From: Phycisphaerae bacterium
Lineage (GTDB): Bacteria > Planctomycetota > Phycisphaerae > UBA1845 > Fen-1342
Direction: 5' to 3'
Assembly: GCA_028279405.1 (NCBI GenBank)
Contig: JANQNU010000066.1
Span: 1 to 54,173 of the forward strand
Length of the DNA stretch: 54,173 nt
This document shows positions 1 through 54,173 of the stretch, piece after piece (within the stretch, counting starts at the first letter, position 1; each line of letters opens with the position of its first letter). A program made the translations under genes and the position numbers. The notes beneath the pieces are model-generated. The model had not been told where the DNA came from, searched no databases, and worked only from the letters and a program-made list of their open reading frames with translations.

Positions 1-471
1 ACGGGCGATGGCCACCATCTGCTGGATTGCGATCGGGTAATCGCCGAGCGGACGGTTGATGTCGAGCGATAGCCCCAGTGCCGCGAGTTGATCGGCCGCC
101 TCCTGCCGTAAGCGACGCCAGTCGACGCCGAACCAGCGCCGCGGCAGTCGGCCGAGGAAGAGGTTCTCTGCCACCGAAAGCGTCGGGACAAGATTCACCT
201 CCTGGTAGACGGTACTGAGGCCGTTGGCCTGGGCCGCTGCCGGGGATGAGGGTCGCCAGGCATGACCGGCAAGACGCATCTCGCCCGCGTCGGGCTGATA
301 GACACCGGTCAGCAGTTTGATCAGGGTGGATTTCCCCGCACCATTTTGTCCGAGAAGTGCCATCACCTGACCGGGGCACAACGTCAGGTCGACGTTGTCG
401 AGCGCCAAGACAGCGGGAAAGCGCTTGGTCAGGCCGGACGCGACCAGGATGGGATCAGTATTTTCGGGAAT
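1..471 (-). CDS. ytfR: Sugar ABC transporter ATP-binding protein, YtfR/RbsA type (partial, C-terminal part outside window)
   Basis: This is the ATPase of a CUT2-type sugar importer, working at the inner face of the membrane with permeases that must lie beyond the left edge. The visible 157 codons show the first nucleotide-binding domain: Walker A GQNGAGKST at about residues 41-49, a Q-loop VYQEVN near residue 90, and the start of the QQMVAIAR signature helix at the edge. The frame is closed by a TGA just upstream, and no ATG, GTG or TTG lies before the conserved start of the domain. The best start is an ATT at 469-471 with GGAG seven bases upstream, giving a 17-base overlap with the binding-protein gene. 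The neighbour is YtfQ-like, so YtfR (galactofuranose import) is the best match. CTG or ATC a few codons later are alternative starts. The substrate is inferred from the neighbour. Confidence 0.85.
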   Translation of the reverse strand, partial: MPENTDPILVASGLTKRFPAVLALDNVDLTLCPGQVMALLGQNGAGKSTLIKLLTGVYQPDAGEMRLAGHAWRPSSPAAAQANGLSTVYQEVNLVPTLSVAENLFLGRLPRRWFGVDWRRLRQEAADQLAALGLSLDINRPLGDYPIAIQQMVAIAR

Positions 472-1441
472 CGATCAGCTCCGCCGCCACCGATTGGTCG
501 AACAATTCATCCTGGTTCTGGATGAACTTGGGCACGGCCGCGCCGGCCCGGATCTGCTCAATGGTGTCGAAGAGGATCGGTCCCATCAAGGGGTTACACT
601 CGACGGTCGCATTGAGCTTGCCAGCGACCATCGCCACGAAAGCATCGCGGACGGCATCGATGGACACCAGCAGGATATCCTCGCCGGGCCGCAAGCCGGC
701 TTCCTCGATCGCTTGGATCGCACCGATGGCCATGTCGTCATTGTGGGCATAGACGGCGTCGATCTCATCCCCGGCGGCCTTGAGGAAGGCCTCCATCACT
801 TCCTTGCCCTTTGCCCGCGTGAAGTCCGCCGACTGCGTCTTGATGATCTTCAGTCCCGGATGGTTAGCGATCCCCTCGGCAAAACCCCGTTGGCGGTCGA
901 TCGCAGGGGCGGACCCGGTCGTGCCCTGAAGCTCGACGATGCGCGCCTTGCCAGCCGTCCGTTCGGCGAGCCAACCGGCCGCCATCCGGCCCTCCTCGAC
1001 GAAATCGCTCGCAATCAACGTCGCGAACAGCGCGTCGTCGCGCACCTCGATCCCGCGATCGACCAGGACGACCGGAATCCCGGCCTCCTTGGCCTCCGTC
1101 AGCACCGCCTCCCAGCCGGTCTCGACGACCGGCGCGATCACGATCACGTCGACGTTCTGAACAATGAACGAACGAACTGCTTTGATCTGGTTGGCGAGCT
1201 TCTGCTGCGCGTCGGCGAATTTGAGCGTCGCGCCGCGCTTCGCGGCCTCCTCCTTGATCGATTGCGTCTCGGCGGTGCGCCAGGCGCTCTCGGCCCCGAC
1301 CTGCGAAAAGCCGACCACCAGCGGCCTGGTACCTGACCCGGACGAGTTCGAGCGATCGCAGCCCTGGATCAGCAGAGCAATGAGGAGCAACAAGGCAGCC
1401 GGTACGGAGCGCCGCCGGCGGGTCCGAGCGCGTCCTGGCAA
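455..1441 (-). CDS. ytfQ: Furanose-binding lipoprotein of a CUT2 ABC transporter, YtfQ-like
   Basis: This is a periplasmic or lipid-anchored sugar-binding protein. From about residue 40 it follows Escherichia coli YtfQ closely: VGFSQVGAESAWR, QKLANQIKAVRSFI, IAPVVETGW, VELQGTTGSAPAIDR, SADFTRAKGKEVMEAF and VYAHNDDMAIGAIQAI all have direct counterparts. YtfQ is known to bind galactofuranose and also arabinofuranose. The N-terminus has an arginine-rich stretch, a hydrophobic run and a lipobox ending LIQGC. A longer frame to an ATG at 1546 would translate a palindromic intergenic repeat and overlap the upstream gene, so I prefer the TTG at 1439-1441, which has GGGGGA upstream and gives 328 residues. 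It lies 97 bases downstream of the GH127 gene and overlaps the ATPase gene. The start choice is less certain than the family. Confidence 0.88.
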   Translation of the reverse strand: MPGRARTRRRRSVPAALLLLIALLIQGCDRSNSSGSGTRPLVVGFSQVGAESAWRTAETQSIKEEAAKRGATLKFADAQQKLANQIKAVRSFIVQNVDVIVIAPVVETGWEAVLTEAKEAGIPVVLVDRGIEVRDDALFATLIASDFVEEGRMAAGWLAERTAGKARIVELQGTTGSAPAIDRQRGFAEGIANHPGLKIIKTQSADFTRAKGKEVMEAFLKAAGDEIDAVYAHNDDMAIGAIQAIEEAGLRPGEDILLVSIDAVRDAFVAMVAGKLNATVECNPLMGPILFDTIEQIRAGAAVPKFIQNQDELFDQSVAAELIDSRKY

Positions 1442-1445
1442 ATTC

Positions 1446-1480
1446 AGTCCGTCCCCCACCCCAAGATGGGGTGGGGCTCC
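1446..1480. repeat. Palindromic intergenic repeat between the GH127 and ytfQ genes
   Basis: CCCCACCCCA (1454-1463) and TGGGGTGGGG (1467-1476) form a perfect 10-bp inverted repeat with a 3-base AGA loop. The flank AGTCCGTCCCC is shared with a copy near 7258. A related 9-bp version lies at 9874-9894. As RNA it would form a strong hairpin between two cotranscribed genes, so it may tune the binding-protein/enzyme ratio or stabilise transcript ends. That role is inferred. Confidence 0.75.
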
Positions 1481-1538
1481 CGGCAGCGCGTCGGCTGCGC
1501 TTCCACACGCTACGGCATTCGGTGGCCGACAGGATCTG

Positions 1539-3986
1539 CTACGCATCCTCGGCCCCCCCTACGCGCCATTCCAGGATGCCACCGGACATCTGGTCCTTGA
1601 GCTGCACCTCGATCTTCAGTTGCGTCGTCTTCACGGGCTCGAACTGCACGCGGTTGAACTGGTCCGCTTGCACACCGAACGTGTCGGCTACCGGCACCTC
1701 CCACCACGCGCCGTCATCGTGGTAGTAGAGGATCCAGCGCTGCGGTACCCGACAGTGTCCGAAGCCGGTATCGTCGAACCAGTAGACCTCGCACCAGGAC
1801 ACCTCACGCGGCGCTTCGAACTGGTAGGTTACCCATTCGGTCGAGCCGCGCTTCGGCCACCAGGTGAAGCGCGGGATCGCGTGATCGCCGGAGTTCTGCG
1901 GCAGCTTGCCGTCGCTCAGCGCCTTGATGTCGTCGCAATAGTAGGACGCCTTGTGCATCAGCTTCGGAGGTGGGCGCCAGCGCTTGGCACTTCGTTCGTC
2001 ACTGGCCCGTGGAAACGCAGAGACGCGCAATCGGGCGCACCCCATCGGGATCAGCGTGACGTCCTCGATCGGCGCCGTGGTATGGGCCGGTCCCGGCTGT
2101 ACCTCGTCTATCAGACCGAAGAAGTCCAGCTTCCACTCCGGAATTCGCTTGGCTTTGGCGCGGATCTCGATCGGTGCGCCGGCCACCGTGAACGGCTGTG
2201 GCGCGAGCGGGCCGGAGCGTCGTTTGACGGTGAACGCATCTTGCGGACGATCGTCAGTAAGCACGAGGCCATAGTTCCACGGCGAATCCGGGAAGACCTC
2301 AAACGCCGGCCACTCGTCTGTGCCGCCGGCGCGTTCCCAACGCTCCGCGATCTTCAACGAGTACCAGAGCGGACCGCGGCGCACAGAGGTGGTGCTGTTG
2401 TTGGTGGGCCAGTGACGCAACTCGATTCTGGTGCCGAATGTGACCGTGAGACGCTCCCCGCCGATCCATTCGCGCTCCACGCGCACGAAGCGCGCACCCG
2501 GCTCGATACGCGTTTCGTTCCCGTTCGCGAACCGGACCACAACTCCCTGCGCCCAATCAGGGACCCGCAGGTAGAGCGGGAACCAGACCGCGGAATCGGT
2601 TTCAACCGTGATGTGAACCGACTCGCCGAAGGGATAGTCGGTCCGTTGCACGAGTCGAATCTCCTTGCCGTTGGCGACCCTTGCGGTTACTTCGCATGGC
2701 GCGTATAGCATGGCGGCGAGGCCGTTGTCCTGCGTTGCCAGCCAGAGGTGCTCGGCGAAGTAAGGCCAGCCCATGGCAACGTTATGTTGACAACAGCGGT
2801 AGCGGTGCGGACTGAAAGCAAGCATGCAACCGCCGTTCTGGATGCCCGGCGCCTTGTTTTCGCGATCGAGCTGCACCATGTTCGGTGCGGTCAGATAATG
2901 CAGCCCGCGGTAGTCCGGCATTGCAGCGGCGGGGAGCGAGTTGAACGCGACGTCCTCGCAACGGTCGGCGTGGACGGGATCGCCGGTGAAGCGCATCAGC
3001 AGTTGGAAGCTGTGCATGAACTCGACCATGGAGCAGGTTTCAGCGGCCTGGCGCGGTCCGTGGTAGCCCTGGCGCGCATTCTCGTCGGCACCGAACATCC
3101 CGCCGGGAACCTGACCGTACTTGCCCATGACTTCCTGGTAGTTGCGTTCGCTGGCAGCGAGATCCTTCTCGTCATGCGACAGCACCCAGTAGGTCGCCGG
3201 CTCACGATATCCCTGACAGATGTTGACGCCGTGCCAGCTCTCGACTTCCTGGTCCCAGCGCGCGGTCGAGCGGTGAACCTTGTGCGCCACGTCCAGCAGC
3301 GTCTTGTCGCCAGTCCGGTTGTAGAGCCAAAGGATGCTCTCCAGGTTGTCCCCTCCACGCAGCTTCTGCCAGCTTCCGGGAAGCAGCTGCTCGTCGGGAA
3401 TCGTGCCCTGCCAATGGAAGTACCGCGTGAGGAAACCGAGCACGCGCTCGTCGTTCGTAGCCTCGTAGTAGGACTGGAGCACGTTGAGGACGATCATGTT
3501 CGGCCAGAGGTCGTTCTTGTCGCGATTGGCCTGCGGGCCGAAGTAGCCGTCGGAACGTTGACTGGCCAGGATCCGGTCCACCCACTGCTTCGTCTTTGCG
3601 ATCAGCGCACGATCCTCAAGCACGAAGCCCAGATCGCAATACCCCTTGAACCAGTACGGAAACTCCTCCCAGCCATTCTCGCCGCTCCCGTCGGGCGTGA
3701 GCCAGGAACTCGTCTTGGGGTTACACCACTTGCTGATCTCGGGGAGGTGGCCGACCATCCCGTGGCGCATCGCTTCAAGTTGGTGACGCAGCCAACCGTG
3801 CGGGTGGATGGCTCCGATCGGCAGCTTCACCAACGGATCGGGCTTCAACGGTGCCCGGTGGGTGACGTAGTGCTGATTTCCCCGTTGGGCGGGTAACTGT
3901 CGAACAGCGGTAACGGAAACGCTTGGCTGGGCGGCCATCGCAAAGGCGCCTGCCAGCAGGACGACGAGAATTGGCGCAGCGTACAT
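1539..3986 (-). CDS. Exported GH127-family beta-L-arabinofuranosidase (DUF1680)
   Basis: This is a glycoside hydrolase expected to release terminal beta-L-arabinofuranose from plant-type glycans. A signal peptide (MYAAPILVVLLAGAF) opens the protein. I start at the ATG at 3986 because GGAGAGAGG lies just upstream; a start at 4028 would precede the signal peptide with unrelated residues. The (alpha/alpha)6 barrel region carries the GH127 zinc and nucleophile signature: ETC at about residues 315-317 and a Cys-Cys pair (RCCQHN) at about 399-400, matching Glu338, Cys340, Cys417 and Cys418 of the characterised enzyme HypBA1. Beta-sandwich segments follow, and the last 120 or so residues resemble an F5/8-type C (discoidin-like) carbohydrate-binding domain. 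At 815 residues it is longer than the roughly 650-residue catalytic enzymes because of that domain. It heads the operon with the furanose-binding protein, so hydrolysis and uptake are probably linked. Confidence 0.87.
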   Translation of the reverse strand: MYAAPILVVLLAGAFAMAAQPSVSVTAVRQLPAQRGNQHYVTHRAPLKPDPLVKLPIGAIHPHGWLRHQLEAMRHGMVGHLPEISKWCNPKTSSWLTPDGSGENGWEEFPYWFKGYCDLGFVLEDRALIAKTKQWVDRILASQRSDGYFGPQANRDKNDLWPNMIVLNVLQSYYEATNDERVLGFLTRYFHWQGTIPDEQLLPGSWQKLRGGDNLESILWLYNRTGDKTLLDVAHKVHRSTARWDQEVESWHGVNICQGYREPATYWVLSHDEKDLAASERNYQEVMGKYGQVPGGMFGADENARQGYHGPRQAAETCSMVEFMHSFQLLMRFTGDPVHADRCEDVAFNSLPAAAMPDYRGLHYLTAPNMVQLDRENKAPGIQNGGCMLAFSPHRYRCCQHNVAMGWPYFAEHLWLATQDNGLAAMLYAPCEVTARVANGKEIRLVQRTDYPFGESVHITVETDSAVWFPLYLRVPDWAQGVVVRFANGNETRIEPGARFVRVEREWIGGERLTVTFGTRIELRHWPTNNSTTSVRRGPLWYSLKIAERWERAGGTDEWPAFEVFPDSPWNYGLVLTDDRPQDAFTVKRRSGPLAPQPFTVAGAPIEIRAKAKRIPEWKLDFFGLIDEVQPGPAHTTAPIEDVTLIPMGCARLRVSAFPRASDERSAKRWRPPPKLMHKASYYCDDIKALSDGKLPQNSGDHAIPRFTWWPKRGSTEWVTYQFEAPREVSWCEVYWFDDTGFGHCRVPQRWILYYHDDGAWWEVPVADTFGVQADQFNRVQFEPVKTTQLKIEVQLKDQMSGGILEWRVGGAEDA

Positions 3987-4089
3987 CGGACCTCTCTCCC
4001 CCACGCATGGACAAACCCAGGCCGTCATGGTAACAAATCTCGAAGAAACGCCAACAAAAACTGTCGAAATTCGCTAAACTGACAGGTAA

Positions 4090-5379
4090 ATGGGTCATTC
4101 TGCTTTTCTATCTTCAACACTTTCACGCGCAACGACGCTCCTGCTGCTCGCGATCGGCGGGTGCGGACGCGGCACGCCTGACGATCCAGAGGTCGTCCTG
4201 CGGGTCTCCAACTGGGGCAGCCCGGCAACCGAAACCACCTTCATGGCGCTCGAGCGCGAGTTGCGGGAAGCCTTCGAAGCCGAGCACGGCGTCAAGGTCC
4301 GGATCGAGCTGATCCCCGGCGAGGGTCAATACGCGCCGAAGCTGATGATGATGCACCTCGCCGACAATATGCCGGACGTCGTCCACCTCGATGCTTCCTA
4401 CGCGTCGATCTTCATCGACAACCATGTGCTCCGTGACCTGACGCCCATGATGCAACAGGACCCGACGTTCGACCTCGACGACTACTTCCCGAACGTCGTC
4501 GCCATCGCTCGGCGTAACGATGCGAACTTCGCCGTCCCGCTCGACTTCACCCCGATGGTCATGTACTACAATAAACGGCTCTTCGACGATGCCGACCTGC
4601 CCTACCCGCGCAACGGGTGGACCTGGGACGAGTTCCTCGAAACGGCGAAAGCGCTCACGATTGCAGATGACGATCCGACGCGTCCGCCGCGACAATTCGG
4701 GTTCAAGTTCTTCAATTGGATGCCCTCGTGGGTATTGTGGATCTGGGCCAACGATGGCGACGTGCTGGGGCCAGACGGCAAACGGGCCAGCGGCTATCTC
4801 GACGGCCCCAACACGCTCGAAGCCGTGCGATTCCTTCAGGATCTGATGGAAACCCACCATGCCGCGCCCACATTGCAGGAGAGCGCGACGGCCGGTGTCG
4901 ACCTGTTCCGCGCCGAGCGGGCAGCGATGGACATGCAGGGACATTGGATGCTGCTCGACTATCGCGCCGAGGAACTCGACGTCGGCATCGTCAGCATCCC
5001 GGTCGGCAGGGGAAAGCGAACCACTGTCGTCTACGAGACGGGGCTCGCGATGTCTTCCTCGTGCCAACACCCCGAGCTGGCCTGGAAGTACATCAAATAC
5101 ATGACGTCGCGCGGGGTCCAGATTCGACGCGTGGCCTCCGGAATCGCGATCTCGGCCAACAGAAAGGCTGCGGCCCATTACGCCGACAATCCGATCGAGC
5201 AGCAGTTCCTCGACGAAGTAGAGTATGCGCGCGTGCCCACCGGGGCCCGGGTGGAGCGCTATAGCCTCATCGAGTCACTCTGTGAGGAGATGATGCGCGA
5301 CATTCTCAGCAGCGGCGTGGACGCGGAGACGGCCCTGCGCGAAACAGCCAAACTCGTGGATGCGGCGCTCACCGAATGA
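4090..5379 (+). CDS. Extracellular solute-binding lipoprotein, family 1 (CUT1 sugar/oligosaccharide type)
   Basis: This binds a sugar or oligosaccharide outside the membrane and hands it to the two permeases encoded immediately downstream. The N-terminus has a hydrophobic run (TTLLLLAIGGC) with a lipobox-like cysteine at about residue 25. The mature part has features of family 1 binding proteins (MalE/UgpB type): VRIELIPGEGQYAPKL, NMPDVVHLDA, an FTPMVMYYNKRLFDDADLP hinge segment and GWTWDEFLETAKALT. Its length, 429 residues, is normal. It is divergent from the GH127 gene across about 100 bases, so the two transcripts may share control. Its stop overlaps the start of the first permease (ATGA). 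The substrate is not shown by the sequence; an arabino-oligosaccharide would fit the neighbours but is inferred. Confidence 0.9.
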   Translation: MGHSAFLSSTLSRATTLLLLAIGGCGRGTPDDPEVVLRVSNWGSPATETTFMALERELREAFEAEHGVKVRIELIPGEGQYAPKLMMMHLADNMPDVVHLDASYASIFIDNHVLRDLTPMMQQDPTFDLDDYFPNVVAIARRNDANFAVPLDFTPMVMYYNKRLFDDADLPYPRNGWTWDEFLETAKALTIADDDPTRPPRQFGFKFFNWMPSWVLWIWANDGDVLGPDGKRASGYLDGPNTLEAVRFLQDLMETHHAAPTLQESATAGVDLFRAERAAMDMQGHWMLLDYRAEELDVGIVSIPVGRGKRTTVVYETGLAMSSSCQHPELAWKYIKYMTSRGVQIRRVASGIAISANRKAAAHYADNPIEQQFLDEVEYARVPTGARVERYSLIESLCEEMMRDILSSGVDAETALRETAKLVDAALTE

Positions 5380-6302
5380 GGAACGATCGAAGACCTCAGC
5401 GCTGGACGGGATATCTCTTCGTTGCTCCGGCAACGCTCTACCTCGCAGTGTTCTCGCTCTTGCCGATGATCATTGCCGGCTGGCTCAGCCTTCACCGCTG
5501 GCACCTGCTCAAACCTGAGCATCCATTCGTCGGCCTCCAGAACTACGTCAACATCCTCAACGACCCGTTCTTCCGACACGCGCTGTACAACACGTTCCTG
5601 TTCGTGGTCTTCAGTGTGCCGCTCGGCGTGATTTCCTCACTGCTGGTGGCGGCGCTACTCGCGCGACCGTTACGGGGTGTCGGACTCTTCCGTACGATCC
5701 TCTATATCCCGGCCGTCAGCTCGCAGGTCGCGATCTCGATGGTCTGGATCTGGATTCTGCTGCCCGAAATCGGCCTGATCAATCAAACGCTGCACGGGCT
5801 CAACACCCTGCTTGACGCAGTCTCGCTCGGAAGCTGGAGCTTGCCGACGGACACGGCGTTCCTCAATCACCCGGTCAGCGCGATGGGGGCCCTGGTAGCG
5901 ATCTTCATCTGGATCGGCCTGGGACCGCGAATGATCCTCTTCGTCGCGGGTATCCAGCAGATCCCGACGACGCTCTACGAAGCCGCGGATCTCGACGGCT
6001 GCTCCGCGTGGCACCGGTTCCGCTACATCACGCTGCCGATGCTGGCACCGACGATGCTCTTCGTCGTCGTGACGACAACGATCGCGGCGTTTCAGATCTT
6101 CACGCCGGTCTACATGATGACCAAGGGCGGGCCGCGACGATCGACCGATGTGGTCCTCTATCACATCTTTACGGAAGCGTGGCAGAAGCTCGAGTTCGGC
6201 ATGGCCAGTGCGATGACGTACATTCTCTTCACAATGATTGCCCTTGTCGCGCTCGTACAGTTCACTGTCATTCGGCCCCAGGCGATCGAGGAGGCACCGT
6301 GA
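5376..6302 (+). CDS. ABC sugar transporter permease, MalF/UgpA type
   Basis: This is the first inner-membrane subunit of a CUT1 importer, 308 residues with about six hydrophobic segments. The cytoplasmic EAA loop that docks the ATPase is clear at about residues 200-225 (EAADLDGCSAWHRFRYITLP). The start ATG lies within the ATGA overlap with the binding-protein gene, and the stop overlaps the GTG of the second permease, so the three genes are almost certainly translated from one message. No gene for a MalK/UgpC-type ATPase is present in the window, so the ATPase must be supplied from elsewhere, as happens with shared MsmX-type ATPases. Confidence 0.92.
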   Translation: MRNDRRPQRWTGYLFVAPATLYLAVFSLLPMIIAGWLSLHRWHLLKPEHPFVGLQNYVNILNDPFFRHALYNTFLFVVFSVPLGVISSLLVAALLARPLRGVGLFRTILYIPAVSSQVAISMVWIWILLPEIGLINQTLHGLNTLLDAVSLGSWSLPTDTAFLNHPVSAMGALVAIFIWIGLGPRMILFVAGIQQIPTTLYEAADLDGCSAWHRFRYITLPMLAPTMLFVVVTTTIAAFQIFTPVYMMTKGGPRRSTDVVLYHIFTEAWQKLEFGMASAMTYILFTMIALVALVQFTVIRPQAIEEAP

Positions 6303-7192
6303 CGAGGACGCTCAGCGGTCGACGGATTCTGCACGGGTTCGTGGTGTACGCGCTCCTGCTGGCGCTGGCGGGCGTGACGATGCTCCCATTCCTGTGGATG
6401 GCCCTGACGTCGCTGCATCCGCCGAACACGCAACCGCCGCTGTTTCTCGAACCGGTCGATCCGCCGGCAGGCGCGCCCGTCCCCACACTGTTCGCGCCGG
6501 AACGCTGGCACCCGGAAAACTACACCTACGTGCTGCTGTTTCCCGAATTGCCGGTCTGGCGCTTCGCACTCAACAGCGTGGTCGTCACGCTCGGCGTCGT
6601 GCTGTTCCAATTGACACTTTGCTCGCTTGCGGCCTACGGATTCGCACGACTACGGTTTCCCGGGCGAGACGGGCTCTTCACCGTTTTCCTGATGACGATG
6701 ATGGTGCCGGCATCGGTGATGATCGTGCCGTTGTTTCTGCTCGTGAAGACGCTCGGCTGGCTCGACACCTACGCCGGCCTGATCATTCCCTACCCGTACC
6801 TTTCGACCGCGTTCGGCACGTTCCTGCTGCGACAGTTCTTCGTCACGCTGCCGCGCAGCCTGGACGACGCCGCCAGGATCGACGGCTGCAGCGACTGGGG
6901 CATCTTCTGGTACATCACGCTACCGTCCGCGCGCCCGGCGCTGGCTACGCTCGCCGCGTTCGCGTTCATCTGGACCTGGACCGACTTCTACTGGCCGCTG
7001 CTGGCCACCAGTTCCGCCGACATGCGCACGCTCGAGGTCGGCCTGTCAGTCTTCCGCGACGCCTACGGCACCAACAAATGGCCGCTTCAGATGACCGCGG
7101 CGATGATCGTGCTGATCCCGGTACTGGTGTTCTTCCTCGTCATGCAGCGCTATTTCACTCGTAGCGACGTTCAAAGCGGATTGAAAGGCTAG
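6299..7192 (+). CDS. ABC sugar transporter permease, MalG/UgpE type
   Basis: This is the second membrane subunit of the CUT1 importer, 297 residues. It starts at a GTG (6299-6301) that overlaps the previous stop; a longer reading frame from 6008 only adds residues translated out of frame from the first permease. The N-terminal membrane helix (FVVYALLLALAGVTMLPFLWMAL) is followed by a periplasmic loop and five more hydrophobic segments. The EAA motif is DDAARIDGCSDWGIFWYITLP at about residues 190-210. This is the last gene of the three-gene operon; the next 270 bases hold a palindromic repeat and no gene. Confidence 0.92.
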   Translation: MTRTLSGRRILHGFVVYALLLALAGVTMLPFLWMALTSLHPPNTQPPLFLEPVDPPAGAPVPTLFAPERWHPENYTYVLLFPELPVWRFALNSVVVTLGVVLFQLTLCSLAAYGFARLRFPGRDGLFTVFLMTMMVPASVMIVPLFLLVKTLGWLDTYAGLIIPYPYLSTAFGTFLLRQFFVTLPRSLDDAARIDGCSDWGIFWYITLPSARPALATLAAFAFIWTWTDFYWPLLATSSADMRTLEVGLSVFRDAYGTNKWPLQMTAAMIVLIPVLVFFLVMQRYFTRSDVQSGLKG

Positions 7193-7232
7193 GTGCGCGA
7201 ACGGCATTCGCGGGAGCCACGGGCACCCAACA

Positions 7233-7355
7233 CGAGCCCGGAGCGCAAGCGACGGTCCAGTCCGTCCCCGACCCCAAGATGGGTGGGGCACCAAGCCACG
7301 GAGCGCTCCCGTTCACCTCACGCACCCAGATCCCCTCGCTAGCGCTCGGGGCTCG
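7233..7355. repeat. Composite palindromic intergenic repeat
   Basis: Two outer arms are nearly complementary: CGAGCCCGGAGCGCAAGCG (from 7233) and CCCCTCGCTAGCGCTCGGGG (7332-7351). Between them lies the CCCC.ACCCCA-AGA-TGGG.TGGGG hairpin at 7266-7288, the same core as at 1454-1476. The arms recur at 9828-9850 (left arm only) and at 15528-15598 (both arms). The region 7193-7462 otherwise holds nothing I can support. Confidence 0.75.
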
Positions 7356-7462
7356 TTGTGTTTGAGGGCCGGAAAACGACCTGGGGTCACTGGAGCGCTC
7401 AACGCGAGCCCTGAAGCGCCCGGGTTGAGTGTCGGGTTCGCGCCGAGGGCCGTGGCGCGGAC

Positions 7463-8035
7463 TCAGTCGCCGTGCTTTTGTTTGAGCCGACCGGAGAGGC
7501 GCAACAAGAGCTGGACGCGCTCGAACTCGTCGATCCAATCCTGGAGCGTGCCGGCGATCTCATCCGCCGGGACGGGGGCGCCAGGCACCGGGCACGTCCC
7601 ACCGAGCTGCCGTGCGGCCAGCGCGCGGTAGCGCGTCAGCGATCGGTCGCCGAATACGGCAACCGGCTCGAAGTCCTCCGCGGCGAAGAGCGCGACCGGA
7701 ACCCGGCTGCCGCCGTTGATCCGGAGAGGGTCCGCCAGCTCCGGGTGCTGATCGCGATCGAAGAAGCGGAGGTGGATCCGTTCGGAGTTGGCCCGGGCGA
7801 TCTGCTCGAGTAGCGGGCACTGCTGGACGCAGTCGCCGCACCAGACGCCGCTGAGAACAAGGACGTTGAGGTCGCGCGTGAAGCTGCCGATCAAGGCGGT
7901 CTGTGACGGCGTGAGGCGGACTTGCTCGAAGAACCGCTGCCAGTTCGCTTGTTGGGCGTCGGTGCCCGTTGCCACATAATCGTCGTAGCGAAGACCGGCG
8001 GAAAACTTCGTCTGCAGCGACGGCGCAGAAAACAT
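7463..8035 (-). CDS. Thioredoxin-fold family protein with WCGDC motif
   Basis: This 190-residue protein has one thioredoxin-like domain. The redox motif W-C-G-D-C sits at about residues 65-70 after a beta strand (LNVLVLSGVWCGDC), and a likely cis-proline follows in RVPVALFA. These are features of cytoplasmic thioredoxin-like oxidoreductases that carry CGDC rather than CGPC. No signal peptide is visible. I chose the ATG at 8035 because GGGAG lies upstream; the longer frame to 8065 lacks such a site. It is divergent from the exosortase gene with 102 bases between. A role in thiol reduction is inferred from the motif; the partner is unknown. Confidence 0.82.
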   Translation of the reverse strand: MFSAPSLQTKFSAGLRYDDYVATGTDAQQANWQRFFEQVRLTPSQTALIGSFTRDLNVLVLSGVWCGDCVQQCPLLEQIARANSERIHLRFFDRDQHPELADPLRINGGSRVPVALFAAEDFEPVAVFGDRSLTRYRALAARQLGGTCPVPGAPVPADEIAGTLQDWIDEFERVQLLLRLSGRLKQKHGD

Positions 8036-8137
8036 GCTGACTCCCTGTTCGAGGACGGATACCATGCACTCCGATGCGGCGGCAAGGAACGTCGTTACAC
8101 AGAATTCCGATTAGATGCTCAGCGGACGAATCCACTC

Positions 8138-8686
8138 ATGACACCTGCGGCCGCGACGAACACGACGACGACGACACCCCCACGCGTTCGCCGATTTCTG
8201 CTAACGCTAGTCGGGCTCCTCGCGATCACGTGGGCCATCTATTATTACCCGTATTCCGCGACCCATCCGATCGCGCGGTCCACGCGGGTGTACCTGCAAG
8301 CGTACACCCACGCGACCGTCGGTATTTTGCGACTCTTCGGCGAGGATGCCCGTGCCGTCGGCCAATCGGTCGTCGGCCCTGCCAGCGTCCGGATCGATCG
8401 CGGTTGCGATGCGATCCAGGCCAAAGCGCTGTTTGCGTGCGCGTTGCTGGCGTTTCCCGCATCGTGGCGGAAAAAAGTGATCGGACTGGTGCTGGGGCTC
8501 GGCGCACTGATTTTGCTAAACCTGCTGCGGATCGTCACGCTCTATTACATCCACAAGCTCTGGCCGACCTGGTTCGACTTCTGGCATTTCGGGGTCTGGC
8601 AATTCGCGTACATCGGCGCCACCGTCGCGATCTGGCTGGCTTGGGCAACGCAGGGCGTCAAACCGCGACGCAAGCAAGATGCTTGA
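8138..8686 (+). CDS. xrtH: Exosortase/archaeosortase family protein, exosortase H-like
   Basis: This is a multi-pass membrane transpeptidase that would recognise and process C-terminal sorting signals on exported proteins. At 182 residues it has the compact size of exosortase H. The three residues expected at the active site are present in order: Cys90 in RGCDAIQAK, Arg131 in LLNLLRIVTLYYI and His150 in FDFWHFGVWQ. The segment LAFPASWRKKVIG between Cys and Arg is characteristic. The ATG at 8138 begins a short Thr-rich cytoplasmic tail before the first helix; the longer frame from 7922 is antisense to the thioredoxin gene. It overlaps the next gene by 8 bases. Subtype H is a recalled resemblance and less certain than the exosortase call. 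Confidence 0.8.
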   Translation: MTPAAATNTTTTTPPRVRRFLLTLVGLLAITWAIYYYPYSATHPIARSTRVYLQAYTHATVGILRLFGEDARAVGQSVVGPASVRIDRGCDAIQAKALFACALLAFPASWRKKVIGLVLGLGALILLNLLRIVTLYYIHKLWPTWFDFWHFGVWQFAYIGATVAIWLAWATQGVKPRRKQDA

Positions 8687-9341
8687 TCGGAAACGCATCA
8701 CCATCCGTCTGGGTATCTTCGTCGCAGCCTTGATGGTGCTGCTGGGATGCTGGCAGCCGCTGAAGCGATCGCATGCCGACGTGTTTCGACAGGCCGCGAA
8801 CACGCTGTTTGGGCACCTGGGCCGCGACACCGGCATGCGCTTCGAGCCGCGGTCCCTGCTTTACAAAGGCGGCATCGCTCCTGACGGGCCCGGCGACGTC
8901 GTCGTGCTGGTCGTCAATCACCGCGGCGGAAACGACGGGTCCGGCGCATCCTCGGCCCCCTACCTGATCGAGACTTTCCACTATTCCTACCTGCCGGTCG
9001 CGGTCGCTCTGGCACTGCTGATCGCGACACCGATCTCTCGCCGAACGTTGGTCGCTTCGGCGCTCCTCACCGTTGCGATGGCCGCGTTCGTCGCATTGCG
9101 CGTGTGGCTGCTCGGCATGGAGACGCTCAGTCGCGATGACTCCCTGGCGGCGTTTGCGCCCCCGGAGCTGGTCCGCAACCTGATCGTGGTCGGCTTGCGC
9201 GCCCTTGTCTTTCCGCCGACCAGCAACATCGTCGTCCCGTTGCTGCTCTGGCTGGCGTTCGCGTTCCGGGTGGAGGATTGGTGGGTGACGCCGACACGCG
9301 ATGACGGTCGGCAACGAAAACAAAACGCGACACACTCTTAG
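8679..9341 (+). CDS. Exosortase-associated membrane protein
   Basis: This 220-residue protein is translationally coupled to the exosortase gene by an 8-base overlap. It has an N-terminal hydrophobic helix (LGIFVAALMVLLG), an extracytoplasmic segment of about 80 residues and then about three further hydrophobic segments (about 105-120, 125-145 and 165-195). Proteins of this layout commonly accompany exosortase H genes, but I recognise no catalytic motif. A role as structural or assembly partner of the exosortase is inferred from the coupling. The C-terminal tail is charged and probably cytoplasmic. Confidence 0.65.
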   Translation: MLDRKRITIRLGIFVAALMVLLGCWQPLKRSHADVFRQAANTLFGHLGRDTGMRFEPRSLLYKGGIAPDGPGDVVVLVVNHRGGNDGSGASSAPYLIETFHYSYLPVAVALALLIATPISRRTLVASALLTVAMAAFVALRVWLLGMETLSRDDSLAAFAPPELVRNLIVVGLRALVFPPTSNIVVPLLLWLAFAFRVEDWWVTPTRDDGRQRKQNATHS

Positions 9342-9367
9342 GAGGATGTGCCGACAGCAGTCGCCGG

Positions 9368-9373
9368 TATACT
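9368..9373 (+). promoter_or_regulatory. Probable -10 element (TATACT) of arfB
   Basis: TATACT ends only six bases before the arfB ATG at 9380. A transcript starting the usual 6-8 bases after the -10 box would begin at or next to the start codon, suggesting a leaderless message. No convincing -35 box is visible 16-18 bases upstream. The same TATACT appears before the ECF sigma gene at 23483 and the DUF1579 gene at 20991. Confidence 0.5.
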
Positions 9374-9379
9374 GCCGCC

Positions 9380-9802
9380 ATGCGCGCCGCGTCACTGACA
9401 TTCGAGCAAGTCGAACCATGGGTCGAGGCCGGCTTCGACCGCGCGTCCGGCCCCGGCGGCCAGAACGTCAACAAGCTCAACACGCGGGTCACGTTGTTGT
9501 TCGACTTCGAGGGATGCACGCTGTGTACCCCGGCGCAACGAACGCTGCTCCGAACGCGACTCCGGACGCGGCTGGCCCGTGACGGCCGGCTGCGCGTCGT
9601 CGCGCAGGGAGCGCGCACACAGCGGGCAAATCGCGAGTTGGCCGCCGACCGACTGATCGAACTGATCAAAGCCGCGCTGCACCGTGACAAACCGCGACGC
9701 AAGACGCGCGCTACCGCCGCTTCTCGGGAACGCCGACTGCGCGAGAAGAAACGCCGGGGCGAAACCAAACGCATGCGACAATCCCGTCCGGACGCCGACT
9801 GA
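9380..9802 (+). CDS. arfB: Peptidyl-tRNA hydrolase ArfB (YaeJ), ribosome rescue
   Basis: ArfB frees ribosomes stalled on messages lacking a stop codon by hydrolysing the peptidyl-tRNA. The class I release factor GGQ motif is present at residues 26-28 within SGPGGQNVNK, followed by the family segment LNTRVTLLFDF. The last 40 or so residues are rich in Arg and Lys (KTRATAASRERRLREKKRRG), matching the basic tail that in ArfB enters the empty mRNA channel. At 140 residues, with no codon-recognition domain, it is ArfB and not a full release factor. It stands alone after the exosortase pair, with its own likely -10 box immediately upstream and no Shine-Dalgarno-like sequence. Confidence 0.92.
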   Translation: MRAASLTFEQVEPWVEAGFDRASGPGGQNVNKLNTRVTLLFDFEGCTLCTPAQRTLLRTRLRTRLARDGRLRVVAQGARTQRANRELAADRLIELIKAALHRDKPRRKTRATAASRERRLREKKRRGETKRMRQSRPDAD

Positions 9803-9827
9803 GTACCGTGGCGCAGCCCTGAAGATG

Positions 9828-9924
9828 CGAGCCCGGAGCACTAGCGACGGGGGGAGCAAACGACGGCTCAGTTCCCCACCCTAGAAGGGTGGGGCACCAT
9901 GCGCATGCGGCTCGTCGTGTTTGA
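9828..9924. repeat. Palindromic intergenic repeat, partial copy
   Basis: The left arm CGAGCCCGGAGCACTAGCGA (from 9828) matches the repeat near 7233. It is followed by CCCCACCCT-AGA-AGGGTGGGG at 9874-9894, a 9-bp perfect stem with a 3-base loop. The trailing GGCTCGTCGTGTTTGA near 9908 matches the right flank at 7350. Most of the right arm is missing. It lies between convergent genes, so it may also end transcripts. Confidence 0.7.
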
Positions 9925-9951
9925 TGTGCGGAGGCTGGTGCCTCGGCGTGA

Positions 9952-11784
9952 TTAGATTTCGCGCTCTTTGAGGTCCTTGTACAACACGTCGTCGCGGTTG
10001 TACATCATCTCCTTCACCTGTCCGTCAGCCGGATCGAGGTAGAGGATCACGACACTCTGTTGGTCACGATAGGTGAACTCGCCACGCTTGCCCTGAGGGA
10101 TCCGGACCTGCACCGGCACGTCGTCGCGCATGTCGATCACCAGCGCCCCCGTGTTGAAGTCGATCTCCTGATCCAACTCACGCACACGCTTGAGACCACC
10201 GATCACGTCGCCGGCACGGACCTCGAAGGATTCGCGCGCCCAGCGCCCTTCCACCCACTTGAACACGTCGACGCGCGCGCCGTCGTTGGTCGTGCTGCCA
10301 CTGGCGAGAAAGAAGTGCGTTCCCGGCGGCACCGTCACCGGATCGCTGGGCAACGACCACTCGCCGACCAACTCCGCCTGCAGTGCATCCTGCGGATCGC
10401 GAACGGACTTGATTCGTCCGACGTAACGATTCCAGATGCGGGCCCGCAAACGATACCGATAGGTCCGGCCGGCTTCGACGGCATCGTCGTGAACCCATAC
10501 CGCGAGCTTCTCATCGCCCAACTCGGGGTGCGGCAGCATCGTCCCGCCATAAGATTTCGTGCGGCTCAACACGCCCAGGCGCTTCCGCGCCGCGTCTCGC
10601 ACGTTCTGCGCCTTGCGTTGCATCGGTCCGCGACAAAACGGATTCTCGAGCGCCTTCTCCGCCAATTGGATCGCCTGCTCGAGGTCCTGTGCCGCCAACG
10701 CCTGCTCAGCTTCGCGGATATCCGCGCGGACCGCACGCACCTGCGCCGTCCGATCCTCCGCAGCCGCTCTGCCACGCGGCTGTTGCGGCCGGCGTGGATC
10801 CCTGCCCGGTCGTGCGGCCGGCTGGGCCGCTGGTTGCCCCACGGGCGGACGTCCTTGCCGGGGGCGCGGGCCGCGCTTGCGATCCTCTGGCTGGGCTACC
10901 AACGCCGCCAATTCGATCGAATCTGCCTGGGGGACCGGGAAGTCCCACAAGCTGCCCGCGTCAATCGAATAGAACTCCGGCGCTGCGAGCTGCTGCTGAT
11001 GAGCCTTGACGTCATCGAGCGCTTCGTCCAATTGCTCGCCGTTGAGAATGTAGCCACTCTCATCATCCATCGCGGGAATCGGCATGGTCACACGCGGCAT
11101 CGCAGCGCTCGGCGGAACATCCTGCCAGTCGGACCACGTGCCGTCTCCACGCAACACCTGCCGCTGTGCGTCGACACCCGTAAAGTAGATCCGCGTTCGA
11201 AACGGCGCGTACCCCGCCGCCGTCATCTCCCCGCGCAGCGCCTCGACCGGATACCAGGCACCGACACTGACCCATACCGTCTCCGCCGGCGTTCCACTGG
11301 GCGTCGCCGTGTCGGCACGCGGCTCGAGCGTCGCCTCCGTCTGGAACGCCATCGAACGCCCGGTCATCGGTCTCGGGACGTCCGGGCGCAACGGCTTGAC
11401 GACCGCAACGTCGACCTCCCCCTCTCCCTCGTTGAGCACCGGGATCGGCAGCCCGAACTCCGCAGCGACCGTCAACTCGGCAGGCAACGTTACTGCCTCC
11501 CCGGACAGAACGCCCTGCGCGAATTCCGCGCGCAGCTGCGAAGCGAACTGCGGCGGCGCCGGCGTCTCCGGCTTCGAACTCCGAACCGCCTGCTGGAGCC
11601 CCTGCGCGCTCTGGTGAATCGCGTCCTCCAATTCGCCTGGGCTCAGCGACCGGCCGTTGTAGTCGATCGTGTGGGGCGTCATCACAAAATACATCACGAA
11701 CATCGCTACCACGAAGAGCCCCGCCAAGCCCAGCAGGATCTTCTCGATGTGCATTTCGATAACGTTCAGCGAACCCTTGGCCAT
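9952..11784 (-). CDS. Membrane-anchored protein of the PilM operon, function unknown
   Basis: I do not recognise a named family. The 610-residue protein has a short cytoplasmic N-terminus, one transmembrane helix at about residues 14-34 (ILLGLAGLFVVAMFVMYFV) and a large extracytoplasmic part. About residues 290-345 are a low-complexity Pro/Arg/Gln-rich linker (RPPVGQPAAQPAARP), followed by a helical stretch resembling one TPR (EAEQALAAQDLEQAIQLAEKAL). The C-terminal 200 residues include YRYRLRARIWN, a beta-rich fibronectin-like segment. It is the third gene after the PilM-PilN fusion and starts 29 bases after the previous stop, with GGAG upstream of the ATG. Its position suggests an alignment-complex component in the place of PilP, but no PilP similarity is visible. 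Confidence 0.6.
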   Translation of the reverse strand: MAKGSLNVIEMHIEKILLGLAGLFVVAMFVMYFVMTPHTIDYNGRSLSPGELEDAIHQSAQGLQQAVRSSKPETPAPPQFASQLRAEFAQGVLSGEAVTLPAELTVAAEFGLPIPVLNEGEGEVDVAVVKPLRPDVPRPMTGRSMAFQTEATLEPRADTATPSGTPAETVWVSVGAWYPVEALRGEMTAAGYAPFRTRIYFTGVDAQRQVLRGDGTWSDWQDVPPSAAMPRVTMPIPAMDDESGYILNGEQLDEALDDVKAHQQQLAAPEFYSIDAGSLWDFPVPQADSIELAALVAQPEDRKRGPRPRQGRPPVGQPAAQPAARPGRDPRRPQQPRGRAAAEDRTAQVRAVRADIREAEQALAAQDLEQAIQLAEKALENPFCRGPMQRKAQNVRDAARKRLGVLSRTKSYGGTMLPHPELGDEKLAVWVHDDAVEAGRTYRYRLRARIWNRYVGRIKSVRDPQDALQAELVGEWSLPSDPVTVPPGTHFFLASGSTTNDGARVDVFKWVEGRWARESFEVRAGDVIGGLKRVRELDQEIDFNTGALVIDMRDDVPVQVRIPQGKRGEFTYRDQQSVVILYLDPADGQVKEMMYNRDDVLYKDLKEREI

Positions 11785-11813
11785 GCGCCAACACTCCGTT
11801 TGATCGAAACCTA

Positions 11814-13127
11814 CTAACCCGCGTCGCCCATACCGAGCAGCGTGCGAATCTCCTTCGGCATCAGCTCGGCGTAGATCTTCCGCGCAAAATACCCCTCCAC
11901 CCGCAGGTGCAGGTTCACCACCGGGTCGGGGCCATAGTAGTAGCCTTCAGCCTGTGCCTTGATACGATTCACACGCTGATAGTCGCAATCAACGATCTGA
12001 TAGAAATTCTGCCGCGTAATCCGGTCCATGACCTGAAGCACGTCGCGCTGATCGACCACCAGATTGAGCTCGAACTGGACAACGTCGAAGTCCGCGTCCG
12101 ACTTCCGGCCCGTCAACGTTGACGGCGCCTGCCCCTGCGAGCTGCTCGACATCGCCGCCGGGGGTTGCGCAGGGCCCGACCCTCCTCCAACAGCACGTGG
12201 AAACGCAACCAGACCCTTGTCCGTCAGATAGCCGTCGATGCTGACCGATACCACACGCTTCACCGGCAAGGACGAGACGTTGGGCACCGCATCCGAACCG
12301 AGGCGTTCCGCCGCCGAACGGTTCAACTGTGCAATGGCATCCACCAGATCCTTCTGAATCCAATAGGCCATCTGCGCGAACCAGACCTCCGCAGGTGCAG
12401 GAGCGGACATCATGTCGTTCCACATGGGGACGACATGAAACGAACGCCGCTCGGCGTCGAGCGATACGTACACCTGTACGCTGCGGGCCTTGTCGAGCCG
12501 CGCCCGATACTCGGCGTTGTACTTCGGATCCTTTCCTTCGGCCGGAGTCGCCGTGGAGGGACGAATGCCGCTCGGGGGACGTGCAAAGTCCGGCACGCCG
12601 GGGGGCGCCTGCGCCGGCACGCGATCAGGGTCGACGGCGGCCCGCGAGCCGCCACCCTCTTCCTCCTTCTCACGTTCCTGCTCGAGCAGTTCGTCGATGT
12701 CCTGCTGCGCCCGTTGCAGATCCGCAGCCGCGGGAAGATCGCCGCCGCGCAAGTCCTTGGGCAGGCGGCGCATCGCCTCGTGATACCGCTCGTTGAACGT
12801 GAACGGCATCGCCGCGTTCGCTGCCCGCGGGAAAACGCCACTCATCAGAACATCCCGCTTGTTAATCCGGTGGGCCTCCGCCAGCGCGCGTTCGTACTCG
12901 GCTTCGAACGCTGCCGCACGCTGCTTTTCCGCATCGATCCAATCCTGATTGCGCGGCGTGGAGCGCAGCGTCGATATCTGCGAGGCAGACGACACCTTTT
13001 TCTGCATCGCCTGCTCCACGTCGTCGGACATCATCCCGAGGATGCCGAACGCGAGGAACCCGAGCATCGCCGCTCCGCTCGCCAGCGAGATCCAATGCGT
13101 TCGAATAAAAGCCAACACGGATGCCAT
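11814..13127 (-). CDS. Inner-membrane protein of the PilM operon, PilO-like position
   Basis: This 437-residue protein has one N-terminal transmembrane helix (about 12-32) and then a long, highly charged helical region rich in Glu, Arg and Gln (about 50-165), consistent with a coiled coil. A Pro/Gly-rich linker precedes a C-terminal alpha/beta region with VVQFELNLVVDQRDVLQVMDRI and FYQIVDCDYQRVN. One helix, coiled coil and C-terminal alpha/beta domain is the architecture of PilO-type proteins, and the gene follows the PilM-PilN fusion directly. No strong residue-level match to PilO is claimed. The ATG at 13127 has GGAGA eight bases upstream. Confidence 0.6.
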   Translation of the reverse strand: MASVLAFIRTHWISLASGAAMLGFLAFGILGMMSDDVEQAMQKKVSSASQISTLRSTPRNQDWIDAEKQRAAAFEAEYERALAEAHRINKRDVLMSGVFPRAANAAMPFTFNERYHEAMRRLPKDLRGGDLPAAADLQRAQQDIDELLEQEREKEEEGGGSRAAVDPDRVPAQAPPGVPDFARPPSGIRPSTATPAEGKDPKYNAEYRARLDKARSVQVYVSLDAERRSFHVVPMWNDMMSAPAPAEVWFAQMAYWIQKDLVDAIAQLNRSAAERLGSDAVPNVSSLPVKRVVSVSIDGYLTDKGLVAFPRAVGGGSGPAQPPAAMSSSSQGQAPSTLTGRKSDADFDVVQFELNLVVDQRDVLQVMDRITRQNFYQIVDCDYQRVNRIKAQAEGYYYGPDPVVNLHLRVEGYFARKIYAELMPKEIRTLLGMGDAG

Positions 13128-13181
13128 GGCGTGAATCTCCGATTACCACTCAAATCCAGTCGCGCATTCGCCTCGCGCTGA

Positions 13182-15206
13182 TTACTGTGAGGCCTCTGGC
13201 TGCTCCTCGGGCTGCGGCATGTCACCCAGCAACACCTTGAACCGAAAGCTCACCTCCCAGTCCGTTCCCGTGGGCTCGCCGGTGATCGGGTCGAGCGCAA
13301 GCGCATCGTCACTGGCCGGCTGCCCGCCGGTAGCCCCGCTGAAACGGACGCCGCCGCCACCGCCGGATGCACCGGTCGACCGGAAGTTCGGACTGCTCTC
13401 GATGTAGATCTTCCCCTCGGGAGACGTCCGGTCGTCGTCCGGCAGATGAAAACCGAGTCCGGGCTGTTGCCCATAGCGCCGAAGGTTGGAGTAGAACTCC
13501 TCGGTAATCAGCGCCGCCGCCACGGATGTGTTCTGTTCGCCGTAGAGCAGTCGACCGCTGACATCGATCACGAAGCCCGGTCGCCCCTGACCGTCGCCAC
13601 CCGTGTTCGTACTCGAACCACGACCGGCGCCCGGACCGGAAAACCCGGCCGCTCCCGTGGCACCGCCCCGGTCCACATCGACCGCGTCCACGTTCGAGCT
13701 ATACTCGATTTGCAGGTCGTCGATCAGAAACTGGCGACGCTTGGTGCGTTTGTACCGCTCCGGATCGTTGCGGATCAGCTCCTTGAGCCGCGCCGCAGAG
13801 GCCACGGAATTGAACGGCGATTCCGGCCGGGCGGCATGCACCATCGTGACGATCGCCGGCAACAAATGCTTGTGTTGCTGCAACTCGATCAACCGCTTGA
13901 CGTTCTGTTCCTGGCCGGCGGTGTCCGTCTTGACCGCGTTGTACTCCTGCTTGAACTTGTTCGCCTGACTGATGATCGAAGCGATTTCCGATTGCACCTG
14001 CGGGCTGCCTGCCAGCGCGGCCGAGTCGATGAAATTGTCGCGCACGTACGGAACCATCGACGCAATCGCGACCGCGGCCGCGGTGCCTACAAACCACCAT
14101 TGCTTCTGCTTCCAAACCGCAATCCGCGCCAACTCGGGCGGCAACAGGTCGGCCGCGATCCGACTGCGACCCAACCCTTGAAGCACCAGGCCGTACACGC
14201 CGGCGAAGTTCAGCAGGTTCTCCTTGAACTTCTCCTCGCTGACACCCTCGCCGTGAACGACCTTGGCGAACCGTTCGATCTTCGCAACCCCACCTTGTAT
14301 CGTCAGGTTGTTCTCAACGTACCGCTGAAGTCCGGGCAGTCGAAACGCGTTGCCCACCACGTACACGCGCAGAAGATCCACGTCGCGATGCGTCGAGCTG
14401 TAGTAACCGATCGAGCGCTGAGTCTCCGCAACCAGTTCCGAAAAGTTCGGACGCATGGCCTGGAAGATCTGCCGAGCGTACTTATGGCTCCCGGCGTTGC
14501 GCTTCAGACTCTCCGCCTTGGAAAAAGACAGCTTGAACGTACGGACCAGCGCCTCCGTGAAATTGTTGCCACCGAGCGGGATGTTGCGGGTCCAGGCACT
14601 GTTCTTCTCAATGACGACCAGGTCGGTGTTCTGCGCCCCAACGTCGATCACGACGACCGCACCCTCGTCCTTGTCGGTCAGCAACTCGTGATGCGCGAAA
14701 TTGTAGAGTGCACTGGGTACGGTCTGGACAATCGTCGGATTGATGCCGATGCGGCTGAAGGACTCCAGGTAGCGCCGAATCAGATCCTTGCGCATCGCAA
14801 AGATGCCAACCTCCAAATCCGGCGAGTCCTGGTCCTCGAACTTCTGATAGTCCCAGACCACATCTTCCATGTCGAACGGGATCTGCTGCTCGGCCTCGTA
14901 CCGCACCAGGCTGGGGATCTTCTTCGCTTCGGCGGGCGGCAACTTGCAGAACCGGGCAAACGTCTGCTGCCCGGGAACCCCGATCACAAAGCGATCACCC
15001 TGCAATTCGTTCCGTTCGGCGAACTTCTCCAGGGCCGCTTCGATCAGCTGGTCGCGGTCCGCGTCCGGCTGAGAGAGGATCTTCTCGTGGTTGACGACGT
15101 CAAACGCAAGCACCTCGAGCTTCTCATCCGGCCCCGGCCGAACCTTGATCGCTTTGAGGGCACACTGGCCGATCTCAATCCCCCAAACGGCACCACTCGA
15201 CGCCAT
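13182..15206 (-). CDS. pilM: PilM-PilN fusion protein of a type IV pilus-like or secretion alignment complex
   Basis: The first 350 or so residues are PilM, an actin-like cytoplasmic ATP-binding protein: WGIEIGQCALKAIKV at the start, VVVIDVGAQNTDLVVIEK as second phosphate-binding segment, LVRYEAEQQIPFDMEDVVWDY, and YVVGNAFRLPGLQRYVE near the end of the fold. PilM normally holds the N-terminus of PilN. Here the chain continues through a transmembrane helix at about 369-388 (WWFVGTAAAVAIASMVPYV) into a coiled-coil and extracytoplasmic part, which is the PilN layout. The last 200 residues contain Gly-rich segments. At 674 residues it is about twice the length of PilM alone. The ATG at 15206 has AAGGAG upstream. 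It is first in a three-gene operon; the pilus ATPases and secretin are not in the window. Confidence 0.82.
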   Translation of the reverse strand: MASSGAVWGIEIGQCALKAIKVRPGPDEKLEVLAFDVVNHEKILSQPDADRDQLIEAALEKFAERNELQGDRFVIGVPGQQTFARFCKLPPAEAKKIPSLVRYEAEQQIPFDMEDVVWDYQKFEDQDSPDLEVGIFAMRKDLIRRYLESFSRIGINPTIVQTVPSALYNFAHHELLTDKDEGAVVVIDVGAQNTDLVVIEKNSAWTRNIPLGGNNFTEALVRTFKLSFSKAESLKRNAGSHKYARQIFQAMRPNFSELVAETQRSIGYYSSTHRDVDLLRVYVVGNAFRLPGLQRYVENNLTIQGGVAKIERFAKVVHGEGVSEEKFKENLLNFAGVYGLVLQGLGRSRIAADLLPPELARIAVWKQKQWWFVGTAAAVAIASMVPYVRDNFIDSAALAGSPQVQSEIASIISQANKFKQEYNAVKTDTAGQEQNVKRLIELQQHKHLLPAIVTMVHAARPESPFNSVASAARLKELIRNDPERYKRTKRRQFLIDDLQIEYSSNVDAVDVDRGGATGAAGFSGPGAGRGSSTNTGGDGQGRPGFVIDVSGRLLYGEQNTSVAAALITEEFYSNLRRYGQQPGLGFHLPDDDRTSPEGKIYIESSPNFRSTGASGGGGGVRFSGATGGQPASDDALALDPITGEPTGTDWEVSFRFKVLLGDMPQPEEQPEASQ

Positions 15207-15890
15207 ATGCCAGCACTCCTTGTATCGTGCGTCCCAACGCGTGCGACCCGGATCGGCCCGAGCCTGCCATCGGCACGAAACCCAAAGCCTACTCTTTTTG
15301 ACGGCTCCCTTCCACCGGCCGCCACAAAACTATAGGCACACAGTACACCGGAGCCCGTCTGCCCAAACCGTTAACGCATCCGGTCGCGCCGGCGCCAAAC
15401 TGGTTAAACGTCGAAACCTTGCCGATTGTTCCCAAAACTCCGCACCGGGGGCTCAGGCCGGGCACCAAACCCGCCGGCCAACCAAGCCACCAAGTCGGTG
15501 CGTTCCTTGAAGGGAACACACCCTATCCGAGCCCGGAGCGCGCGCGACGGGCCTATGACCACGCGCTTCCAAATCCCCTCGCTTGCGCTCGGGGCTCGTC
15601 GCGTTCGATCCTCGTGGGCCGTTACGGAGCCAGGCGGCGTCAATGCGAGCCGCGAGCGCAAGCGAGCGGTCAATGGCGGGCGAGACGCCCGCCCCACCCT
15701 TGTGCATCGTGCCCACACTTGGTTAGCCCACGTCCCGAACACTGGCGGACAAGCCGCCAGTGCCACCCGGAGGGAGTGGGTATCTTGCAAGGGCAGGCGC
15801 CGTAGACGCCTGCCTCATAGAGGGAGCTTGCTCCCCACTGGCGGACAGGCCGCCGGTGCCACCCGCCAGAGGCCCGGGCGCTACCTTGTT
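15207..15890. repeat. Intergenic cluster of palindromic and inverted repeats
   Basis: No gene is supported here. A likely minus-strand -10 box (TATAGT, 15334-15329) for the pilM operon lies at the right side of pilM. Repeats include the long-arm element (15528-15550 and 15575-15598), GGCGGGC-gagac-GCCCGCC (15675-15693), ACTGGCGG-acaag-CCGCCAGT (15741-15761), GGCAGGCG-7-CGCCTGCC (15792-15814), GGGAGC-tt-GCTCCC (15822-15835) and a second copy of the ACTGGCGG hairpin (15837-15857). Each stem is perfect or nearly so. Reading frames crossing the region only translate these repeats. Confidence 0.8.
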
Positions 15891-17270
15891 CTAATACACG
15901 TGCTCGAGTCGGCCGGCAGGAAAGTAGTGTCGGCAGATCCGATCGGCGGAGGCGCCTTGGATGGCCATCGCAAGGGCACCGATCTGGCAGAGACCGACAC
16001 CGTGCCCCCAGCCGGCTCCGCGAAGTGTCAGCCGAGTGATCGCGCCGTCGGAGGCGCGCTCGACCGTGTGGGTGAAAGCGCTGCTGTAGAGGAATTTCGG
16101 ATGCAGCACCTCGCGAATCTGATACTCGCTCGGCAGGTCAATCGTTCGGCTGACATTGTCGCCGTCACGCCACTCGAGGGACATCTGGGTGATGCGCCCG
16201 CTGACGCCACGCCGTCGGACGATGAGGTCGGTCATAGCGGTGAGGGTGGCGGCTTCGGGCACCTTGTCGCGGATGTTGCGCTCGAGCACGGTCCGTTCCA
16301 CCGCGAGCGACCACCGAAAGTAGTCGTCAGGCTCATCGACCCGCCCTAGATACCGTCCGACCGCTTCATGATCGATGTCGCTCAGGCCGCAGAACCACTG
16401 TCGTGGACTCGCTGCTGGCTCGTCCAGGAAGGACCCTAGATTGCGGTCGGTCACAGGAAGAAATGCCTCTGCCCCGCACCCCGAAGGGGCGTCCACAACG
16501 GATGTCACGCCAGGTTTCGGCCAGCCCCAGACGTGCTCGGGCAACTCGGACACACCGCCACAGGACTTGGAGTAGTTGGCGTCAAGGACGGTGCCATCCG
16601 CGGTCAACAAGGCCAAGCCCCGGGTGTCGGCGGTAGCGATTCGCGCGGCGTCCGATAACGCACCAACGCCCTGATATCGCTGGCAGCAGTCGTCGTTGCA
16701 TCGCTCGTATGGGTCTTGTTCGTGCTTGGGCTCGGTGTGGGCGAGTAGCCAGGAGCGTGCAACAATGCATTGCGCTTTCAGGAATTCGAGTGGGCATTCG
16801 CCGCTCATTTCGGCGGTGATGACGCCGACGAGGTAGGCTTCGATGGGCAGTACGTTGACCACGAGCAGTCCGCTCGGCTTCGGGAGCACTTCCACCGCTC
16901 CGGGCAGTGCGACGTCGAGCGTCTTTTGCCAGTGAAAGCCGCGACCGGCCGGCACGTCGCGAACAATGACGGTCGGCTCGAGGTCGGCGGGTCGCGAGGG
17001 AGCGATCGACAAGCTGGGCGTTTCCCAGGTGGAACGGCCGGACTGGACCTGTAGCCCGTTTCCGGACGATGAGATATCGAGCGGTCCAGCGACCGGAATC
17101 GTCTTTCCGTCGGCATCGAGCGGGTGGCTGTCAGGCCCGACAACGTCGATTCTGAGACGATGGTACTGGTCGCGGGCCAATATGATTCCGACCCGAACGG
17201 TCGGCGCCTGACGTGCTCCGGGCGACCACTGGAGGAGCGTTATCGGTGGCATCACAGGCGGAAAATCCAA
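15891..17270 (-). CDS. SpoIID/LytB domain protein, putative peptidoglycan lytic transglycosylase
   Basis: SpoIID proteins cut peptidoglycan strands stripped of stem peptides. The family core is recognisable: LLVVNVLPIEAYLVGVI, then ITAEMSGECPLEFLKAQCIV with the expected catalytic-region glutamate, NYSKSCGGVSELPEHVW, and WGHGVGLCQIGALAMAIQG near the C-terminus. Before the core there is a beta-rich N-terminal part. The start is a TTG at 17270 with GGGA upstream; a TGA four codons further upstream limits any extension, and an ATG six codons in is an alternative. No signal peptide or membrane anchor is visible, which is odd for an enzyme acting on the wall. It is divergent from the pseudopilin-like gene. 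Many genomes use LytB-type proteins in vegetative cells, so sporulation is not implied. Confidence 0.82.
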   Translation of the reverse strand: MDFPPVMPPITLLQWSPGARQAPTVRVGIILARDQYHRLRIDVVGPDSHPLDADGKTIPVAGPLDISSSGNGLQVQSGRSTWETPSLSIAPSRPADLEPTVIVRDVPAGRGFHWQKTLDVALPGAVEVLPKPSGLLVVNVLPIEAYLVGVITAEMSGECPLEFLKAQCIVARSWLLAHTEPKHEQDPYERCNDDCCQRYQGVGALSDAARIATADTRGLALLTADGTVLDANYSKSCGGVSELPEHVWGWPKPGVTSVVDAPSGCGAEAFLPVTDRNLGSFLDEPAASPRQWFCGLSDIDHEAVGRYLGRVDEPDDYFRWSLAVERTVLERNIRDKVPEAATLTAMTDLIVRRRGVSGRITQMSLEWRDGDNVSRTIDLPSEYQIREVLHPKFLYSSAFTHTVERASDGAITRLTLRGAGWGHGVGLCQIGALAMAIQGASADRICRHYFPAGRLEHVY

Positions 17271-17392
17271 GGCAATCCCGGGTCAAGCTGGGCAAATATT
17301 CGGTTGCTCTGGAGATCGTAGCATATTAAGATTGGTTGAGCGAGTTCCTGGAAGAACTGCCTGTATCATGTCTGGATCGAAGGAAGTGCGCC

Positions 17393-18400
17393 ATGCGGCC
17401 CAAGTCGTTGAAAGCGTTTACGTTGATCGAATTGCTCGTCGTGGTGGCGATCATCGCGCTATTGATTGCCATTCTGCTGCCCAGTCTGGGGCGTGCACGT
17501 CAGCAGGCGAAACTCGTATCGTGCCTATCGAACTGTCGTTCGATGGCCCAGGGTGTGATGATCTACATCGCCGGCGAGAAGGACCTTCTGCCGGGCCCCT
17601 GCCATCCGGCGCTCTACAAATGGCGCAGCGTCGACATCCTCCAGAACAACGAGATTCAGAGCTGGGGCTACGAGGATGCCGTCTACCAGCAGGGTCGCTT
17701 CCTCACCTCGTTCTTGAAGAAGGTGTTTAACGACGGAACCTCCTTAAAGGACAGCACGACCGATCAGATCGCAACATGCCCGTCATTGGATACGATCAAC
17801 CCCGACTCCAACTTCGTTGAAGCGGCGCAGGCCGGCGGCAACGATGTTTTTCCGACGCACTATGCGTTGAACGACTTTTCGGACGAGAGTTCGGATCAGG
17901 CGGGTGGCGCGTTCGGCAACCCGCGGACTACGGATCCGAAGTATTACTTCGGCTTCAGCTGCCCGAGTCGCACCGACCCGACCTGCCAGGCGCTTCAGGG
18001 ACGCAACCCGCCCAAGCCGCACTCCAAGATCAGGCGCGCTTCGGAAGAGTGGATGATCGCTGACGCGTGGTATCGCGCTCGCGGCACGCCGTTCCCGGGG
18101 TACCAGCAGGAGGGACCGTATCAGTCCGAGTGGTCTGGTGAGGTATTGCCGAACTTCGCACCGCATATGGCCGAACGTCGGTCGTATTCGTTCCAGGACT
18201 CTTCCTCGCGTGACCGCCAATCGTCGGATATTCGCACGGCACGCGCCGATGGCCGTACCGCGACCGCGTTCATGGACGGTCACGCCGAAGGCGTTCGCTC
18301 GCGGATTCTCCGGTCGGGCAACGGCTTCGAGATCCTGTACGGTTTCCCCGGCACCGTGAACCCGGAGCAGCCGCACCCGGGTCAGGGCTATTGGGAGTAG
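17393..18400 (+). CDS. Type II secretion/type IV pseudopilin-like protein (prepilin N-methylation motif)
   Basis: The N-terminus is a class III prepilin signal: a short basic leader MRPKSLKA, then [20 protein letters not shown] with Glu at position +5 and a hydrophobic helix. The residue before the cleavage site is Ala, not the usual Gly, as is common in planctomycete relatives. [20 protein letters not shown] continues the helix as in DUF1559-type proteins. The body ends with a segment ([13 protein letters not shown]) matching the H-X9-DG-like C-terminus of planctomycete paralogues. I start at the ATG at 17393 because AGGAAG precedes it and the leader fits; a frame from 17336 would bury the signal. 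It is followed by a strong terminator. Many such proteins exist per genome, so a specific role cannot be given. Confidence 0.85.
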
Positions 18401-18430
18401 ACCGGCAAGGTATCTCCATCAGTGGAATCG

Positions 18431-18467
18431 AAGGGTCCGCAGGCTGAAGCCTGGGGACCCTTTTTCT
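18431..18467 (+). terminator. Rho-independent terminator of the pseudopilin-like gene
   Basis: AAGGGTCC-G-CAGGC, a TGAA loop, then GCCTG-G-GGACCCTT form a 13-bp stem broken by one G-G mismatch, followed at once by TTTTCTT. It ends 4 bases before the stop codon of the convergent branching-enzyme gene. The T tract is only on the plus side, so it acts for the pseudopilin gene. Confidence 0.9.
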
Positions 18468-18471
18468 TGGG

Positions 18472-20514
18472 TTACGCCGGTGCCAGCACCTGGACCGAAC
18501 GGGCGGGCAGGTAGACCTGCACGCTTTGCTCGTAGGGGTTTGAGGGCGTGTCCTGCCAGGGGTACTTTTGCCCGTCCTCGACGATGGCGTGTCCGCCGAA
18601 CCAGATGTCGTCCGAGTTGAGCACGATGCGGTAGTCGCGCCGGTCGGGTACGCCGACGCGCAAGCCTGGGTATGACTCGCGCGGGTGGAAGTTGAACACG
18701 AGCACGAGATCTCCGCGTCGAAACGCGAGCAGCTTGCGACCATCATCGTCCATGATCCAGTCCATCGTCGACGTCTGCAGCAAATCGAACTGCTCGTCCA
18801 GTGCGAGCATCGCTCGGTCGAACGACGCGAGGTCGCGGTAGCGCAGCAGTGGGTTGTCGACCAGCGACCATTGGCGTCGAGCGTAGTGGAACGACTCGTT
18901 GTTTCCCTCGCGTGGGAAGTCGACCCATTCGGGATGTCCGAACTCGTTTCCGATGAAGTTGAGGTATCCTTCGCCGCCGGCTGCGAAGGTCGCGAGTCGA
19001 ATGAGCTTGTGCAGGGCGCAGCCGCGTTCGATGACCGGGTTGGCGTTCCCCTTCCCCATGTGCCGGTACATCTCGGCATCCATCAGCCAGAACGCGATCG
19101 TCTTGTCGCCGACGAGCGACTGGTCGTGCGACTCGACATATGCGATGTGCTTTTCGCCGGGTCGACGATTGGTCAGCGTACCCCAGAGGGCGCCCATCTC
19201 CCACGCTTCGTCGCGGACCTTCGACACCGTTCGGGTCCAGTAGTCGGGCAGTCCCATCGCGAGCCGATAGTCGAAGCCGATTCCTCCCTCCGCGACCGGC
19301 CGCGCAAGGCCGACCATGCCCGACACATCCTCGGCGATCGTGATCGCTTCCGGACGCAGCTCGTGGATCAGTTCGTTGGCCAGTTGAAGGTACGTGATCG
19401 CATCCTCATCGAGACCGTCTCGCAAATAGCTGTCGTAAGAACCGAACGTCACTCCGAGGCCATGGTGTTGGTACATCATGCTGGTAATGCCGTCGAAGCG
19501 GAACCCGTCGAAGCGAAACTCCTCCAGCCAATAGCGGCAATTGCTGAGCAGGAACCGTAACACCTCGCGCTTGCTGTAATCGAAGACCTTCGAGTCCCAG
19601 GCGGGGTGGTCGCCCCGCGGCGGCGCGTGGAAGTACTGGTGGTCGGTGCCGTCGAATCCGTTGAGTCCGTCGAAGATGTTCTTGACACTGTGGCTGTGAA
19701 CGAGGTCCATCAACACGATCAGCCCCATGCGATGGGCTTCGTCGATCAGGTACTTCAGCTCCTCCGGCGTCCCGAACCGCGACGACGGCGCGAAGAAGTT
19801 GCTCACGTGATAGCCGAACGACGCATAGTAGGGATGCTCGGCCACGGCCATCAGCTGCAGTGCGTTGTAGCCGGCGTTCCGAATCCGCGGCAGGATGCTC
19901 TGGGCGAACTCGCGGTACGTACCGATGCGGTGTTCCTCGAGCGCCATCCCCACGTGGGCCTCGTAGACTCGTAGCCCGCGCTCGAGCCGTGGTGTCTCGT
20001 GCTGCCACGCGTATGGGGTAGGCGGGCGCCAGTACTCGCCGGTAAACGCCTGGGTGGCGGGTTCATAGTAGGCGCGATTGACGTACGCGGGGATCCGATC
20101 GACCGCACCACTCGTCCCGACGACGTGGACCTTGATACGACCGTGATGCAGGAACCGCTGGCCGTAGTCGCGATCCGGCAGGAAAACGGACCACACGCCC
20201 CACTCATCGCGAGCGAGTGCGGTTGCATCGCGTTGCCAGTCATTGAAATCGCCGATGAGCGAAAGCGCCTGTGCACCGGGCGCCCACTCGCGATACCAGA
20301 CGCCTTCCTGCCCGTCATGCCGGCCGCGATTGAACCCGAAGATGTGGTGTCCGTCGGCAAAGTCCGCCAGCGAGCCGTGCTGGGCGACAATCTCGTCCCG
20401 CAGGCGACAAAATCGCGCATACCGCGCCCGCAGCGCGTCGGCATAGGGCTCGAGCCAGCGGTCGAGCGCGATTATCGCGGTGCCGTCGGCGGGTTGCGGA
20501 TCGTCGCGCTGCAC
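18472..20514 (-). CDS. glgB: 1,4-alpha-glucan branching enzyme, GH13 subfamily 8 (eukaryote-type)
   Basis: This forms alpha-1,6 branches in glycogen in the cytoplasm. A CBM48-like N-terminal domain (about 50-150, with VWYREWAPGAQALSLIGDFNDW) precedes the GH13 barrel. Catalytic segments are FRFDGFRFDGITSMMYQHHG with the nucleophile Asp at about 341, ITIAEDVSGM with the acid/base Glu at about 395, and VESHDQ with the transition-state Asp near 463. The phrase TSMMYQHHG and the layout match the eukaryotic-type (GBE1-like) branching enzymes, which some Bacteroidota and Planctomycetota possess, and not the classical bacterial GlgB. It starts at a GTG with AGGAGG six bases upstream and follows the DUF1579 gene by 9 bases, so the pair is one operon. 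No other glycogen gene is in the window. Confidence 0.93.
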   Translation of the reverse strand: MQRDDPQPADGTAIIALDRWLEPYADALRARYARFCRLRDEIVAQHGSLADFADGHHIFGFNRGRHDGQEGVWYREWAPGAQALSLIGDFNDWQRDATALARDEWGVWSVFLPDRDYGQRFLHHGRIKVHVVGTSGAVDRIPAYVNRAYYEPATQAFTGEYWRPPTPYAWQHETPRLERGLRVYEAHVGMALEEHRIGTYREFAQSILPRIRNAGYNALQLMAVAEHPYYASFGYHVSNFFAPSSRFGTPEELKYLIDEAHRMGLIVLMDLVHSHSVKNIFDGLNGFDGTDHQYFHAPPRGDHPAWDSKVFDYSKREVLRFLLSNCRYWLEEFRFDGFRFDGITSMMYQHHGLGVTFGSYDSYLRDGLDEDAITYLQLANELIHELRPEAITIAEDVSGMVGLARPVAEGGIGFDYRLAMGLPDYWTRTVSKVRDEAWEMGALWGTLTNRRPGEKHIAYVESHDQSLVGDKTIAFWLMDAEMYRHMGKGNANPVIERGCALHKLIRLATFAAGGEGYLNFIGNEFGHPEWVDFPREGNNESFHYARRQWSLVDNPLLRYRDLASFDRAMLALDEQFDLLQTSTMDWIMDDDGRKLLAFRRGDLVLVFNFHPRESYPGLRVGVPDRRDYRIVLNSDDIWFGGHAIVEDGQKYPWQDTPSNPYEQSVQVYLPARSVQVLAPA

Positions 20515-20523
20515 GCCGACCTC

Positions 20524-20991
20524 CTAATCGCCGATACGGCTGTAGGTGCCTTCCATCAACGGTTTCAGTTGGCCGTCGCCCATCGTGAGTTGCATTTCGA
20601 AGTGATAGCGGTCGGGTGCGAGGAGCTCGAACACGACGCGATGGACGCCTTGCGGACTCTCATAGGTCATCGGGAGCCGGTCGGCTTCGAACTCGCCGTA
20701 GTAGGTGTGCGGCGGATAGCCCATCGAGTCGACCCACACGAGCGAGTAGCACTCGCGCGTCCGATCCCAGGTAAAGATGCCCAGGCCACGAAACGTGGTC
20801 TCGCCCTGCTTGGTTTGCTGGTAGTCCTGGACGACGGCAAAGCCGTCTAATGCGACACGGTTGTTGACGTGGCCCGTTGCCGTCCCGCCCTCCGGGTCCC
20901 ATGGCGATGGGTACATTTTCTCCTCGCCGCGCCATATCCCGGCGATGCGTTCGAGTTTGCGGTGGTGCTCCGTCGGCTGCGGCATGTCCAT
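20524..20991 (-). CDS. DUF1579 family protein
   Basis: This 155-residue protein has the DUF1579 pattern: an N-terminal helix with PTEHHRKLERIAGIWRGEE, then a beta-rich fold with VNNRVALDGFAVVQDY, GLGIFTWDRTRECYSLVWVDS and a C-terminal FELLAPDRYHFEMQL. The function of the family is not established; the fold suggests a lipocalin-like or small-ligand-binding barrel. I start at the ATG at 20991, which has GGAGGAG upstream, and not at 21063. It is the first gene of a two-gene operon with the branching enzyme, with a TATACT -10 box about 30 bases upstream. A link to glycogen metabolism is inferred only from this pairing. Confidence 0.82.
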   Translation of the reverse strand: MDMPQPTEHHRKLERIAGIWRGEEKMYPSPWDPEGGTATGHVNNRVALDGFAVVQDYQQTKQGETTFRGLGIFTWDRTRECYSLVWVDSMGYPPHTYYGEFEADRLPMTYESPQGVHRVVFELLAPDRYHFEMQLTMGDGQLKPLMEGTYSRIGD

Positions 20992-21021
20992 GAACAACTC
21001 CTCCGTATCAGACCACGGACG

Positions 21022-21027
21022 AGTATA
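21022..21027 (-). promoter_or_regulatory. Probable -10 element of the DUF1579-glgB operon
   Basis: TATACT reads on the minus strand at 21027-21022, leaving a leader of about 24 bases that contains GGAGGAG before the ATG. No clear -35 box is seen 16-18 bases further upstream, as also at 9368 and 23444. Confidence 0.5.
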
Positions 21028-21066
21028 CGCGGACAACCACCGGAGCGGCACCTCGATAAACAATGA

Positions 21067-21087
21067 CGGGCGCCGTACTGGCGCCCG
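21067..21087 (-). terminator. Hairpin downstream of the small dockerin gene, possible terminator
   Basis: CGGGCGCC-GTACT-GGCGCCCG is an 8-bp perfect stem with a 5-base loop, 62 bases past the minus-strand stop at 21150. Only a weak T-rich run (ATTGTTTAT) follows on the minus strand, so termination is plausible but not certain. Confidence 0.5.
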
Positions 21088-21149
21088 CCGTGTGCCTCGA
21101 AGCTCCCACTTTCAAAGCGCTGTTCAGCCGCGCGCCCGCCGGACCGGGG

Positions 21150-21608
21150 TCAGCCGCCGGTCAGCAGGTCGACGAAGCAGTTGATGTCTCCAACAGTGAG
21201 CGTGCCGTCTCCGGTGCAGTCGCCGTTGAGCAGGTCGCAATCCGGGAAGATCGCCGCATAGGCCGCGGGGTCCGTGAGCGCCAGAACGAACGGATTGATA
21301 TCGCCGACGCTGAGCGCGCCGTCGCAGTTCATGTCGCCGATCAGGCCGCCGAACGTGTCGGCCGCCCAGAAACCGCCGACAAGCGACCACCCGCCACCAA
21401 CCAGCGGTGTCGACGCATCCGGCTGGCCGATCGTTCCGATCAGTTCGTAGGTTCCACCGACAACGACGGCGCCGCCGCCGTCAATCGTGTGCCAGGGGAT
21501 CTCGAAGCCCTGACCGGCACGGGCTGCCGTCGCCATCGCGAGGACGCCAATCGTCAGCAACGTCCACAACCGGCTCGTCGCTGGCTTGTCGGCACTGATG
21601 CGTTTCAT
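21150..21608 (-). CDS. Small secreted protein with two dockerin type I-like repeats
   Basis: This 152-residue protein opens with a signal peptide (LLTIGVLAMATAARAG). The N-terminal half (IPWHTIDGGGAVVVGGTYELIGTIGQPD, split by VGGGWSLVGGFWA) is a motif widespread in planctomycete secreted proteins. The C-terminal half holds two calcium-binding-loop repeats: GDMNCDGALSVGDINPFVLAL and GDCTGDGTLTVGDINCFVDLL, with the D-x-N/D-x-D-G-x-x-x-x-x-D pattern of dockerin type I. Cysteines near both loops may form a disulfide. It ends in a short GG tail with no membrane anchor. It lies 116 bases downstream of the S74 tail-fibre-like gene on the same strand. No cohesin is visible, so the partner of the dockerin-like part is unknown. 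Confidence 0.82.
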   Translation of the reverse strand: MKRISADKPATSRLWTLLTIGVLAMATAARAGQGFEIPWHTIDGGGAVVVGGTYELIGTIGQPDASTPLVGGGWSLVGGFWAADTFGGLIGDMNCDGALSVGDINPFVLALTDPAAYAAIFPDCDLLNGDCTGDGTLTVGDINCFVDLLTGG

Positions 21609-21723
21609 TTCTGACTCCCTCTTTGGGTCTATTGGTTATGGATACGGGTTCCGATCGTCGAATCGCAGTCGGACGACCGCGGCACCCCACCCCGACGATG
21701 GGGCACCGACGATGGTCGCACGA

Positions 21724-23295
21724 CTAGTTGGCGGATTCGCGAAGCATCGATTCGATCCGATCGAGCCGCGATTGCAGCGCGTCGTTCGCCGCCTGCAGCT
21801 CGGCGACCTGGCTGTCCTTCTCGGATCGCACCTGCTTGAGGGCCTGGACGAGCAACGGCGTGATCCGAGCGTAGTCGACGGCCAGGTAGCCCTCGTTGTC
21901 CTGTTGCACGAGTTCGGGGGCGATCTTGCGAACCTCTTGTGCGATCAGGCCCAACTGTCGATCGTCGGTGAACTTTCGATCGGGGAACGCTTCGCGCTTC
22001 CAGTCGTAGCGCACGGGGCGCAGCTTCTCGACCAGGCTCAGGGCGTCGCCGACCGGCTCGACCTTGGTCTTGAACCGCTGGTCCGAGCAGAGCAGCACGC
22101 CGCAGGAAGCCAGCATGTTGCCGCTGGCCTGGATGTTGCCGATGACATGCAGGGCCTGGCTGGGCGACGCGGTACCGATGCCGACGCGGCCGTTGGTGTG
22201 CACGCGCATCCGCTCGGTGAAGCCGCCGCTGCCGTCGTCGTGCCCGATCTCGAACGACCCACGGATGCCGGCGGTCGCCTGCACGCGGCCCCCGACGGCC
22301 ATGCCGAAGCCATAGAAGCCGTTCGGCGCCGGGCTTTGCCAGAAGGCGATCTTGGGTTCGTCGCGGTTGCGGAAGGTCAACGGGGCGCTGGCGCTGGTGG
22401 TGTTGATACCGACGTTTCCGTTGGCGGCAATCGTCATGCGCCGGGCGCCGTTGCTGTAGAACTCCAATGCGTCGTTGCTGGTCGTGTCGAAACCGGCTCC
22501 GAGGCCCGAGTTGATGCTGTTCATGGAGAATATGCCGAAGTCGTTCCCGACCGCGATATGACCGCCGACGACGTCGAGCTTGGAGTTGGTGATGACCGAT
22601 CCGGGGTTCACCGTGCCAATGCCGACCTTGTTGTTGTTCTGGAGCGTCATGGTGACGGCGCTGCCGCCGGCACTGGTTCCGTGTCCGATCAGCAGCTTGC
22701 CGGCGCCCTCGCTGTTCGCCGACCCGGTTGAGATCATGCGCCAGAACCGGCCGCCGGGCGATGCGTTGCCCAGGTTGAGCCAGGTACCGATCGTCGACGC
22801 AGACCGGAACATGGCCGTCAGTGCCGAGAGCGAGTCCGTTCCGGTGGTCTCCGCGTGAAACAGGTGACTGGGCGCGGCGGTGCCGATACCGACCTTGCCA
22901 CTGTCGTCGACATTCAATCCGCGCGTGTTCAGGGCAAAGGGCGTCGCCGTCAGGCGCTGCCGAGCCGAGAGCGGCGTGTCGTCGACGAGGACCTCCAGCC
23001 AGCGGTCGTCGTTCGCCGTATGCGGGGTCGTTCCGAAATCCAGCTCGACGGTGAACAGGCCGTCAACAACCTCGACGACGGCGAATGCCAGCGTCGGCCC
23101 CTGCTGCACGCCGCCGACCGGAGCGTCCCATAGCGAAAACTCCATCGCGACGTCGCCGTCGAATGCGGCTCCGTCGTTCATCAGGCGGCCCTGGTAGGTA
23201 ATGGCCGTCCCGCCCGCGACCGCCAACGAACTGCCGACGAGTGCGACCAAGATCGCGAAGACGGTGCAATACCTTGTAGTGTGTAACGATCTCAT
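21724..23295 (-). CDS. Secreted tail-fibre-like protein with S74 intramolecular chaperone domain
   Basis: A signal peptide (FAILVALVGSSLAVAGG) precedes an N-terminal domain with TYQGRLMNDGAAFDGDVAMEF and ending RQRLTATPFAL. The middle part has repeated VGIGT segments typical of trimeric beta-rich fibres. The C-terminus is a Peptidase S74 domain: CSDQRFKTKVEPV carries the S-D-x-R-x-K self-cleavage motif, followed by LRPVRYDWK, LGLIAQEVRKIAPELV and YARITPLLVQALK, then a coiled coil (about 490-523). In phage tailspikes this domain folds the trimer and then cuts itself off. At 523 residues it is complete. It has no virion neighbours and is divergent from an ECF sigma factor/kinase pair, so I read it as a cell-surface fibre, possibly controlled by that pair. 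Its N-terminal domain is shared with the protein at 32854-35016. Confidence 0.85.
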   Translation of the reverse strand: MRSLHTTRYCTVFAILVALVGSSLAVAGGTAITYQGRLMNDGAAFDGDVAMEFSLWDAPVGGVQQGPTLAFAVVEVVDGLFTVELDFGTTPHTANDDRWLEVLVDDTPLSARQRLTATPFALNTRGLNVDDSGKVGIGTAAPSHLFHAETTGTDSLSALTAMFRSASTIGTWLNLGNASPGGRFWRMISTGSANSEGAGKLLIGHGTSAGGSAVTMTLQNNNKVGIGTVNPGSVITNSKLDVVGGHIAVGNDFGIFSMNSINSGLGAGFDTTSNDALEFYSNGARRMTIAANGNVGINTTSASAPLTFRNRDEPKIAFWQSPAPNGFYGFGMAVGGRVQATAGIRGSFEIGHDDGSGGFTERMRVHTNGRVGIGTASPSQALHVIGNIQASGNMLASCGVLLCSDQRFKTKVEPVGDALSLVEKLRPVRYDWKREAFPDRKFTDDRQLGLIAQEVRKIAPELVQQDNEGYLAVDYARITPLLVQALKQVRSEKDSQVAELQAANDALQSRLDRIESMLRESAN

Positions 23296-23443
23296 GGACT
23301 ACTCTCCGATGCGAAGTGGCTAAGCGTCGAGATTATTCGGACCCGACGAGTCCGTTGCCGACACCCTCGGCACCTTCCCCAACGGAACGCGCTCGACGGA
23401 GGCGCAAAAGAAATCCGTCGAGCGGGCCAAATCGCCGATTCGC

Positions 23444-23449
23444 TATACT
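23444..23449 (+). promoter_or_regulatory. Probable -10 element of the ECF sigma/kinase operon
   Basis: TATACT lies 33 bases before the sigma-factor ATG at 23483, with GAGG before the start codon. No clear -35 box is visible at normal spacing. The 187-base region 23296-23482 separates this operon from the divergent fibre gene and otherwise holds no gene. Confidence 0.5.
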
Positions 23450-23482
23450 GTTGTAGGCTTTCGAGCTCGATGAGGATGGCAG

Positions 23483-24061
23483 ATGTCGGGTCAGTCCGAG
23501 ACGGCGGTTTCGCAACTTCTGGCGGCGTGGAACGAGGGCGACGATTCCGCGCCAGAACGCCTTATCCCTTTGGTGTATGAGGAGTTACGCGCATTGGCCG
23601 GCGTCCTGTTCCGGGACCAGCCACGGGGGCAAACGCTGCAGCCCACGGCACTGGTCCACGAGGCGTACCTACGACTGGCGGCCCAGACGACGCCTTCCTG
23701 GAACAATCGTCAGCACTTTCTACGAGTGGCGGCGAAGGCCATGCGACACCTGCTCACCGACGCCGCCCGTCGTCGACGAGCCTTGAAGCGCGGCGGCGAC
23801 AACGTCCAACTGACCCTCGACTCGGACCCGACGGCCGACACATCCTGCCTAACGGACGTACTCGCGTTGGATGACGCGATCTCGAAGCTCGCCGCCCTCG
23901 ATCCGCGCCAGGGTCAAATCGTCGAGCTGCGTTTTCTAGGCGGGCTGTCTGTTGACGAAACAGCGGAGATCCTGGGCGTCTCCCCCCGAACCGTGGAGCT
24001 GGACAGCCGACTGGCGCGCGCGTGGCTACAACGTGAACTGCGCGGAAAGGACAACGAGTGA
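23483..24061 (+). CDS. ECF-type RNA polymerase sigma factor (TIGR02999/Sigma70_ECF family)
   Basis: This 192-residue sigma factor directs RNA polymerase to a small regulon. Region 2 includes LIPLVYEELRALAGVLFRDQ and the family phrase TLQPTALVHEAYLRLAAQ; region 4 includes LAALDPRQGQIVELRFLGGL and VDETAEILGVSPRTVELDS as the helix-turn-helix. The ATG at 23483 has GAGG upstream. Its stop overlaps the kinase ATG (TGATG), so the two are coupled. No anti-sigma gene of classical form is adjacent; in Planctomycetota, ECF factors of this family are often linked to Ser/Thr kinases, which presumably control them. The divergent fibre gene is a plausible target, which is inferred. Confidence 0.92.
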   Translation: MSGQSETAVSQLLAAWNEGDDSAPERLIPLVYEELRALAGVLFRDQPRGQTLQPTALVHEAYLRLAAQTTPSWNNRQHFLRVAAKAMRHLLTDAARRRRALKRGGDNVQLTLDSDPTADTSCLTDVLALDDAISKLAALDPRQGQIVELRFLGGLSVDETAEILGVSPRTVELDSRLARAWLQRELRGKDNE

Positions 24062-26736
24062 TGAGTTCGCCGGACTTTCGACGCGTCCGCGACATTTTTC
24101 ACCGCGTATGCACGCTTGCCCAGCCAGAGCGCGCTGCGGCACTCGACGGGTTGTGTGCCGACGACGCCGTCCTGCGCGCCGAGGTCGAAGCGCTGCTTGC
24201 CGAAGACGGCGATGGTCGATCGGATGCTCCATTTCCACAAGCGGCGCTGGCTCGCGAACTCGTCGGCGGCCTTCCGCCCCACGCGAGCCCACTCCCGGCG
24301 CTCGGTGGAGAAGTCAGTGGACCGCTGATCGCACCGCCCCTTCCGAAGACGATCGGCCGCTACGAAATCATGGGTGTCCTCGGTGTCGGCGGGATGGGCG
24401 TGGTCTACGAGGCACGGCAGGATCGCCCGAATCGAACCGTCGCATTGAAAGTCATGCGCCCGGGGCTGGTCTCGCCGGAGATGCTTCGGCGATTCGAGCG
24501 GGAATCGGAGCTGTTGGCGCGGCTCCAGCATCCGGGCATCGCACAAATCTACGACGCCGGTACAGTAGCGACTGACGACGGCCCGCGACCCTACTTCGCG
24601 ATGGAACTGGTCCAGGGTGTGCCGCTCGATGATTTCGCGACGGCCAACGGGCTCGATAGCCGGTCGCGGCTGGCATTGTTTGCCGAGGTGTGCGACGCCG
24701 TGGAGCACGCTCATCAGCGTGGCATCATCCATCGCGACCTGAAGCCGGGCAACGTGCTTGTGGACGCGGACGGTAAGCCAAAGGTGCTGGACTTCGGAAT
24801 CGCGCGCGCCACGAACAGCGACCGACGCGCCACCACCCTGCACACGGAAGTCGGCCAGCTGATCGGAACCGTGCAGTACATGAGCCCTGAACAGGTAGCC
24901 GGTGCCTCCGAGCAGATCGACGCGCGGTCGGACGTCTACTCGCTCGGCGTGGTGTTGTACGAGTTGCTCGCCACCAGGCTTCCGTACGACGTACGGCAGC
25001 ATTCGTTGCCTGAAGCGCTTCGGGTCATCCGTGAGGACCCGCCCACGCAGCTCAGAATGGTCAACTCCCGCCTTCGCGGCGACGTCGAGACGATCGTCGA
25101 CAAGGCGCTCGAAAAGGACCCGCAACGACGATACGCTTCGGTCCGCGAGCTGGCGGCGGACATCCGTCGGTTTCTGACGGACCAGCCGATCGTTGCGCGT
25201 CCGCCGAGCGCGATCTATCAGTTGAAGAAGTTTGCCCGACGCCACAAGGCGTTCGCCGCTGCAAGCGTTGCGATCGTCATGGCCATGGTCGGAATCATGG
25301 CCATACTGTCGGTCGCTGCCGTGCGCTCCGAACGCGCGCGGGCGGAGGTACAACGACAAGCTGATGTTGCCGAGGCTGTGGTCCGGTTCCTCAACGACGA
25401 TTTGTTGTCCGCCGTTGCCCCGAGCGCGTCAGGCGTCGCCGGCCGGGGACGGGACGTTCAGATGTCGGAGGTGCTCGCCGAGGCGGCGCGCCGAATCGAC
25501 TCAGCGGCAGCGCCGGGCGGCAAGTTCGCTGACAAGCCGGAGATCGAGGCGGCGATCCGCGGGACGTTGGGCCGGACCCTGATGCGGCTCGGCGATACCG
25601 ATGCCGCGTATCCGCACATGGCCAGGGCGCATGAGTTGCGCCAAGCTCTCCTCGGTGAGGGGCATGCCGACACAATCTCCGCGGCGACCAATCTCGGAGG
25701 AATCCTCTTCGTACAAGGAAACCTCGACGCCGCCGAAGACGTCCTCGAGCGCGCGCTGCAGGTCGGTCGCGAACACCTGGGTCCGGAGCATCCGCGCGTC
25801 CTGACGTGTGAGGTGAGTGTTTCCAACATCTTCTGGAAGCAGGAACGGTTCAACGAAGCGCTGGAACTGCTGGAGCATGCGCTGGACGCGCGCCGCCGAA
25901 CGCTGGGGCCGGACCATGCGGACACGAGCGCCACCTTGCAGAACATCGCACTCGTCTACAAGCGGCTACGACGCTACGAGGAGGCCGAGCCGCTCGAGCG
26001 CGACCTGCTGGAACAGAACCAGCGTGCGCTTGGCGCGGATCACCCGAACACCTTGCGGGTGCAGAACAATCTCGGAACGACGCTTTACTATCAGGGCCGC
26101 TACGAAGATGCCGAACAGGTGTGGCGCGACGTGCTCGAGAAACGCCGACGGGTCCTCGGCCCCGATCACTATGAAACACTCTCGTCGTGCATCAACCTCG
26201 GATCGGTGCTGGTCGAGCAGGACCGGCCGGCGGACGCCGAGCCGATCTATCGCGCGGGTTATGCCGCCGCAGTCGAACGCTACGGCGAAGCACATGGCAA
26301 ATCGCGAGGCTTCGCGTTCGGCTTGGCCAATGCACTCCGCGACCAGCGACGTTTCGACGAGGCCGAACCGCTATACACGCAGACCATTCAACGGAACGAA
26401 GCAGCGGACGGACTTACGGCGCGCGAGACGATCCAGGTGATCATCGGCCTTTTCGATATGCGGATGATGCAAGGTCGCAAAGAGGAAGCCGAACAAGTGC
26501 TAACGCGGGCTCTGGACGCTCTTCAGTCGGCCGGCAAGCTTGCCGAGAACGGCCGCAGCGTCGAGCCGTTGATCGCATGTCGAAGGGAGCTCGGCATGCA
26601 GCGCGAAGCATTGGACTTGGCACGAGCCTACGCGGAAGCGGTGCGGGCTGCGCGCGGCCCCGAGTCGGACGCCGCCCAGCGCGTGAACGCGCTGCTCGAA
26701 CAGCTCGAGCATCCGGCGGATAGCAACACCGACTGA
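24061..26736 (+). CDS. Transmembrane Ser/Thr protein kinase with extracytoplasmic TPR domain
   Basis: This 891-residue kinase has an N-terminal helical segment (about 1-60) of the type found in planctomycete STPKs. The kinase domain (about 99-375) is complete: GVGGMGVVY glycine loop, VALK lysine at about 130, HRDLKPGN with Asp at about 226, DFG Asp at about 244, and MSPEQ at the end of the activation segment. A transmembrane helix follows at about 397-420 (VAIVMAMVGIMAILSV). The outer part has at least six kinesin-light-chain-type TPRs of 42 residues, with phrases such as LGPEHPRVL and LGADHPNTL, suited to protein binding. I chose the ATG at 24061, which overlaps the sigma stop; a GTG one codon earlier is in frame. 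The TPR domain may sense an extracytoplasmic protein, with output through the sigma factor; both are inferred. Confidence 0.92.
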   Translation: MSSPDFRRVRDIFHRVCTLAQPERAAALDGLCADDAVLRAEVEALLAEDGDGRSDAPFPQAALARELVGGLPPHASPLPALGGEVSGPLIAPPLPKTIGRYEIMGVLGVGGMGVVYEARQDRPNRTVALKVMRPGLVSPEMLRRFERESELLARLQHPGIAQIYDAGTVATDDGPRPYFAMELVQGVPLDDFATANGLDSRSRLALFAEVCDAVEHAHQRGIIHRDLKPGNVLVDADGKPKVLDFGIARATNSDRRATTLHTEVGQLIGTVQYMSPEQVAGASEQIDARSDVYSLGVVLYELLATRLPYDVRQHSLPEALRVIREDPPTQLRMVNSRLRGDVETIVDKALEKDPQRRYASVRELAADIRRFLTDQPIVARPPSAIYQLKKFARRHKAFAAASVAIVMAMVGIMAILSVAAVRSERARAEVQRQADVAEAVVRFLNDDLLSAVAPSASGVAGRGRDVQMSEVLAEAARRIDSAAAPGGKFADKPEIEAAIRGTLGRTLMRLGDTDAAYPHMARAHELRQALLGEGHADTISAATNLGGILFVQGNLDAAEDVLERALQVGREHLGPEHPRVLTCEVSVSNIFWKQERFNEALELLEHALDARRRTLGPDHADTSATLQNIALVYKRLRRYEEAEPLERDLLEQNQRALGADHPNTLRVQNNLGTTLYYQGRYEDAEQVWRDVLEKRRRVLGPDHYETLSSCINLGSVLVEQDRPADAEPIYRAGYAAAVERYGEAHGKSRGFAFGLANALRDQRRFDEAEPLYTQTIQRNEAADGLTARETIQVIIGLFDMRMMQGRKEEAEQVLTRALDALQSAGKLAENGRSVEPLIACRRELGMQREALDLARAYAEAVRAARGPESDAAQRVNALLEQLEHPADSNTD

Positions 26737-26772
26737 CCGACTACCAGAAAATCGAGCAGGAAAGAATCGCGA

Positions 26773-26802
26773 GACGCCGGCCCGGTTCGCTGCTCCGGCG
26801 TC
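26773..26802. other. Inverted repeat between convergent genes
   Basis: GACGCCGG (26773-26780) and CCGGCGTC (26795-26802) form an 8-bp perfect stem with a 14-base loop, between the kinase stop and the convergent ASPIC-domain gene. No T tract follows on either strand, so it is at best a weak or Rho-assisted end point. Confidence 0.4.
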
Positions 26803-26874
26803 CCACGGGAAGATGGCAAGTTGTCATGAACGCCACCAAACGCGGCGGACGACACGCCCGGTAGCCCGTTCCTC

Positions 26875-28755
26875 CTAGTCTTCGCAGAGACGATAGGCAT
26901 CCGCGAATTGTTCGAAGTCGGCTCGGTCGAGTTGACCGTCGCCGTTGAAGTCGGCTGTGGGCCGGCCCGCGGCAAACGCCGCTGCAAACACCTGCAGATC
27001 CTGATCGTTGACCGCACCGTCGCCATCCAGATCGGTCCGCCGGAGCACAAGGGTCTGGTTCGCGGACAGCTTCAGCTCGGTGACCGAGCCGTTGGGCCAT
27101 TCCACGAGCAAGTCGACCTTGGACTCGCCGGCAAGTCCGAAGTGCGCGGACAGCTCGCTGTGACTAACATGGTTGCTTCCGCCGTCGATGACCCGCACCA
27201 TCGGGCCGCTCGTGGCCGTCCGTGCGGTCAGGCGCACACCGAACCCGTCCGGCGCAAGGTCGTCGATCTGGCAGGTATCGATCAGCACGCGCAAGTAGGT
27301 CGCGCGCGCGAACGAACTCGATTTGTTCGCCCAAAGCGTGGCGGGTCCATTGACGTGGAACACGACTACGTCCTGATCGCCGTCGTTGTCGACGTCCAGA
27401 TTGACGATGCCGCGGCCCAGCTCCGGCTGGCGCGGGTCGTCGAATGCCTCGAGACAATCGCGCGCGAACCGGCCGTCTTCATTGCGGAAGTAATAAGAAG
27501 GGTCGGCACAGTGCTCTTCGCACGGATCGTCGGGATCGCAAGGCGGTTGGCCGAAGTTGAGCCGGCCGTTGGTCTGCACGACGTCGAGATCGCCGTCGTG
27601 ATCGGCATCGATGGAGACCATTCCCCAACCCCAGCCGCCGTCATCCAGGTTACGCTCGTCTGCCTGCTCAACGAGCTGCTTGTCGCAATCCCGGCAGGGC
27701 GCGACGTCGATCCACAGCCGATTCCCGACACGGCTTTCGTTGCACGCACAACCGCGCTGCGGCGTGTCGAGACAATCATCGAAGATGCCACTCAATACCC
27801 AATCGAGTTGTCCATCGCCATCGTAGTCGCCGACCGTACTTCCCGCGGCCACTCCCTGCGGGTCGAACCCGCAGACATTGGGTGCTGCACCGGGCGCCGC
27901 GCAAGTGGCCGGGAACGAATCCAGGAACACGCGCTCGGTGCCGGCACCGGCGTTGATCAGAAACCGGCTATTCCCGAACGCTGCGAGCAGCAACTCGGGA
28001 TAACGATCACCCGTCATGTCCACGAACCGCGGCGCGAAACCGAACTCGAGGTCCAGCTGCCGATTCACCTCGAGTAACGAGCTGACCTCATCGAACCGCG
28101 CGGCCGCTCGCGAGTAGCGAAACAGCCGTGCGCCGTCCACGAAGTTAGTGATCACCAGGTCCAAGTCGCCATCGAGATCGAAGTCGCCGAAAGCACTGCC
28201 TTGTGCTCCGAGGATCAGTGGATTGCCGCCAGTGCCGTCTCCCGCGATGCCGAAACGGTGCGCCTGCTCGGAGAACCGGGGCTGACCTCCCCCACCAGCA
28301 CCCTGGTTTACGTAAAGGAAGTTCACTGCCGGGCCATCGGGGCCGCCGAGGCTGGTCACGTATATGTCCAGCCAACCGTCTCCGTTGACGTCCGCCACCG
28401 ACGCGCCGACACCCCAATGCACCAGCGGATTGATACCGGCCTGTAATGCGACGTCGACGAAGGCGCCGGCCTGCGTGTTGAGATATAGCTTGTCGGGCCT
28501 CGCCCCGCATCCGAGCACATACAGATCTTGCCAGCCGTCCCGATTGAAGTCGCCCGCCACTCCGCCGGCGCTGTACTCGAACGCGGGATCGAGGCCGGCC
28601 GACTGGGGCCGAAAACACCCCGGCGGGTCATCCCGAAATGCCTCAGCAGTCGCATCGACGAACGGATGCTCGCCGCGGCACGGCTCGTCCGCTATCACCG
28701 ATAGCGGAAATGCAAGATTGCACACGATCAAGAGTGTCACAGAACCATTGCGCAT
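26875..28755 (-). CDS. Secreted FG-GAP/VCBS repeat protein with ASPIC/UnbV and dockerin domains
   Basis: A signal peptide (VTLLIVCNLAFPLSVIADE) leads into a propeller of FG-GAP/VCBS repeats with calcium-loop cores such as GDFNRDGWQDLYV, ADVNGDGWLDIYV, GDFDLDGDLDLVI, GDYDGDGQLDWVL and LDVDNDGDQDVVV. Next is an ASPIC/UnbV domain (GVRLTARTATSGPMVRV, HFGLAGESKVDLLVEWPNG) as in CRTAC1-like proteins. The last 60 residues are a two-loop dockerin type I (TDLDGDGAVNDQDLQ and ADFNGDGQLDRADFE) ending in CED. Several Cys pairs suggest disulfides. At 626 residues it is complete. It acts outside the cell, probably in carbohydrate or protein adhesion; the ligand is unknown. It is divergent, across 355 bases, from the kinase at 29111. 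Confidence 0.87.
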   Translation of the reverse strand: MRNGSVTLLIVCNLAFPLSVIADEPCRGEHPFVDATAEAFRDDPPGCFRPQSAGLDPAFEYSAGGVAGDFNRDGWQDLYVLGCGARPDKLYLNTQAGAFVDVALQAGINPLVHWGVGASVADVNGDGWLDIYVTSLGGPDGPAVNFLYVNQGAGGGGQPRFSEQAHRFGIAGDGTGGNPLILGAQGSAFGDFDLDGDLDLVITNFVDGARLFRYSRAAARFDEVSSLLEVNRQLDLEFGFAPRFVDMTGDRYPELLLAAFGNSRFLINAGAGTERVFLDSFPATCAAPGAAPNVCGFDPQGVAAGSTVGDYDGDGQLDWVLSGIFDDCLDTPQRGCACNESRVGNRLWIDVAPCRDCDKQLVEQADERNLDDGGWGWGMVSIDADHDGDLDVVQTNGRLNFGQPPCDPDDPCEEHCADPSYYFRNEDGRFARDCLEAFDDPRQPELGRGIVNLDVDNDGDQDVVVFHVNGPATLWANKSSSFARATYLRVLIDTCQIDDLAPDGFGVRLTARTATSGPMVRVIDGGSNHVSHSELSAHFGLAGESKVDLLVEWPNGSVTELKLSANQTLVLRRTDLDGDGAVNDQDLQVFAAAFAAGRPTADFNGDGQLDRADFEQFADAYRLCED

Positions 28756-29110
28756 GCTTCGTTTCCTTTTTGCTTTGGTAGTAACCCCACGATTGTCTAC
28801 CGGAACAATCGCATCCCATCAGCATCACCAGCACAGCGGCGCGCACCCCGACCCCGGGCCATCGCGACCGCAACAAGCCAACAAGTTTGCCCCGGCCGTA
28901 CGCTCCCCACCGACGCGACCGCGTCGCGTGTGATCTCCTGCGCGTCGCCGTCCGTTTCGTTCAAGGCGTCCGCTCTTTATTGAAATAAAACACCGATCGG
29001 GCTTGATTGGCGGGCGCGATTCAAAAAAAATATCGCCATCTCTGGACAAGTGCCGCCGTCGACGAATCCACGTGCCATCTGTGCGCACATTACTACCGCT
29101 GGAGAGAGGT
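28756..29110. promoter_or_regulatory. Divergent intergenic region between the ASPIC-domain gene and kinase
   Basis: No gene is supported here. The stretch 28976-29035 is AT-rich compared with its surroundings and contains TTGATT (29003-29008) followed after 18 bases by AAAATA, a weak promoter candidate for the kinase. A frame from 29003 would extend the kinase by 36 residues, but the Shine-Dalgarno-like GGAGAGAGG before 29111 argues against using it. Confidence 0.4.
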
Positions 29111-32002
29111 ATGAGTTGTTTCCTTTCGTCCTTGCAGCTGTGGAGTTGGTTGGATCGAGCGGCACCGGAACTCGACCACCACATCGCCGAATGCGCCCCG
29201 TGCCGACGTGCGGCGTCGCTGTTCCGACAGCAAATGGAGACGCTCTCGAACGAGGTGGGCAACCATGCGGGCGTTCCGGAGTCGATCGGCCCCTATCGCA
29301 TCGTCAAGCTGATCGGGCGCGGCGGGATGGGACTGGTCTATCGCGCCGTCCAGCCCGCCACCGAACAGCACGTCGCGGTCAAGGTCATGTGGGGAGCACT
29401 CGACGGACAGCAGCAATTCGTGCGTTCCTTCGAGCGCGAGGTGCGAGCGTTGGGTCGAATGAACCACCCGAACATCGCGCGTGTGCTCGAGAGCGGTTGC
29501 ACGCCAAGCGGTCAGCGCTACATCGCGATGGAGTTGATTGAGGGGACGCCGATTCACCTTTACGCGCAACACCAATCGCCGACGCGCACGGTGCTACTGC
29601 GGCACTTCCGCGATATCTGCGACGCGATCGCCCACGCCCACGACCGGGGCGTGCTCCATCGCGACATCAAGCCGTCCAACATCATGATTGACGCGCGCGG
29701 CACGGCGCGCGTACTCGATTTCGGACTGGCACGGCTCTCCGCCGACCCGCACAACCAGAACGGGTACAGTACGACGACGTCAATCCCGTTGCTGGGAACG
29801 CTTCCCTACATCAGTCCTGAACAGTTCGAACGTCGCGGCGCACAGCTCTCGATGCAAAGCGACGTCTATTCACTCGGCGTGGTGCTCTACGAGTTGATGA
29901 CCGGCCGATTGCCCTTCGCGCCCGGTCAATCACACCGGGCGGTGCTGAACGCCATCTGTCGCGGCGACTGGGTGCGACCGCGGATTGCGGCGGCGACGAT
30001 TGACCACGACCTGGCGATGATCATCGAAACCGCACTCGAGAATGACCCGCAACGACGTTATGCCTCGGCGGCGAAACTCCGCGACGACGTTACTCGCTAC
30101 CTTGCATCCGAGCCGATCGAAGCTCGCGCCCCGAGCGCCGTCTACGCCGTCAGCAAAGCGGTTCAGCGCCACCGGCGGGCCCTGTGTGCAACGGTCGTTG
30201 TCGCGCTCATGCTGCTCGTAGGCTCGATCGTCAGCACGACGATGTTCCTGCGCGCCCGACGTGCCGAACAGCTGGCCGTTACACGCCTTGGAGCACTCAA
30301 GGTCGCACGCGATACGGCCGTAGCGGAATCGGAACGGTCGCAGACCGAGGCTCGCAAGGCGCGAGCGCTCAGCAACACGTTGGCGCACATTTTCGATCTC
30401 ACCCATCCACTGGGTTATAAGCCCAATCGACTCACGCACGACGCACTGGCCATCCAGATCGCATCACTCGTGGACGAAGAGTTGGGCGAGCATCCGTTGC
30501 TGGCGGCCGATCTATACGCGGCGATCGGCCGGAGCTTCCCGAACCACTTCAAGACCGATCTTGCCAAACAGTTCCTCGTGCGAGCGCTGACGCTGGTGAA
30601 ACAACACTCTCCGGATTCTGCGGCCATTGGGCGCCGTCTGCTCGAGCTTGGCGAACTCTGTTTTGATGACTACCTGTACGCCGAGGCCATCCGCTATTGC
30701 GAACAAGCCATCGCGTGCTACAGCAAGGACGCTGCCGGCAACGAGCAAGCACTAACCCTGGCGAAAGGTCTTTACGGCGCAAGCTTGATGGCCGCCGGCC
30801 GTGTCACGGAAGGACAAGTCTTCCTGCAGTTCGCACTCGAACAACTGCGTGACCGTCAAGTCGATTCAGGCGACTTCGCCTTGCTTCTCGAACGGGCTGC
30901 ATTTGGCTATGGACTTGCAGGCCGACCACAGAAAGCGTACTTGCTCATGGCCGAGGCGGTTGCGCTGGATCGGCGAACGGGGAGGTCAGCGGATCTCGCA
31001 ATCCGGCTCACGCGTTTGGCGTTGATGGCCCGACAGATCGGTCGCCAACAAGAGGCCGAAGAGTATCTGGCACAGGCATTGGAAGCCAGCGACGACCTGA
31101 TCGGACGCACCTATCCGGCGTTGGCCCATCAGCTCGCCCAGCTCGCTGATCTGGCTGTCGACCGAGACGATCTCGACCGTGCCGCGGCGTGGGCCCGGCG
31201 GGCAGCCGGAATGGTCCGCAATCTCCGACCGGAACACGGGACGGCAGCACCGCTCGACAGCAAACTCGCTGGCTTGGCCTGGATTCGCGGCGACTATGAT
31301 GAAGCCGTAGAGCGCTATCAGGATGTGACCGATGAAGCGCTCGTTGAATGGGGCCCCGACTCCGACCTTTACCTTGGCTGCCTCACGACGATGGGGGTCG
31401 TCCTGCGCGACAAAGGTGACTTCGTGCAGGCCGAATCGCTGCTTCGCCACGTCTACGAACAAAGGGTTGCCATGCACGGTCGCGAGCACTACCGGATGGC
31501 CCGAATCACAAACAATCTGGCGCGACTGTTACTGCTCAAGGGTGATCTGGAGGAAGCCGAATCCTTGATCTGCCGGGCGCTACGAAGCCGGTCGGAGCAG
31601 CTGGGCCCGGATCATCCGGACGTCGCCGAGTCGCGGATGGTGCTCGGAATGATTCTGACCCGCCAAGGGCAACTCGCCGCGGCGCACGAGCACCTGCAAC
31701 GCGCCCTCGCGATCCGTGAGCGCTACTATCCGCATGATCACTTCTGGGTTGCCGAGGCAAGGTCCGCCCACGGCGAATGGCTCGTAGCGACCGGGCAGTG
31801 TGCCGAGGGCCGTCTGGTTCTCGAGGCGGCATTGCAGGCGCTGCGATCGGCGGTGCGCGAATCGCATCGATATATCATCATGACCAAGGACCGTCTGGCG
31901 GTCGCGGATCGCTGCCTCATCCAATCTTCCGCGGCGCTGCGTCCGGTAGCGAAAGCGAATGGTCGTACGTCCCGAGTCGCGAGTAAACGGAGCGCCGAAT
32001 GA
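29111..32002 (+). CDS. Ser/Thr protein kinase with N-terminal anti-sigma-like zinc motif and TPR tail
   Basis: This 963-residue kinase starts at the ATG at 29111, with GGAG six bases upstream. Its first 40 residues contain H24-x3-C28-x2-C31 (HIAECAPC) preceded by Cys3, the ligand pattern of the zinc-binding anti-sigma (ZAS) domain. The kinase domain (about 60-330) has GRGGMGLVY, VAVK with Lys at about 91, LHRDIKPSN with Asp near 184, DFG, and ISPEQF. A transmembrane helix lies at about 357-380 (ATVVVALMLLVGSIVSTTMF), followed by about 570 residues of TPR-like helices such as RMARITNNLARLLLLKGDLEEAESL. Its stop overlaps the start of an ECF sigma gene (ATGA), the opposite order from the other two pairs here. 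A ZAS motif joined to a kinase suggests direct sigma binding controlled by phosphorylation; this is inferred. Confidence 0.9.
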   Translation: MSCFLSSLQLWSWLDRAAPELDHHIAECAPCRRAASLFRQQMETLSNEVGNHAGVPESIGPYRIVKLIGRGGMGLVYRAVQPATEQHVAVKVMWGALDGQQQFVRSFEREVRALGRMNHPNIARVLESGCTPSGQRYIAMELIEGTPIHLYAQHQSPTRTVLLRHFRDICDAIAHAHDRGVLHRDIKPSNIMIDARGTARVLDFGLARLSADPHNQNGYSTTTSIPLLGTLPYISPEQFERRGAQLSMQSDVYSLGVVLYELMTGRLPFAPGQSHRAVLNAICRGDWVRPRIAAATIDHDLAMIIETALENDPQRRYASAAKLRDDVTRYLASEPIEARAPSAVYAVSKAVQRHRRALCATVVVALMLLVGSIVSTTMFLRARRAEQLAVTRLGALKVARDTAVAESERSQTEARKARALSNTLAHIFDLTHPLGYKPNRLTHDALAIQIASLVDEELGEHPLLAADLYAAIGRSFPNHFKTDLAKQFLVRALTLVKQHSPDSAAIGRRLLELGELCFDDYLYAEAIRYCEQAIACYSKDAAGNEQALTLAKGLYGASLMAAGRVTEGQVFLQFALEQLRDRQVDSGDFALLLERAAFGYGLAGRPQKAYLLMAEAVALDRRTGRSADLAIRLTRLALMARQIGRQQEAEEYLAQALEASDDLIGRTYPALAHQLAQLADLAVDRDDLDRAAAWARRAAGMVRNLRPEHGTAAPLDSKLAGLAWIRGDYDEAVERYQDVTDEALVEWGPDSDLYLGCLTTMGVVLRDKGDFVQAESLLRHVYEQRVAMHGREHYRMARITNNLARLLLLKGDLEEAESLICRALRSRSEQLGPDHPDVAESRMVLGMILTRQGQLAAAHEHLQRALAIRERYYPHDHFWVAEARSAHGEWLVATGQCAEGRLVLEAALQALRSAVRESHRYIIMTKDRLAVADRCLIQSSAALRPVAKANGRTSRVASKRSAE

Positions 32003-32565
32003 CGATGCAACACGGCAAGCGCGAACCGGCCAATCCCGACCACCAGCCAACCGCCACTGACATCGGGAGACGTGAGGCCGAGGCGCTGCAATCGGAACAC
32101 GCGAACGCGCTCTACGCGTATTGCTTCCTCTTTTTGGCAAACGCCGAGGCGGCCCGCGATGCCGCGCAGGAAGTCTTCTGCCGGCTGTGGACACATTGCG
32201 ACGCGGACCGGCTGGCGAATCGGGCATGGCTGTACAAGACGGCCCGCAACCACTGCCTCAACACCCTGCGCCAGGGCAGCCGCGGTTCCCGCGCGCTGGC
32301 GGCACATGCGCAACTGCGCGCACACCGGCGCGGCGCCCCCTCGATCCTGGCCCAGATCGTGCGCGAAGAAATCCACCAACGGCTTGCGGACCTGGTCAAC
32401 GAACTCCCGATCGAACTGCGCGTACCGTTGTTCCTCCGCTACTTCGCGGGCCTCAGCCGTTCCGAGATCGTCGACGTACTCGGCGTGTCCGAACACGTCG
32501 TGAAGGCGCGGCTCCACTCCGCGTTGAAGTGCCTCCGACGCCACTCCTCGCTGCGCATGACGTGA
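31999..32565 (+). CDS. ECF-type RNA polymerase sigma factor, downstream of its kinase
   Basis: This 188-residue sigma factor has region 2 at about 30-95 (LYAYCFLFLANAEAARDAAQEVFCRLW, WLYKTARNHCLNTLR) and region 4 at about 120-180 (VNELPIELRVPLFLRYFAGLS, then SEIVDVLGVSEHVVKARLHSALK as helix-turn-helix). It lacks the TLQPTALVHEAYLRL phrase of the other two sigma factors in the window and so belongs to a different ECF group, closer to classical RpoE-like factors. Those are typically held by ZAS anti-sigma factors, which matches the zinc motif at the start of the upstream kinase. The ATG lies in an ATGA overlap with the kinase stop, so the two are made together. Confidence 0.9.
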   Translation: MTMQHGKREPANPDHQPTATDIGRREAEALQSEHANALYAYCFLFLANAEAARDAAQEVFCRLWTHCDADRLANRAWLYKTARNHCLNTLRQGSRGSRALAAHAQLRAHRRGAPSILAQIVREEIHQRLADLVNELPIELRVPLFLRYFAGLSRSEIVDVLGVSEHVVKARLHSALKCLRRHSSLRMT

Positions 32566-32639
32566 GCAATGAATGAGCGGGCGATGAACCGCGCCAGCAA
32601 AGCCCGTCCCGGCAACGATCGCCTCCCGGTAACTCCGAC

Positions 32640-32667
32640 ATGCCGAGTTATGCGATGAACTCGGCAT
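32640..32667. other. Hairpin downstream of the kinase-sigma operon
   Basis: ATGCCGAGTT (32640-32649) and AACTCGGCAT (32658-32667) form a 10-bp perfect stem with an 8-base loop, 75 bases past the sigma stop. An AT-rich tract (TACAAATTATTTTAG) follows about 20 bases later, not directly. AACTC at 32631-32635 could instead pair with GAGTT of the left arm. It may act as a terminator or an RNA-stabilising element. The rest of 32566-32853 holds nothing else I can support. Confidence 0.45.
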
Positions 32668-32853
32668 CCGTGTGAACACGCCTTAATACAAATTATTTTA
32701 GAATATGGTGGCACGATTCTAGAGATGCGGCATTGGGCCGTGGCCTATTCCGGGGCATAGGCGGGCGCCAACAGCAGCACAGCGCCAAGCACGGCGCTCC
32801 GACGCCGGCTCTGCCGCATTGTTGTCTCCGTTTCGGCGCAATCGCCAGACCTG

Positions 32854-35016
32854 CTATTGCAGACTCACCAGCACCAGGACCAGTCCCTCGCGATTCCCTC
32901 CGCCTATACCTTCCCCTTCTCCCACATCGAGCCCTGTCATGGCCTTGCCGATCGTCGCACCAAACGCGCGCTCGCGGTCGGTGGCCTTCATGGCGTACCC
33001 GGGAATCGCGGACGTCGTCAGCATGTCGCCCGGGCGGACCGGACCGTTGGCGGTAGTCGCCCGCACGTACACACGCCCCGTCAACGCCACTGGATGCGTG
33101 CCATCGGCAACGGTCCCTTTCTGCCCCATCAGCATGCCGGGATCGACGCCGCCGGCACCGCTGACAACGCCGGCCACCGTGGGATCGTATTCGCTGTTGC
33201 TGACGACGAGTTTGCCCGGACTCGACGGGTCGATGCAGACGACCATCCCGGGTCGGACCGCTGCGCCGTTGATGTCGAATCGCTCCGAGAGATCGCTACC
33301 CCCTGTGATATCAATTTCTTCGGTCGTCGTGCGGCCATTGACGTGCAGCTTGGACGACGGGAAATTCGTACCGATCCCGACATTGGCGGCGGGCGTAATG
33401 GAAAAGACGTTGCCGGAGCCGGCACGGTAGATGTTGAAGACGCCGGGCAACGAAGAGCTGGGTCCGCCTGCGCTCAGCTGGTACTCGTTGCCGCCGGCTT
33501 CGAGCGATAGCCGGGCGAAGTCGGTATCGTCCGTCTGCGTGATCTGTACATTGGGTAGTGCGTCGGAGGCGACGTGCAGGGTCGCGTCGGGGGTAGATGT
33601 GCCAATCCCGACATAGCCATTCTGCGGAATCGAGACCATGTTGCCCACGCCGGGCCGGTAGATGTTGAACGTATGCGGCGACGACGATCCCGGCGAGCCG
33701 ACGTTGAGTTGAACGGTGCTGCCGTTGCCGTCCAGCATCAGTCGAGCAAAATCGGTGTTGTCCGTCTGGGTGACTCTCACGTTCGGGAACGCATCGGAGA
33801 CAACGTGCAGGGTAGCCTGCGGACTTGCAGTCCCGACGCCGACATCTCCCTTGACGATCAGATCGTTCTTACCCGGGTCGGCGTAACCATAGTTGTCGGC
33901 GACGAGGACGCCGCCGGCCTTGAGCCCTGAGGCGGAAGCAAGATCGGGAGAGTTGAGCAAGAGCAGATGTCGGGATTGATCGCCTCCGGATGCGGCCGTG
34001 AACAGCTGCGCACGCGCGCCATCGTCGAGCACCATAGAACCCCGAACATCCAATCGTGCAGCCGGGCTCGTCGTACCGATGCCGACGTCGCCGCCCGCGG
34101 TAACACTCGCCCGTGGCGCACCGGCGGCGTAAAGGTGCAACTCGTCCGAAACCGTGGTGTCCACCCCTGCGCCGATGCCGTCGTTGCTGCCGTTGAAGCT
34201 GAAGAAACCGTAGTTGTTGCTGACGGCAACGTGACCGCCGATCACATCGAGCTTGGAGTTGAAGACGCTGCCAGGTGCGGAGGTTCCCAGCCCGAGCGCG
34301 CCGTTATCGAGCAATCGCAGTTTGACGGAATCGCCGATCCCGTGGATGGCGAACCCGTTATGATTGCCCGGGCCGCTGCCGCCGTAGCGGATGCGGGGCA
34401 CGTTGTTATGCCAGCTCAGGGTCGCCGAAGCGCTCATGTTGTCGGGGTTCGGAACGCTGAAGCTTGCAGCGCGCGCGACACCCTCGACATGCAGCGGGGC
34501 AAGCGGTGAATCGGTCCCGATCCCGACACTACCGGCGTCGTAGTACAGGTTCGCGCCGTTGGAACCCCAGGGTGTGCTGCCCGTGGGCGCATTGAGTGCG
34601 TAGAGCGCATAGGGTGCCGTGGTGAGCAGTTGCCGAGGCGACAAGACCTCGTAGGGAGCGGCGTCCGACGGGTCATGCGGGCTGCGAACCTCCACCCGCA
34701 GCCAGCGCGCGTTGCCGTCGAAAGCGGCTACGCCAAAATCAAGCTCAACGGTGATCAGCCCGTCGATGATATCAACCGGCGGGTCATTCCCGAGCTGTCC
34801 GTCGAAGACGACTGTTGTCCCCAACGTGCAGCCGGCCGCTTCACTCTCACACAGCGTGAACCGTAGATCGACACTGTCGTTGACGGGCGCGCCCGACTCG
34901 AGCAATCGCCCTTGATAGGTCCAACCGGTACCGAGTGGCACCTGGCCCAGAACTGCACCGGACATGACAAGGACGGCGGGCAGGATTGTCCAACTTTCGA
35001 AGCGCTTCGTTTGCAC
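32854..35016 (-). CDS. Secreted tail-fibre-like VGIGT-repeat protein
   Basis: This 720-residue protein has a signal peptide (ILPAVLVMSGAVLGQ) and the same N-terminal domain as the S74 protein at 21724-23295 (TYQGRLLESGAPVNDSVDLRF, ending APYALYAL). The middle is a run of fibre-like repeats around VGIGT (VGIGTDSPLAPLHV, VGIGTTSPAARLDV, VGVGTASPQATLHV, VGIGTSTPDATLHV), including a near-duplicate segment (LPNVQITQTDDTDFARLSL and FPNVRVTQTDNTDFARLML). The C-terminus differs: in place of S74 there is a beta-rich domain (RPGMVVCIDPSSPGKLVVS, VAGVVSGAGGV, GRVYVRATTANGPVRPGDML). The start is a GTG with AAGGAG upstream. It is divergent, across 138 bases, from the third sigma/kinase pair. A surface or appendage role is inferred. 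Confidence 0.82.
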   Translation of the reverse strand: MQTKRFESWTILPAVLVMSGAVLGQVPLGTGWTYQGRLLESGAPVNDSVDLRFTLCESEAAGCTLGTTVVFDGQLGNDPPVDIIDGLITVELDFGVAAFDGNARWLRVEVRSPHDPSDAAPYEVLSPRQLLTTAPYALYALNAPTGSTPWGSNGANLYYDAGSVGIGTDSPLAPLHVEGVARAASFSVPNPDNMSASATLSWHNNVPRIRYGGSGPGNHNGFAIHGIGDSVKLRLLDNGALGLGTSAPGSVFNSKLDVIGGHVAVSNNYGFFSFNGSNDGIGAGVDTTVSDELHLYAAGAPRASVTAGGDVGIGTTSPAARLDVRGSMVLDDGARAQLFTAASGGDQSRHLLLLNSPDLASASGLKAGGVLVADNYGYADPGKNDLIVKGDVGVGTASPQATLHVVSDAFPNVRVTQTDNTDFARLMLDGNGSTVQLNVGSPGSSSPHTFNIYRPGVGNMVSIPQNGYVGIGTSTPDATLHVASDALPNVQITQTDDTDFARLSLEAGGNEYQLSAGGPSSSLPGVFNIYRAGSGNVFSITPAANVGIGTNFPSSKLHVNGRTTTEEIDITGGSDLSERFDINGAAVRPGMVVCIDPSSPGKLVVSNSEYDPTVAGVVSGAGGVDPGMLMGQKGTVADGTHPVALTGRVYVRATTANGPVRPGDMLTTSAIPGYAMKATDRERAFGATIGKAMTGLDVGEGEGIGGGNREGLVLVLVSLQ

Positions 35017-35154
35017 CAGAGACTCCTTTGCACAGACATCGGTGGTTCTGCTACCATTGAGAGCGGCGGCACGCGGCGAACCGCCCTACCATCACTAGCA
35101 GATTCCGCCGCCCGATGTCGTCACGGCATCTCCACCTTTCTTCCGGGAACCACC

Positions 35155-35745
35155 GTGGACGCTCAACCGCGGGATGAACTCACGCAAGTTCACGCCGACC
35201 TCAGTGGCGCAACGAATGAATCCGTACTGACGGCATTGCTGCCTCTCGTGTATCCGGAATTGCGGCGTGTGGCGGATGCCTACCTGCGCGGCGAGCGCGC
35301 GGATCATACGCTCCAACCCACCGCGCTCGTGCACGAAGCGTACCTGCGACTGGCGGACAGCGACCTTCAAATCAACGACCGCAAGCACTTCTATCGGACC
35401 GCCGCAATGGTGATGCGCCGGATCCTGGTCAATCACGCGATCGAGCGCCGGGCCCAAAAACGTGGCGGCGGAATCAAAGCCTTGCCGTTATCGGAAGTTA
35501 CGGTCGCCTGGCCGGACCAGGAGATCGACCTCGTCGCCTTGGACGAGGCGCTCCGCGAACTGATCCAACTAAACGAACAGATCGGCCGCGTGGTGGAACT
35601 CCGTTTCTTCGGCGGTTGTACGATCGCCGAAACAGCGGAGATTCTCGGAATCTCACCCAAGAGCGTCGAGCGCCACTGGACGTTCGCCCGCGCCTGGTTG
35701 CGCGCCAAACTCGAAGATCAGCCGCATCATTCGAACGAATCATGA
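35155..35745 (+). CDS. ECF-type RNA polymerase sigma factor (TIGR02999/Sigma70_ECF family)
   Basis: This is a close relative of the sigma factor at 23483. Region 2 has LLPLVYPELRRVADAYLRGE and the family phrase TLQPTALVHEAYLRLADS; region 4 has VVELRFFGGCTIAETAEILG and ISPKSVERHWTFARAWLR. I start at the GTG at 35155, with GGGA upstream, giving 196 residues; a frame from 34912 would overlap the divergent fibre gene and adds no conserved sequence. The kinase gene follows after 86 bases, without overlap, so coupling is looser than in the other pairs. The divergent fibre-like gene starts 138 bases away and is a candidate target. Confidence 0.9.
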   Translation: MDAQPRDELTQVHADLSGATNESVLTALLPLVYPELRRVADAYLRGERADHTLQPTALVHEAYLRLADSDLQINDRKHFYRTAAMVMRRILVNHAIERRAQKRGGGIKALPLSEVTVAWPDQEIDLVALDEALRELIQLNEQIGRVVELRFFGGCTIAETAEILGISPKSVERHWTFARAWLRAKLEDQPHHSNES

Positions 35746-35831
35746 CGCAGGTTTCACGATAATCCTGCTTATCCTGATGAAGCGGCGAATTCGCGCAGCG
35801 GCTCACTCAGAGACGCACGACAGGAATGCAG

Positions 35832-38531
35832 ATGGGCCCGAACGAAACCCACGACAAGCAGGCGTTTCAGCGTCTCGAAACGCTGTTCCATGCGGCACTG
35901 GAGCAGCCGGCGGACGAGCGGACGACCTTCCTCGACGAAGCGTGTGGTGCAAACGAGACACTACGGCGCGAGTTGGACCGACTGCTCACCGGTCACGACG
36001 GCTCGAGCCACTTCATGAGCGAACCGGTCTGGGGCCTGGAGGTCAGGATCCCCACGCCGGAATCGCTCGAAACCGACCTTCACCCCGGTGATCGCGTAGG
36101 GCAATATCGTCTTGCACAGCCTCTGGGCGCCGGCGGCATGGGAGCGATCTGGCTGGCCGAACGCAACGACGAGCAGTTTCGACATCAGGTTGCACTGAAG
36201 ATCATCAAGCGCGGCATGGATACCGACGAGATCCTTCGGCGCTTTCGTCGGGAACGACAGGTTCTGGCAGGGCTCGCGCATCCGAACATCGCTCGGCTGC
36301 TCGATGGAGGAGCGACCGACGACGGCCGACCGTTCTTCGTGATGGAGTACGTCGAAGGACTCCGGATCGATCAACACTGCGACCGAATGAAGCTCGATCA
36401 CCGGCACCGGATCCAGCTCTTCTTACAAGTCTGTTCAGCCGTCCGGTATGCACACCAACGGCTGATCATCCACCGCGACCTGAAGCCAGGCAACATTCTC
36501 ATATCGCGCGACGGCGTGCCCAAGCTGCTCGACTTCGGGATCGCAAAAGTCCTGCGGGCGGACGACGATGCCGACACTGTCAGCCAGACTGCACCACAAA
36601 GGCACATCCTGACGCCGCGATATGCCAGTCCCGAGCAGATTCGGGGCACGGGTGTCACGACAGCCAGCGACGTATACTCGCTCGGTGTCGTGCTCCACGA
36701 ACTCCTGACCGGACAAGCACCGTACCGCCTGTCCGGATCGTCGCGAAACGAAATCGAGCGCGCCGTCCTGAACATCGATCCGATTCGCCCATCCGCGATC
36801 CGGGCCGGTCTCAACCCGGAATTGGATGCCATCGTGCTCAAGGCACTCGCCAAGGACAGTGCGGACCGATATCCGTCGGTGGATGCCCTGGCCGCAGATC
36901 TGGAACGGTATCTTGCAGGCGCGCCGGTGCAGGCACACCCGCCGAGCACGCTTTACCAACTCGGCAAGCTCATCAAGCAACACCGGCTGCCCTTCGCCTT
37001 TGTGACGACCGTGTTTGGGCTCGTGCTGGCGTTCGCACTCGTGGCCGGGATCCTCGCGTTTCGACTCGACAAGGAACAAGCCGCAGCCGAGCGGCGCTTC
37101 GGCGAGGTGCGCGGCCTGGCCCAGAAAATGATCTACGACCTGCACGACTCCATCCTTCCCGTCGAAGGCACGCTGGCCGCGCGGGAGTTGATCGTCGAAA
37201 CGGGCTTGCATTACCTCGATGCGCTGGCGCAGGAGGCAGGCGACGACCGCACCCTACAACTTGAATGTGCACTGGGGTACTTTCGCATCGCGGAGATTCA
37301 AGGCGGCTCGATCGGCGAGAGCATGGGGCAAACAGAAGCGGCCCTGGAGGCCTGTCGAAAGGGACTGGCGATCGTTAATCAGCGACTGGCAGCCGACCCG
37401 GACAAGGGACCGTTGCTGCGCGGTTCGGCATTCGGAAATCTGCTGATGGGCCACCTGCTGGGCGTGATCGGCGATACGGCACAGGCAGAGAACAGCTTCG
37501 AGCGGGCCATTGCATTGCAGCGACGGGTCGTGGCCAGCGACCCTGCGGAAGGCTGGAAGCACCCCGGCCTGGACAAGATTCACGCTGACTTCGCCACGTT
37601 CCTGGAAGGAATGGGCCGATACGATGCTGCGGAACGACACCTCGAACACGCCATCCGATTCATCGAGGAGCGCCTGAAACTGGAATCGGACAACGCGCTC
37701 TTCGAGGTCAAGCTAGGAAACGCCCTGGCGGCGCTGGGACACAATCGCGTTCAACGAGGTGCCTTCGAAGCGGCGCGGCAACCGCTGGAGTCGGCCATCG
37801 GCCTGCTCCAGGATGCGACAGCGGTTCCGCACGAGAATGCGAACCGATGGCGCAGCCTGATCGTGGCCAAGACCGCCCTGGGGCGCGTATGCGCGGCGGC
37901 GGGAGATTCCAGCGGTGCGCAAGTCGCATTCGAGTGGGCAATCGCCGAGCACAATGCAATGATCGCAGCCGACCCGACTGACGTTACGGCACGGCGCGAC
38001 CTTTCGGCGGCGCATCTTTTTCTCGGCAAGCTGCTCGAAGACGGCGGCGGCACTGATGCGGCGCTGGTCCAGTATCGGAAGATGCTCGAGATCCGCAGAC
38101 AGCTGGCAAACGCCGATCCGGCCTCAGCCGCGGCCAAACGGGGCCTGGCCGTCGCACTGGATACGACCGGCGCAACGTTACGACAACTTGGCCGCCTGGA
38201 CGATGCCATGGAGCTCAATCTGGCAGCCAACGCAATCTTCGGGGAACTCGCTGCCAACGATCCGGACAACCCGCGCCACCAGCGCAGCTTAGCCATCTCG
38301 GCTTTCTTCCTGGGCAAGCTGCATACCGAGTTGGCACAGGATGCGCGTGGGTCCGCTCAACGAGAAGATCGTTTGCGCTCCGCGCTGGGGTACTTTCGCG
38401 AGTCGAGCGAGATCATGGTCCGCATGCGGGATGCGGACCTGCTCCTCGCGCACGAAGGCGACGTCATCGAGATGCTGGCAAACGAGATCGACTCATGTGA
38501 GTCAGCGCTCGACGAGCCCCGGCCCGACTGA
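35832..38531 (+). CDS. Transmembrane Ser/Thr protein kinase with TPR-like tail
   Basis: This 899-residue kinase has an N-terminal helical segment (FQRLETLFHAALEQPADERTTF) like that of the kinase at 24061. The kinase domain (about 90-360) has GAGGMGAIW, VALK with Lys at about 122, HRDLKPGN with Asp near 216, DFGIAK and ASPEQI. A transmembrane helix follows at about 388-410 (VTTVFGLVLAFALVAGILAF), then about 490 residues of helical, TPR-like repeats of a more divergent kind than in the other two kinases, with QLGRLDDAMEL as a recognisable unit. Two ATGs are close; AGGA is better spaced for the one at 35832 than for 35826. It follows an ECF sigma factor on the same strand and ends 6 bases from the convergent kbl gene. 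Confidence 0.9.
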   Translation: MGPNETHDKQAFQRLETLFHAALEQPADERTTFLDEACGANETLRRELDRLLTGHDGSSHFMSEPVWGLEVRIPTPESLETDLHPGDRVGQYRLAQPLGAGGMGAIWLAERNDEQFRHQVALKIIKRGMDTDEILRRFRRERQVLAGLAHPNIARLLDGGATDDGRPFFVMEYVEGLRIDQHCDRMKLDHRHRIQLFLQVCSAVRYAHQRLIIHRDLKPGNILISRDGVPKLLDFGIAKVLRADDDADTVSQTAPQRHILTPRYASPEQIRGTGVTTASDVYSLGVVLHELLTGQAPYRLSGSSRNEIERAVLNIDPIRPSAIRAGLNPELDAIVLKALAKDSADRYPSVDALAADLERYLAGAPVQAHPPSTLYQLGKLIKQHRLPFAFVTTVFGLVLAFALVAGILAFRLDKEQAAAERRFGEVRGLAQKMIYDLHDSILPVEGTLAARELIVETGLHYLDALAQEAGDDRTLQLECALGYFRIAEIQGGSIGESMGQTEAALEACRKGLAIVNQRLAADPDKGPLLRGSAFGNLLMGHLLGVIGDTAQAENSFERAIALQRRVVASDPAEGWKHPGLDKIHADFATFLEGMGRYDAAERHLEHAIRFIEERLKLESDNALFEVKLGNALAALGHNRVQRGAFEAARQPLESAIGLLQDATAVPHENANRWRSLIVAKTALGRVCAAAGDSSGAQVAFEWAIAEHNAMIAADPTDVTARRDLSAAHLFLGKLLEDGGGTDAALVQYRKMLEIRRQLANADPASAAAKRGLAVALDTTGATLRQLGRLDDAMELNLAANAIFGELAANDPDNPRHQRSLAISAFFLGKLHTELAQDARGSAQREDRLRSALGYFRESSEIMVRMRDADLLLAHEGDVIEMLANEIDSCESALDEPRPD

Positions 38532-38537
38532 CCATCG

Positions 38538-39731
38538 TTACCCACGAGCCTCGGGGAACTTCTCCGAGACCTTGGCGAGCGCCTTCAGTGCGGCCACGAT
38601 ATCGTCTTCCGTGTGGCCGGCAGAGATCTGGCAGCGCAGGCGGGCCTCGCCACGCGGGACAACGGGGAAACCGAAGCCGCTGACGAAGACCCCTTCGTCA
38701 AACAGCGCCTTTTGCATCGCGATCGCGGTCGGGGTCTCGCCGACGATCACGGGAACGATCGGCGTGATGCCGTCGATGGTCTTCAGTCCGAGTTCAGTGA
38801 CACCTTCGCGGAAGCGACGCGTATTGTCGCGGAGTTTGGCGAGCAAGCCCGCTCCGTCGCGCATGAGGACGTCGATTGCCGCCATACTGCCGTAGCACAC
38901 CGCCGGCGGCAACGCGTTGCTGAACAATTGCGGACGGGATTTCTGAACGAGGTAATCGCAGACCGTTTGCGAGCCCGCGACGTATCCGCCGCAGGCGCCG
39001 CCGAGCGCTTTGCCGAGCGTCGAGGTCTGAATCGTCCCCTCCCCCAGCACGCCGAAGTGCTCCGCAGTTCCACGACCGGTCTCGCCGAGCACGCCAGTGG
39101 CATGAGATTCGTCGACGACGAGCTGCGCATCGCAACGGTTCGCGAGTTCCTTGAGGCGCGGCAGGTCCGCAAGATCGCCTTCCATGCTGAACACGCCGTC
39201 GGTAATGATCAGCTTGTTGCGGGCAGTGGCGGATTCAAGCATCTTTTGCAGCTCGTCGAGATCGTTGTGCTTGTAGATGAATCGCTGGGCTTTGCTGAGA
39301 CGAATAGCGTCGATAATCGAGGCGTGGTTGAGGGCATCGGAGAAGATCGCGTCTTCCTTGGTCGGCGCGAGGGTCGGCATGACGGCGACGTTGGCGTCCC
39401 AACAACTGATGTAGGTCGTGGAGGCCTCGCAGCCGAGAAAATCACAGATCTTCCGTTCGAGTTCACGATGGCAACTCATCGTGCCGCAGATAAAGCGCAC
39501 ACTGGCTGTACCGAGCCCGAAGTCGTCGATCGCACGTTTGCCGGCGGCGACCACGTCGGGATGATTGGCGAGTGAAAGGTAGTTGTTGCTGGAGAGGTTG
39601 ATCACCGCTCGACCATCCATCGTGGTGCGCGGTCCCTGCGGCGCCTGAATCTCGTTGGCTTGCTTGTACTGCCCGCTCGAGCGGAGTTCGCTCAACTCGG
39701 ACGCGAGTGTCTTCTCCAGCGTGGTCTGCAT
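38538..39731 (-). CDS. kbl: 2-amino-3-ketobutyrate CoA ligase (glycine C-acetyltransferase)
   Basis: Kbl is a cytoplasmic PLP enzyme that converts 2-amino-3-oxobutanoate and CoA to glycine and acetyl-CoA, the second step of threonine breakdown through threonine dehydrogenase. The alpha-oxoamine synthase fold is clear: NNYLSLANHPDV, FICGTMSCHRELERKI, DALNHASIIDAIRLSKA, DGVFSMEGDLADLP, VDESHATGVLGETGRG and the PLP lysine in TSTLGKALGGACGGY at about 240. KSRPQLFSNALPPA favours Kbl over the biotin enzyme BioF. At 397 residues the length is normal. The ATG at 39731 has AGGAGG upstream, and a TACAAT -10 candidate lies at 39778-39773. No threonine dehydrogenase gene is next to it. Confidence 0.92.
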   Translation of the reverse strand: MQTTLEKTLASELSELRSSGQYKQANEIQAPQGPRTTMDGRAVINLSSNNYLSLANHPDVVAAGKRAIDDFGLGTASVRFICGTMSCHRELERKICDFLGCEASTTYISCWDANVAVMPTLAPTKEDAIFSDALNHASIIDAIRLSKAQRFIYKHNDLDELQKMLESATARNKLIITDGVFSMEGDLADLPRLKELANRCDAQLVVDESHATGVLGETGRGTAEHFGVLGEGTIQTSTLGKALGGACGGYVAGSQTVCDYLVQKSRPQLFSNALPPAVCYGSMAAIDVLMRDGAGLLAKLRDNTRRFREGVTELGLKTIDGITPIVPVIVGETPTAIAMQKALFDEGVFVSGFGFPVVPRGEARLRCQISAGHTEDDIVAALKALAKVSEKFPEARG

Positions 39732-39915
39732 GATTACCTCCTGCGAAGATGCATAGCTGCTTCGAGCGAGTTATTGTAAGAGCCCGACTGAGCGGTCGAC
39801 AGGCGGGCGGTTGGGAAATGCGGGAACGCCCGGACGAATCGGCCGAAAACCGGAGAACGACGACCACGATTCGGTACACTGGACACCCAACCACGAATGG
39901 TAGGCGAGGTAAAGC

Positions 39916-41235
39916 ATGGTGTTGCCAAACTGGTTGCTCTGGGGATCGCTGGCGCTGCTGACGGGAGGCCTGACGCTGCTGGTACGTGGCTGGCGGCATC
40001 GACGACGGACCGCGGACCCGCATTGCCCACATTGCGAATACAACCTCGCGGGAATCGATGCAGATCGCTGCCCGGAATGTGGGGCGCCGTCGACACGCGA
40101 GCGCCGTCCGCATTCGGTTCGCCAGCGACACACGGGCATGCTGGTGACGGGCGCCATCGTGCTGCTCGGCGGCCTGGGGCTCGCAGTGCCGGGCCTGATG
40201 AGAGTGAACTGGTACGCGTACCAACCGACTGCCTGGCTGCTCGACGACCTTCGAACCGGCAACCCCAAGTCGTTCTTTCGCGCGTGGGCGGTGATCTCCG
40301 CGCGCGATGATGCCGGTCGCCTCTCCGACCGCATCCTGCGCGAACTGATCGCGGTGGCGCTCGCCGAACAGGCGACCCAAACGAACCCGTTCGCAAGCGA
40401 CAAGCTGATCGAGTTCCTCGGTGATTGCCACGCGGCGGACCGACTGCTGCCCGATGAGGCGAAACAGTTCTACGAGCAACTATTTACGGTGACGCTCGAG
40501 ATACGGCCACATGTCGCGCAGGGCGCGCCACTTCCGATTCGACTCGCGCACACCGGCCGCGGTCCGCAGGGGTTCACGGCTCGCGCGCAATGGGACTCGA
40601 TCGACGTGGGCGGGCAACCATGGCCGTTTCAGAATGACAGCAGTTGGGGATGCAGCTTCCGATCGTCAGGCTCGAACGGCATCACATTTCCCACGACGTT
40701 CGGCGATGGGCGCTATCCGGTCCGCATCGACGTCGCGTTCTCCGCGCGCCCCCCTGGCAGCCAGGAACCGTTGCACGAATGGCAGGTTGAGCTGAAGGGT
40801 GAGTTTACCGTCGGGGGCGCCGCGTCTGTCGTCTCGGCGTACGTCGACGAAGCGCTCATCGCGGACCTTCGCAAGCGAACGCAGATCGAACTCGGCAGCA
40901 ACTGGATTCAGCTTCCCCCGACCCGTCAACCGGTTGCGTTCGACATCCTGCTCAAGACAGACGCCGGCGAGCAGCAGGTGTCCCGAATCGCGACGCCGCG
41001 CGTTCAGAGCAATCACAGCTACGGGTTCCACGTGCCGCGCGAGGCCGGGCCAATCCAGGCGATCATTCTCCGGGGAAGCGCCACAGCCGCAGCACATAGC
41101 ATCGATGTCTTCCGGTACCTCGACTGCGAACTGGTGTTCGACCGTGAAACGATCGATCAACAGGCGGCGGAGCGCAATACCACGGCGCAGCGCACCGGCA
41201 GCGCTTCACGCGATACGACTTCACCAATTCCGTAG
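39916..41235 (+). CDS. Membrane zinc-ribbon protein, paralogue 1 of 3
   Basis: I do not recognise a named family. The 439-residue protein has an N-terminal hydrophobic helix (LLWGSLALLTGGLTLLV), then a four-cysteine zinc ribbon: CPHCEYNLAG and CPECGAPS at about residues 36-60. A second helix follows (AIVLLGGLGLAVPGL, about 80-95), then a conserved stretch (WYAYQPTAWLLDDLRTGN and ISARDDAGRLSD) and a large variable beta-rich part ending in a conserved DVFRYLDCELVFD. Two further copies follow directly on the same strand. GAGG precedes the ATG, and a TACACT -10 candidate lies at 39875-39880. The role is unknown; the ribbon may be structural. Confidence 0.75.
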   Translation: MVLPNWLLWGSLALLTGGLTLLVRGWRHRRRTADPHCPHCEYNLAGIDADRCPECGAPSTRERRPHSVRQRHTGMLVTGAIVLLGGLGLAVPGLMRVNWYAYQPTAWLLDDLRTGNPKSFFRAWAVISARDDAGRLSDRILRELIAVALAEQATQTNPFASDKLIEFLGDCHAADRLLPDEAKQFYEQLFTVTLEIRPHVAQGAPLPIRLAHTGRGPQGFTARAQWDSIDVGGQPWPFQNDSSWGCSFRSSGSNGITFPTTFGDGRYPVRIDVAFSARPPGSQEPLHEWQVELKGEFTVGGAASVVSAYVDEALIADLRKRTQIELGSNWIQLPPTRQPVAFDILLKTDAGEQQVSRIATPRVQSNHSYGFHVPREAGPIQAIILRGSATAAAHSIDVFRYLDCELVFDRETIDQQAAERNTTAQRTGSASRDTTSPIP

Positions 41236-41325
41236 TCGCCAGATTGCTTGCGGTCGTTATGGCGATGACATCGGTCGACCGGGTATGCTGTTTGCTCCGG
41301 ATTGGGGTGAGGGCGCGGGGTCTTC

Positions 41326-42663
41326 ATGCTGACGAACGAGGCATTCTGGGGCGCGTTTCTCCTGCTCTCGGGCGGATTGACGCTGATTGTGCACGGCTTG
41401 CGCTACCGTCGACCGACTGCGGACCCGCACTGCCCGAACTGCGAATACAACCTGGCAGCGATCGAGTCCGACCGCTGCCCGGAGTGCGGAACGCTGTCGG
41501 ACGTCGAGAATCGTCCGCGCTCCGTCCGTCGACGGCATATCGGCGTCATTTCCGTAGGTGCCGTCCTGCTGCTCGGCGGCTTCGGCGTAGCGATCCCGGC
41601 ACTTGTGAAGGTCGACTGGTACACGTACCAGCCGACGAAGTGGCTGCTCGACGACCTGCGGACCGGCAACGCCCAGCAGTTCGATCGGGCGTGGACGCCG
41701 ATCGCAGCCCGCGACGATGCCGGCAACCTGTCGGACAGCACGCTACGCAAACTGATCGCCGTGGCGCTCGCAGAGCAGGCGCAGCAGACCACGCCACTCG
41801 CCAGTGAGCAGCTGATCCACTTTCTCGCGGACTGCCACGCAGACGACCGCCTGCTGCTCGACGAAGCGCGACGGTTCTGCGAGAACATCTTCGAGCTGAC
41901 GCTCGAAGTGCGACCGCACGCGCGGAAAGGCGACCATATACCGTTTCGTTTTGCACATCGGGGTCGCGGTCCACAAGGAGCGCTCGTCCCTACCTTGTAT
42001 AAGGCGAACGTCGTGATCGACGAGTACGCAGTCGGACATGAGCGCTATTCCACCCAGGTGACGATCAGGCCAAATTGTTTGCGGAACGAACTAGCGTATC
42101 TTACCTCAGAACTCGCGCCGCTTCCGGAGGGGAACCATGTCATCCGCTTCCGGGGGAACGCTGTGGTCATGCATCGCGGCAAGGTCGTTCACGAATGGCC
42201 GGTTGCGCTGACGGGCGAGTGCACGGTGGGTGGCCCGGCGTCGACGATCTCCCCCTACGTCGACGACGCGCTTGCGGATTACCTGCGGAAGCATGTCGTC
42301 ATCGAACTCGCAACGATTCGCAACGTCGGGCATAGCATCAAGTTCCCCCGGATTTCCAAGCCTGTGGCGTTCGACATCGTGCTCGACTATGGGGCCACGC
42401 GACGCACCCTCGGTTCGTTTGCAGCCCGGTCAAACGGGGTTCCTCATCGATGGCTTATTCCGCGCGAGTGGGAGCCCACGCCCGGTGCGCTGTCGACCAT
42501 CATCGTACGCCCGAACGCAGACGCCGCCGCCCAGACTGTTGATGTCTTTCGCTATCTGGATTGCGAACTCGTCTTCGACTGTGCGGCGATCAAACTCGAG
42601 CAGGAGGAGGAACTCCAAACACGATTGATCCGACTCCTCAACCGCACCAAGCCCACTCCATAA
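41326..42663 (+). CDS. Membrane zinc-ribbon protein, paralogue 2 of 3
   Basis: This 445-residue protein repeats the layout of the preceding gene: N-terminal helix (FLLLSGGLTLIVHGL), ribbon CPNCEYNLAAI with CPECGTLS, second helix (AVLLLGGFGVAIPAL), WYTYQPTKWLLDDLRTGN, a variable central region, and the DVFRYLDCELVFD end. The N-terminal 150 residues are much more alike among the three copies than the central parts, suggesting a shared membrane scaffold with diverged outer domains. A TATGCT -10 candidate lies at 41284-41289. Its gap to paralogue 1 is 90 bases, so it may be transcribed separately. Function unknown. Confidence 0.75.
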   Translation: MLTNEAFWGAFLLLSGGLTLIVHGLRYRRPTADPHCPNCEYNLAAIESDRCPECGTLSDVENRPRSVRRRHIGVISVGAVLLLGGFGVAIPALVKVDWYTYQPTKWLLDDLRTGNAQQFDRAWTPIAARDDAGNLSDSTLRKLIAVALAEQAQQTTPLASEQLIHFLADCHADDRLLLDEARRFCENIFELTLEVRPHARKGDHIPFRFAHRGRGPQGALVPTLYKANVVIDEYAVGHERYSTQVTIRPNCLRNELAYLTSELAPLPEGNHVIRFRGNAVVMHRGKVVHEWPVALTGECTVGGPASTISPYVDDALADYLRKHVVIELATIRNVGHSIKFPRISKPVAFDIVLDYGATRRTLGSFAARSNGVPHRWLIPREWEPTPGALSTIIVRPNADAAAQTVDVFRYLDCELVFDCAAIKLEQEEELQTRLIRLLNRTKPTP

Positions 42664-42757
42664 CACGTCCCTCGAGGTGACCGACCGCAACTCGATCGGC
42701 CGACGCGGGTATACATTAGCAGCACGACCGAGGTGATAGGCACCCGGAGTCACGTGG

Positions 42758-44062
42758 ATGCTAGCAAGCTGGTCATTTTGGGGCGCTACGCTCCTGCTCG
42801 CGGGCGGGCTGGCGCTGATCGTACGCGGCTGGCGTCACCGTCGACCGGCGGCGGATCCGCACTGCCCGAGGTGCGAATACAACCTCGCTGGGATCGACGC
42901 CGACCGTTGCCCGGAATGCGGGGCGCCGTCAACGATTGAGAATCGTCCGCGCTCCGTCCGTCGGCGGCACATCGGCATCATTTCCGCGGGAGTCGCACTC
43001 ATGTTCGGCGGCCTCGGCGTGGCGATTCCACCGCTCGCGAAGGTGGACTGGTACGCCCAACAGCCGACGACGTGGCTGCTCGACGACTTGCGGACCGGCA
43101 GCGCCAAACAGTTCGACCGGGCCTGGAAAGTGATCCTCGCGCGTGACGCCGCGGGTCGGATTCCCGATACGACGTTTCGTCGACTGGTTGCGGTCGTGCT
43201 GGCCGAGCACGGGCGGATGCGTACAGGGACTCCCGGGAATGCGATCTGGAAGTTTCTCTTCGATTGCGATCGAGAAGGTCGGCTGCTTCCGACCGAGGCA
43301 ACGCAATTCTACGAACAAGCCGCGCCATTCAGTCTGAGAATCCGGCCACACGTACGAGCCGGCGACCCTGTCCCGATGCGTGTCAACTTAGGAGTACGCC
43401 TCGTCCCGAGATATGCCGGCGAAGTGAGATTCGAAGCGGTGCAAATCAACGGTAGCTCGTGGGAGCATCGGCGCAGCGCCCCCCTGGGGCAAGTGATTGA
43501 CATCCTATTGCCCGCACAGCCAAACGGTCGCTATGAAGTCAGCCTGCCCATCAACGTGACGCTGACCTACAAGGGCGAACTGCGACATCAATGGCAGCGT
43601 GTGCTCACCGGCAGGTTTACGGTTGGGTCTCCCGAGTCCGCCACGACGCCGATCGTCGACGAAGCGCTGGCCGCGAAGCTGCAGCGCTCCGCACGCACCA
43701 GAACAACCATAATTGGCCCGGCGATCGAGCTAATCCGGACGACAGCAACACCATTGGCCTTTGACATTCTCGCACGCGACGAGAACGGCGGCGAACGGCT
43801 CCTGAAACGGTGCGCGAGCGGACTGCCCGGAAGGCGACGGTGGTTAATTTACCTCCCCCGTGACTACGTTCGCGAGTACTATCGAGGTGACGTGCGCGAC
43901 TGGATCATTTTGCGCAGCAGCAGCACGGCCGCGGCCCTGAGCCTCCATGTATATGACTACCTCGATTGCGAGATCGTCGTCGGGCGGGCAGCCCCCCCAC
44001 CGATCAGACGAGACGAACGCCCTGTCAGTTCTGTTCCACCCACTCCGCCACCGCCTGGATGA
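42758..44062 (+). CDS. Membrane zinc-ribbon protein, paralogue 3 of 3
   Basis: This 434-residue protein is the third copy: N-terminal helix (ATLLLAGGLALIVRGW), ribbon CPRCEYNLAGI with CPECGAPS, second helix (GVALMFGGLGVAIPPL), WYAQQPTTWLLDDLRTGS, and a diverged end (VYDYLDCEIVVG). It is the most divergent in the central part. A TATACA -10 candidate lies at 42710-42715. Its last 38 bases overlap the convergent hydrolase gene tail to tail, with the Pro-rich C-terminus lying in the overlap. Function unknown. Confidence 0.73.
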   Translation: MLASWSFWGATLLLAGGLALIVRGWRHRRPAADPHCPRCEYNLAGIDADRCPECGAPSTIENRPRSVRRRHIGIISAGVALMFGGLGVAIPPLAKVDWYAQQPTTWLLDDLRTGSAKQFDRAWKVILARDAAGRIPDTTFRRLVAVVLAEHGRMRTGTPGNAIWKFLFDCDREGRLLPTEATQFYEQAAPFSLRIRPHVRAGDPVPMRVNLGVRLVPRYAGEVRFEAVQINGSSWEHRRSAPLGQVIDILLPAQPNGRYEVSLPINVTLTYKGELRHQWQRVLTGRFTVGSPESATTPIVDEALAAKLQRSARTRTTIIGPAIELIRTTATPLAFDILARDENGGERLLKRCASGLPGRRRWLIYLPRDYVREYYRGDVRDWIILRSSSTAAALSLHVYDYLDCEIVVGRAAPPPIRRDERPVSSVPPTPPPPG

Positions 44063-45332
44063 TGCGTTCGTCGACGTGGCCGGCGGTCATGTACTCGGTC
44101 GGCGTCGACGGGCCGCTGCCCTTGATCATCAGGTGGTTCAGGTCTTCGAACAGCAGCCAGGTTACGTTGGAACGCCGACCCAGCACTTTGCGCCAGCGCT
44201 CGTAGTCCTTCATCGTCACCTGGTAGTCGCGTCCGCCGTGGATGACGAGGATCGGCTTGCTGAGTGTCGCGGCGATCTTCGGCGCGTCGACCTTCGAGAA
44301 ACGGACGATGTACGCCGGCGGCATGCCAAGAATCGCTTCGGTCAGGGTGTCACCCCGGCCCTCGCGAATGGCGGCGGCCGACTTGCGGATCAGCGCCATC
44401 TGCGCCTGATACTGTGGCGTCGCCGCCTGTGCCGGATCGATGGACCCGATGTAGGCGATCTGCTCCTCGATCAGGTCGATCAGCGGGCGCGCCGGTCCGG
44501 CCATCACGATGATGCCGGCGGTGTTCGCATCGTCGCGCGCGATCGTCGGCGCCGCCATTGCACCGAGACTGTGTCCCAGCACAAAGATCCGCTTCGGGTC
44601 GATCTCCGAACGCGTTCGCAACAGCTTGGTCGCGAGCTGCACGTCGTCCGTCACTTCGTACGCCAGTGTGATTTCCGCGGGCGCCATCGCAGTGGGGTGT
44701 TCCTTGGTCCGTTTGTTGTACCGCAGGACCGCGATTCCGCGCGACGCGAGACCCCACGCAAGATCGCGAAACGGCTTGTTCGGGCCGAGCGTCTCGTCCT
44801 GGTCGTTCGGCCCGGAACCGTGCACCAGGACGACTGCTGGGAACGGACCCCGGCCGACCGGCACCGTGAGCGTTCCCGGAAGCGATCCGCGCTTCGTTTC
44901 GGTCGGCGTCAGCTCGATCGAGGACTCGCGGTAGCGATCCGGTTGTGCGTACGCGGGTCGTTCAAAGTCGGTGCTGGTACTGTCGACGTCGAGCTTCGCG
45001 ACGGTGAAGCCGGCGATCCGTCCGTCCGGGTCGAATGCGACGCGAAACGTGCCGCTGCCGCGCTGGAACGCCGCTCGGACCAGGAATCCGGCGCCCTGTT
45101 CCGAAGCACTCGTAACCTCTTTGAAAGCGCCCAATTGGAAACGCACTTGTTTGACGGCTTGTTGTCCGAGTGCTTCGGTCATCCCGGCCTTCAGCCGCTC
45201 GTTACCGAGTTCGCGAAACTCCGCGAATTGCTCGTTGAAGAAGAGCTCGACCGCGCGTCGAGCAACCGGCTCGGAGCCCGAGAGCGCGACGAGAAGCAGA
45301 GCACCGACTGTTGTCCAGGATGCTGCCAGCAT
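44025..45332 (-). CDS. Exported alpha/beta hydrolase with N-terminal DUF3887-like domain
   Basis: This 435-residue protein starts with a likely signal peptide (WTTVGALLLVALSGSEP). Residues of about 25-125 look like DUF3887 (VELFFNEQFAEFRELGNERLKAGMTEA), a fold often fused to hydrolases. The hydrolase part has VVLVHGSGPNDQDET as oxyanion segment, the nucleophile elbow GHSLGA (about 245), an acid Asp in VIHGGRDYQV and a His in FEDLNHLMI, so the triad is complete. It resembles the family of exported esterase-like or peptidase-like hydrolases with a DUF3887 front domain; the substrate is unknown. It converges with paralogue 3 in a 38-base overlap. Confidence 0.82.
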   Translation of the reverse strand: MLAASWTTVGALLLVALSGSEPVARRAVELFFNEQFAEFRELGNERLKAGMTEALGQQAVKQVRFQLGAFKEVTSASEQGAGFLVRAAFQRGSGTFRVAFDPDGRIAGFTVAKLDVDSTSTDFERPAYAQPDRYRESSIELTPTETKRGSLPGTLTVPVGRGPFPAVVLVHGSGPNDQDETLGPNKPFRDLAWGLASRGIAVLRYNKRTKEHPTAMAPAEITLAYEVTDDVQLATKLLRTRSEIDPKRIFVLGHSLGAMAAPTIARDDANTAGIIVMAGPARPLIDLIEEQIAYIGSIDPAQAATPQYQAQMALIRKSAAAIREGRGDTLTEAILGMPPAYIVRFSKVDAPKIAATLSKPILVIHGGRDYQVTMKDYERWRKVLGRRSNVTWLLFEDLNHLMIKGSGPSTPTEYMTAGHVDERIIQAVAEWVEQN

Positions 45333-45557
45333 GCGTTCCTCCCTGCGATTCGAGTTTGGTCATTGGCAGCCGCGACCGATTGGCCGTCCGGAGCTGCTCC
45401 CGTGAGTACGTGCCGTGCGCGGTTCCATTCCCGAAAAACGCGAAATCTCCACGCGAGCCGAAAAATTAACAATTCGCTATCCTACGGATTGAGAAAAACT
45501 TGCGCTTTGGGGCATTCCCTCTGGAGCGATCGGGTGCGGTTTTGTCGTCCGAATCGC

Positions 45558-45587
45558 TTGAGCGTCTCCCGCGCGTCGGCGTACACT
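45558..45587 (+). promoter_or_regulatory. Candidate sigma-70-type promoter upstream of 45613
   Basis: TTGAGC (45558-45563) and TACACT (45582-45587) are separated by 18 bases, matching a vegetative promoter. A start point near 45594 gives a leader of about 20 bases that contains GGGAG. The region 45333-45557 holds no gene I can support. Confidence 0.5.
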
Positions 45588-45612
45588 CCCGGCCTCATCA
45601 GGGAGCATGATC

Positions 45613-45969
45613 ATGTCGGGTACACGTCAGCTTGCTGAGACCACGCTCAAGCCGCTCCAGGACAAATGGATTGCGCAGGAGGGCGTTCGGATCGTCCTCC
45701 GGGCAACGCGACACGAGGCGCTGTTGCTGCAATACCATGACGACGACGACAGTTGGCGAATGACGCGCCACCCGCCGGATGACGGCTGCGCCGCCTGGCG
45801 CTGGCGCGGTTTCACGTACGCGGACGACGGCGATACGCTCTCGGTCCTATTCAGTAGTGACTCTCCCTCCCGCTGGTGTGAGCTTTACACACGCGTCCTT
45901 TCGGTCTGGAATACACCGGAGTTGTGTGACGGATCGGGCGTGCCAGCGGGAGATTGTCGCGATGGATGA
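45613..45969 (+). CDS. Small hypothetical protein
   Basis: I recognise no family in this 118-residue protein. It has no signal peptide or membrane segment. It is rich in Trp, Arg and Asp, with YHDDDDSWRMTRHPP, AAWRWRGFTYADDGDTLSVLF and SSDSPSRWCELYTRVL, consistent with a small alpha/beta fold. I take the ATG at 45613, which has GGGAG seven bases upstream; an ATG two codons earlier sits too close to that site. Its stop overlaps the next gene by 8 bases, so the two are cotranscribed and perhaps functionally linked. A good promoter candidate lies just upstream. Confidence 0.6.
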   Translation: MSGTRQLAETTLKPLQDKWIAQEGVRIVLRATRHEALLLQYHDDDDSWRMTRHPPDDGCAAWRWRGFTYADDGDTLSVLFSSDSPSRWCELYTRVLSVWNTPELCDGSGVPAGDCRDG

Positions 45970-47092
45970 ATCCAATCAGGTAGCGGAGGCCGAGGCCCCG
46001 GCCGTGCTCAATCGGTTGCGGCTCGCTTCGCTGTTGCTGACGACCGCCGCCGTCGGCGTCGGCGCTTTGTCGACGGCGTGGGGTGTGGTTTCGCTCAGTG
46101 CGCTGTTTCAGTCGGAAGCAGCGAGTGCCGAAGCGTTCCTGGCCATTCTCCTGTGGCTGGTGACGTCCTTGGCGGGAGCCGTTCTGCTGTGGGGATTCGC
46201 CGAGGTGATCCGACGCTTTGACGAATATGCCCAGCTCCAGGCGGAACGGTTCGGTCGCGCGCTGCCGTCCGCATCGGAGGTCAACCTGAACGAGCACACG
46301 ATGTTCGGCACGGACGGCGGTGACCGGGCGCGATCGGAGATCATCCAGCTACTGGAGGATCTGAGGGATATCTCGCTCCTGGACGACTCAGAGCGCTCCG
46401 GTCGTCGGCAGCAGATGGCGGAAGCGTCGGTCGCGCGTCTGCAGCGCGAGGTGCCGGAGTTGCTCCGCGGCCACAATTGGGTCGAGGCTCGACAGCGGGT
46501 CTTGACCGCGCGCCGACGGTTCCCGGGCCGCTCGGAGTGGGACCTGCTCGACGGCCGGATCGAACAGGTTCGCGCCGGGGTCGAGGCACACGACGTCGAG
46601 ACGGCCCAGCGGCAGGTAGAGGATCTGGCGGCACTGGACGCGCTTGACCGCGCGTCGGACGTCGTGCGGCACCTGTTGAAGCGTCATCCAGAGTCAGCGG
46701 CCGCTCACGAACTGGCAAAGAAGGTGCAGGCACTGCGCGGCAAGGCCGACGCGGAGAAGCGCGCCAGATTGATGACCCAGGCGCAGGAGTCCGCAGCGAA
46801 GCGCGATTGGGCATCCGCGTACAACGCGGCCAACACGCTTATCCAGCAGTATCCGGATTCTCAAGAAGCGGCGGCACTGCGACTCGATCTGCCGACGTTG
46901 GCAGCCAACGCGGAGATCCAGACCCGCAAGCGTCTGGAGTCCGAGATCGCGGAGCTGACCCGTCGTAGCCGATTCGCGGAAGCGTATCGCCTTGCGATCG
47001 ACCTCACCGAACGCTACCCCAATTCGCCACAAGCGACGGTCTTGCGCCAGCAGCTGCCGCGACTGGAGCAGCTCGCCCGCGCGGGGCGCTAA
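45962..47092 (+). CDS. Membrane protein with TPR-like helical repeats, function unknown
   Basis: This 376-residue protein has two transmembrane helices near the N-terminus (about 20-48, LASLLLTTAAVGVGALSTAW, and 58-82, FLAILLWLVTSLAGAVLLWG), so most of it lies on one side of the membrane. The rest is a long run of charged helices with TPR-like units: GHNWVEARQRVLTARRRFPGR, KRDWASAYNAANTLIQQYPDS and RSRFAEAYRLAIDLTERYPNS. The pattern of short helical units ending in YP-type turns suggests protein binding. The ATG at 45962 is in the 8-base overlap with the preceding gene, with GGGAG upstream. It ends 3 bases from the convergent zinc-ribbon gene. Function is unknown. Confidence 0.72.
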   Translation: MDESNQVAEAEAPAVLNRLRLASLLLTTAAVGVGALSTAWGVVSLSALFQSEAASAEAFLAILLWLVTSLAGAVLLWGFAEVIRRFDEYAQLQAERFGRALPSASEVNLNEHTMFGTDGGDRARSEIIQLLEDLRDISLLDDSERSGRRQQMAEASVARLQREVPELLRGHNWVEARQRVLTARRRFPGRSEWDLLDGRIEQVRAGVEAHDVETAQRQVEDLAALDALDRASDVVRHLLKRHPESAAAHELAKKVQALRGKADAEKRARLMTQAQESAAKRDWASAYNAANTLIQQYPDSQEAAALRLDLPTLAANAEIQTRKRLESEIAELTRRSRFAEAYRLAIDLTERYPNSPQATVLRQQLPRLEQLARAGR

Positions 47093-47095
47093 CGA

Positions 47096-47608
47096 CTAGC
47101 GCCCCGTTGGCTCGACGTCCGACTGTTCCAGCAACGTCGCTGCGCGTTCGTCGATCGTGCGACCGCATTCCGGACAGCCGCGTGCGCCCGGTGCCAGACC
47201 GCGCAAGCAGTAGCCACAGTACATACAGACGGGGACGCCGACCTCGAGCAGTTTGGCGCGCAGCTCGCGCGCCGTTCCCCAGCGATTGAGCGCTCGTAGC
47301 ACAACCACGATTGTCACCAAAATGATGAGGATGTGTACCGCGGTATCGATGCCGGGCGGAAGATCGAGCAGCGGCACGACGCGCTTCGCCACCCAACGGA
47401 CAGCGGCGACGGTCACGATGCCGATGACGAGCGCTATCCAAACGCCGGCGTTGAATGGGTTGTTCGACTCGATCTCGATTTCTTGAATTGCCTGGCGCCG
47501 CTGCTGCTCACTTTCGAACAACTCCAGCTCGGGCATGTCGCGCACTGACCAGCGCAAGAACAAGGCCCGCGACCACTTTCGCCCCATTCGTTCTCGATCT
47601 GCCGCCAT
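47096..47608 (-). CDS. Small membrane protein with C-terminal zinc ribbon
   Basis: This protein of about 170 residues has a charged N-terminal region (ELELFESEQQRRQAIQEIE), two hydrophobic helices (GVWIALVIGIVTVAAV and AVHILIILVTIVVVL) and, after the second, a zinc ribbon: CMYCGYCLRGLAPGARGCPECGR. This CxxCGYxLRGL...CPECG form is widespread in Planctomycetota and resembles the ribbons of the three paralogues at 39916-44062. The start is uncertain: ATGs at 47608, 47587 and 47536 are all possible and none has a convincing ribosome-binding site; I give the first ATG after the upstream gene. It is 21 bases downstream of the YihY-family gene and probably in one operon with it. Function unknown. 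Confidence 0.7.
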   Translation of the reverse strand: MAADRERMGRKWSRALFLRWSVRDMPELELFESEQQRRQAIQEIEIESNNPFNAGVWIALVIGIVTVAAVRWVAKRVVPLLDLPPGIDTAVHILIILVTIVVVLRALNRWGTARELRAKLLEVGVPVCMYCGYCLRGLAPGARGCPECGRTIDERAATLLEQSDVEPTGR

Positions 47609-47629
47609 CGCTCCGCCCACACCCGTGGC

Positions 47630-49051
47630 TCATCCAGCACTGCCCGGCGCGCCGTCCTCTTCCAGCAGGTTGGCGAGTGTCTGGCCGTCGTACGCGTCGT
47701 GCACCCGAGCGCGATTCTCCTCGACGATCGTGGCCAGCGCCCCATCGATCTGGTCCCGCGGATCGGTGGCGTCGTAGATCGTCTGCATCGGAATCCGCTC
47801 CGGGGGACGGGCCAGGGTATAGGCGACGCCCTCCTCATCCCGATGCTCGATCGCAGAGACGAGTCCGGCGCGCACGAGCCGGTCCATCAACGGCTCGATT
47901 CGTTCGACCGGAAGGTTGAGTAGGTCGGCCAGCGTGCTGAACGCCAGCGGCCCCGTCCCGTTCTGAAAGCGCTGACCGACGGCGGTAATCGCAGCGATCA
48001 CGTGCGACGGGCCGGTCAGCATGTGTTGCTCCTGATCCGAGAGGCGCAAACGTCGCAGGTTCACGCCGGTATGCGCCAGCTCGGCCCCAAACAGAAACAA
48101 CATCCAGGACAGATTCAACCAAAGGAGGAACAGCGGAAACAGCCCCAGTACACCATAGATGTTGCCGCTTTTCACGAAGTACTCGACGTACAGCAGAAAC
48201 GCCCAGCGGGCGAACAGCCAGACAACCACGAAAACGACAGCACCGCCGACGGCAGCCTTGTACGGTACGCGGGTATTTGGCATGAACTTGTAAATGGCGG
48301 CGATGACCAGGATGCCCACGGTGATCGGGCCGAGCTTGCTCAACGCCGCGAGCAGCGAGCCGAAGAGCGGAATGTCCTGCACGGCTTCCACCGCCGTGTG
48401 CCCGAGGATACTGATGATCGCGAGCAGTACCGGCCCGAGCGTCGTGACCGACCAGTAGATGGCGATGCGTCGACCCAAGGCGCGGTTCTGCGGTGCTCCG
48501 AAGATGCGGTTCAGCGATATCTCAACTGTCGTCAGCAAGCTCAGCGCCGTCCAGATGAGCATCGCGATACCGATCGGACCGACACTCTTGGCGTTCACCT
48601 GCTGCTCGACCCCGTCGACAATCCGTACGATCTCGTCAGCGACGTTGTAGACTCTTTTCTCCGCCACCGCGGCTGCGGCCTCTGCAGGCGTCGTTTCCGG
48701 AACGAGGCCCCCTGTCGATGCTTCGTCCGCTCCGTTGGCACCCGACGGCACTTCCTGCGACGTTTCAAACCGCGCGATCCCGGTCGTATCGAGAAACTCG
48801 CGCAAGCTCCGCTTGGCGTCCTCGACCACATCGAGTTCGCGCAGCACCAGGAACGATAGCACGAGCAATGGGATGAGCGCGAAGATCGTTCGGAAGGACA
48901 ACGCGGCACTCATCGCCGTGACGTTGTTCTCGTGCAGTCTTCGGGCACAGAAGCGCCACAAATCAAGCTGCGTCTGGAGCAGTCGACTCCATTGCGAAGG
49001 ATTGGCGACGATCGTCCGCGTCGCGCCCGGCAAGTGCATTTCGTTAGACAT
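47630..49051 (-). CDS. YihY/virulence factor BrkB family membrane protein
   Basis: This is an integral membrane protein of the YihY/UPF0761 family, once wrongly named ribonuclease BN. The family features are visible: MSAALSFRTIFALIPLLVLSF at the first helix (about 45-66), IWTALSLLTTVEISLNRIFG with the family's WxA and N-R-x-x-G pattern (about 175-195), YKFMPNTRVPYKAAVGGAVV and YGVLGLFPLFLLWLNLSWMLFLFGAEL. A loop of about 80 residues after the first helix is longer than usual. The C-terminal 120 residues resemble a winged helix (FSTLADLLNLPVERIEPLMDRLVRAGLV). The molecular function of the family is not firmly known. It is divergent from the GACC-repeat gene across 333 bases. Confidence 0.87.
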   Translation of the reverse strand: MSNEMHLPGATRTIVANPSQWSRLLQTQLDLWRFCARRLHENNVTAMSAALSFRTIFALIPLLVLSFLVLRELDVVEDAKRSLREFLDTTGIARFETSQEVPSGANGADEASTGGLVPETTPAEAAAAVAEKRVYNVADEIVRIVDGVEQQVNAKSVGPIGIAMLIWTALSLLTTVEISLNRIFGAPQNRALGRRIAIYWSVTTLGPVLLAIISILGHTAVEAVQDIPLFGSLLAALSKLGPITVGILVIAAIYKFMPNTRVPYKAAVGGAVVFVVVWLFARWAFLLYVEYFVKSGNIYGVLGLFPLFLLWLNLSWMLFLFGAELAHTGVNLRRLRLSDQEQHMLTGPSHVIAAITAVGQRFQNGTGPLAFSTLADLLNLPVERIEPLMDRLVRAGLVSAIEHRDEEGVAYTLARPPERIPMQTIYDATDPRDQIDGALATIVEENRARVHDAYDGQTLANLLEEDGAPGSAG

Positions 49052-49384
49052 GGCCCGCAGGATAAGCCCGGAAGCACCGCCAGTAAATCCATTAGTTGGA
49101 AGTGGTTAGAGCTCGTCGCGACATGACGCTGAGCAAGATCGCGATAAGCGAACTCGTCAATCGCATGGCACGCCGTTTCCCGGATTCGGGCAAATTCTTG
49201 CCCTGATTGGCGCGGGAATCCCGTCCACAATGGGGACAGCTCGCAGGTTTACGGCTGCGTTGCTCCTTGGAGCAAACAACAGCTTTATTGGCAAATCTAG
49301 GGGGCATTTTTGCGAAGTGGATACGATTCCACGCGCTCGTTGGGATCGAATGAACTTCAGTTCTTCGTTTGGAGGAAGCATATC
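49052..49384. promoter_or_regulatory. Divergent intergenic region with a palindrome, upstream of the repeat-protein gene
   Basis: No gene is supported here. TTGCTCC-TT-GGAGCAA at 49260-49275 is a 7-bp perfect inverted repeat with a 2-base centre, 110 bases before the repeat-protein start; its tight spacing suits a dimeric operator better than an RNA hairpin. The sequence just before 49385 has GGAGGAAG as a strong ribosome-binding site. No confident -10/-35 pair stands out. A minus-strand open frame crossing this region is discussed under rejected items. Confidence 0.45.
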
Positions 49385-52300
49385 ATGACGCGATGTTGTA
49401 GCGGAATCGTTGCCGCGCTGTGTTTGTGTTGGGGCACAGCGGCACTTGCGGGGGATCCACTGATCGGACAAAGCGGGGGAAAGAACGCAACCGAAACCAA
49501 GTCCGAAACCGTTGGCGGGACCGACACGCTGAGTACGGCGCCGCGCGGCGCATGCTGCGTCAACGGCATCATCGGACGCTTCTGCCTCGAGTTGACCCGC
49601 GAGCAGGGCTCGTTCGCGAACGGCGGCGTCTACTTCGGTGACGGTACCCGCTGCGAAGACATCGATTGCGACGCCGGGCCGCCGCGGGTGGGTGCTTGCT
49701 GCCTGCTCTCGCCCATCGGCGTACGCTGCCTGGAGCTTCCCCGGCGCGAGTGCGAGATGCGCGGCGGAACCTACCAGGGCAACGGGACCTCCTGCAACGA
49801 CGTCGACTGCGCCGGTCCGACGCGCGGCGCCTGCTGCATCACCGTGCCGTTCGGTACGTTCTGCATCGAGGTGTCCGCGGAGAAGTGCGCCCAGGTCAAC
49901 GGCGAATATCAAGGCGACAACACCCGTTGTGACGGCATGGACTGCCCCAACACCGAGATGGGCGCCTGCTGCATCAATGGCAACGTCGGCGTGTTCTGCG
50001 CAAAGTTGACGCAGGCGCAGTGCGACATGCGCGGCGGTACCTACCAAGGTGACGGCACGACCTGCACCAGCACGATCTGCCCGCCGAACAATATCGGTGC
50101 CTGCTGCTTTGACGGCCCGGGCCCGCTCCGCTGCATGGACCTTCCGTCCGGAGACTGCGAGAGCCTTGGCGGCGCCTATCAGGGTGACGGCACCCGCTGC
50201 GTTACCGACGGCTGCCCGAACCTCCCCACCGGCGCCTGCTGCACGCGGATCCCGGGCGCAGCCGGTTGCGTCGAGACGACGCGCGGCGGATGCATGCAAC
50301 TCGCCGGCACCTACCAAGGTGACGGGACCACCTGCGACAACGTCATCTGCGCAGACCTGGTCGGCGCCTGCTGCATCTTCGGCGCCGGCGTCAACTGCGT
50401 CGAAACGACGCGCGCCCAGTGCGAGTTGCAAGGTGGGGCCTTCCAGGGACCGGGCACCAACTGCGACAACAACCCCTGCATCATCAACCTCATCGGCGCC
50501 TGCTGCCTGGATGAGAACGGTGCCCGCGTCTGCCAGGAACTGCCGCGACAGTTGTGCCAAACGCTCGGCGGTGTCTTCCAGGGGCTCGGGACGGTGTGTG
50601 CCGACATCGATTGCGACGGCGCGCCGATGGGCGCCTGCTGCGTCGATGGATTCGCCGGTCGCATGTGCGTCCGTTTGACGCGTGAACAGTGCGAGTCTTC
50701 GCCGGGTGGAACGTACTTCGGCGACGATACGACCTGCGACAACGTCATCTGTGAAATCCTGCCCGTCGGCGCCTGCTGCCGCTTCCAGGGCGGACAGGTC
50801 GTCTGCATCGAGACCACGCGGCTCGGCTGCAAGCGATTCTTCGGCGACTACCAAGGCGACGGCACCACTTGCGCCGACACGCCTTGCGCAGGACCGTTCG
50901 GCGCGTGCTGCCTCAACGGTAACGGAATCCCCAACTGCATCGAGACCAGCCAACTCGAATGCGAGATGCAAGGCGGTACGTTCCGCGGGCCGGACACCAG
51001 TTGCCTCAATACGCCCTGCCCCGTCCTCCTCGTCGGCGCGTGCTGCCTCGATGAGAACGGCACGCGGGTCTGCCAGGAAATCCCGCGCCAGATCTGCCAG
51101 ACGCTCGGCGGTGTCTTTCAGGGTCTTGGAACGGTCTGTGCCGACGTCGACTGCGACGGAGCACCCGAGGGCGCCTGCTGCCTCGACGGCATCGCCGGCC
51201 GTACCTGTGTCCGACTCACACGCGAAGCGTGCGAATCCGCACCCGGCGGCATCTACCTGGGTGACGATTCGACCTGCGACAATGTGATCTGCGAGATCCA
51301 GCCCATCGGGGCCTGTTGCCGCGCCCAGGGTGGAGGCGTGATCTGTATCGAGACCACGCGACGCAACTGCGTACTCTTCCTCGGCAGCTATCAGGGTGAC
51401 GGAACCACCTGCCAGGACGTCGATTGCGGCGGCGGCCCCGAAGTCGGCGCGTGCTGCACCAACTTGCCGGGCAATCCGATCGGCTGCCTCGAACTCACCG
51501 CCGAGGACTGCATGCAGGCTGGCGGCGTCTTCCAAGGTGCCGGCACCACTTGTCCCAACGATGCCTGCAGCGGCGGACCTGCTGGCGCCTGCTGCCTGAA
51601 CTTCCCCTCGCTACTCCCGTGCCTGAACGTCACCGAGGTCGCCTGCAACCAGTTGGGCGGCACCTACCAAGGCGACGGCACGAGCTGCGCGAACGTCGAT
51701 TGCGGACCTGCACCGACCGGTGCCTGCTGCCGCGTGCAAGGCCCAGGCGTCATCTGCGTCGAGACGACCCGTCGCGACTGCGAACTCTTCCTCGGCAGCT
51801 ACCAAGGCGACGGTACCACGTGTGCTGACGTCGAGTGCGGACAACCGCCGACCGGCGCGTGCTGCACCAACCAGCCGGGCATCCCCATCGGTTGCCTCGA
51901 ACTGACCAAGGAGCAGTGTCTGCAAAGCGGCGGCCTCTATCAAGGCGACGGAACGACCTGTCCCAACGACGCCTGCAACGGTGGCCCCGCCGGCGCCTGC
52001 TGCATCAGCAACGGCGGCCTGCTGCCGTGCGTCAACGTCACCGAGGCCGCCTGCGATCAATTGGGCGGTACCTATCAGGGTGACGGCACCAGCTGTGCCA
52101 ACGTCATCTGCCCCGGCGGCCCGATCGGTGCCTGCTGCCGCGTTCAGGGCGCTGTCGTGATTTGCGTCGAGACGACTCGCCTCGACTGCGCACGGTTCCT
52201 GGGCACCTACCAGGGTGACGGCACGACCTGCGCCGACGTCGAGTGCGGGCAACCACAGACCGGCGCCTGCTGCCTCGACGGCATCGCCGGCCGTACGTGC

Positions 52301-54173
52301 GTCGTGCTCTCCCAAGCGGAGTGCGAGGCCGCTCCCGGCGGCGTCTACGTCGGTGACGGCACCTCGTGCGAAAACGTCGATTGCGAACTGCCGGTCGGCG
52401 CCTGCTGCCGATTTTCACCAGGCGGCGCCGGCTGCTTCGAAGCCACCGAACTGCGATGCCAGCTCTTCGGCGGCAACTACCAAGGTGACGGCACACTGTG
52501 TGCCGACGTCGAGTGCGCCGGCCCCACCACCGGCGCCTGCTGCGTCAATGCCCCCGGCGGCCTGCAAGGATGCCTGGTGACGACCGCCGAGCGGTGCGAA
52601 CAACTCGGCGGCGACTACCAAGGCGACGATACCGCCTGCGCCGACGTCAACTGCGACGGCGGACCCGTGCGCGGCGCCTGCTGCATCCTGGCGGTTCCGA
52701 TCGCTCTCTGTATGGAAACCACCCAAGAAGCCTGCGAGGCCAACGGCGGAGACTACCAAGGCGACAACACCACCTGTAATAACACCACCTGCGGCCCGCC
52801 CACCGGCGCCTGCTGCATCAACATCCCCGGAATGCAACGCTGCGTGATCGCCACACTGCCGCTCTGCGACCAGCTCGGCGGCGACTACCAAGGCGATGAC
52901 ACGGTCTGCGCCGATGTCAACTGCGACGGCGGTCCCGCGACCGGCGCCTGCTGCCTCTTCCCCCCAGGCGGCGCAACCTGCGTCGAGCTGACCGAAGAGC
53001 AATGCAACATGCGGAACGGGCTCTACCAAGGTGACGGAACCAACTGCGCCGTCAACGGCTGCGTCATCAACCTCGTCGGTGCCTGCTGCACGAACGTACC
53101 GGGCAACCCGAACGGTTGTATCGAAGTACCGGCCCCCGTCTGCGACCAGCTCGGCGGCGATTTCCAAGGCGTGGGCACCTTCTGCGCCGATGTCAACTGC
53201 AACAACGTGCCGCGCGGTGCCTGCTGCCTGAGCGGGTTCCCCGGCCCCTTCTGCGTCGAGACCACGCAGACCCGCTGCGAAGCCGACGGCGGAACGTACC
53301 AAGGCGACGGCACCACCTGTGCCAACGTGAATTGCGACGGCGGCCCGGATGTCGGCGCCTGCTGCATTACCGGCGACGCCGCCAACGGCGGGATCGTCCG
53401 ACCCTGCATCGAGGTCCCGCGTACCATCTGCGACAACCTCGGTGGCACCTTCCAAGGCGTCGGCACGGCCTGCACCGACGTCAACTGCAACCCGATGCCC
53501 CGCGGCGCCTGCTGCCTCGACGGCTTCCCCGGACCATTCTGCGCCGAGACCACGCAACAACAGTGCGAAGCCGACGGCGGAACCTACCAGGGCGACGGCA
53601 CGACGTGCGCCAATGTCAACTGCACCATTCAACCATTGCTCGGTGCCTGCTGCCTCGGCGGCGATCCCGGCAACGGCGGCATCGTGCAGCCCTGCCTCGA
53701 AGTCCCGCTCGGCGTGTGCGCGACGCTCGGCGGTGACTTCCAGGGCGTCGGCACCACCTGCGCTGACGTCAACTGCGCCGGCCCCGCGACCGGCGCCTGC
53801 TGCGTCGACGGTGTCGCCGGCCGCTTCTGCGTCCAGCTCACGCGCGAAGCCTGCGACGCCGCTACCGGCGGCGTCTACTTCGGCGACGGGTCCTCGTGCA
53901 ATAACGTACAGTGCGAAATCGAGCCGACCGGTGCCTGCTGCCGCTTCGGTCCCGGCCCAGTCCTCTGTACCGAAACCACCCGCACCGAGTGCGCCATGAT
54001 CGGTGGAACCTTCCAGGGGAACGGCACGACCTGCGCCGATAACGGCTGCGTCATCACGCTCGTCGGTGCCTGCTGCATCGATAACCCCGGTGCCGTGCGG
54101 AAGTGCGTCGAAGCGCCGCGCGAACTGTGCCGGCTGCTGGGTGGCGTGTTCCAAGGACTGAACACGTTATGCG
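49385..54173 (+). CDS. Giant exported GACC-repeat protein, cysteine-rich (open at the window end)
   Basis: The frame runs 1,596 codons to the window edge without a stop. It begins with a signal peptide (GIVAALCLCWGTAALAG), preceded by GGAGGAAG. After a short Thr/Glu/Lys linker come 34 visible units of about 46 residues, the last cut by the edge. Each has GACC, a third Cys 8-16 residues on (often CxEx), a fourth Cys before a GG, a YQGDGTxC core and a final Cys: six cysteines per unit, about 200 in the visible part. Typical core pieces are GGTYQGDGTTC and CVETTR. This points to a disulfide-stabilised extracellular repeat fibre. I recall similar GACC repeats only in uncharacterised planctomycete proteins. 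Groups of units are duplicated (see findings). The C-terminus, which could carry a sorting signal, is not visible. Function is unknown; adhesion or envelope structure is inferred. Confidence 0.88.
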   Translation, partial: MTRCCSGIVAALCLCWGTAALAGDPLIGQSGGKNATETKSETVGGTDTLSTAPRGACCVNGIIGRFCLELTREQGSFANGGVYFGDGTRCEDIDCDAGPPRVGACCLLSPIGVRCLELPRRECEMRGGTYQGNGTSCNDVDCAGPTRGACCITVPFGTFCIEVSAEKCAQVNGEYQGDNTRCDGMDCPNTEMGACCINGNVGVFCAKLTQAQCDMRGGTYQGDGTTCTSTICPPNNIGACCFDGPGPLRCMDLPSGDCESLGGAYQGDGTRCVTDGCPNLPTGACCTRIPGAAGCVETTRGGCMQLAGTYQGDGTTCDNVICADLVGACCIFGAGVNCVETTRAQCELQGGAFQGPGTNCDNNPCIINLIGACCLDENGARVCQELPRQLCQTLGGVFQGLGTVCADIDCDGAPMGACCVDGFAGRMCVRLTREQCESSPGGTYFGDDTTCDNVICEILPVGACCRFQGGQVVCIETTRLGCKRFFGDYQGDGTTCADTPCAGPFGACCLNGNGIPNCIETSQLECEMQGGTFRGPDTSCLNTPCPVLLVGACCLDENGTRVCQEIPRQICQTLGGVFQGLGTVCADVDCDGAPEGACCLDGIAGRTCVRLTREACESAPGGIYLGDDSTCDNVICEIQPIGACCRAQGGGVICIETTRRNCVLFLGSYQGDGTTCQDVDCGGGPEVGACCTNLPGNPIGCLELTAEDCMQAGGVFQGAGTTCPNDACSGGPAGACCLNFPSLLPCLNVTEVACNQLGGTYQGDGTSCANVDCGPAPTGACCRVQGPGVICVETTRRDCELFLGSYQGDGTTCADVECGQPPTGACCTNQPGIPIGCLELTKEQCLQSGGLYQGDGTTCPNDACNGGPAGACCISNGGLLPCVNVTEAACDQLGGTYQGDGTSCANVICPGGPIGACCRVQGAVVICVETTRLDCARFLGTYQGDGTTCADVECGQPQTGACCLDGIAGRTCVVLSQAECEAAPGGVYVGDGTSCENVDCELPVGACCRFSPGGAGCFEATELRCQLFGGNYQGDGTLCADVECAGPTTGACCVNAPGGLQGCLVTTAERCEQLGGDYQGDDTACADVNCDGGPVRGACCILAVPIALCMETTQEACEANGGDYQGDNTTCNNTTCGPPTGACCINIPGMQRCVIATLPLCDQLGGDYQGDDTVCADVNCDGGPATGACCLFPPGGATCVELTEEQCNMRNGLYQGDGTNCAVNGCVINLVGACCTNVPGNPNGCIEVPAPVCDQLGGDFQGVGTFCADVNCNNVPRGACCLSGFPGPFCVETTQTRCEADGGTYQGDGTTCANVNCDGGPDVGACCITGDAANGGIVRPCIEVPRTICDNLGGTFQGVGTACTDVNCNPMPRGACCLDGFPGPFCAETTQQQCEADGGTYQGDGTTCANVNCTIQPLLGACCLGGDPGNGGIVQPCLEVPLGVCATLGGDFQGVGTTCADVNCAGPATGACCVDGVAGRFCVQLTREACDAATGGVYFGDGSSCNNVQCEIEPTGACCRFGPGPVLCTETTRTECAMIGGTFQGNGTTCADNGCVITLVGACCIDNPGAVRKCVEAPRELCRLLGGVFQGLNTLC
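49548..54173 (+). repeat. Degenerate tandem DNA repeat, about 137-bp period, encoding the GACC units
   Basis: The spacing between successive GGCGCCTGCTGC-type blocks averages about 137 bp over 33 intervals. The most constant DNA parts are the GACC block and TACCAAGGTGACGGCAC. The period is always a multiple of three, so coding frame is kept. The same composition keeps long antisense frames open, which are not genes. Confidence 0.85.

Follow-up and report, generated by a model that had tools for sequence, protein, structure and literature searches.

In the stretch of DNA that was analysed (the window, 54,173 nt), three gene pairs for an ECF sigma factor and a Ser/Thr kinase each stand head-to-head with a gene for a secreted protein, and the question raised by this locus is whether such a layout is a unit of regulation, in which the sigma factor reads the gene of the exported protein that faces its own.

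Genes and parts of the three modules

All nine genes of the three units are present and intact, and the preliminary description of them as sigma/kinase pairs with complete kinase cores, each divergent from a protein with a signal peptide, was confirmed. Regarding module 1, the target is a secreted S74 fibre protein encoded on the minus strand (21724..23295); it has a signal peptide, a YQGRL N-domain (~22846-23220), three VGIGT repeats and, near its C-terminus, a Peptidase_S74 domain (PF13884; 21907-22086) detected by Pfam with an E-value of 1.2e-15 and 58 bits versus a cut-off of 22. The divergent spacer of 187 bp (23296..23482) leads to the ECF sigma gene on the plus strand (23483..24061), a member of TIGR02999/PF07638 in which a QPTA motif with Thr55 (codon 23645-23647) replaces the acidic DxxD, and then to the kinase gene on the same strand (24058..26736), whose product consists of a PknS-like N-terminal three-helix segment, the kinase domain, one TM helix and a TPR ectodomain.

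In module 3, the target on the minus strand (32854..35016) is a secreted fibre protein with a YQGRL N-domain (34567-34941) and VGIGT repeats, in which the Pfam search found neither S74 nor any other domain; the fibres of modules 1 and 3 both have tail-fibre matches in PHROGs, and both N-domains fall in the A1/A3 family. Beyond a spacer of 138 bp (35017..35154), the plus strand carries a TIGR02999/PF07638 sigma with a GTG start (35155..35745) and a QPTA motif with Thr56 (codon 35320-35322), followed by a kinase (35826..38531) with the PknS-like N-terminal segment, the kinase domain, a TM helix and the TPR ectodomain.

As for module 2, its target (26875..28755, minus strand) is a secreted FG-GAP/ASPIC protein with a signal peptide, FG-GAP_3 (5e-26) and UnbV_ASPIC (2.5e-9) matches in Pfam, and a C-terminal GC-type dockerin (NF041540, 7e-8); the spacer measures 355 bp (28756..29110), and on the plus strand the kinase (29111..32002), with an N-terminal HIAECAPC motif (Hx3Cx2C, 29180-29203), kinase domain, TM helix and TPRs, precedes the sigma factor (31999..32565), which is of the Sigma70_r2 plus r4_2 type and not TIGR02999. 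Pfam E-values for Pkinase are 1e-46, 2e-45 and 7e-46 in modules 1, 2 and 3, with core motifs HRDLKPGN..DFG, HRDIKPSN..DFG and HRDLKPGN..DFG, respectively, and TPR repeats in all three kinases; those for Sigma70_ECF (PF07638) are 3e-56 in module 1 and 1e-48 in module 3, and Sigma70_r2/r4_2 is matched in module 2. The signal peptides of the three targets were called with a home-made rule. The idea of one arrangement occurring three times thus stands for the divergent layout, while module 2 differs in its sigma class, in its kinase-sigma order and in its HxxxCxxC kinase.

The TIGR02999 model gives 215 and 191 bits for the sigmas in modules 1 and 3 (cut-off 126), and both have QPTA in region 2.2, where ordinary ECFs have the acidic DxxD; the Thr of this motif (Thr55) is invariant in 30/30 aligned TIGR02999-type sigmas. 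The ECF43 consensus at this place is QTTA, and the same Thr is the phosphosite (PMC13147305). The kinases of modules 1 and 3 carry a conserved N-terminal segment, modelled as three helices (the helices are confident; the whole model has a pLDDT of 72), and a profile of these segments gave one strong PDB match, to 9eed residues 7-95, with E=1.6e-14. This entry, named just "Kinase domain protein", is taken to be the structure of Xanthomonas citri PknS 1-364 (PMC13147305), with which its length of 364 residues fits. The three-helix model had no Foldseek match of weight, and a possible anti-sigma-like role of the modelled segment was considered. PknS has the same layout as the kinases of modules 1 and 3, and its periplasmic TPR part appears to restrain the kinase (PMC13147305). 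By family, Thr motif and kinase layout, modules 1 and 3 are putative ECF43-type (EcfP/EcfK) pairs, and they could also belong to ECF59, ECF61, ECF62 or ECF217; the comparison with Vibrio EcfP/PknT, drawn earlier for the whole locus, is apt for these two modules, with their QPTA motif and PknS-like segment, and not for module 2.

Indeed, module 2 has neither the TIGR02999 match nor the Thr motif, and its region 2.2 reads AEAARDAAQEVF, with one acidic residue retained. The N-terminus of its kinase carries the Hx3Cx2C signature, which is the criterion for zinc class I anti-sigma domains (ASDI; PMC7406223), and the motif occurs in 8 of the 20 own-genome kinases paired with non-TIGR02999 ECFs, module 2 included. 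A close twin of this N-terminus is found in another kinase of the genome (L024:7792-10830), with an ECF sigma match directly downstream. Judged from sequence, these two loci may represent a design in which an anti-sigma domain is fused to a kinase and followed by its ECF sigma.

Recurrence of the layout and its exported targets

The genome (5.6 Mb in 92 contigs), that of a planctomycete to judge from its closest named relatives, has 87 Pkinase matches and about 44 strong PF07638 sigmas, versus 13-31 kinases and 3-7 such sigmas in each of eight genomes from the same family but from other genera. In one family member (G007), the sigma, kinase and target of one module show 100% identity to those of the uncultured planctomycete isolate PLA1. 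Almost every kinase neighbourhood of the own genome was fetched, together with 13 random stretches, and the background consists of the fetched regions, namely the kinase-rich ones, the 13 random stretches and those with YQGRL genes; gene calls and signal peptides followed home-made rules, identical for modules and background, and the signal-peptide rule in its lenient form is positive in 68/69 YQGRL proteins and in 3/240 kinases and sigmas. The relatives of other genera were sampled by sigma only, and the wider set comprises 80 loci from the GTDB collection; the pooled independent loci are those of the other genera plus the GTDB loci from Planctomycetota, Acidobacteriota and others.

The preliminary description had predicted an enrichment of secreted divergent neighbours beside ECF-kinase pairs, and this was strongly borne out. 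The upstream neighbour of TIGR02999-type pairs in the own genome is divergent in 31/38 cases versus 260/847 (31%) of the background (p=4e-10), and 29 of these 31 neighbours are secreted under the lenient rule, versus 108/260 (42%; p=1e-8). The difference holds with the strict signal-peptide rule (23/31 vs 74/260, p=1e-6) and after matching for spacer length (27/28 vs 93/228, p=4e-9); it is confined to this side, the downstream neighbours (17/37 secreted) being at background level, and the divergent neighbours of kinases without a sigma (6/12) are at background level too. In the pooled independent loci, 68/87 neighbours are divergent (vs 250/786, p=9e-17), and 46 of the 68 are secreted (vs 103/250, p=1e-4). 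Among these, the relatives of other genera have 25/30 divergent neighbours (p=1.5e-8), 18/25 of them secreted by the lenient rule (p=0.03), an enrichment that is weak under the strict one (12/25 vs 33/107, p=0.16); the neighbour is divergent in 13/16 Planctomycetota loci of the GTDB set, with 8 of these secreted, and in 26/36 Acidobacteriota loci, with 17 secreted. The recurrence of the layout is not due to chance. For the class of module 2, that is, the non-TIGR02999 ECF pairs of the own genome, an upstream neighbour in divergent orientation is not significantly more frequent than in the background (10/20, p=0.085), and eight of the 10 divergent proteins are secreted (p=0.02).

Regarding the nature of the targets, 14 of the 31 divergent ones share the N-terminal YQGRL domain (~115 residues), followed by fibre repeats and often by S74, which occurs at 21 places in the genome; further targets are beta-helix, collagen, TIG, HYR, LVIVD, dockerin and PEP-CTERM proteins. 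The YQGRL family has 52 strong copies in this genome and 0-8 in related ones, it was found in 4/199 genomes sampled from the phylum, and it has expanded together with the modules (55 and 43 here, versus 0-8 and 0-7 in relatives). A TIGR02999 sigma is found no more than 1.5 kb away from 15 of the 52 YQGRL genes, where about 1 would be expected, and a YQGRL protein is the divergent partner in 6/25 divergent pairs of relatives and in 4/13 divergent Planctomycetota pairs of the wider GTDB set. The domain is modelled as a beta-sandwich (pLDDT 85) that gave no confident structural match: the best Foldseek E-value was 0.016, and the best VIA match, to a DUF3823 protein, had a Z of 6.7 over 87 residues at 3.6 Å.

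At five loci (L013, L031, L042, L050 and L103), two or three co-oriented YQGRL fibre genes lead away from one divergent sigma/kinase module, in arrays that are like a fibre repertoire; an alternative arrangement of the same parts is seen at L057:3767-7112 and L001, where three YQGRL genes are on the same strand as a kinase with no sigma nearby. YQGRL genes also lie at or near the ends of contigs C1, C2, C31, C48, C50, C57, C58 and C89, which probably means that the family disrupts the assembly and has more members than were counted.

Promoters in the divergent spacers

The sigma-facing strand of the spacers has a strong motif near the sigma start, gGcTAtAATGg, with a log-likelihood ratio of 62 versus 33-41 in control sets, and this is the sigma70-type -10 element of the sigma/kinase side. 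Accepting at most one mismatch to TATAAT, with A2 and T6 fixed, within the 150 nt that precede the gene, such an element is found in the own modules on 19/28 sigma-facing strands and on 1/28 target-facing ones, versus 83/202 (41%) ordinary divergent genes; ordinary control genes for secreted proteins are normal in this respect (34/78). Sigma side, target side and controls give 14/21, 2/21 and 32/72 in the relatives, 4/14, 0/14 and 5/20 in other Planctomycetota, and 20/32, 6/32 and 22/74 in Acidobacteriota, where the target deficit alone is not significant (p=0.17); pooling these independent sets, the figures are 38/67, 8/67 and 59/166, with the target side below controls at p=1.5e-4. The loosest form of the element, TAnnnT, behaves in the same direction in the four taxon sets: in the own modules it is present on 27/28 sigma-facing and 6/28 target-facing strands, and its target-side counts of 6/28, 9/21, 4/14 and 18/32 (own, relatives, Planctomycetota and Acidobacteriota) are each significant versus controls of 75-81%. 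Other ECF classes of this genome have the -10 on 6/10 sigma-facing and 0/10 target-facing strands.

Since the target side lacks a sigma70-type -10 and the sigma side has one, transcription of the surface gene most likely requires the ECF sigma next to it; to judge from these elements, the surface gene is probably not a sigma70 gene, and the switch operon probably is. The asymmetry is consistent with a switch that is produced all the time and turned on post-translationally. Housekeeping promoters alone in the spacers had been named beforehand as an outcome that would speak against a link between sigma factor and surface gene, and what was seen is the opposite. In the window itself, the spacer of module 1 has a sigma-facing sigma70-type -10 (TATACT, 23444-23449), and a one-mismatch form (AATAAT) also faces the target, the sole such case within 150 nt among the 28 own modules; in the other two spacers, those of modules 2 and 3, neither strand has a sigma70-type -10, even with one mismatch allowed.

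As for the shared promoter motif suggested for the divergent spacers, none was found facing the targets: EM searches with different motif widths gave nothing above controls, and the generic ECF -35/-10 consensus AAC-N-CGT/GTC was not enriched. The recognition-helix positions of region 4.2 are highly variable between paralogues, with 2-3.4 bits at several positions, and therefore each pair may have its own promoter. Single cases of pairwise footprints are suggestive: module 1 and a related module (L082) share ATTTnGCGCC followed by CGTTGGG, and L103 and L151 share GATTGTCGCGTTTCTGAACGG. A relation between helix similarity and spacer similarity, apparent at first (p=0.004), was gone after near-duplicate pairs were left out (r=0.025, p=0.15). 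The spacers of TIGR02999-type modules also contain an A-tract element (AAAAATCGC-like) in both orientations and with no fixed spacing, which is enriched in the own genome (22/28 vs 15/91) and in relatives (9/19 vs 3/33).

A proposed display circuit and its alternatives

Modules 1 and 3 probably represent two copies of a repeatedly occurring circuit of three genes, in which a phospho-activated ECF sigma reads the divergent gene of an exported protein, and module 2 would reach the same output by another route. The sigma/kinase operon would be read from its ordinary sigma70-type promoter, so that the switch is present but off, because the ECF sigma has Thr (QPTA) instead of the acidic residues of region 2.2. 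On a signal, the membrane-spanning kinase with its TPR ectodomain would phosphorylate this Thr, as PknT does on EcfP and PknS on EcfK; by the same analogy, the phosphorylated sigma would bind RNA polymerase, and the holoenzyme would transcribe the gene opposite, which encodes one exported surface protein, and sometimes further fibre genes behind it. In module 2, the N-terminal zinc anti-sigma motif of the kinase would hold the sigma factor until signalling. More tentatively, and with considerable doubt, these pairs may act across Planctomycetota and Acidobacteriota as private, insulated display switches, each with a promoter specificity of its own, a single divergent exported protein under its control, and feedback from this protein, or from what it binds, on the TPR ectodomain; dozens of copies would then offer a choice of surface fibres like an adhesin-switching repertoire.

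The same layout could arise from a founding locus duplicated many times as a cassette, with no regulatory link between its parts and another factor transcribing the surface gene. Such an origin is in line with the massive lineage-specific expansion in this genus and with the weak correlation of sigma and YQGRL distances within the genome (r=0.29, p=0.018); however, these distances are uncorrelated across genera (r=0.04, p=0.37), and the layout is also kept where the targets are unrelated (beta-helix, collagen, HYR, LVIVD and others) and in Acidobacteriota. A constant arrangement with exchanged components points to a functional link more than to simple co-duplication, and, with an effect limited to the promoter-side neighbour and a target side without a housekeeping -10, duplication alone is an unlikely explanation.

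Improbable, too, is that the secreted protein is mainly an input, as an extracellular sensor or ligand of the kinase ectodomain in the manner of FecA acting on FecR, with the main regulon of the sigma elsewhere. The TPR ectodomains bind proteins and differ greatly from module to module (22% identity, versus 45% for the sigma and 51% for the kinase), and the periplasmic part of PknS appears to restrain its kinase (PMC13147305), as this reading would have it; yet a target without a housekeeping promoter is more readily explained as an output than as a sensor made constitutively, and TPR and YQGRL divergence are uncorrelated (r=0.004, p=0.46). The two roles of the surface protein, output and input, could also be combined in a loop. 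Finally, the divergent gene may be read by another alternative sigma, or from a weak, activator-dependent promoter, the adjacent ECF sigma being a bystander: this would agree with the searches, in which no common ECF-type promoter was found on the target side, and with the enriched A-tract element of variable spacing and orientation, but the same asymmetry and adjacency occur in many taxa, and for other ECF classes here, which speaks for the adjacent sigma, and little probability is given to it.

As for the known systems, FecA-FecR-FecI has the same three-part logic as the circuit proposed here, with a surface protein, a membrane transducer and an ECF sigma; FecR is not a kinase, and FecA is a TonB-dependent receptor, whereas the targets here are fibres and other repeat proteins. 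The ECF sigma adjoins a Hanks-type kinase, as here, in EcfP/PknT of Vibrio parahaemolyticus and in EcfK/PknS of X. citri, of the ECF43 group; the DxxD of region 2.2 is replaced by QTTA in EcfP and EcfK and by QPTA here, and kinases of the PknT/PknS type likewise have an N-terminal segment of 80-90 aa, a single TM helix and TPRs in the periplasm (PMC13147305). The literature examined describes control of a T6SS by EcfK and of a polymyxin-resistance regulon by EcfP, and mentions no divergent surface-protein partner; unlike these, the genome analysed here has about 40 paralogous pairs, the majority of them opposite an exported protein of their own. In the planctomycete groups ECF59, ECF61, ECF62 and ECF217, to which some modules here may belong, the ECF sigma also lies next to an STPK and control by phosphorylation has been proposed (PMC8999054), with no target or third gene described in the reviews examined. 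SigI/RsgI of Clostridium thermocellum works alike: many paralogous pairs of a sigma and a membrane sensor, all in one genome, control extracellular cellulosome genes, but the transducer RsgI is an anti-sigma factor released by proteolysis, and not a kinase as here (PMC4711584, PMC12203970). The STPK-linked ECF pair was already known; for the additional partner, an exported gene in divergent orientation that lacks a housekeeping -10 and occurs ~30 times in one genome and also in other phyla, no description was found in the open-access literature searched.

Targets are not known for very many of the kinases and ECF sigmas that planctomycetes and acidobacteria possess. Should each pair read the exported gene that adjoins it, the targets of much of this orphan signalling could be read from the genome map, and the inputs could be tested pair by pair; phospho-activated sigmas would gain a general role in surface display beyond the Vibrio and Xanthomonas cases, as a widespread means of switching individual surface proteins, and the expansion of fibre families together with their regulators would be explained.

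Beyond module 3, the window also holds a tandem pair of paralogues (39916-41235 and 41326-42663), each starting with a hydrophobic helix and a CPxCEYNLA motif.
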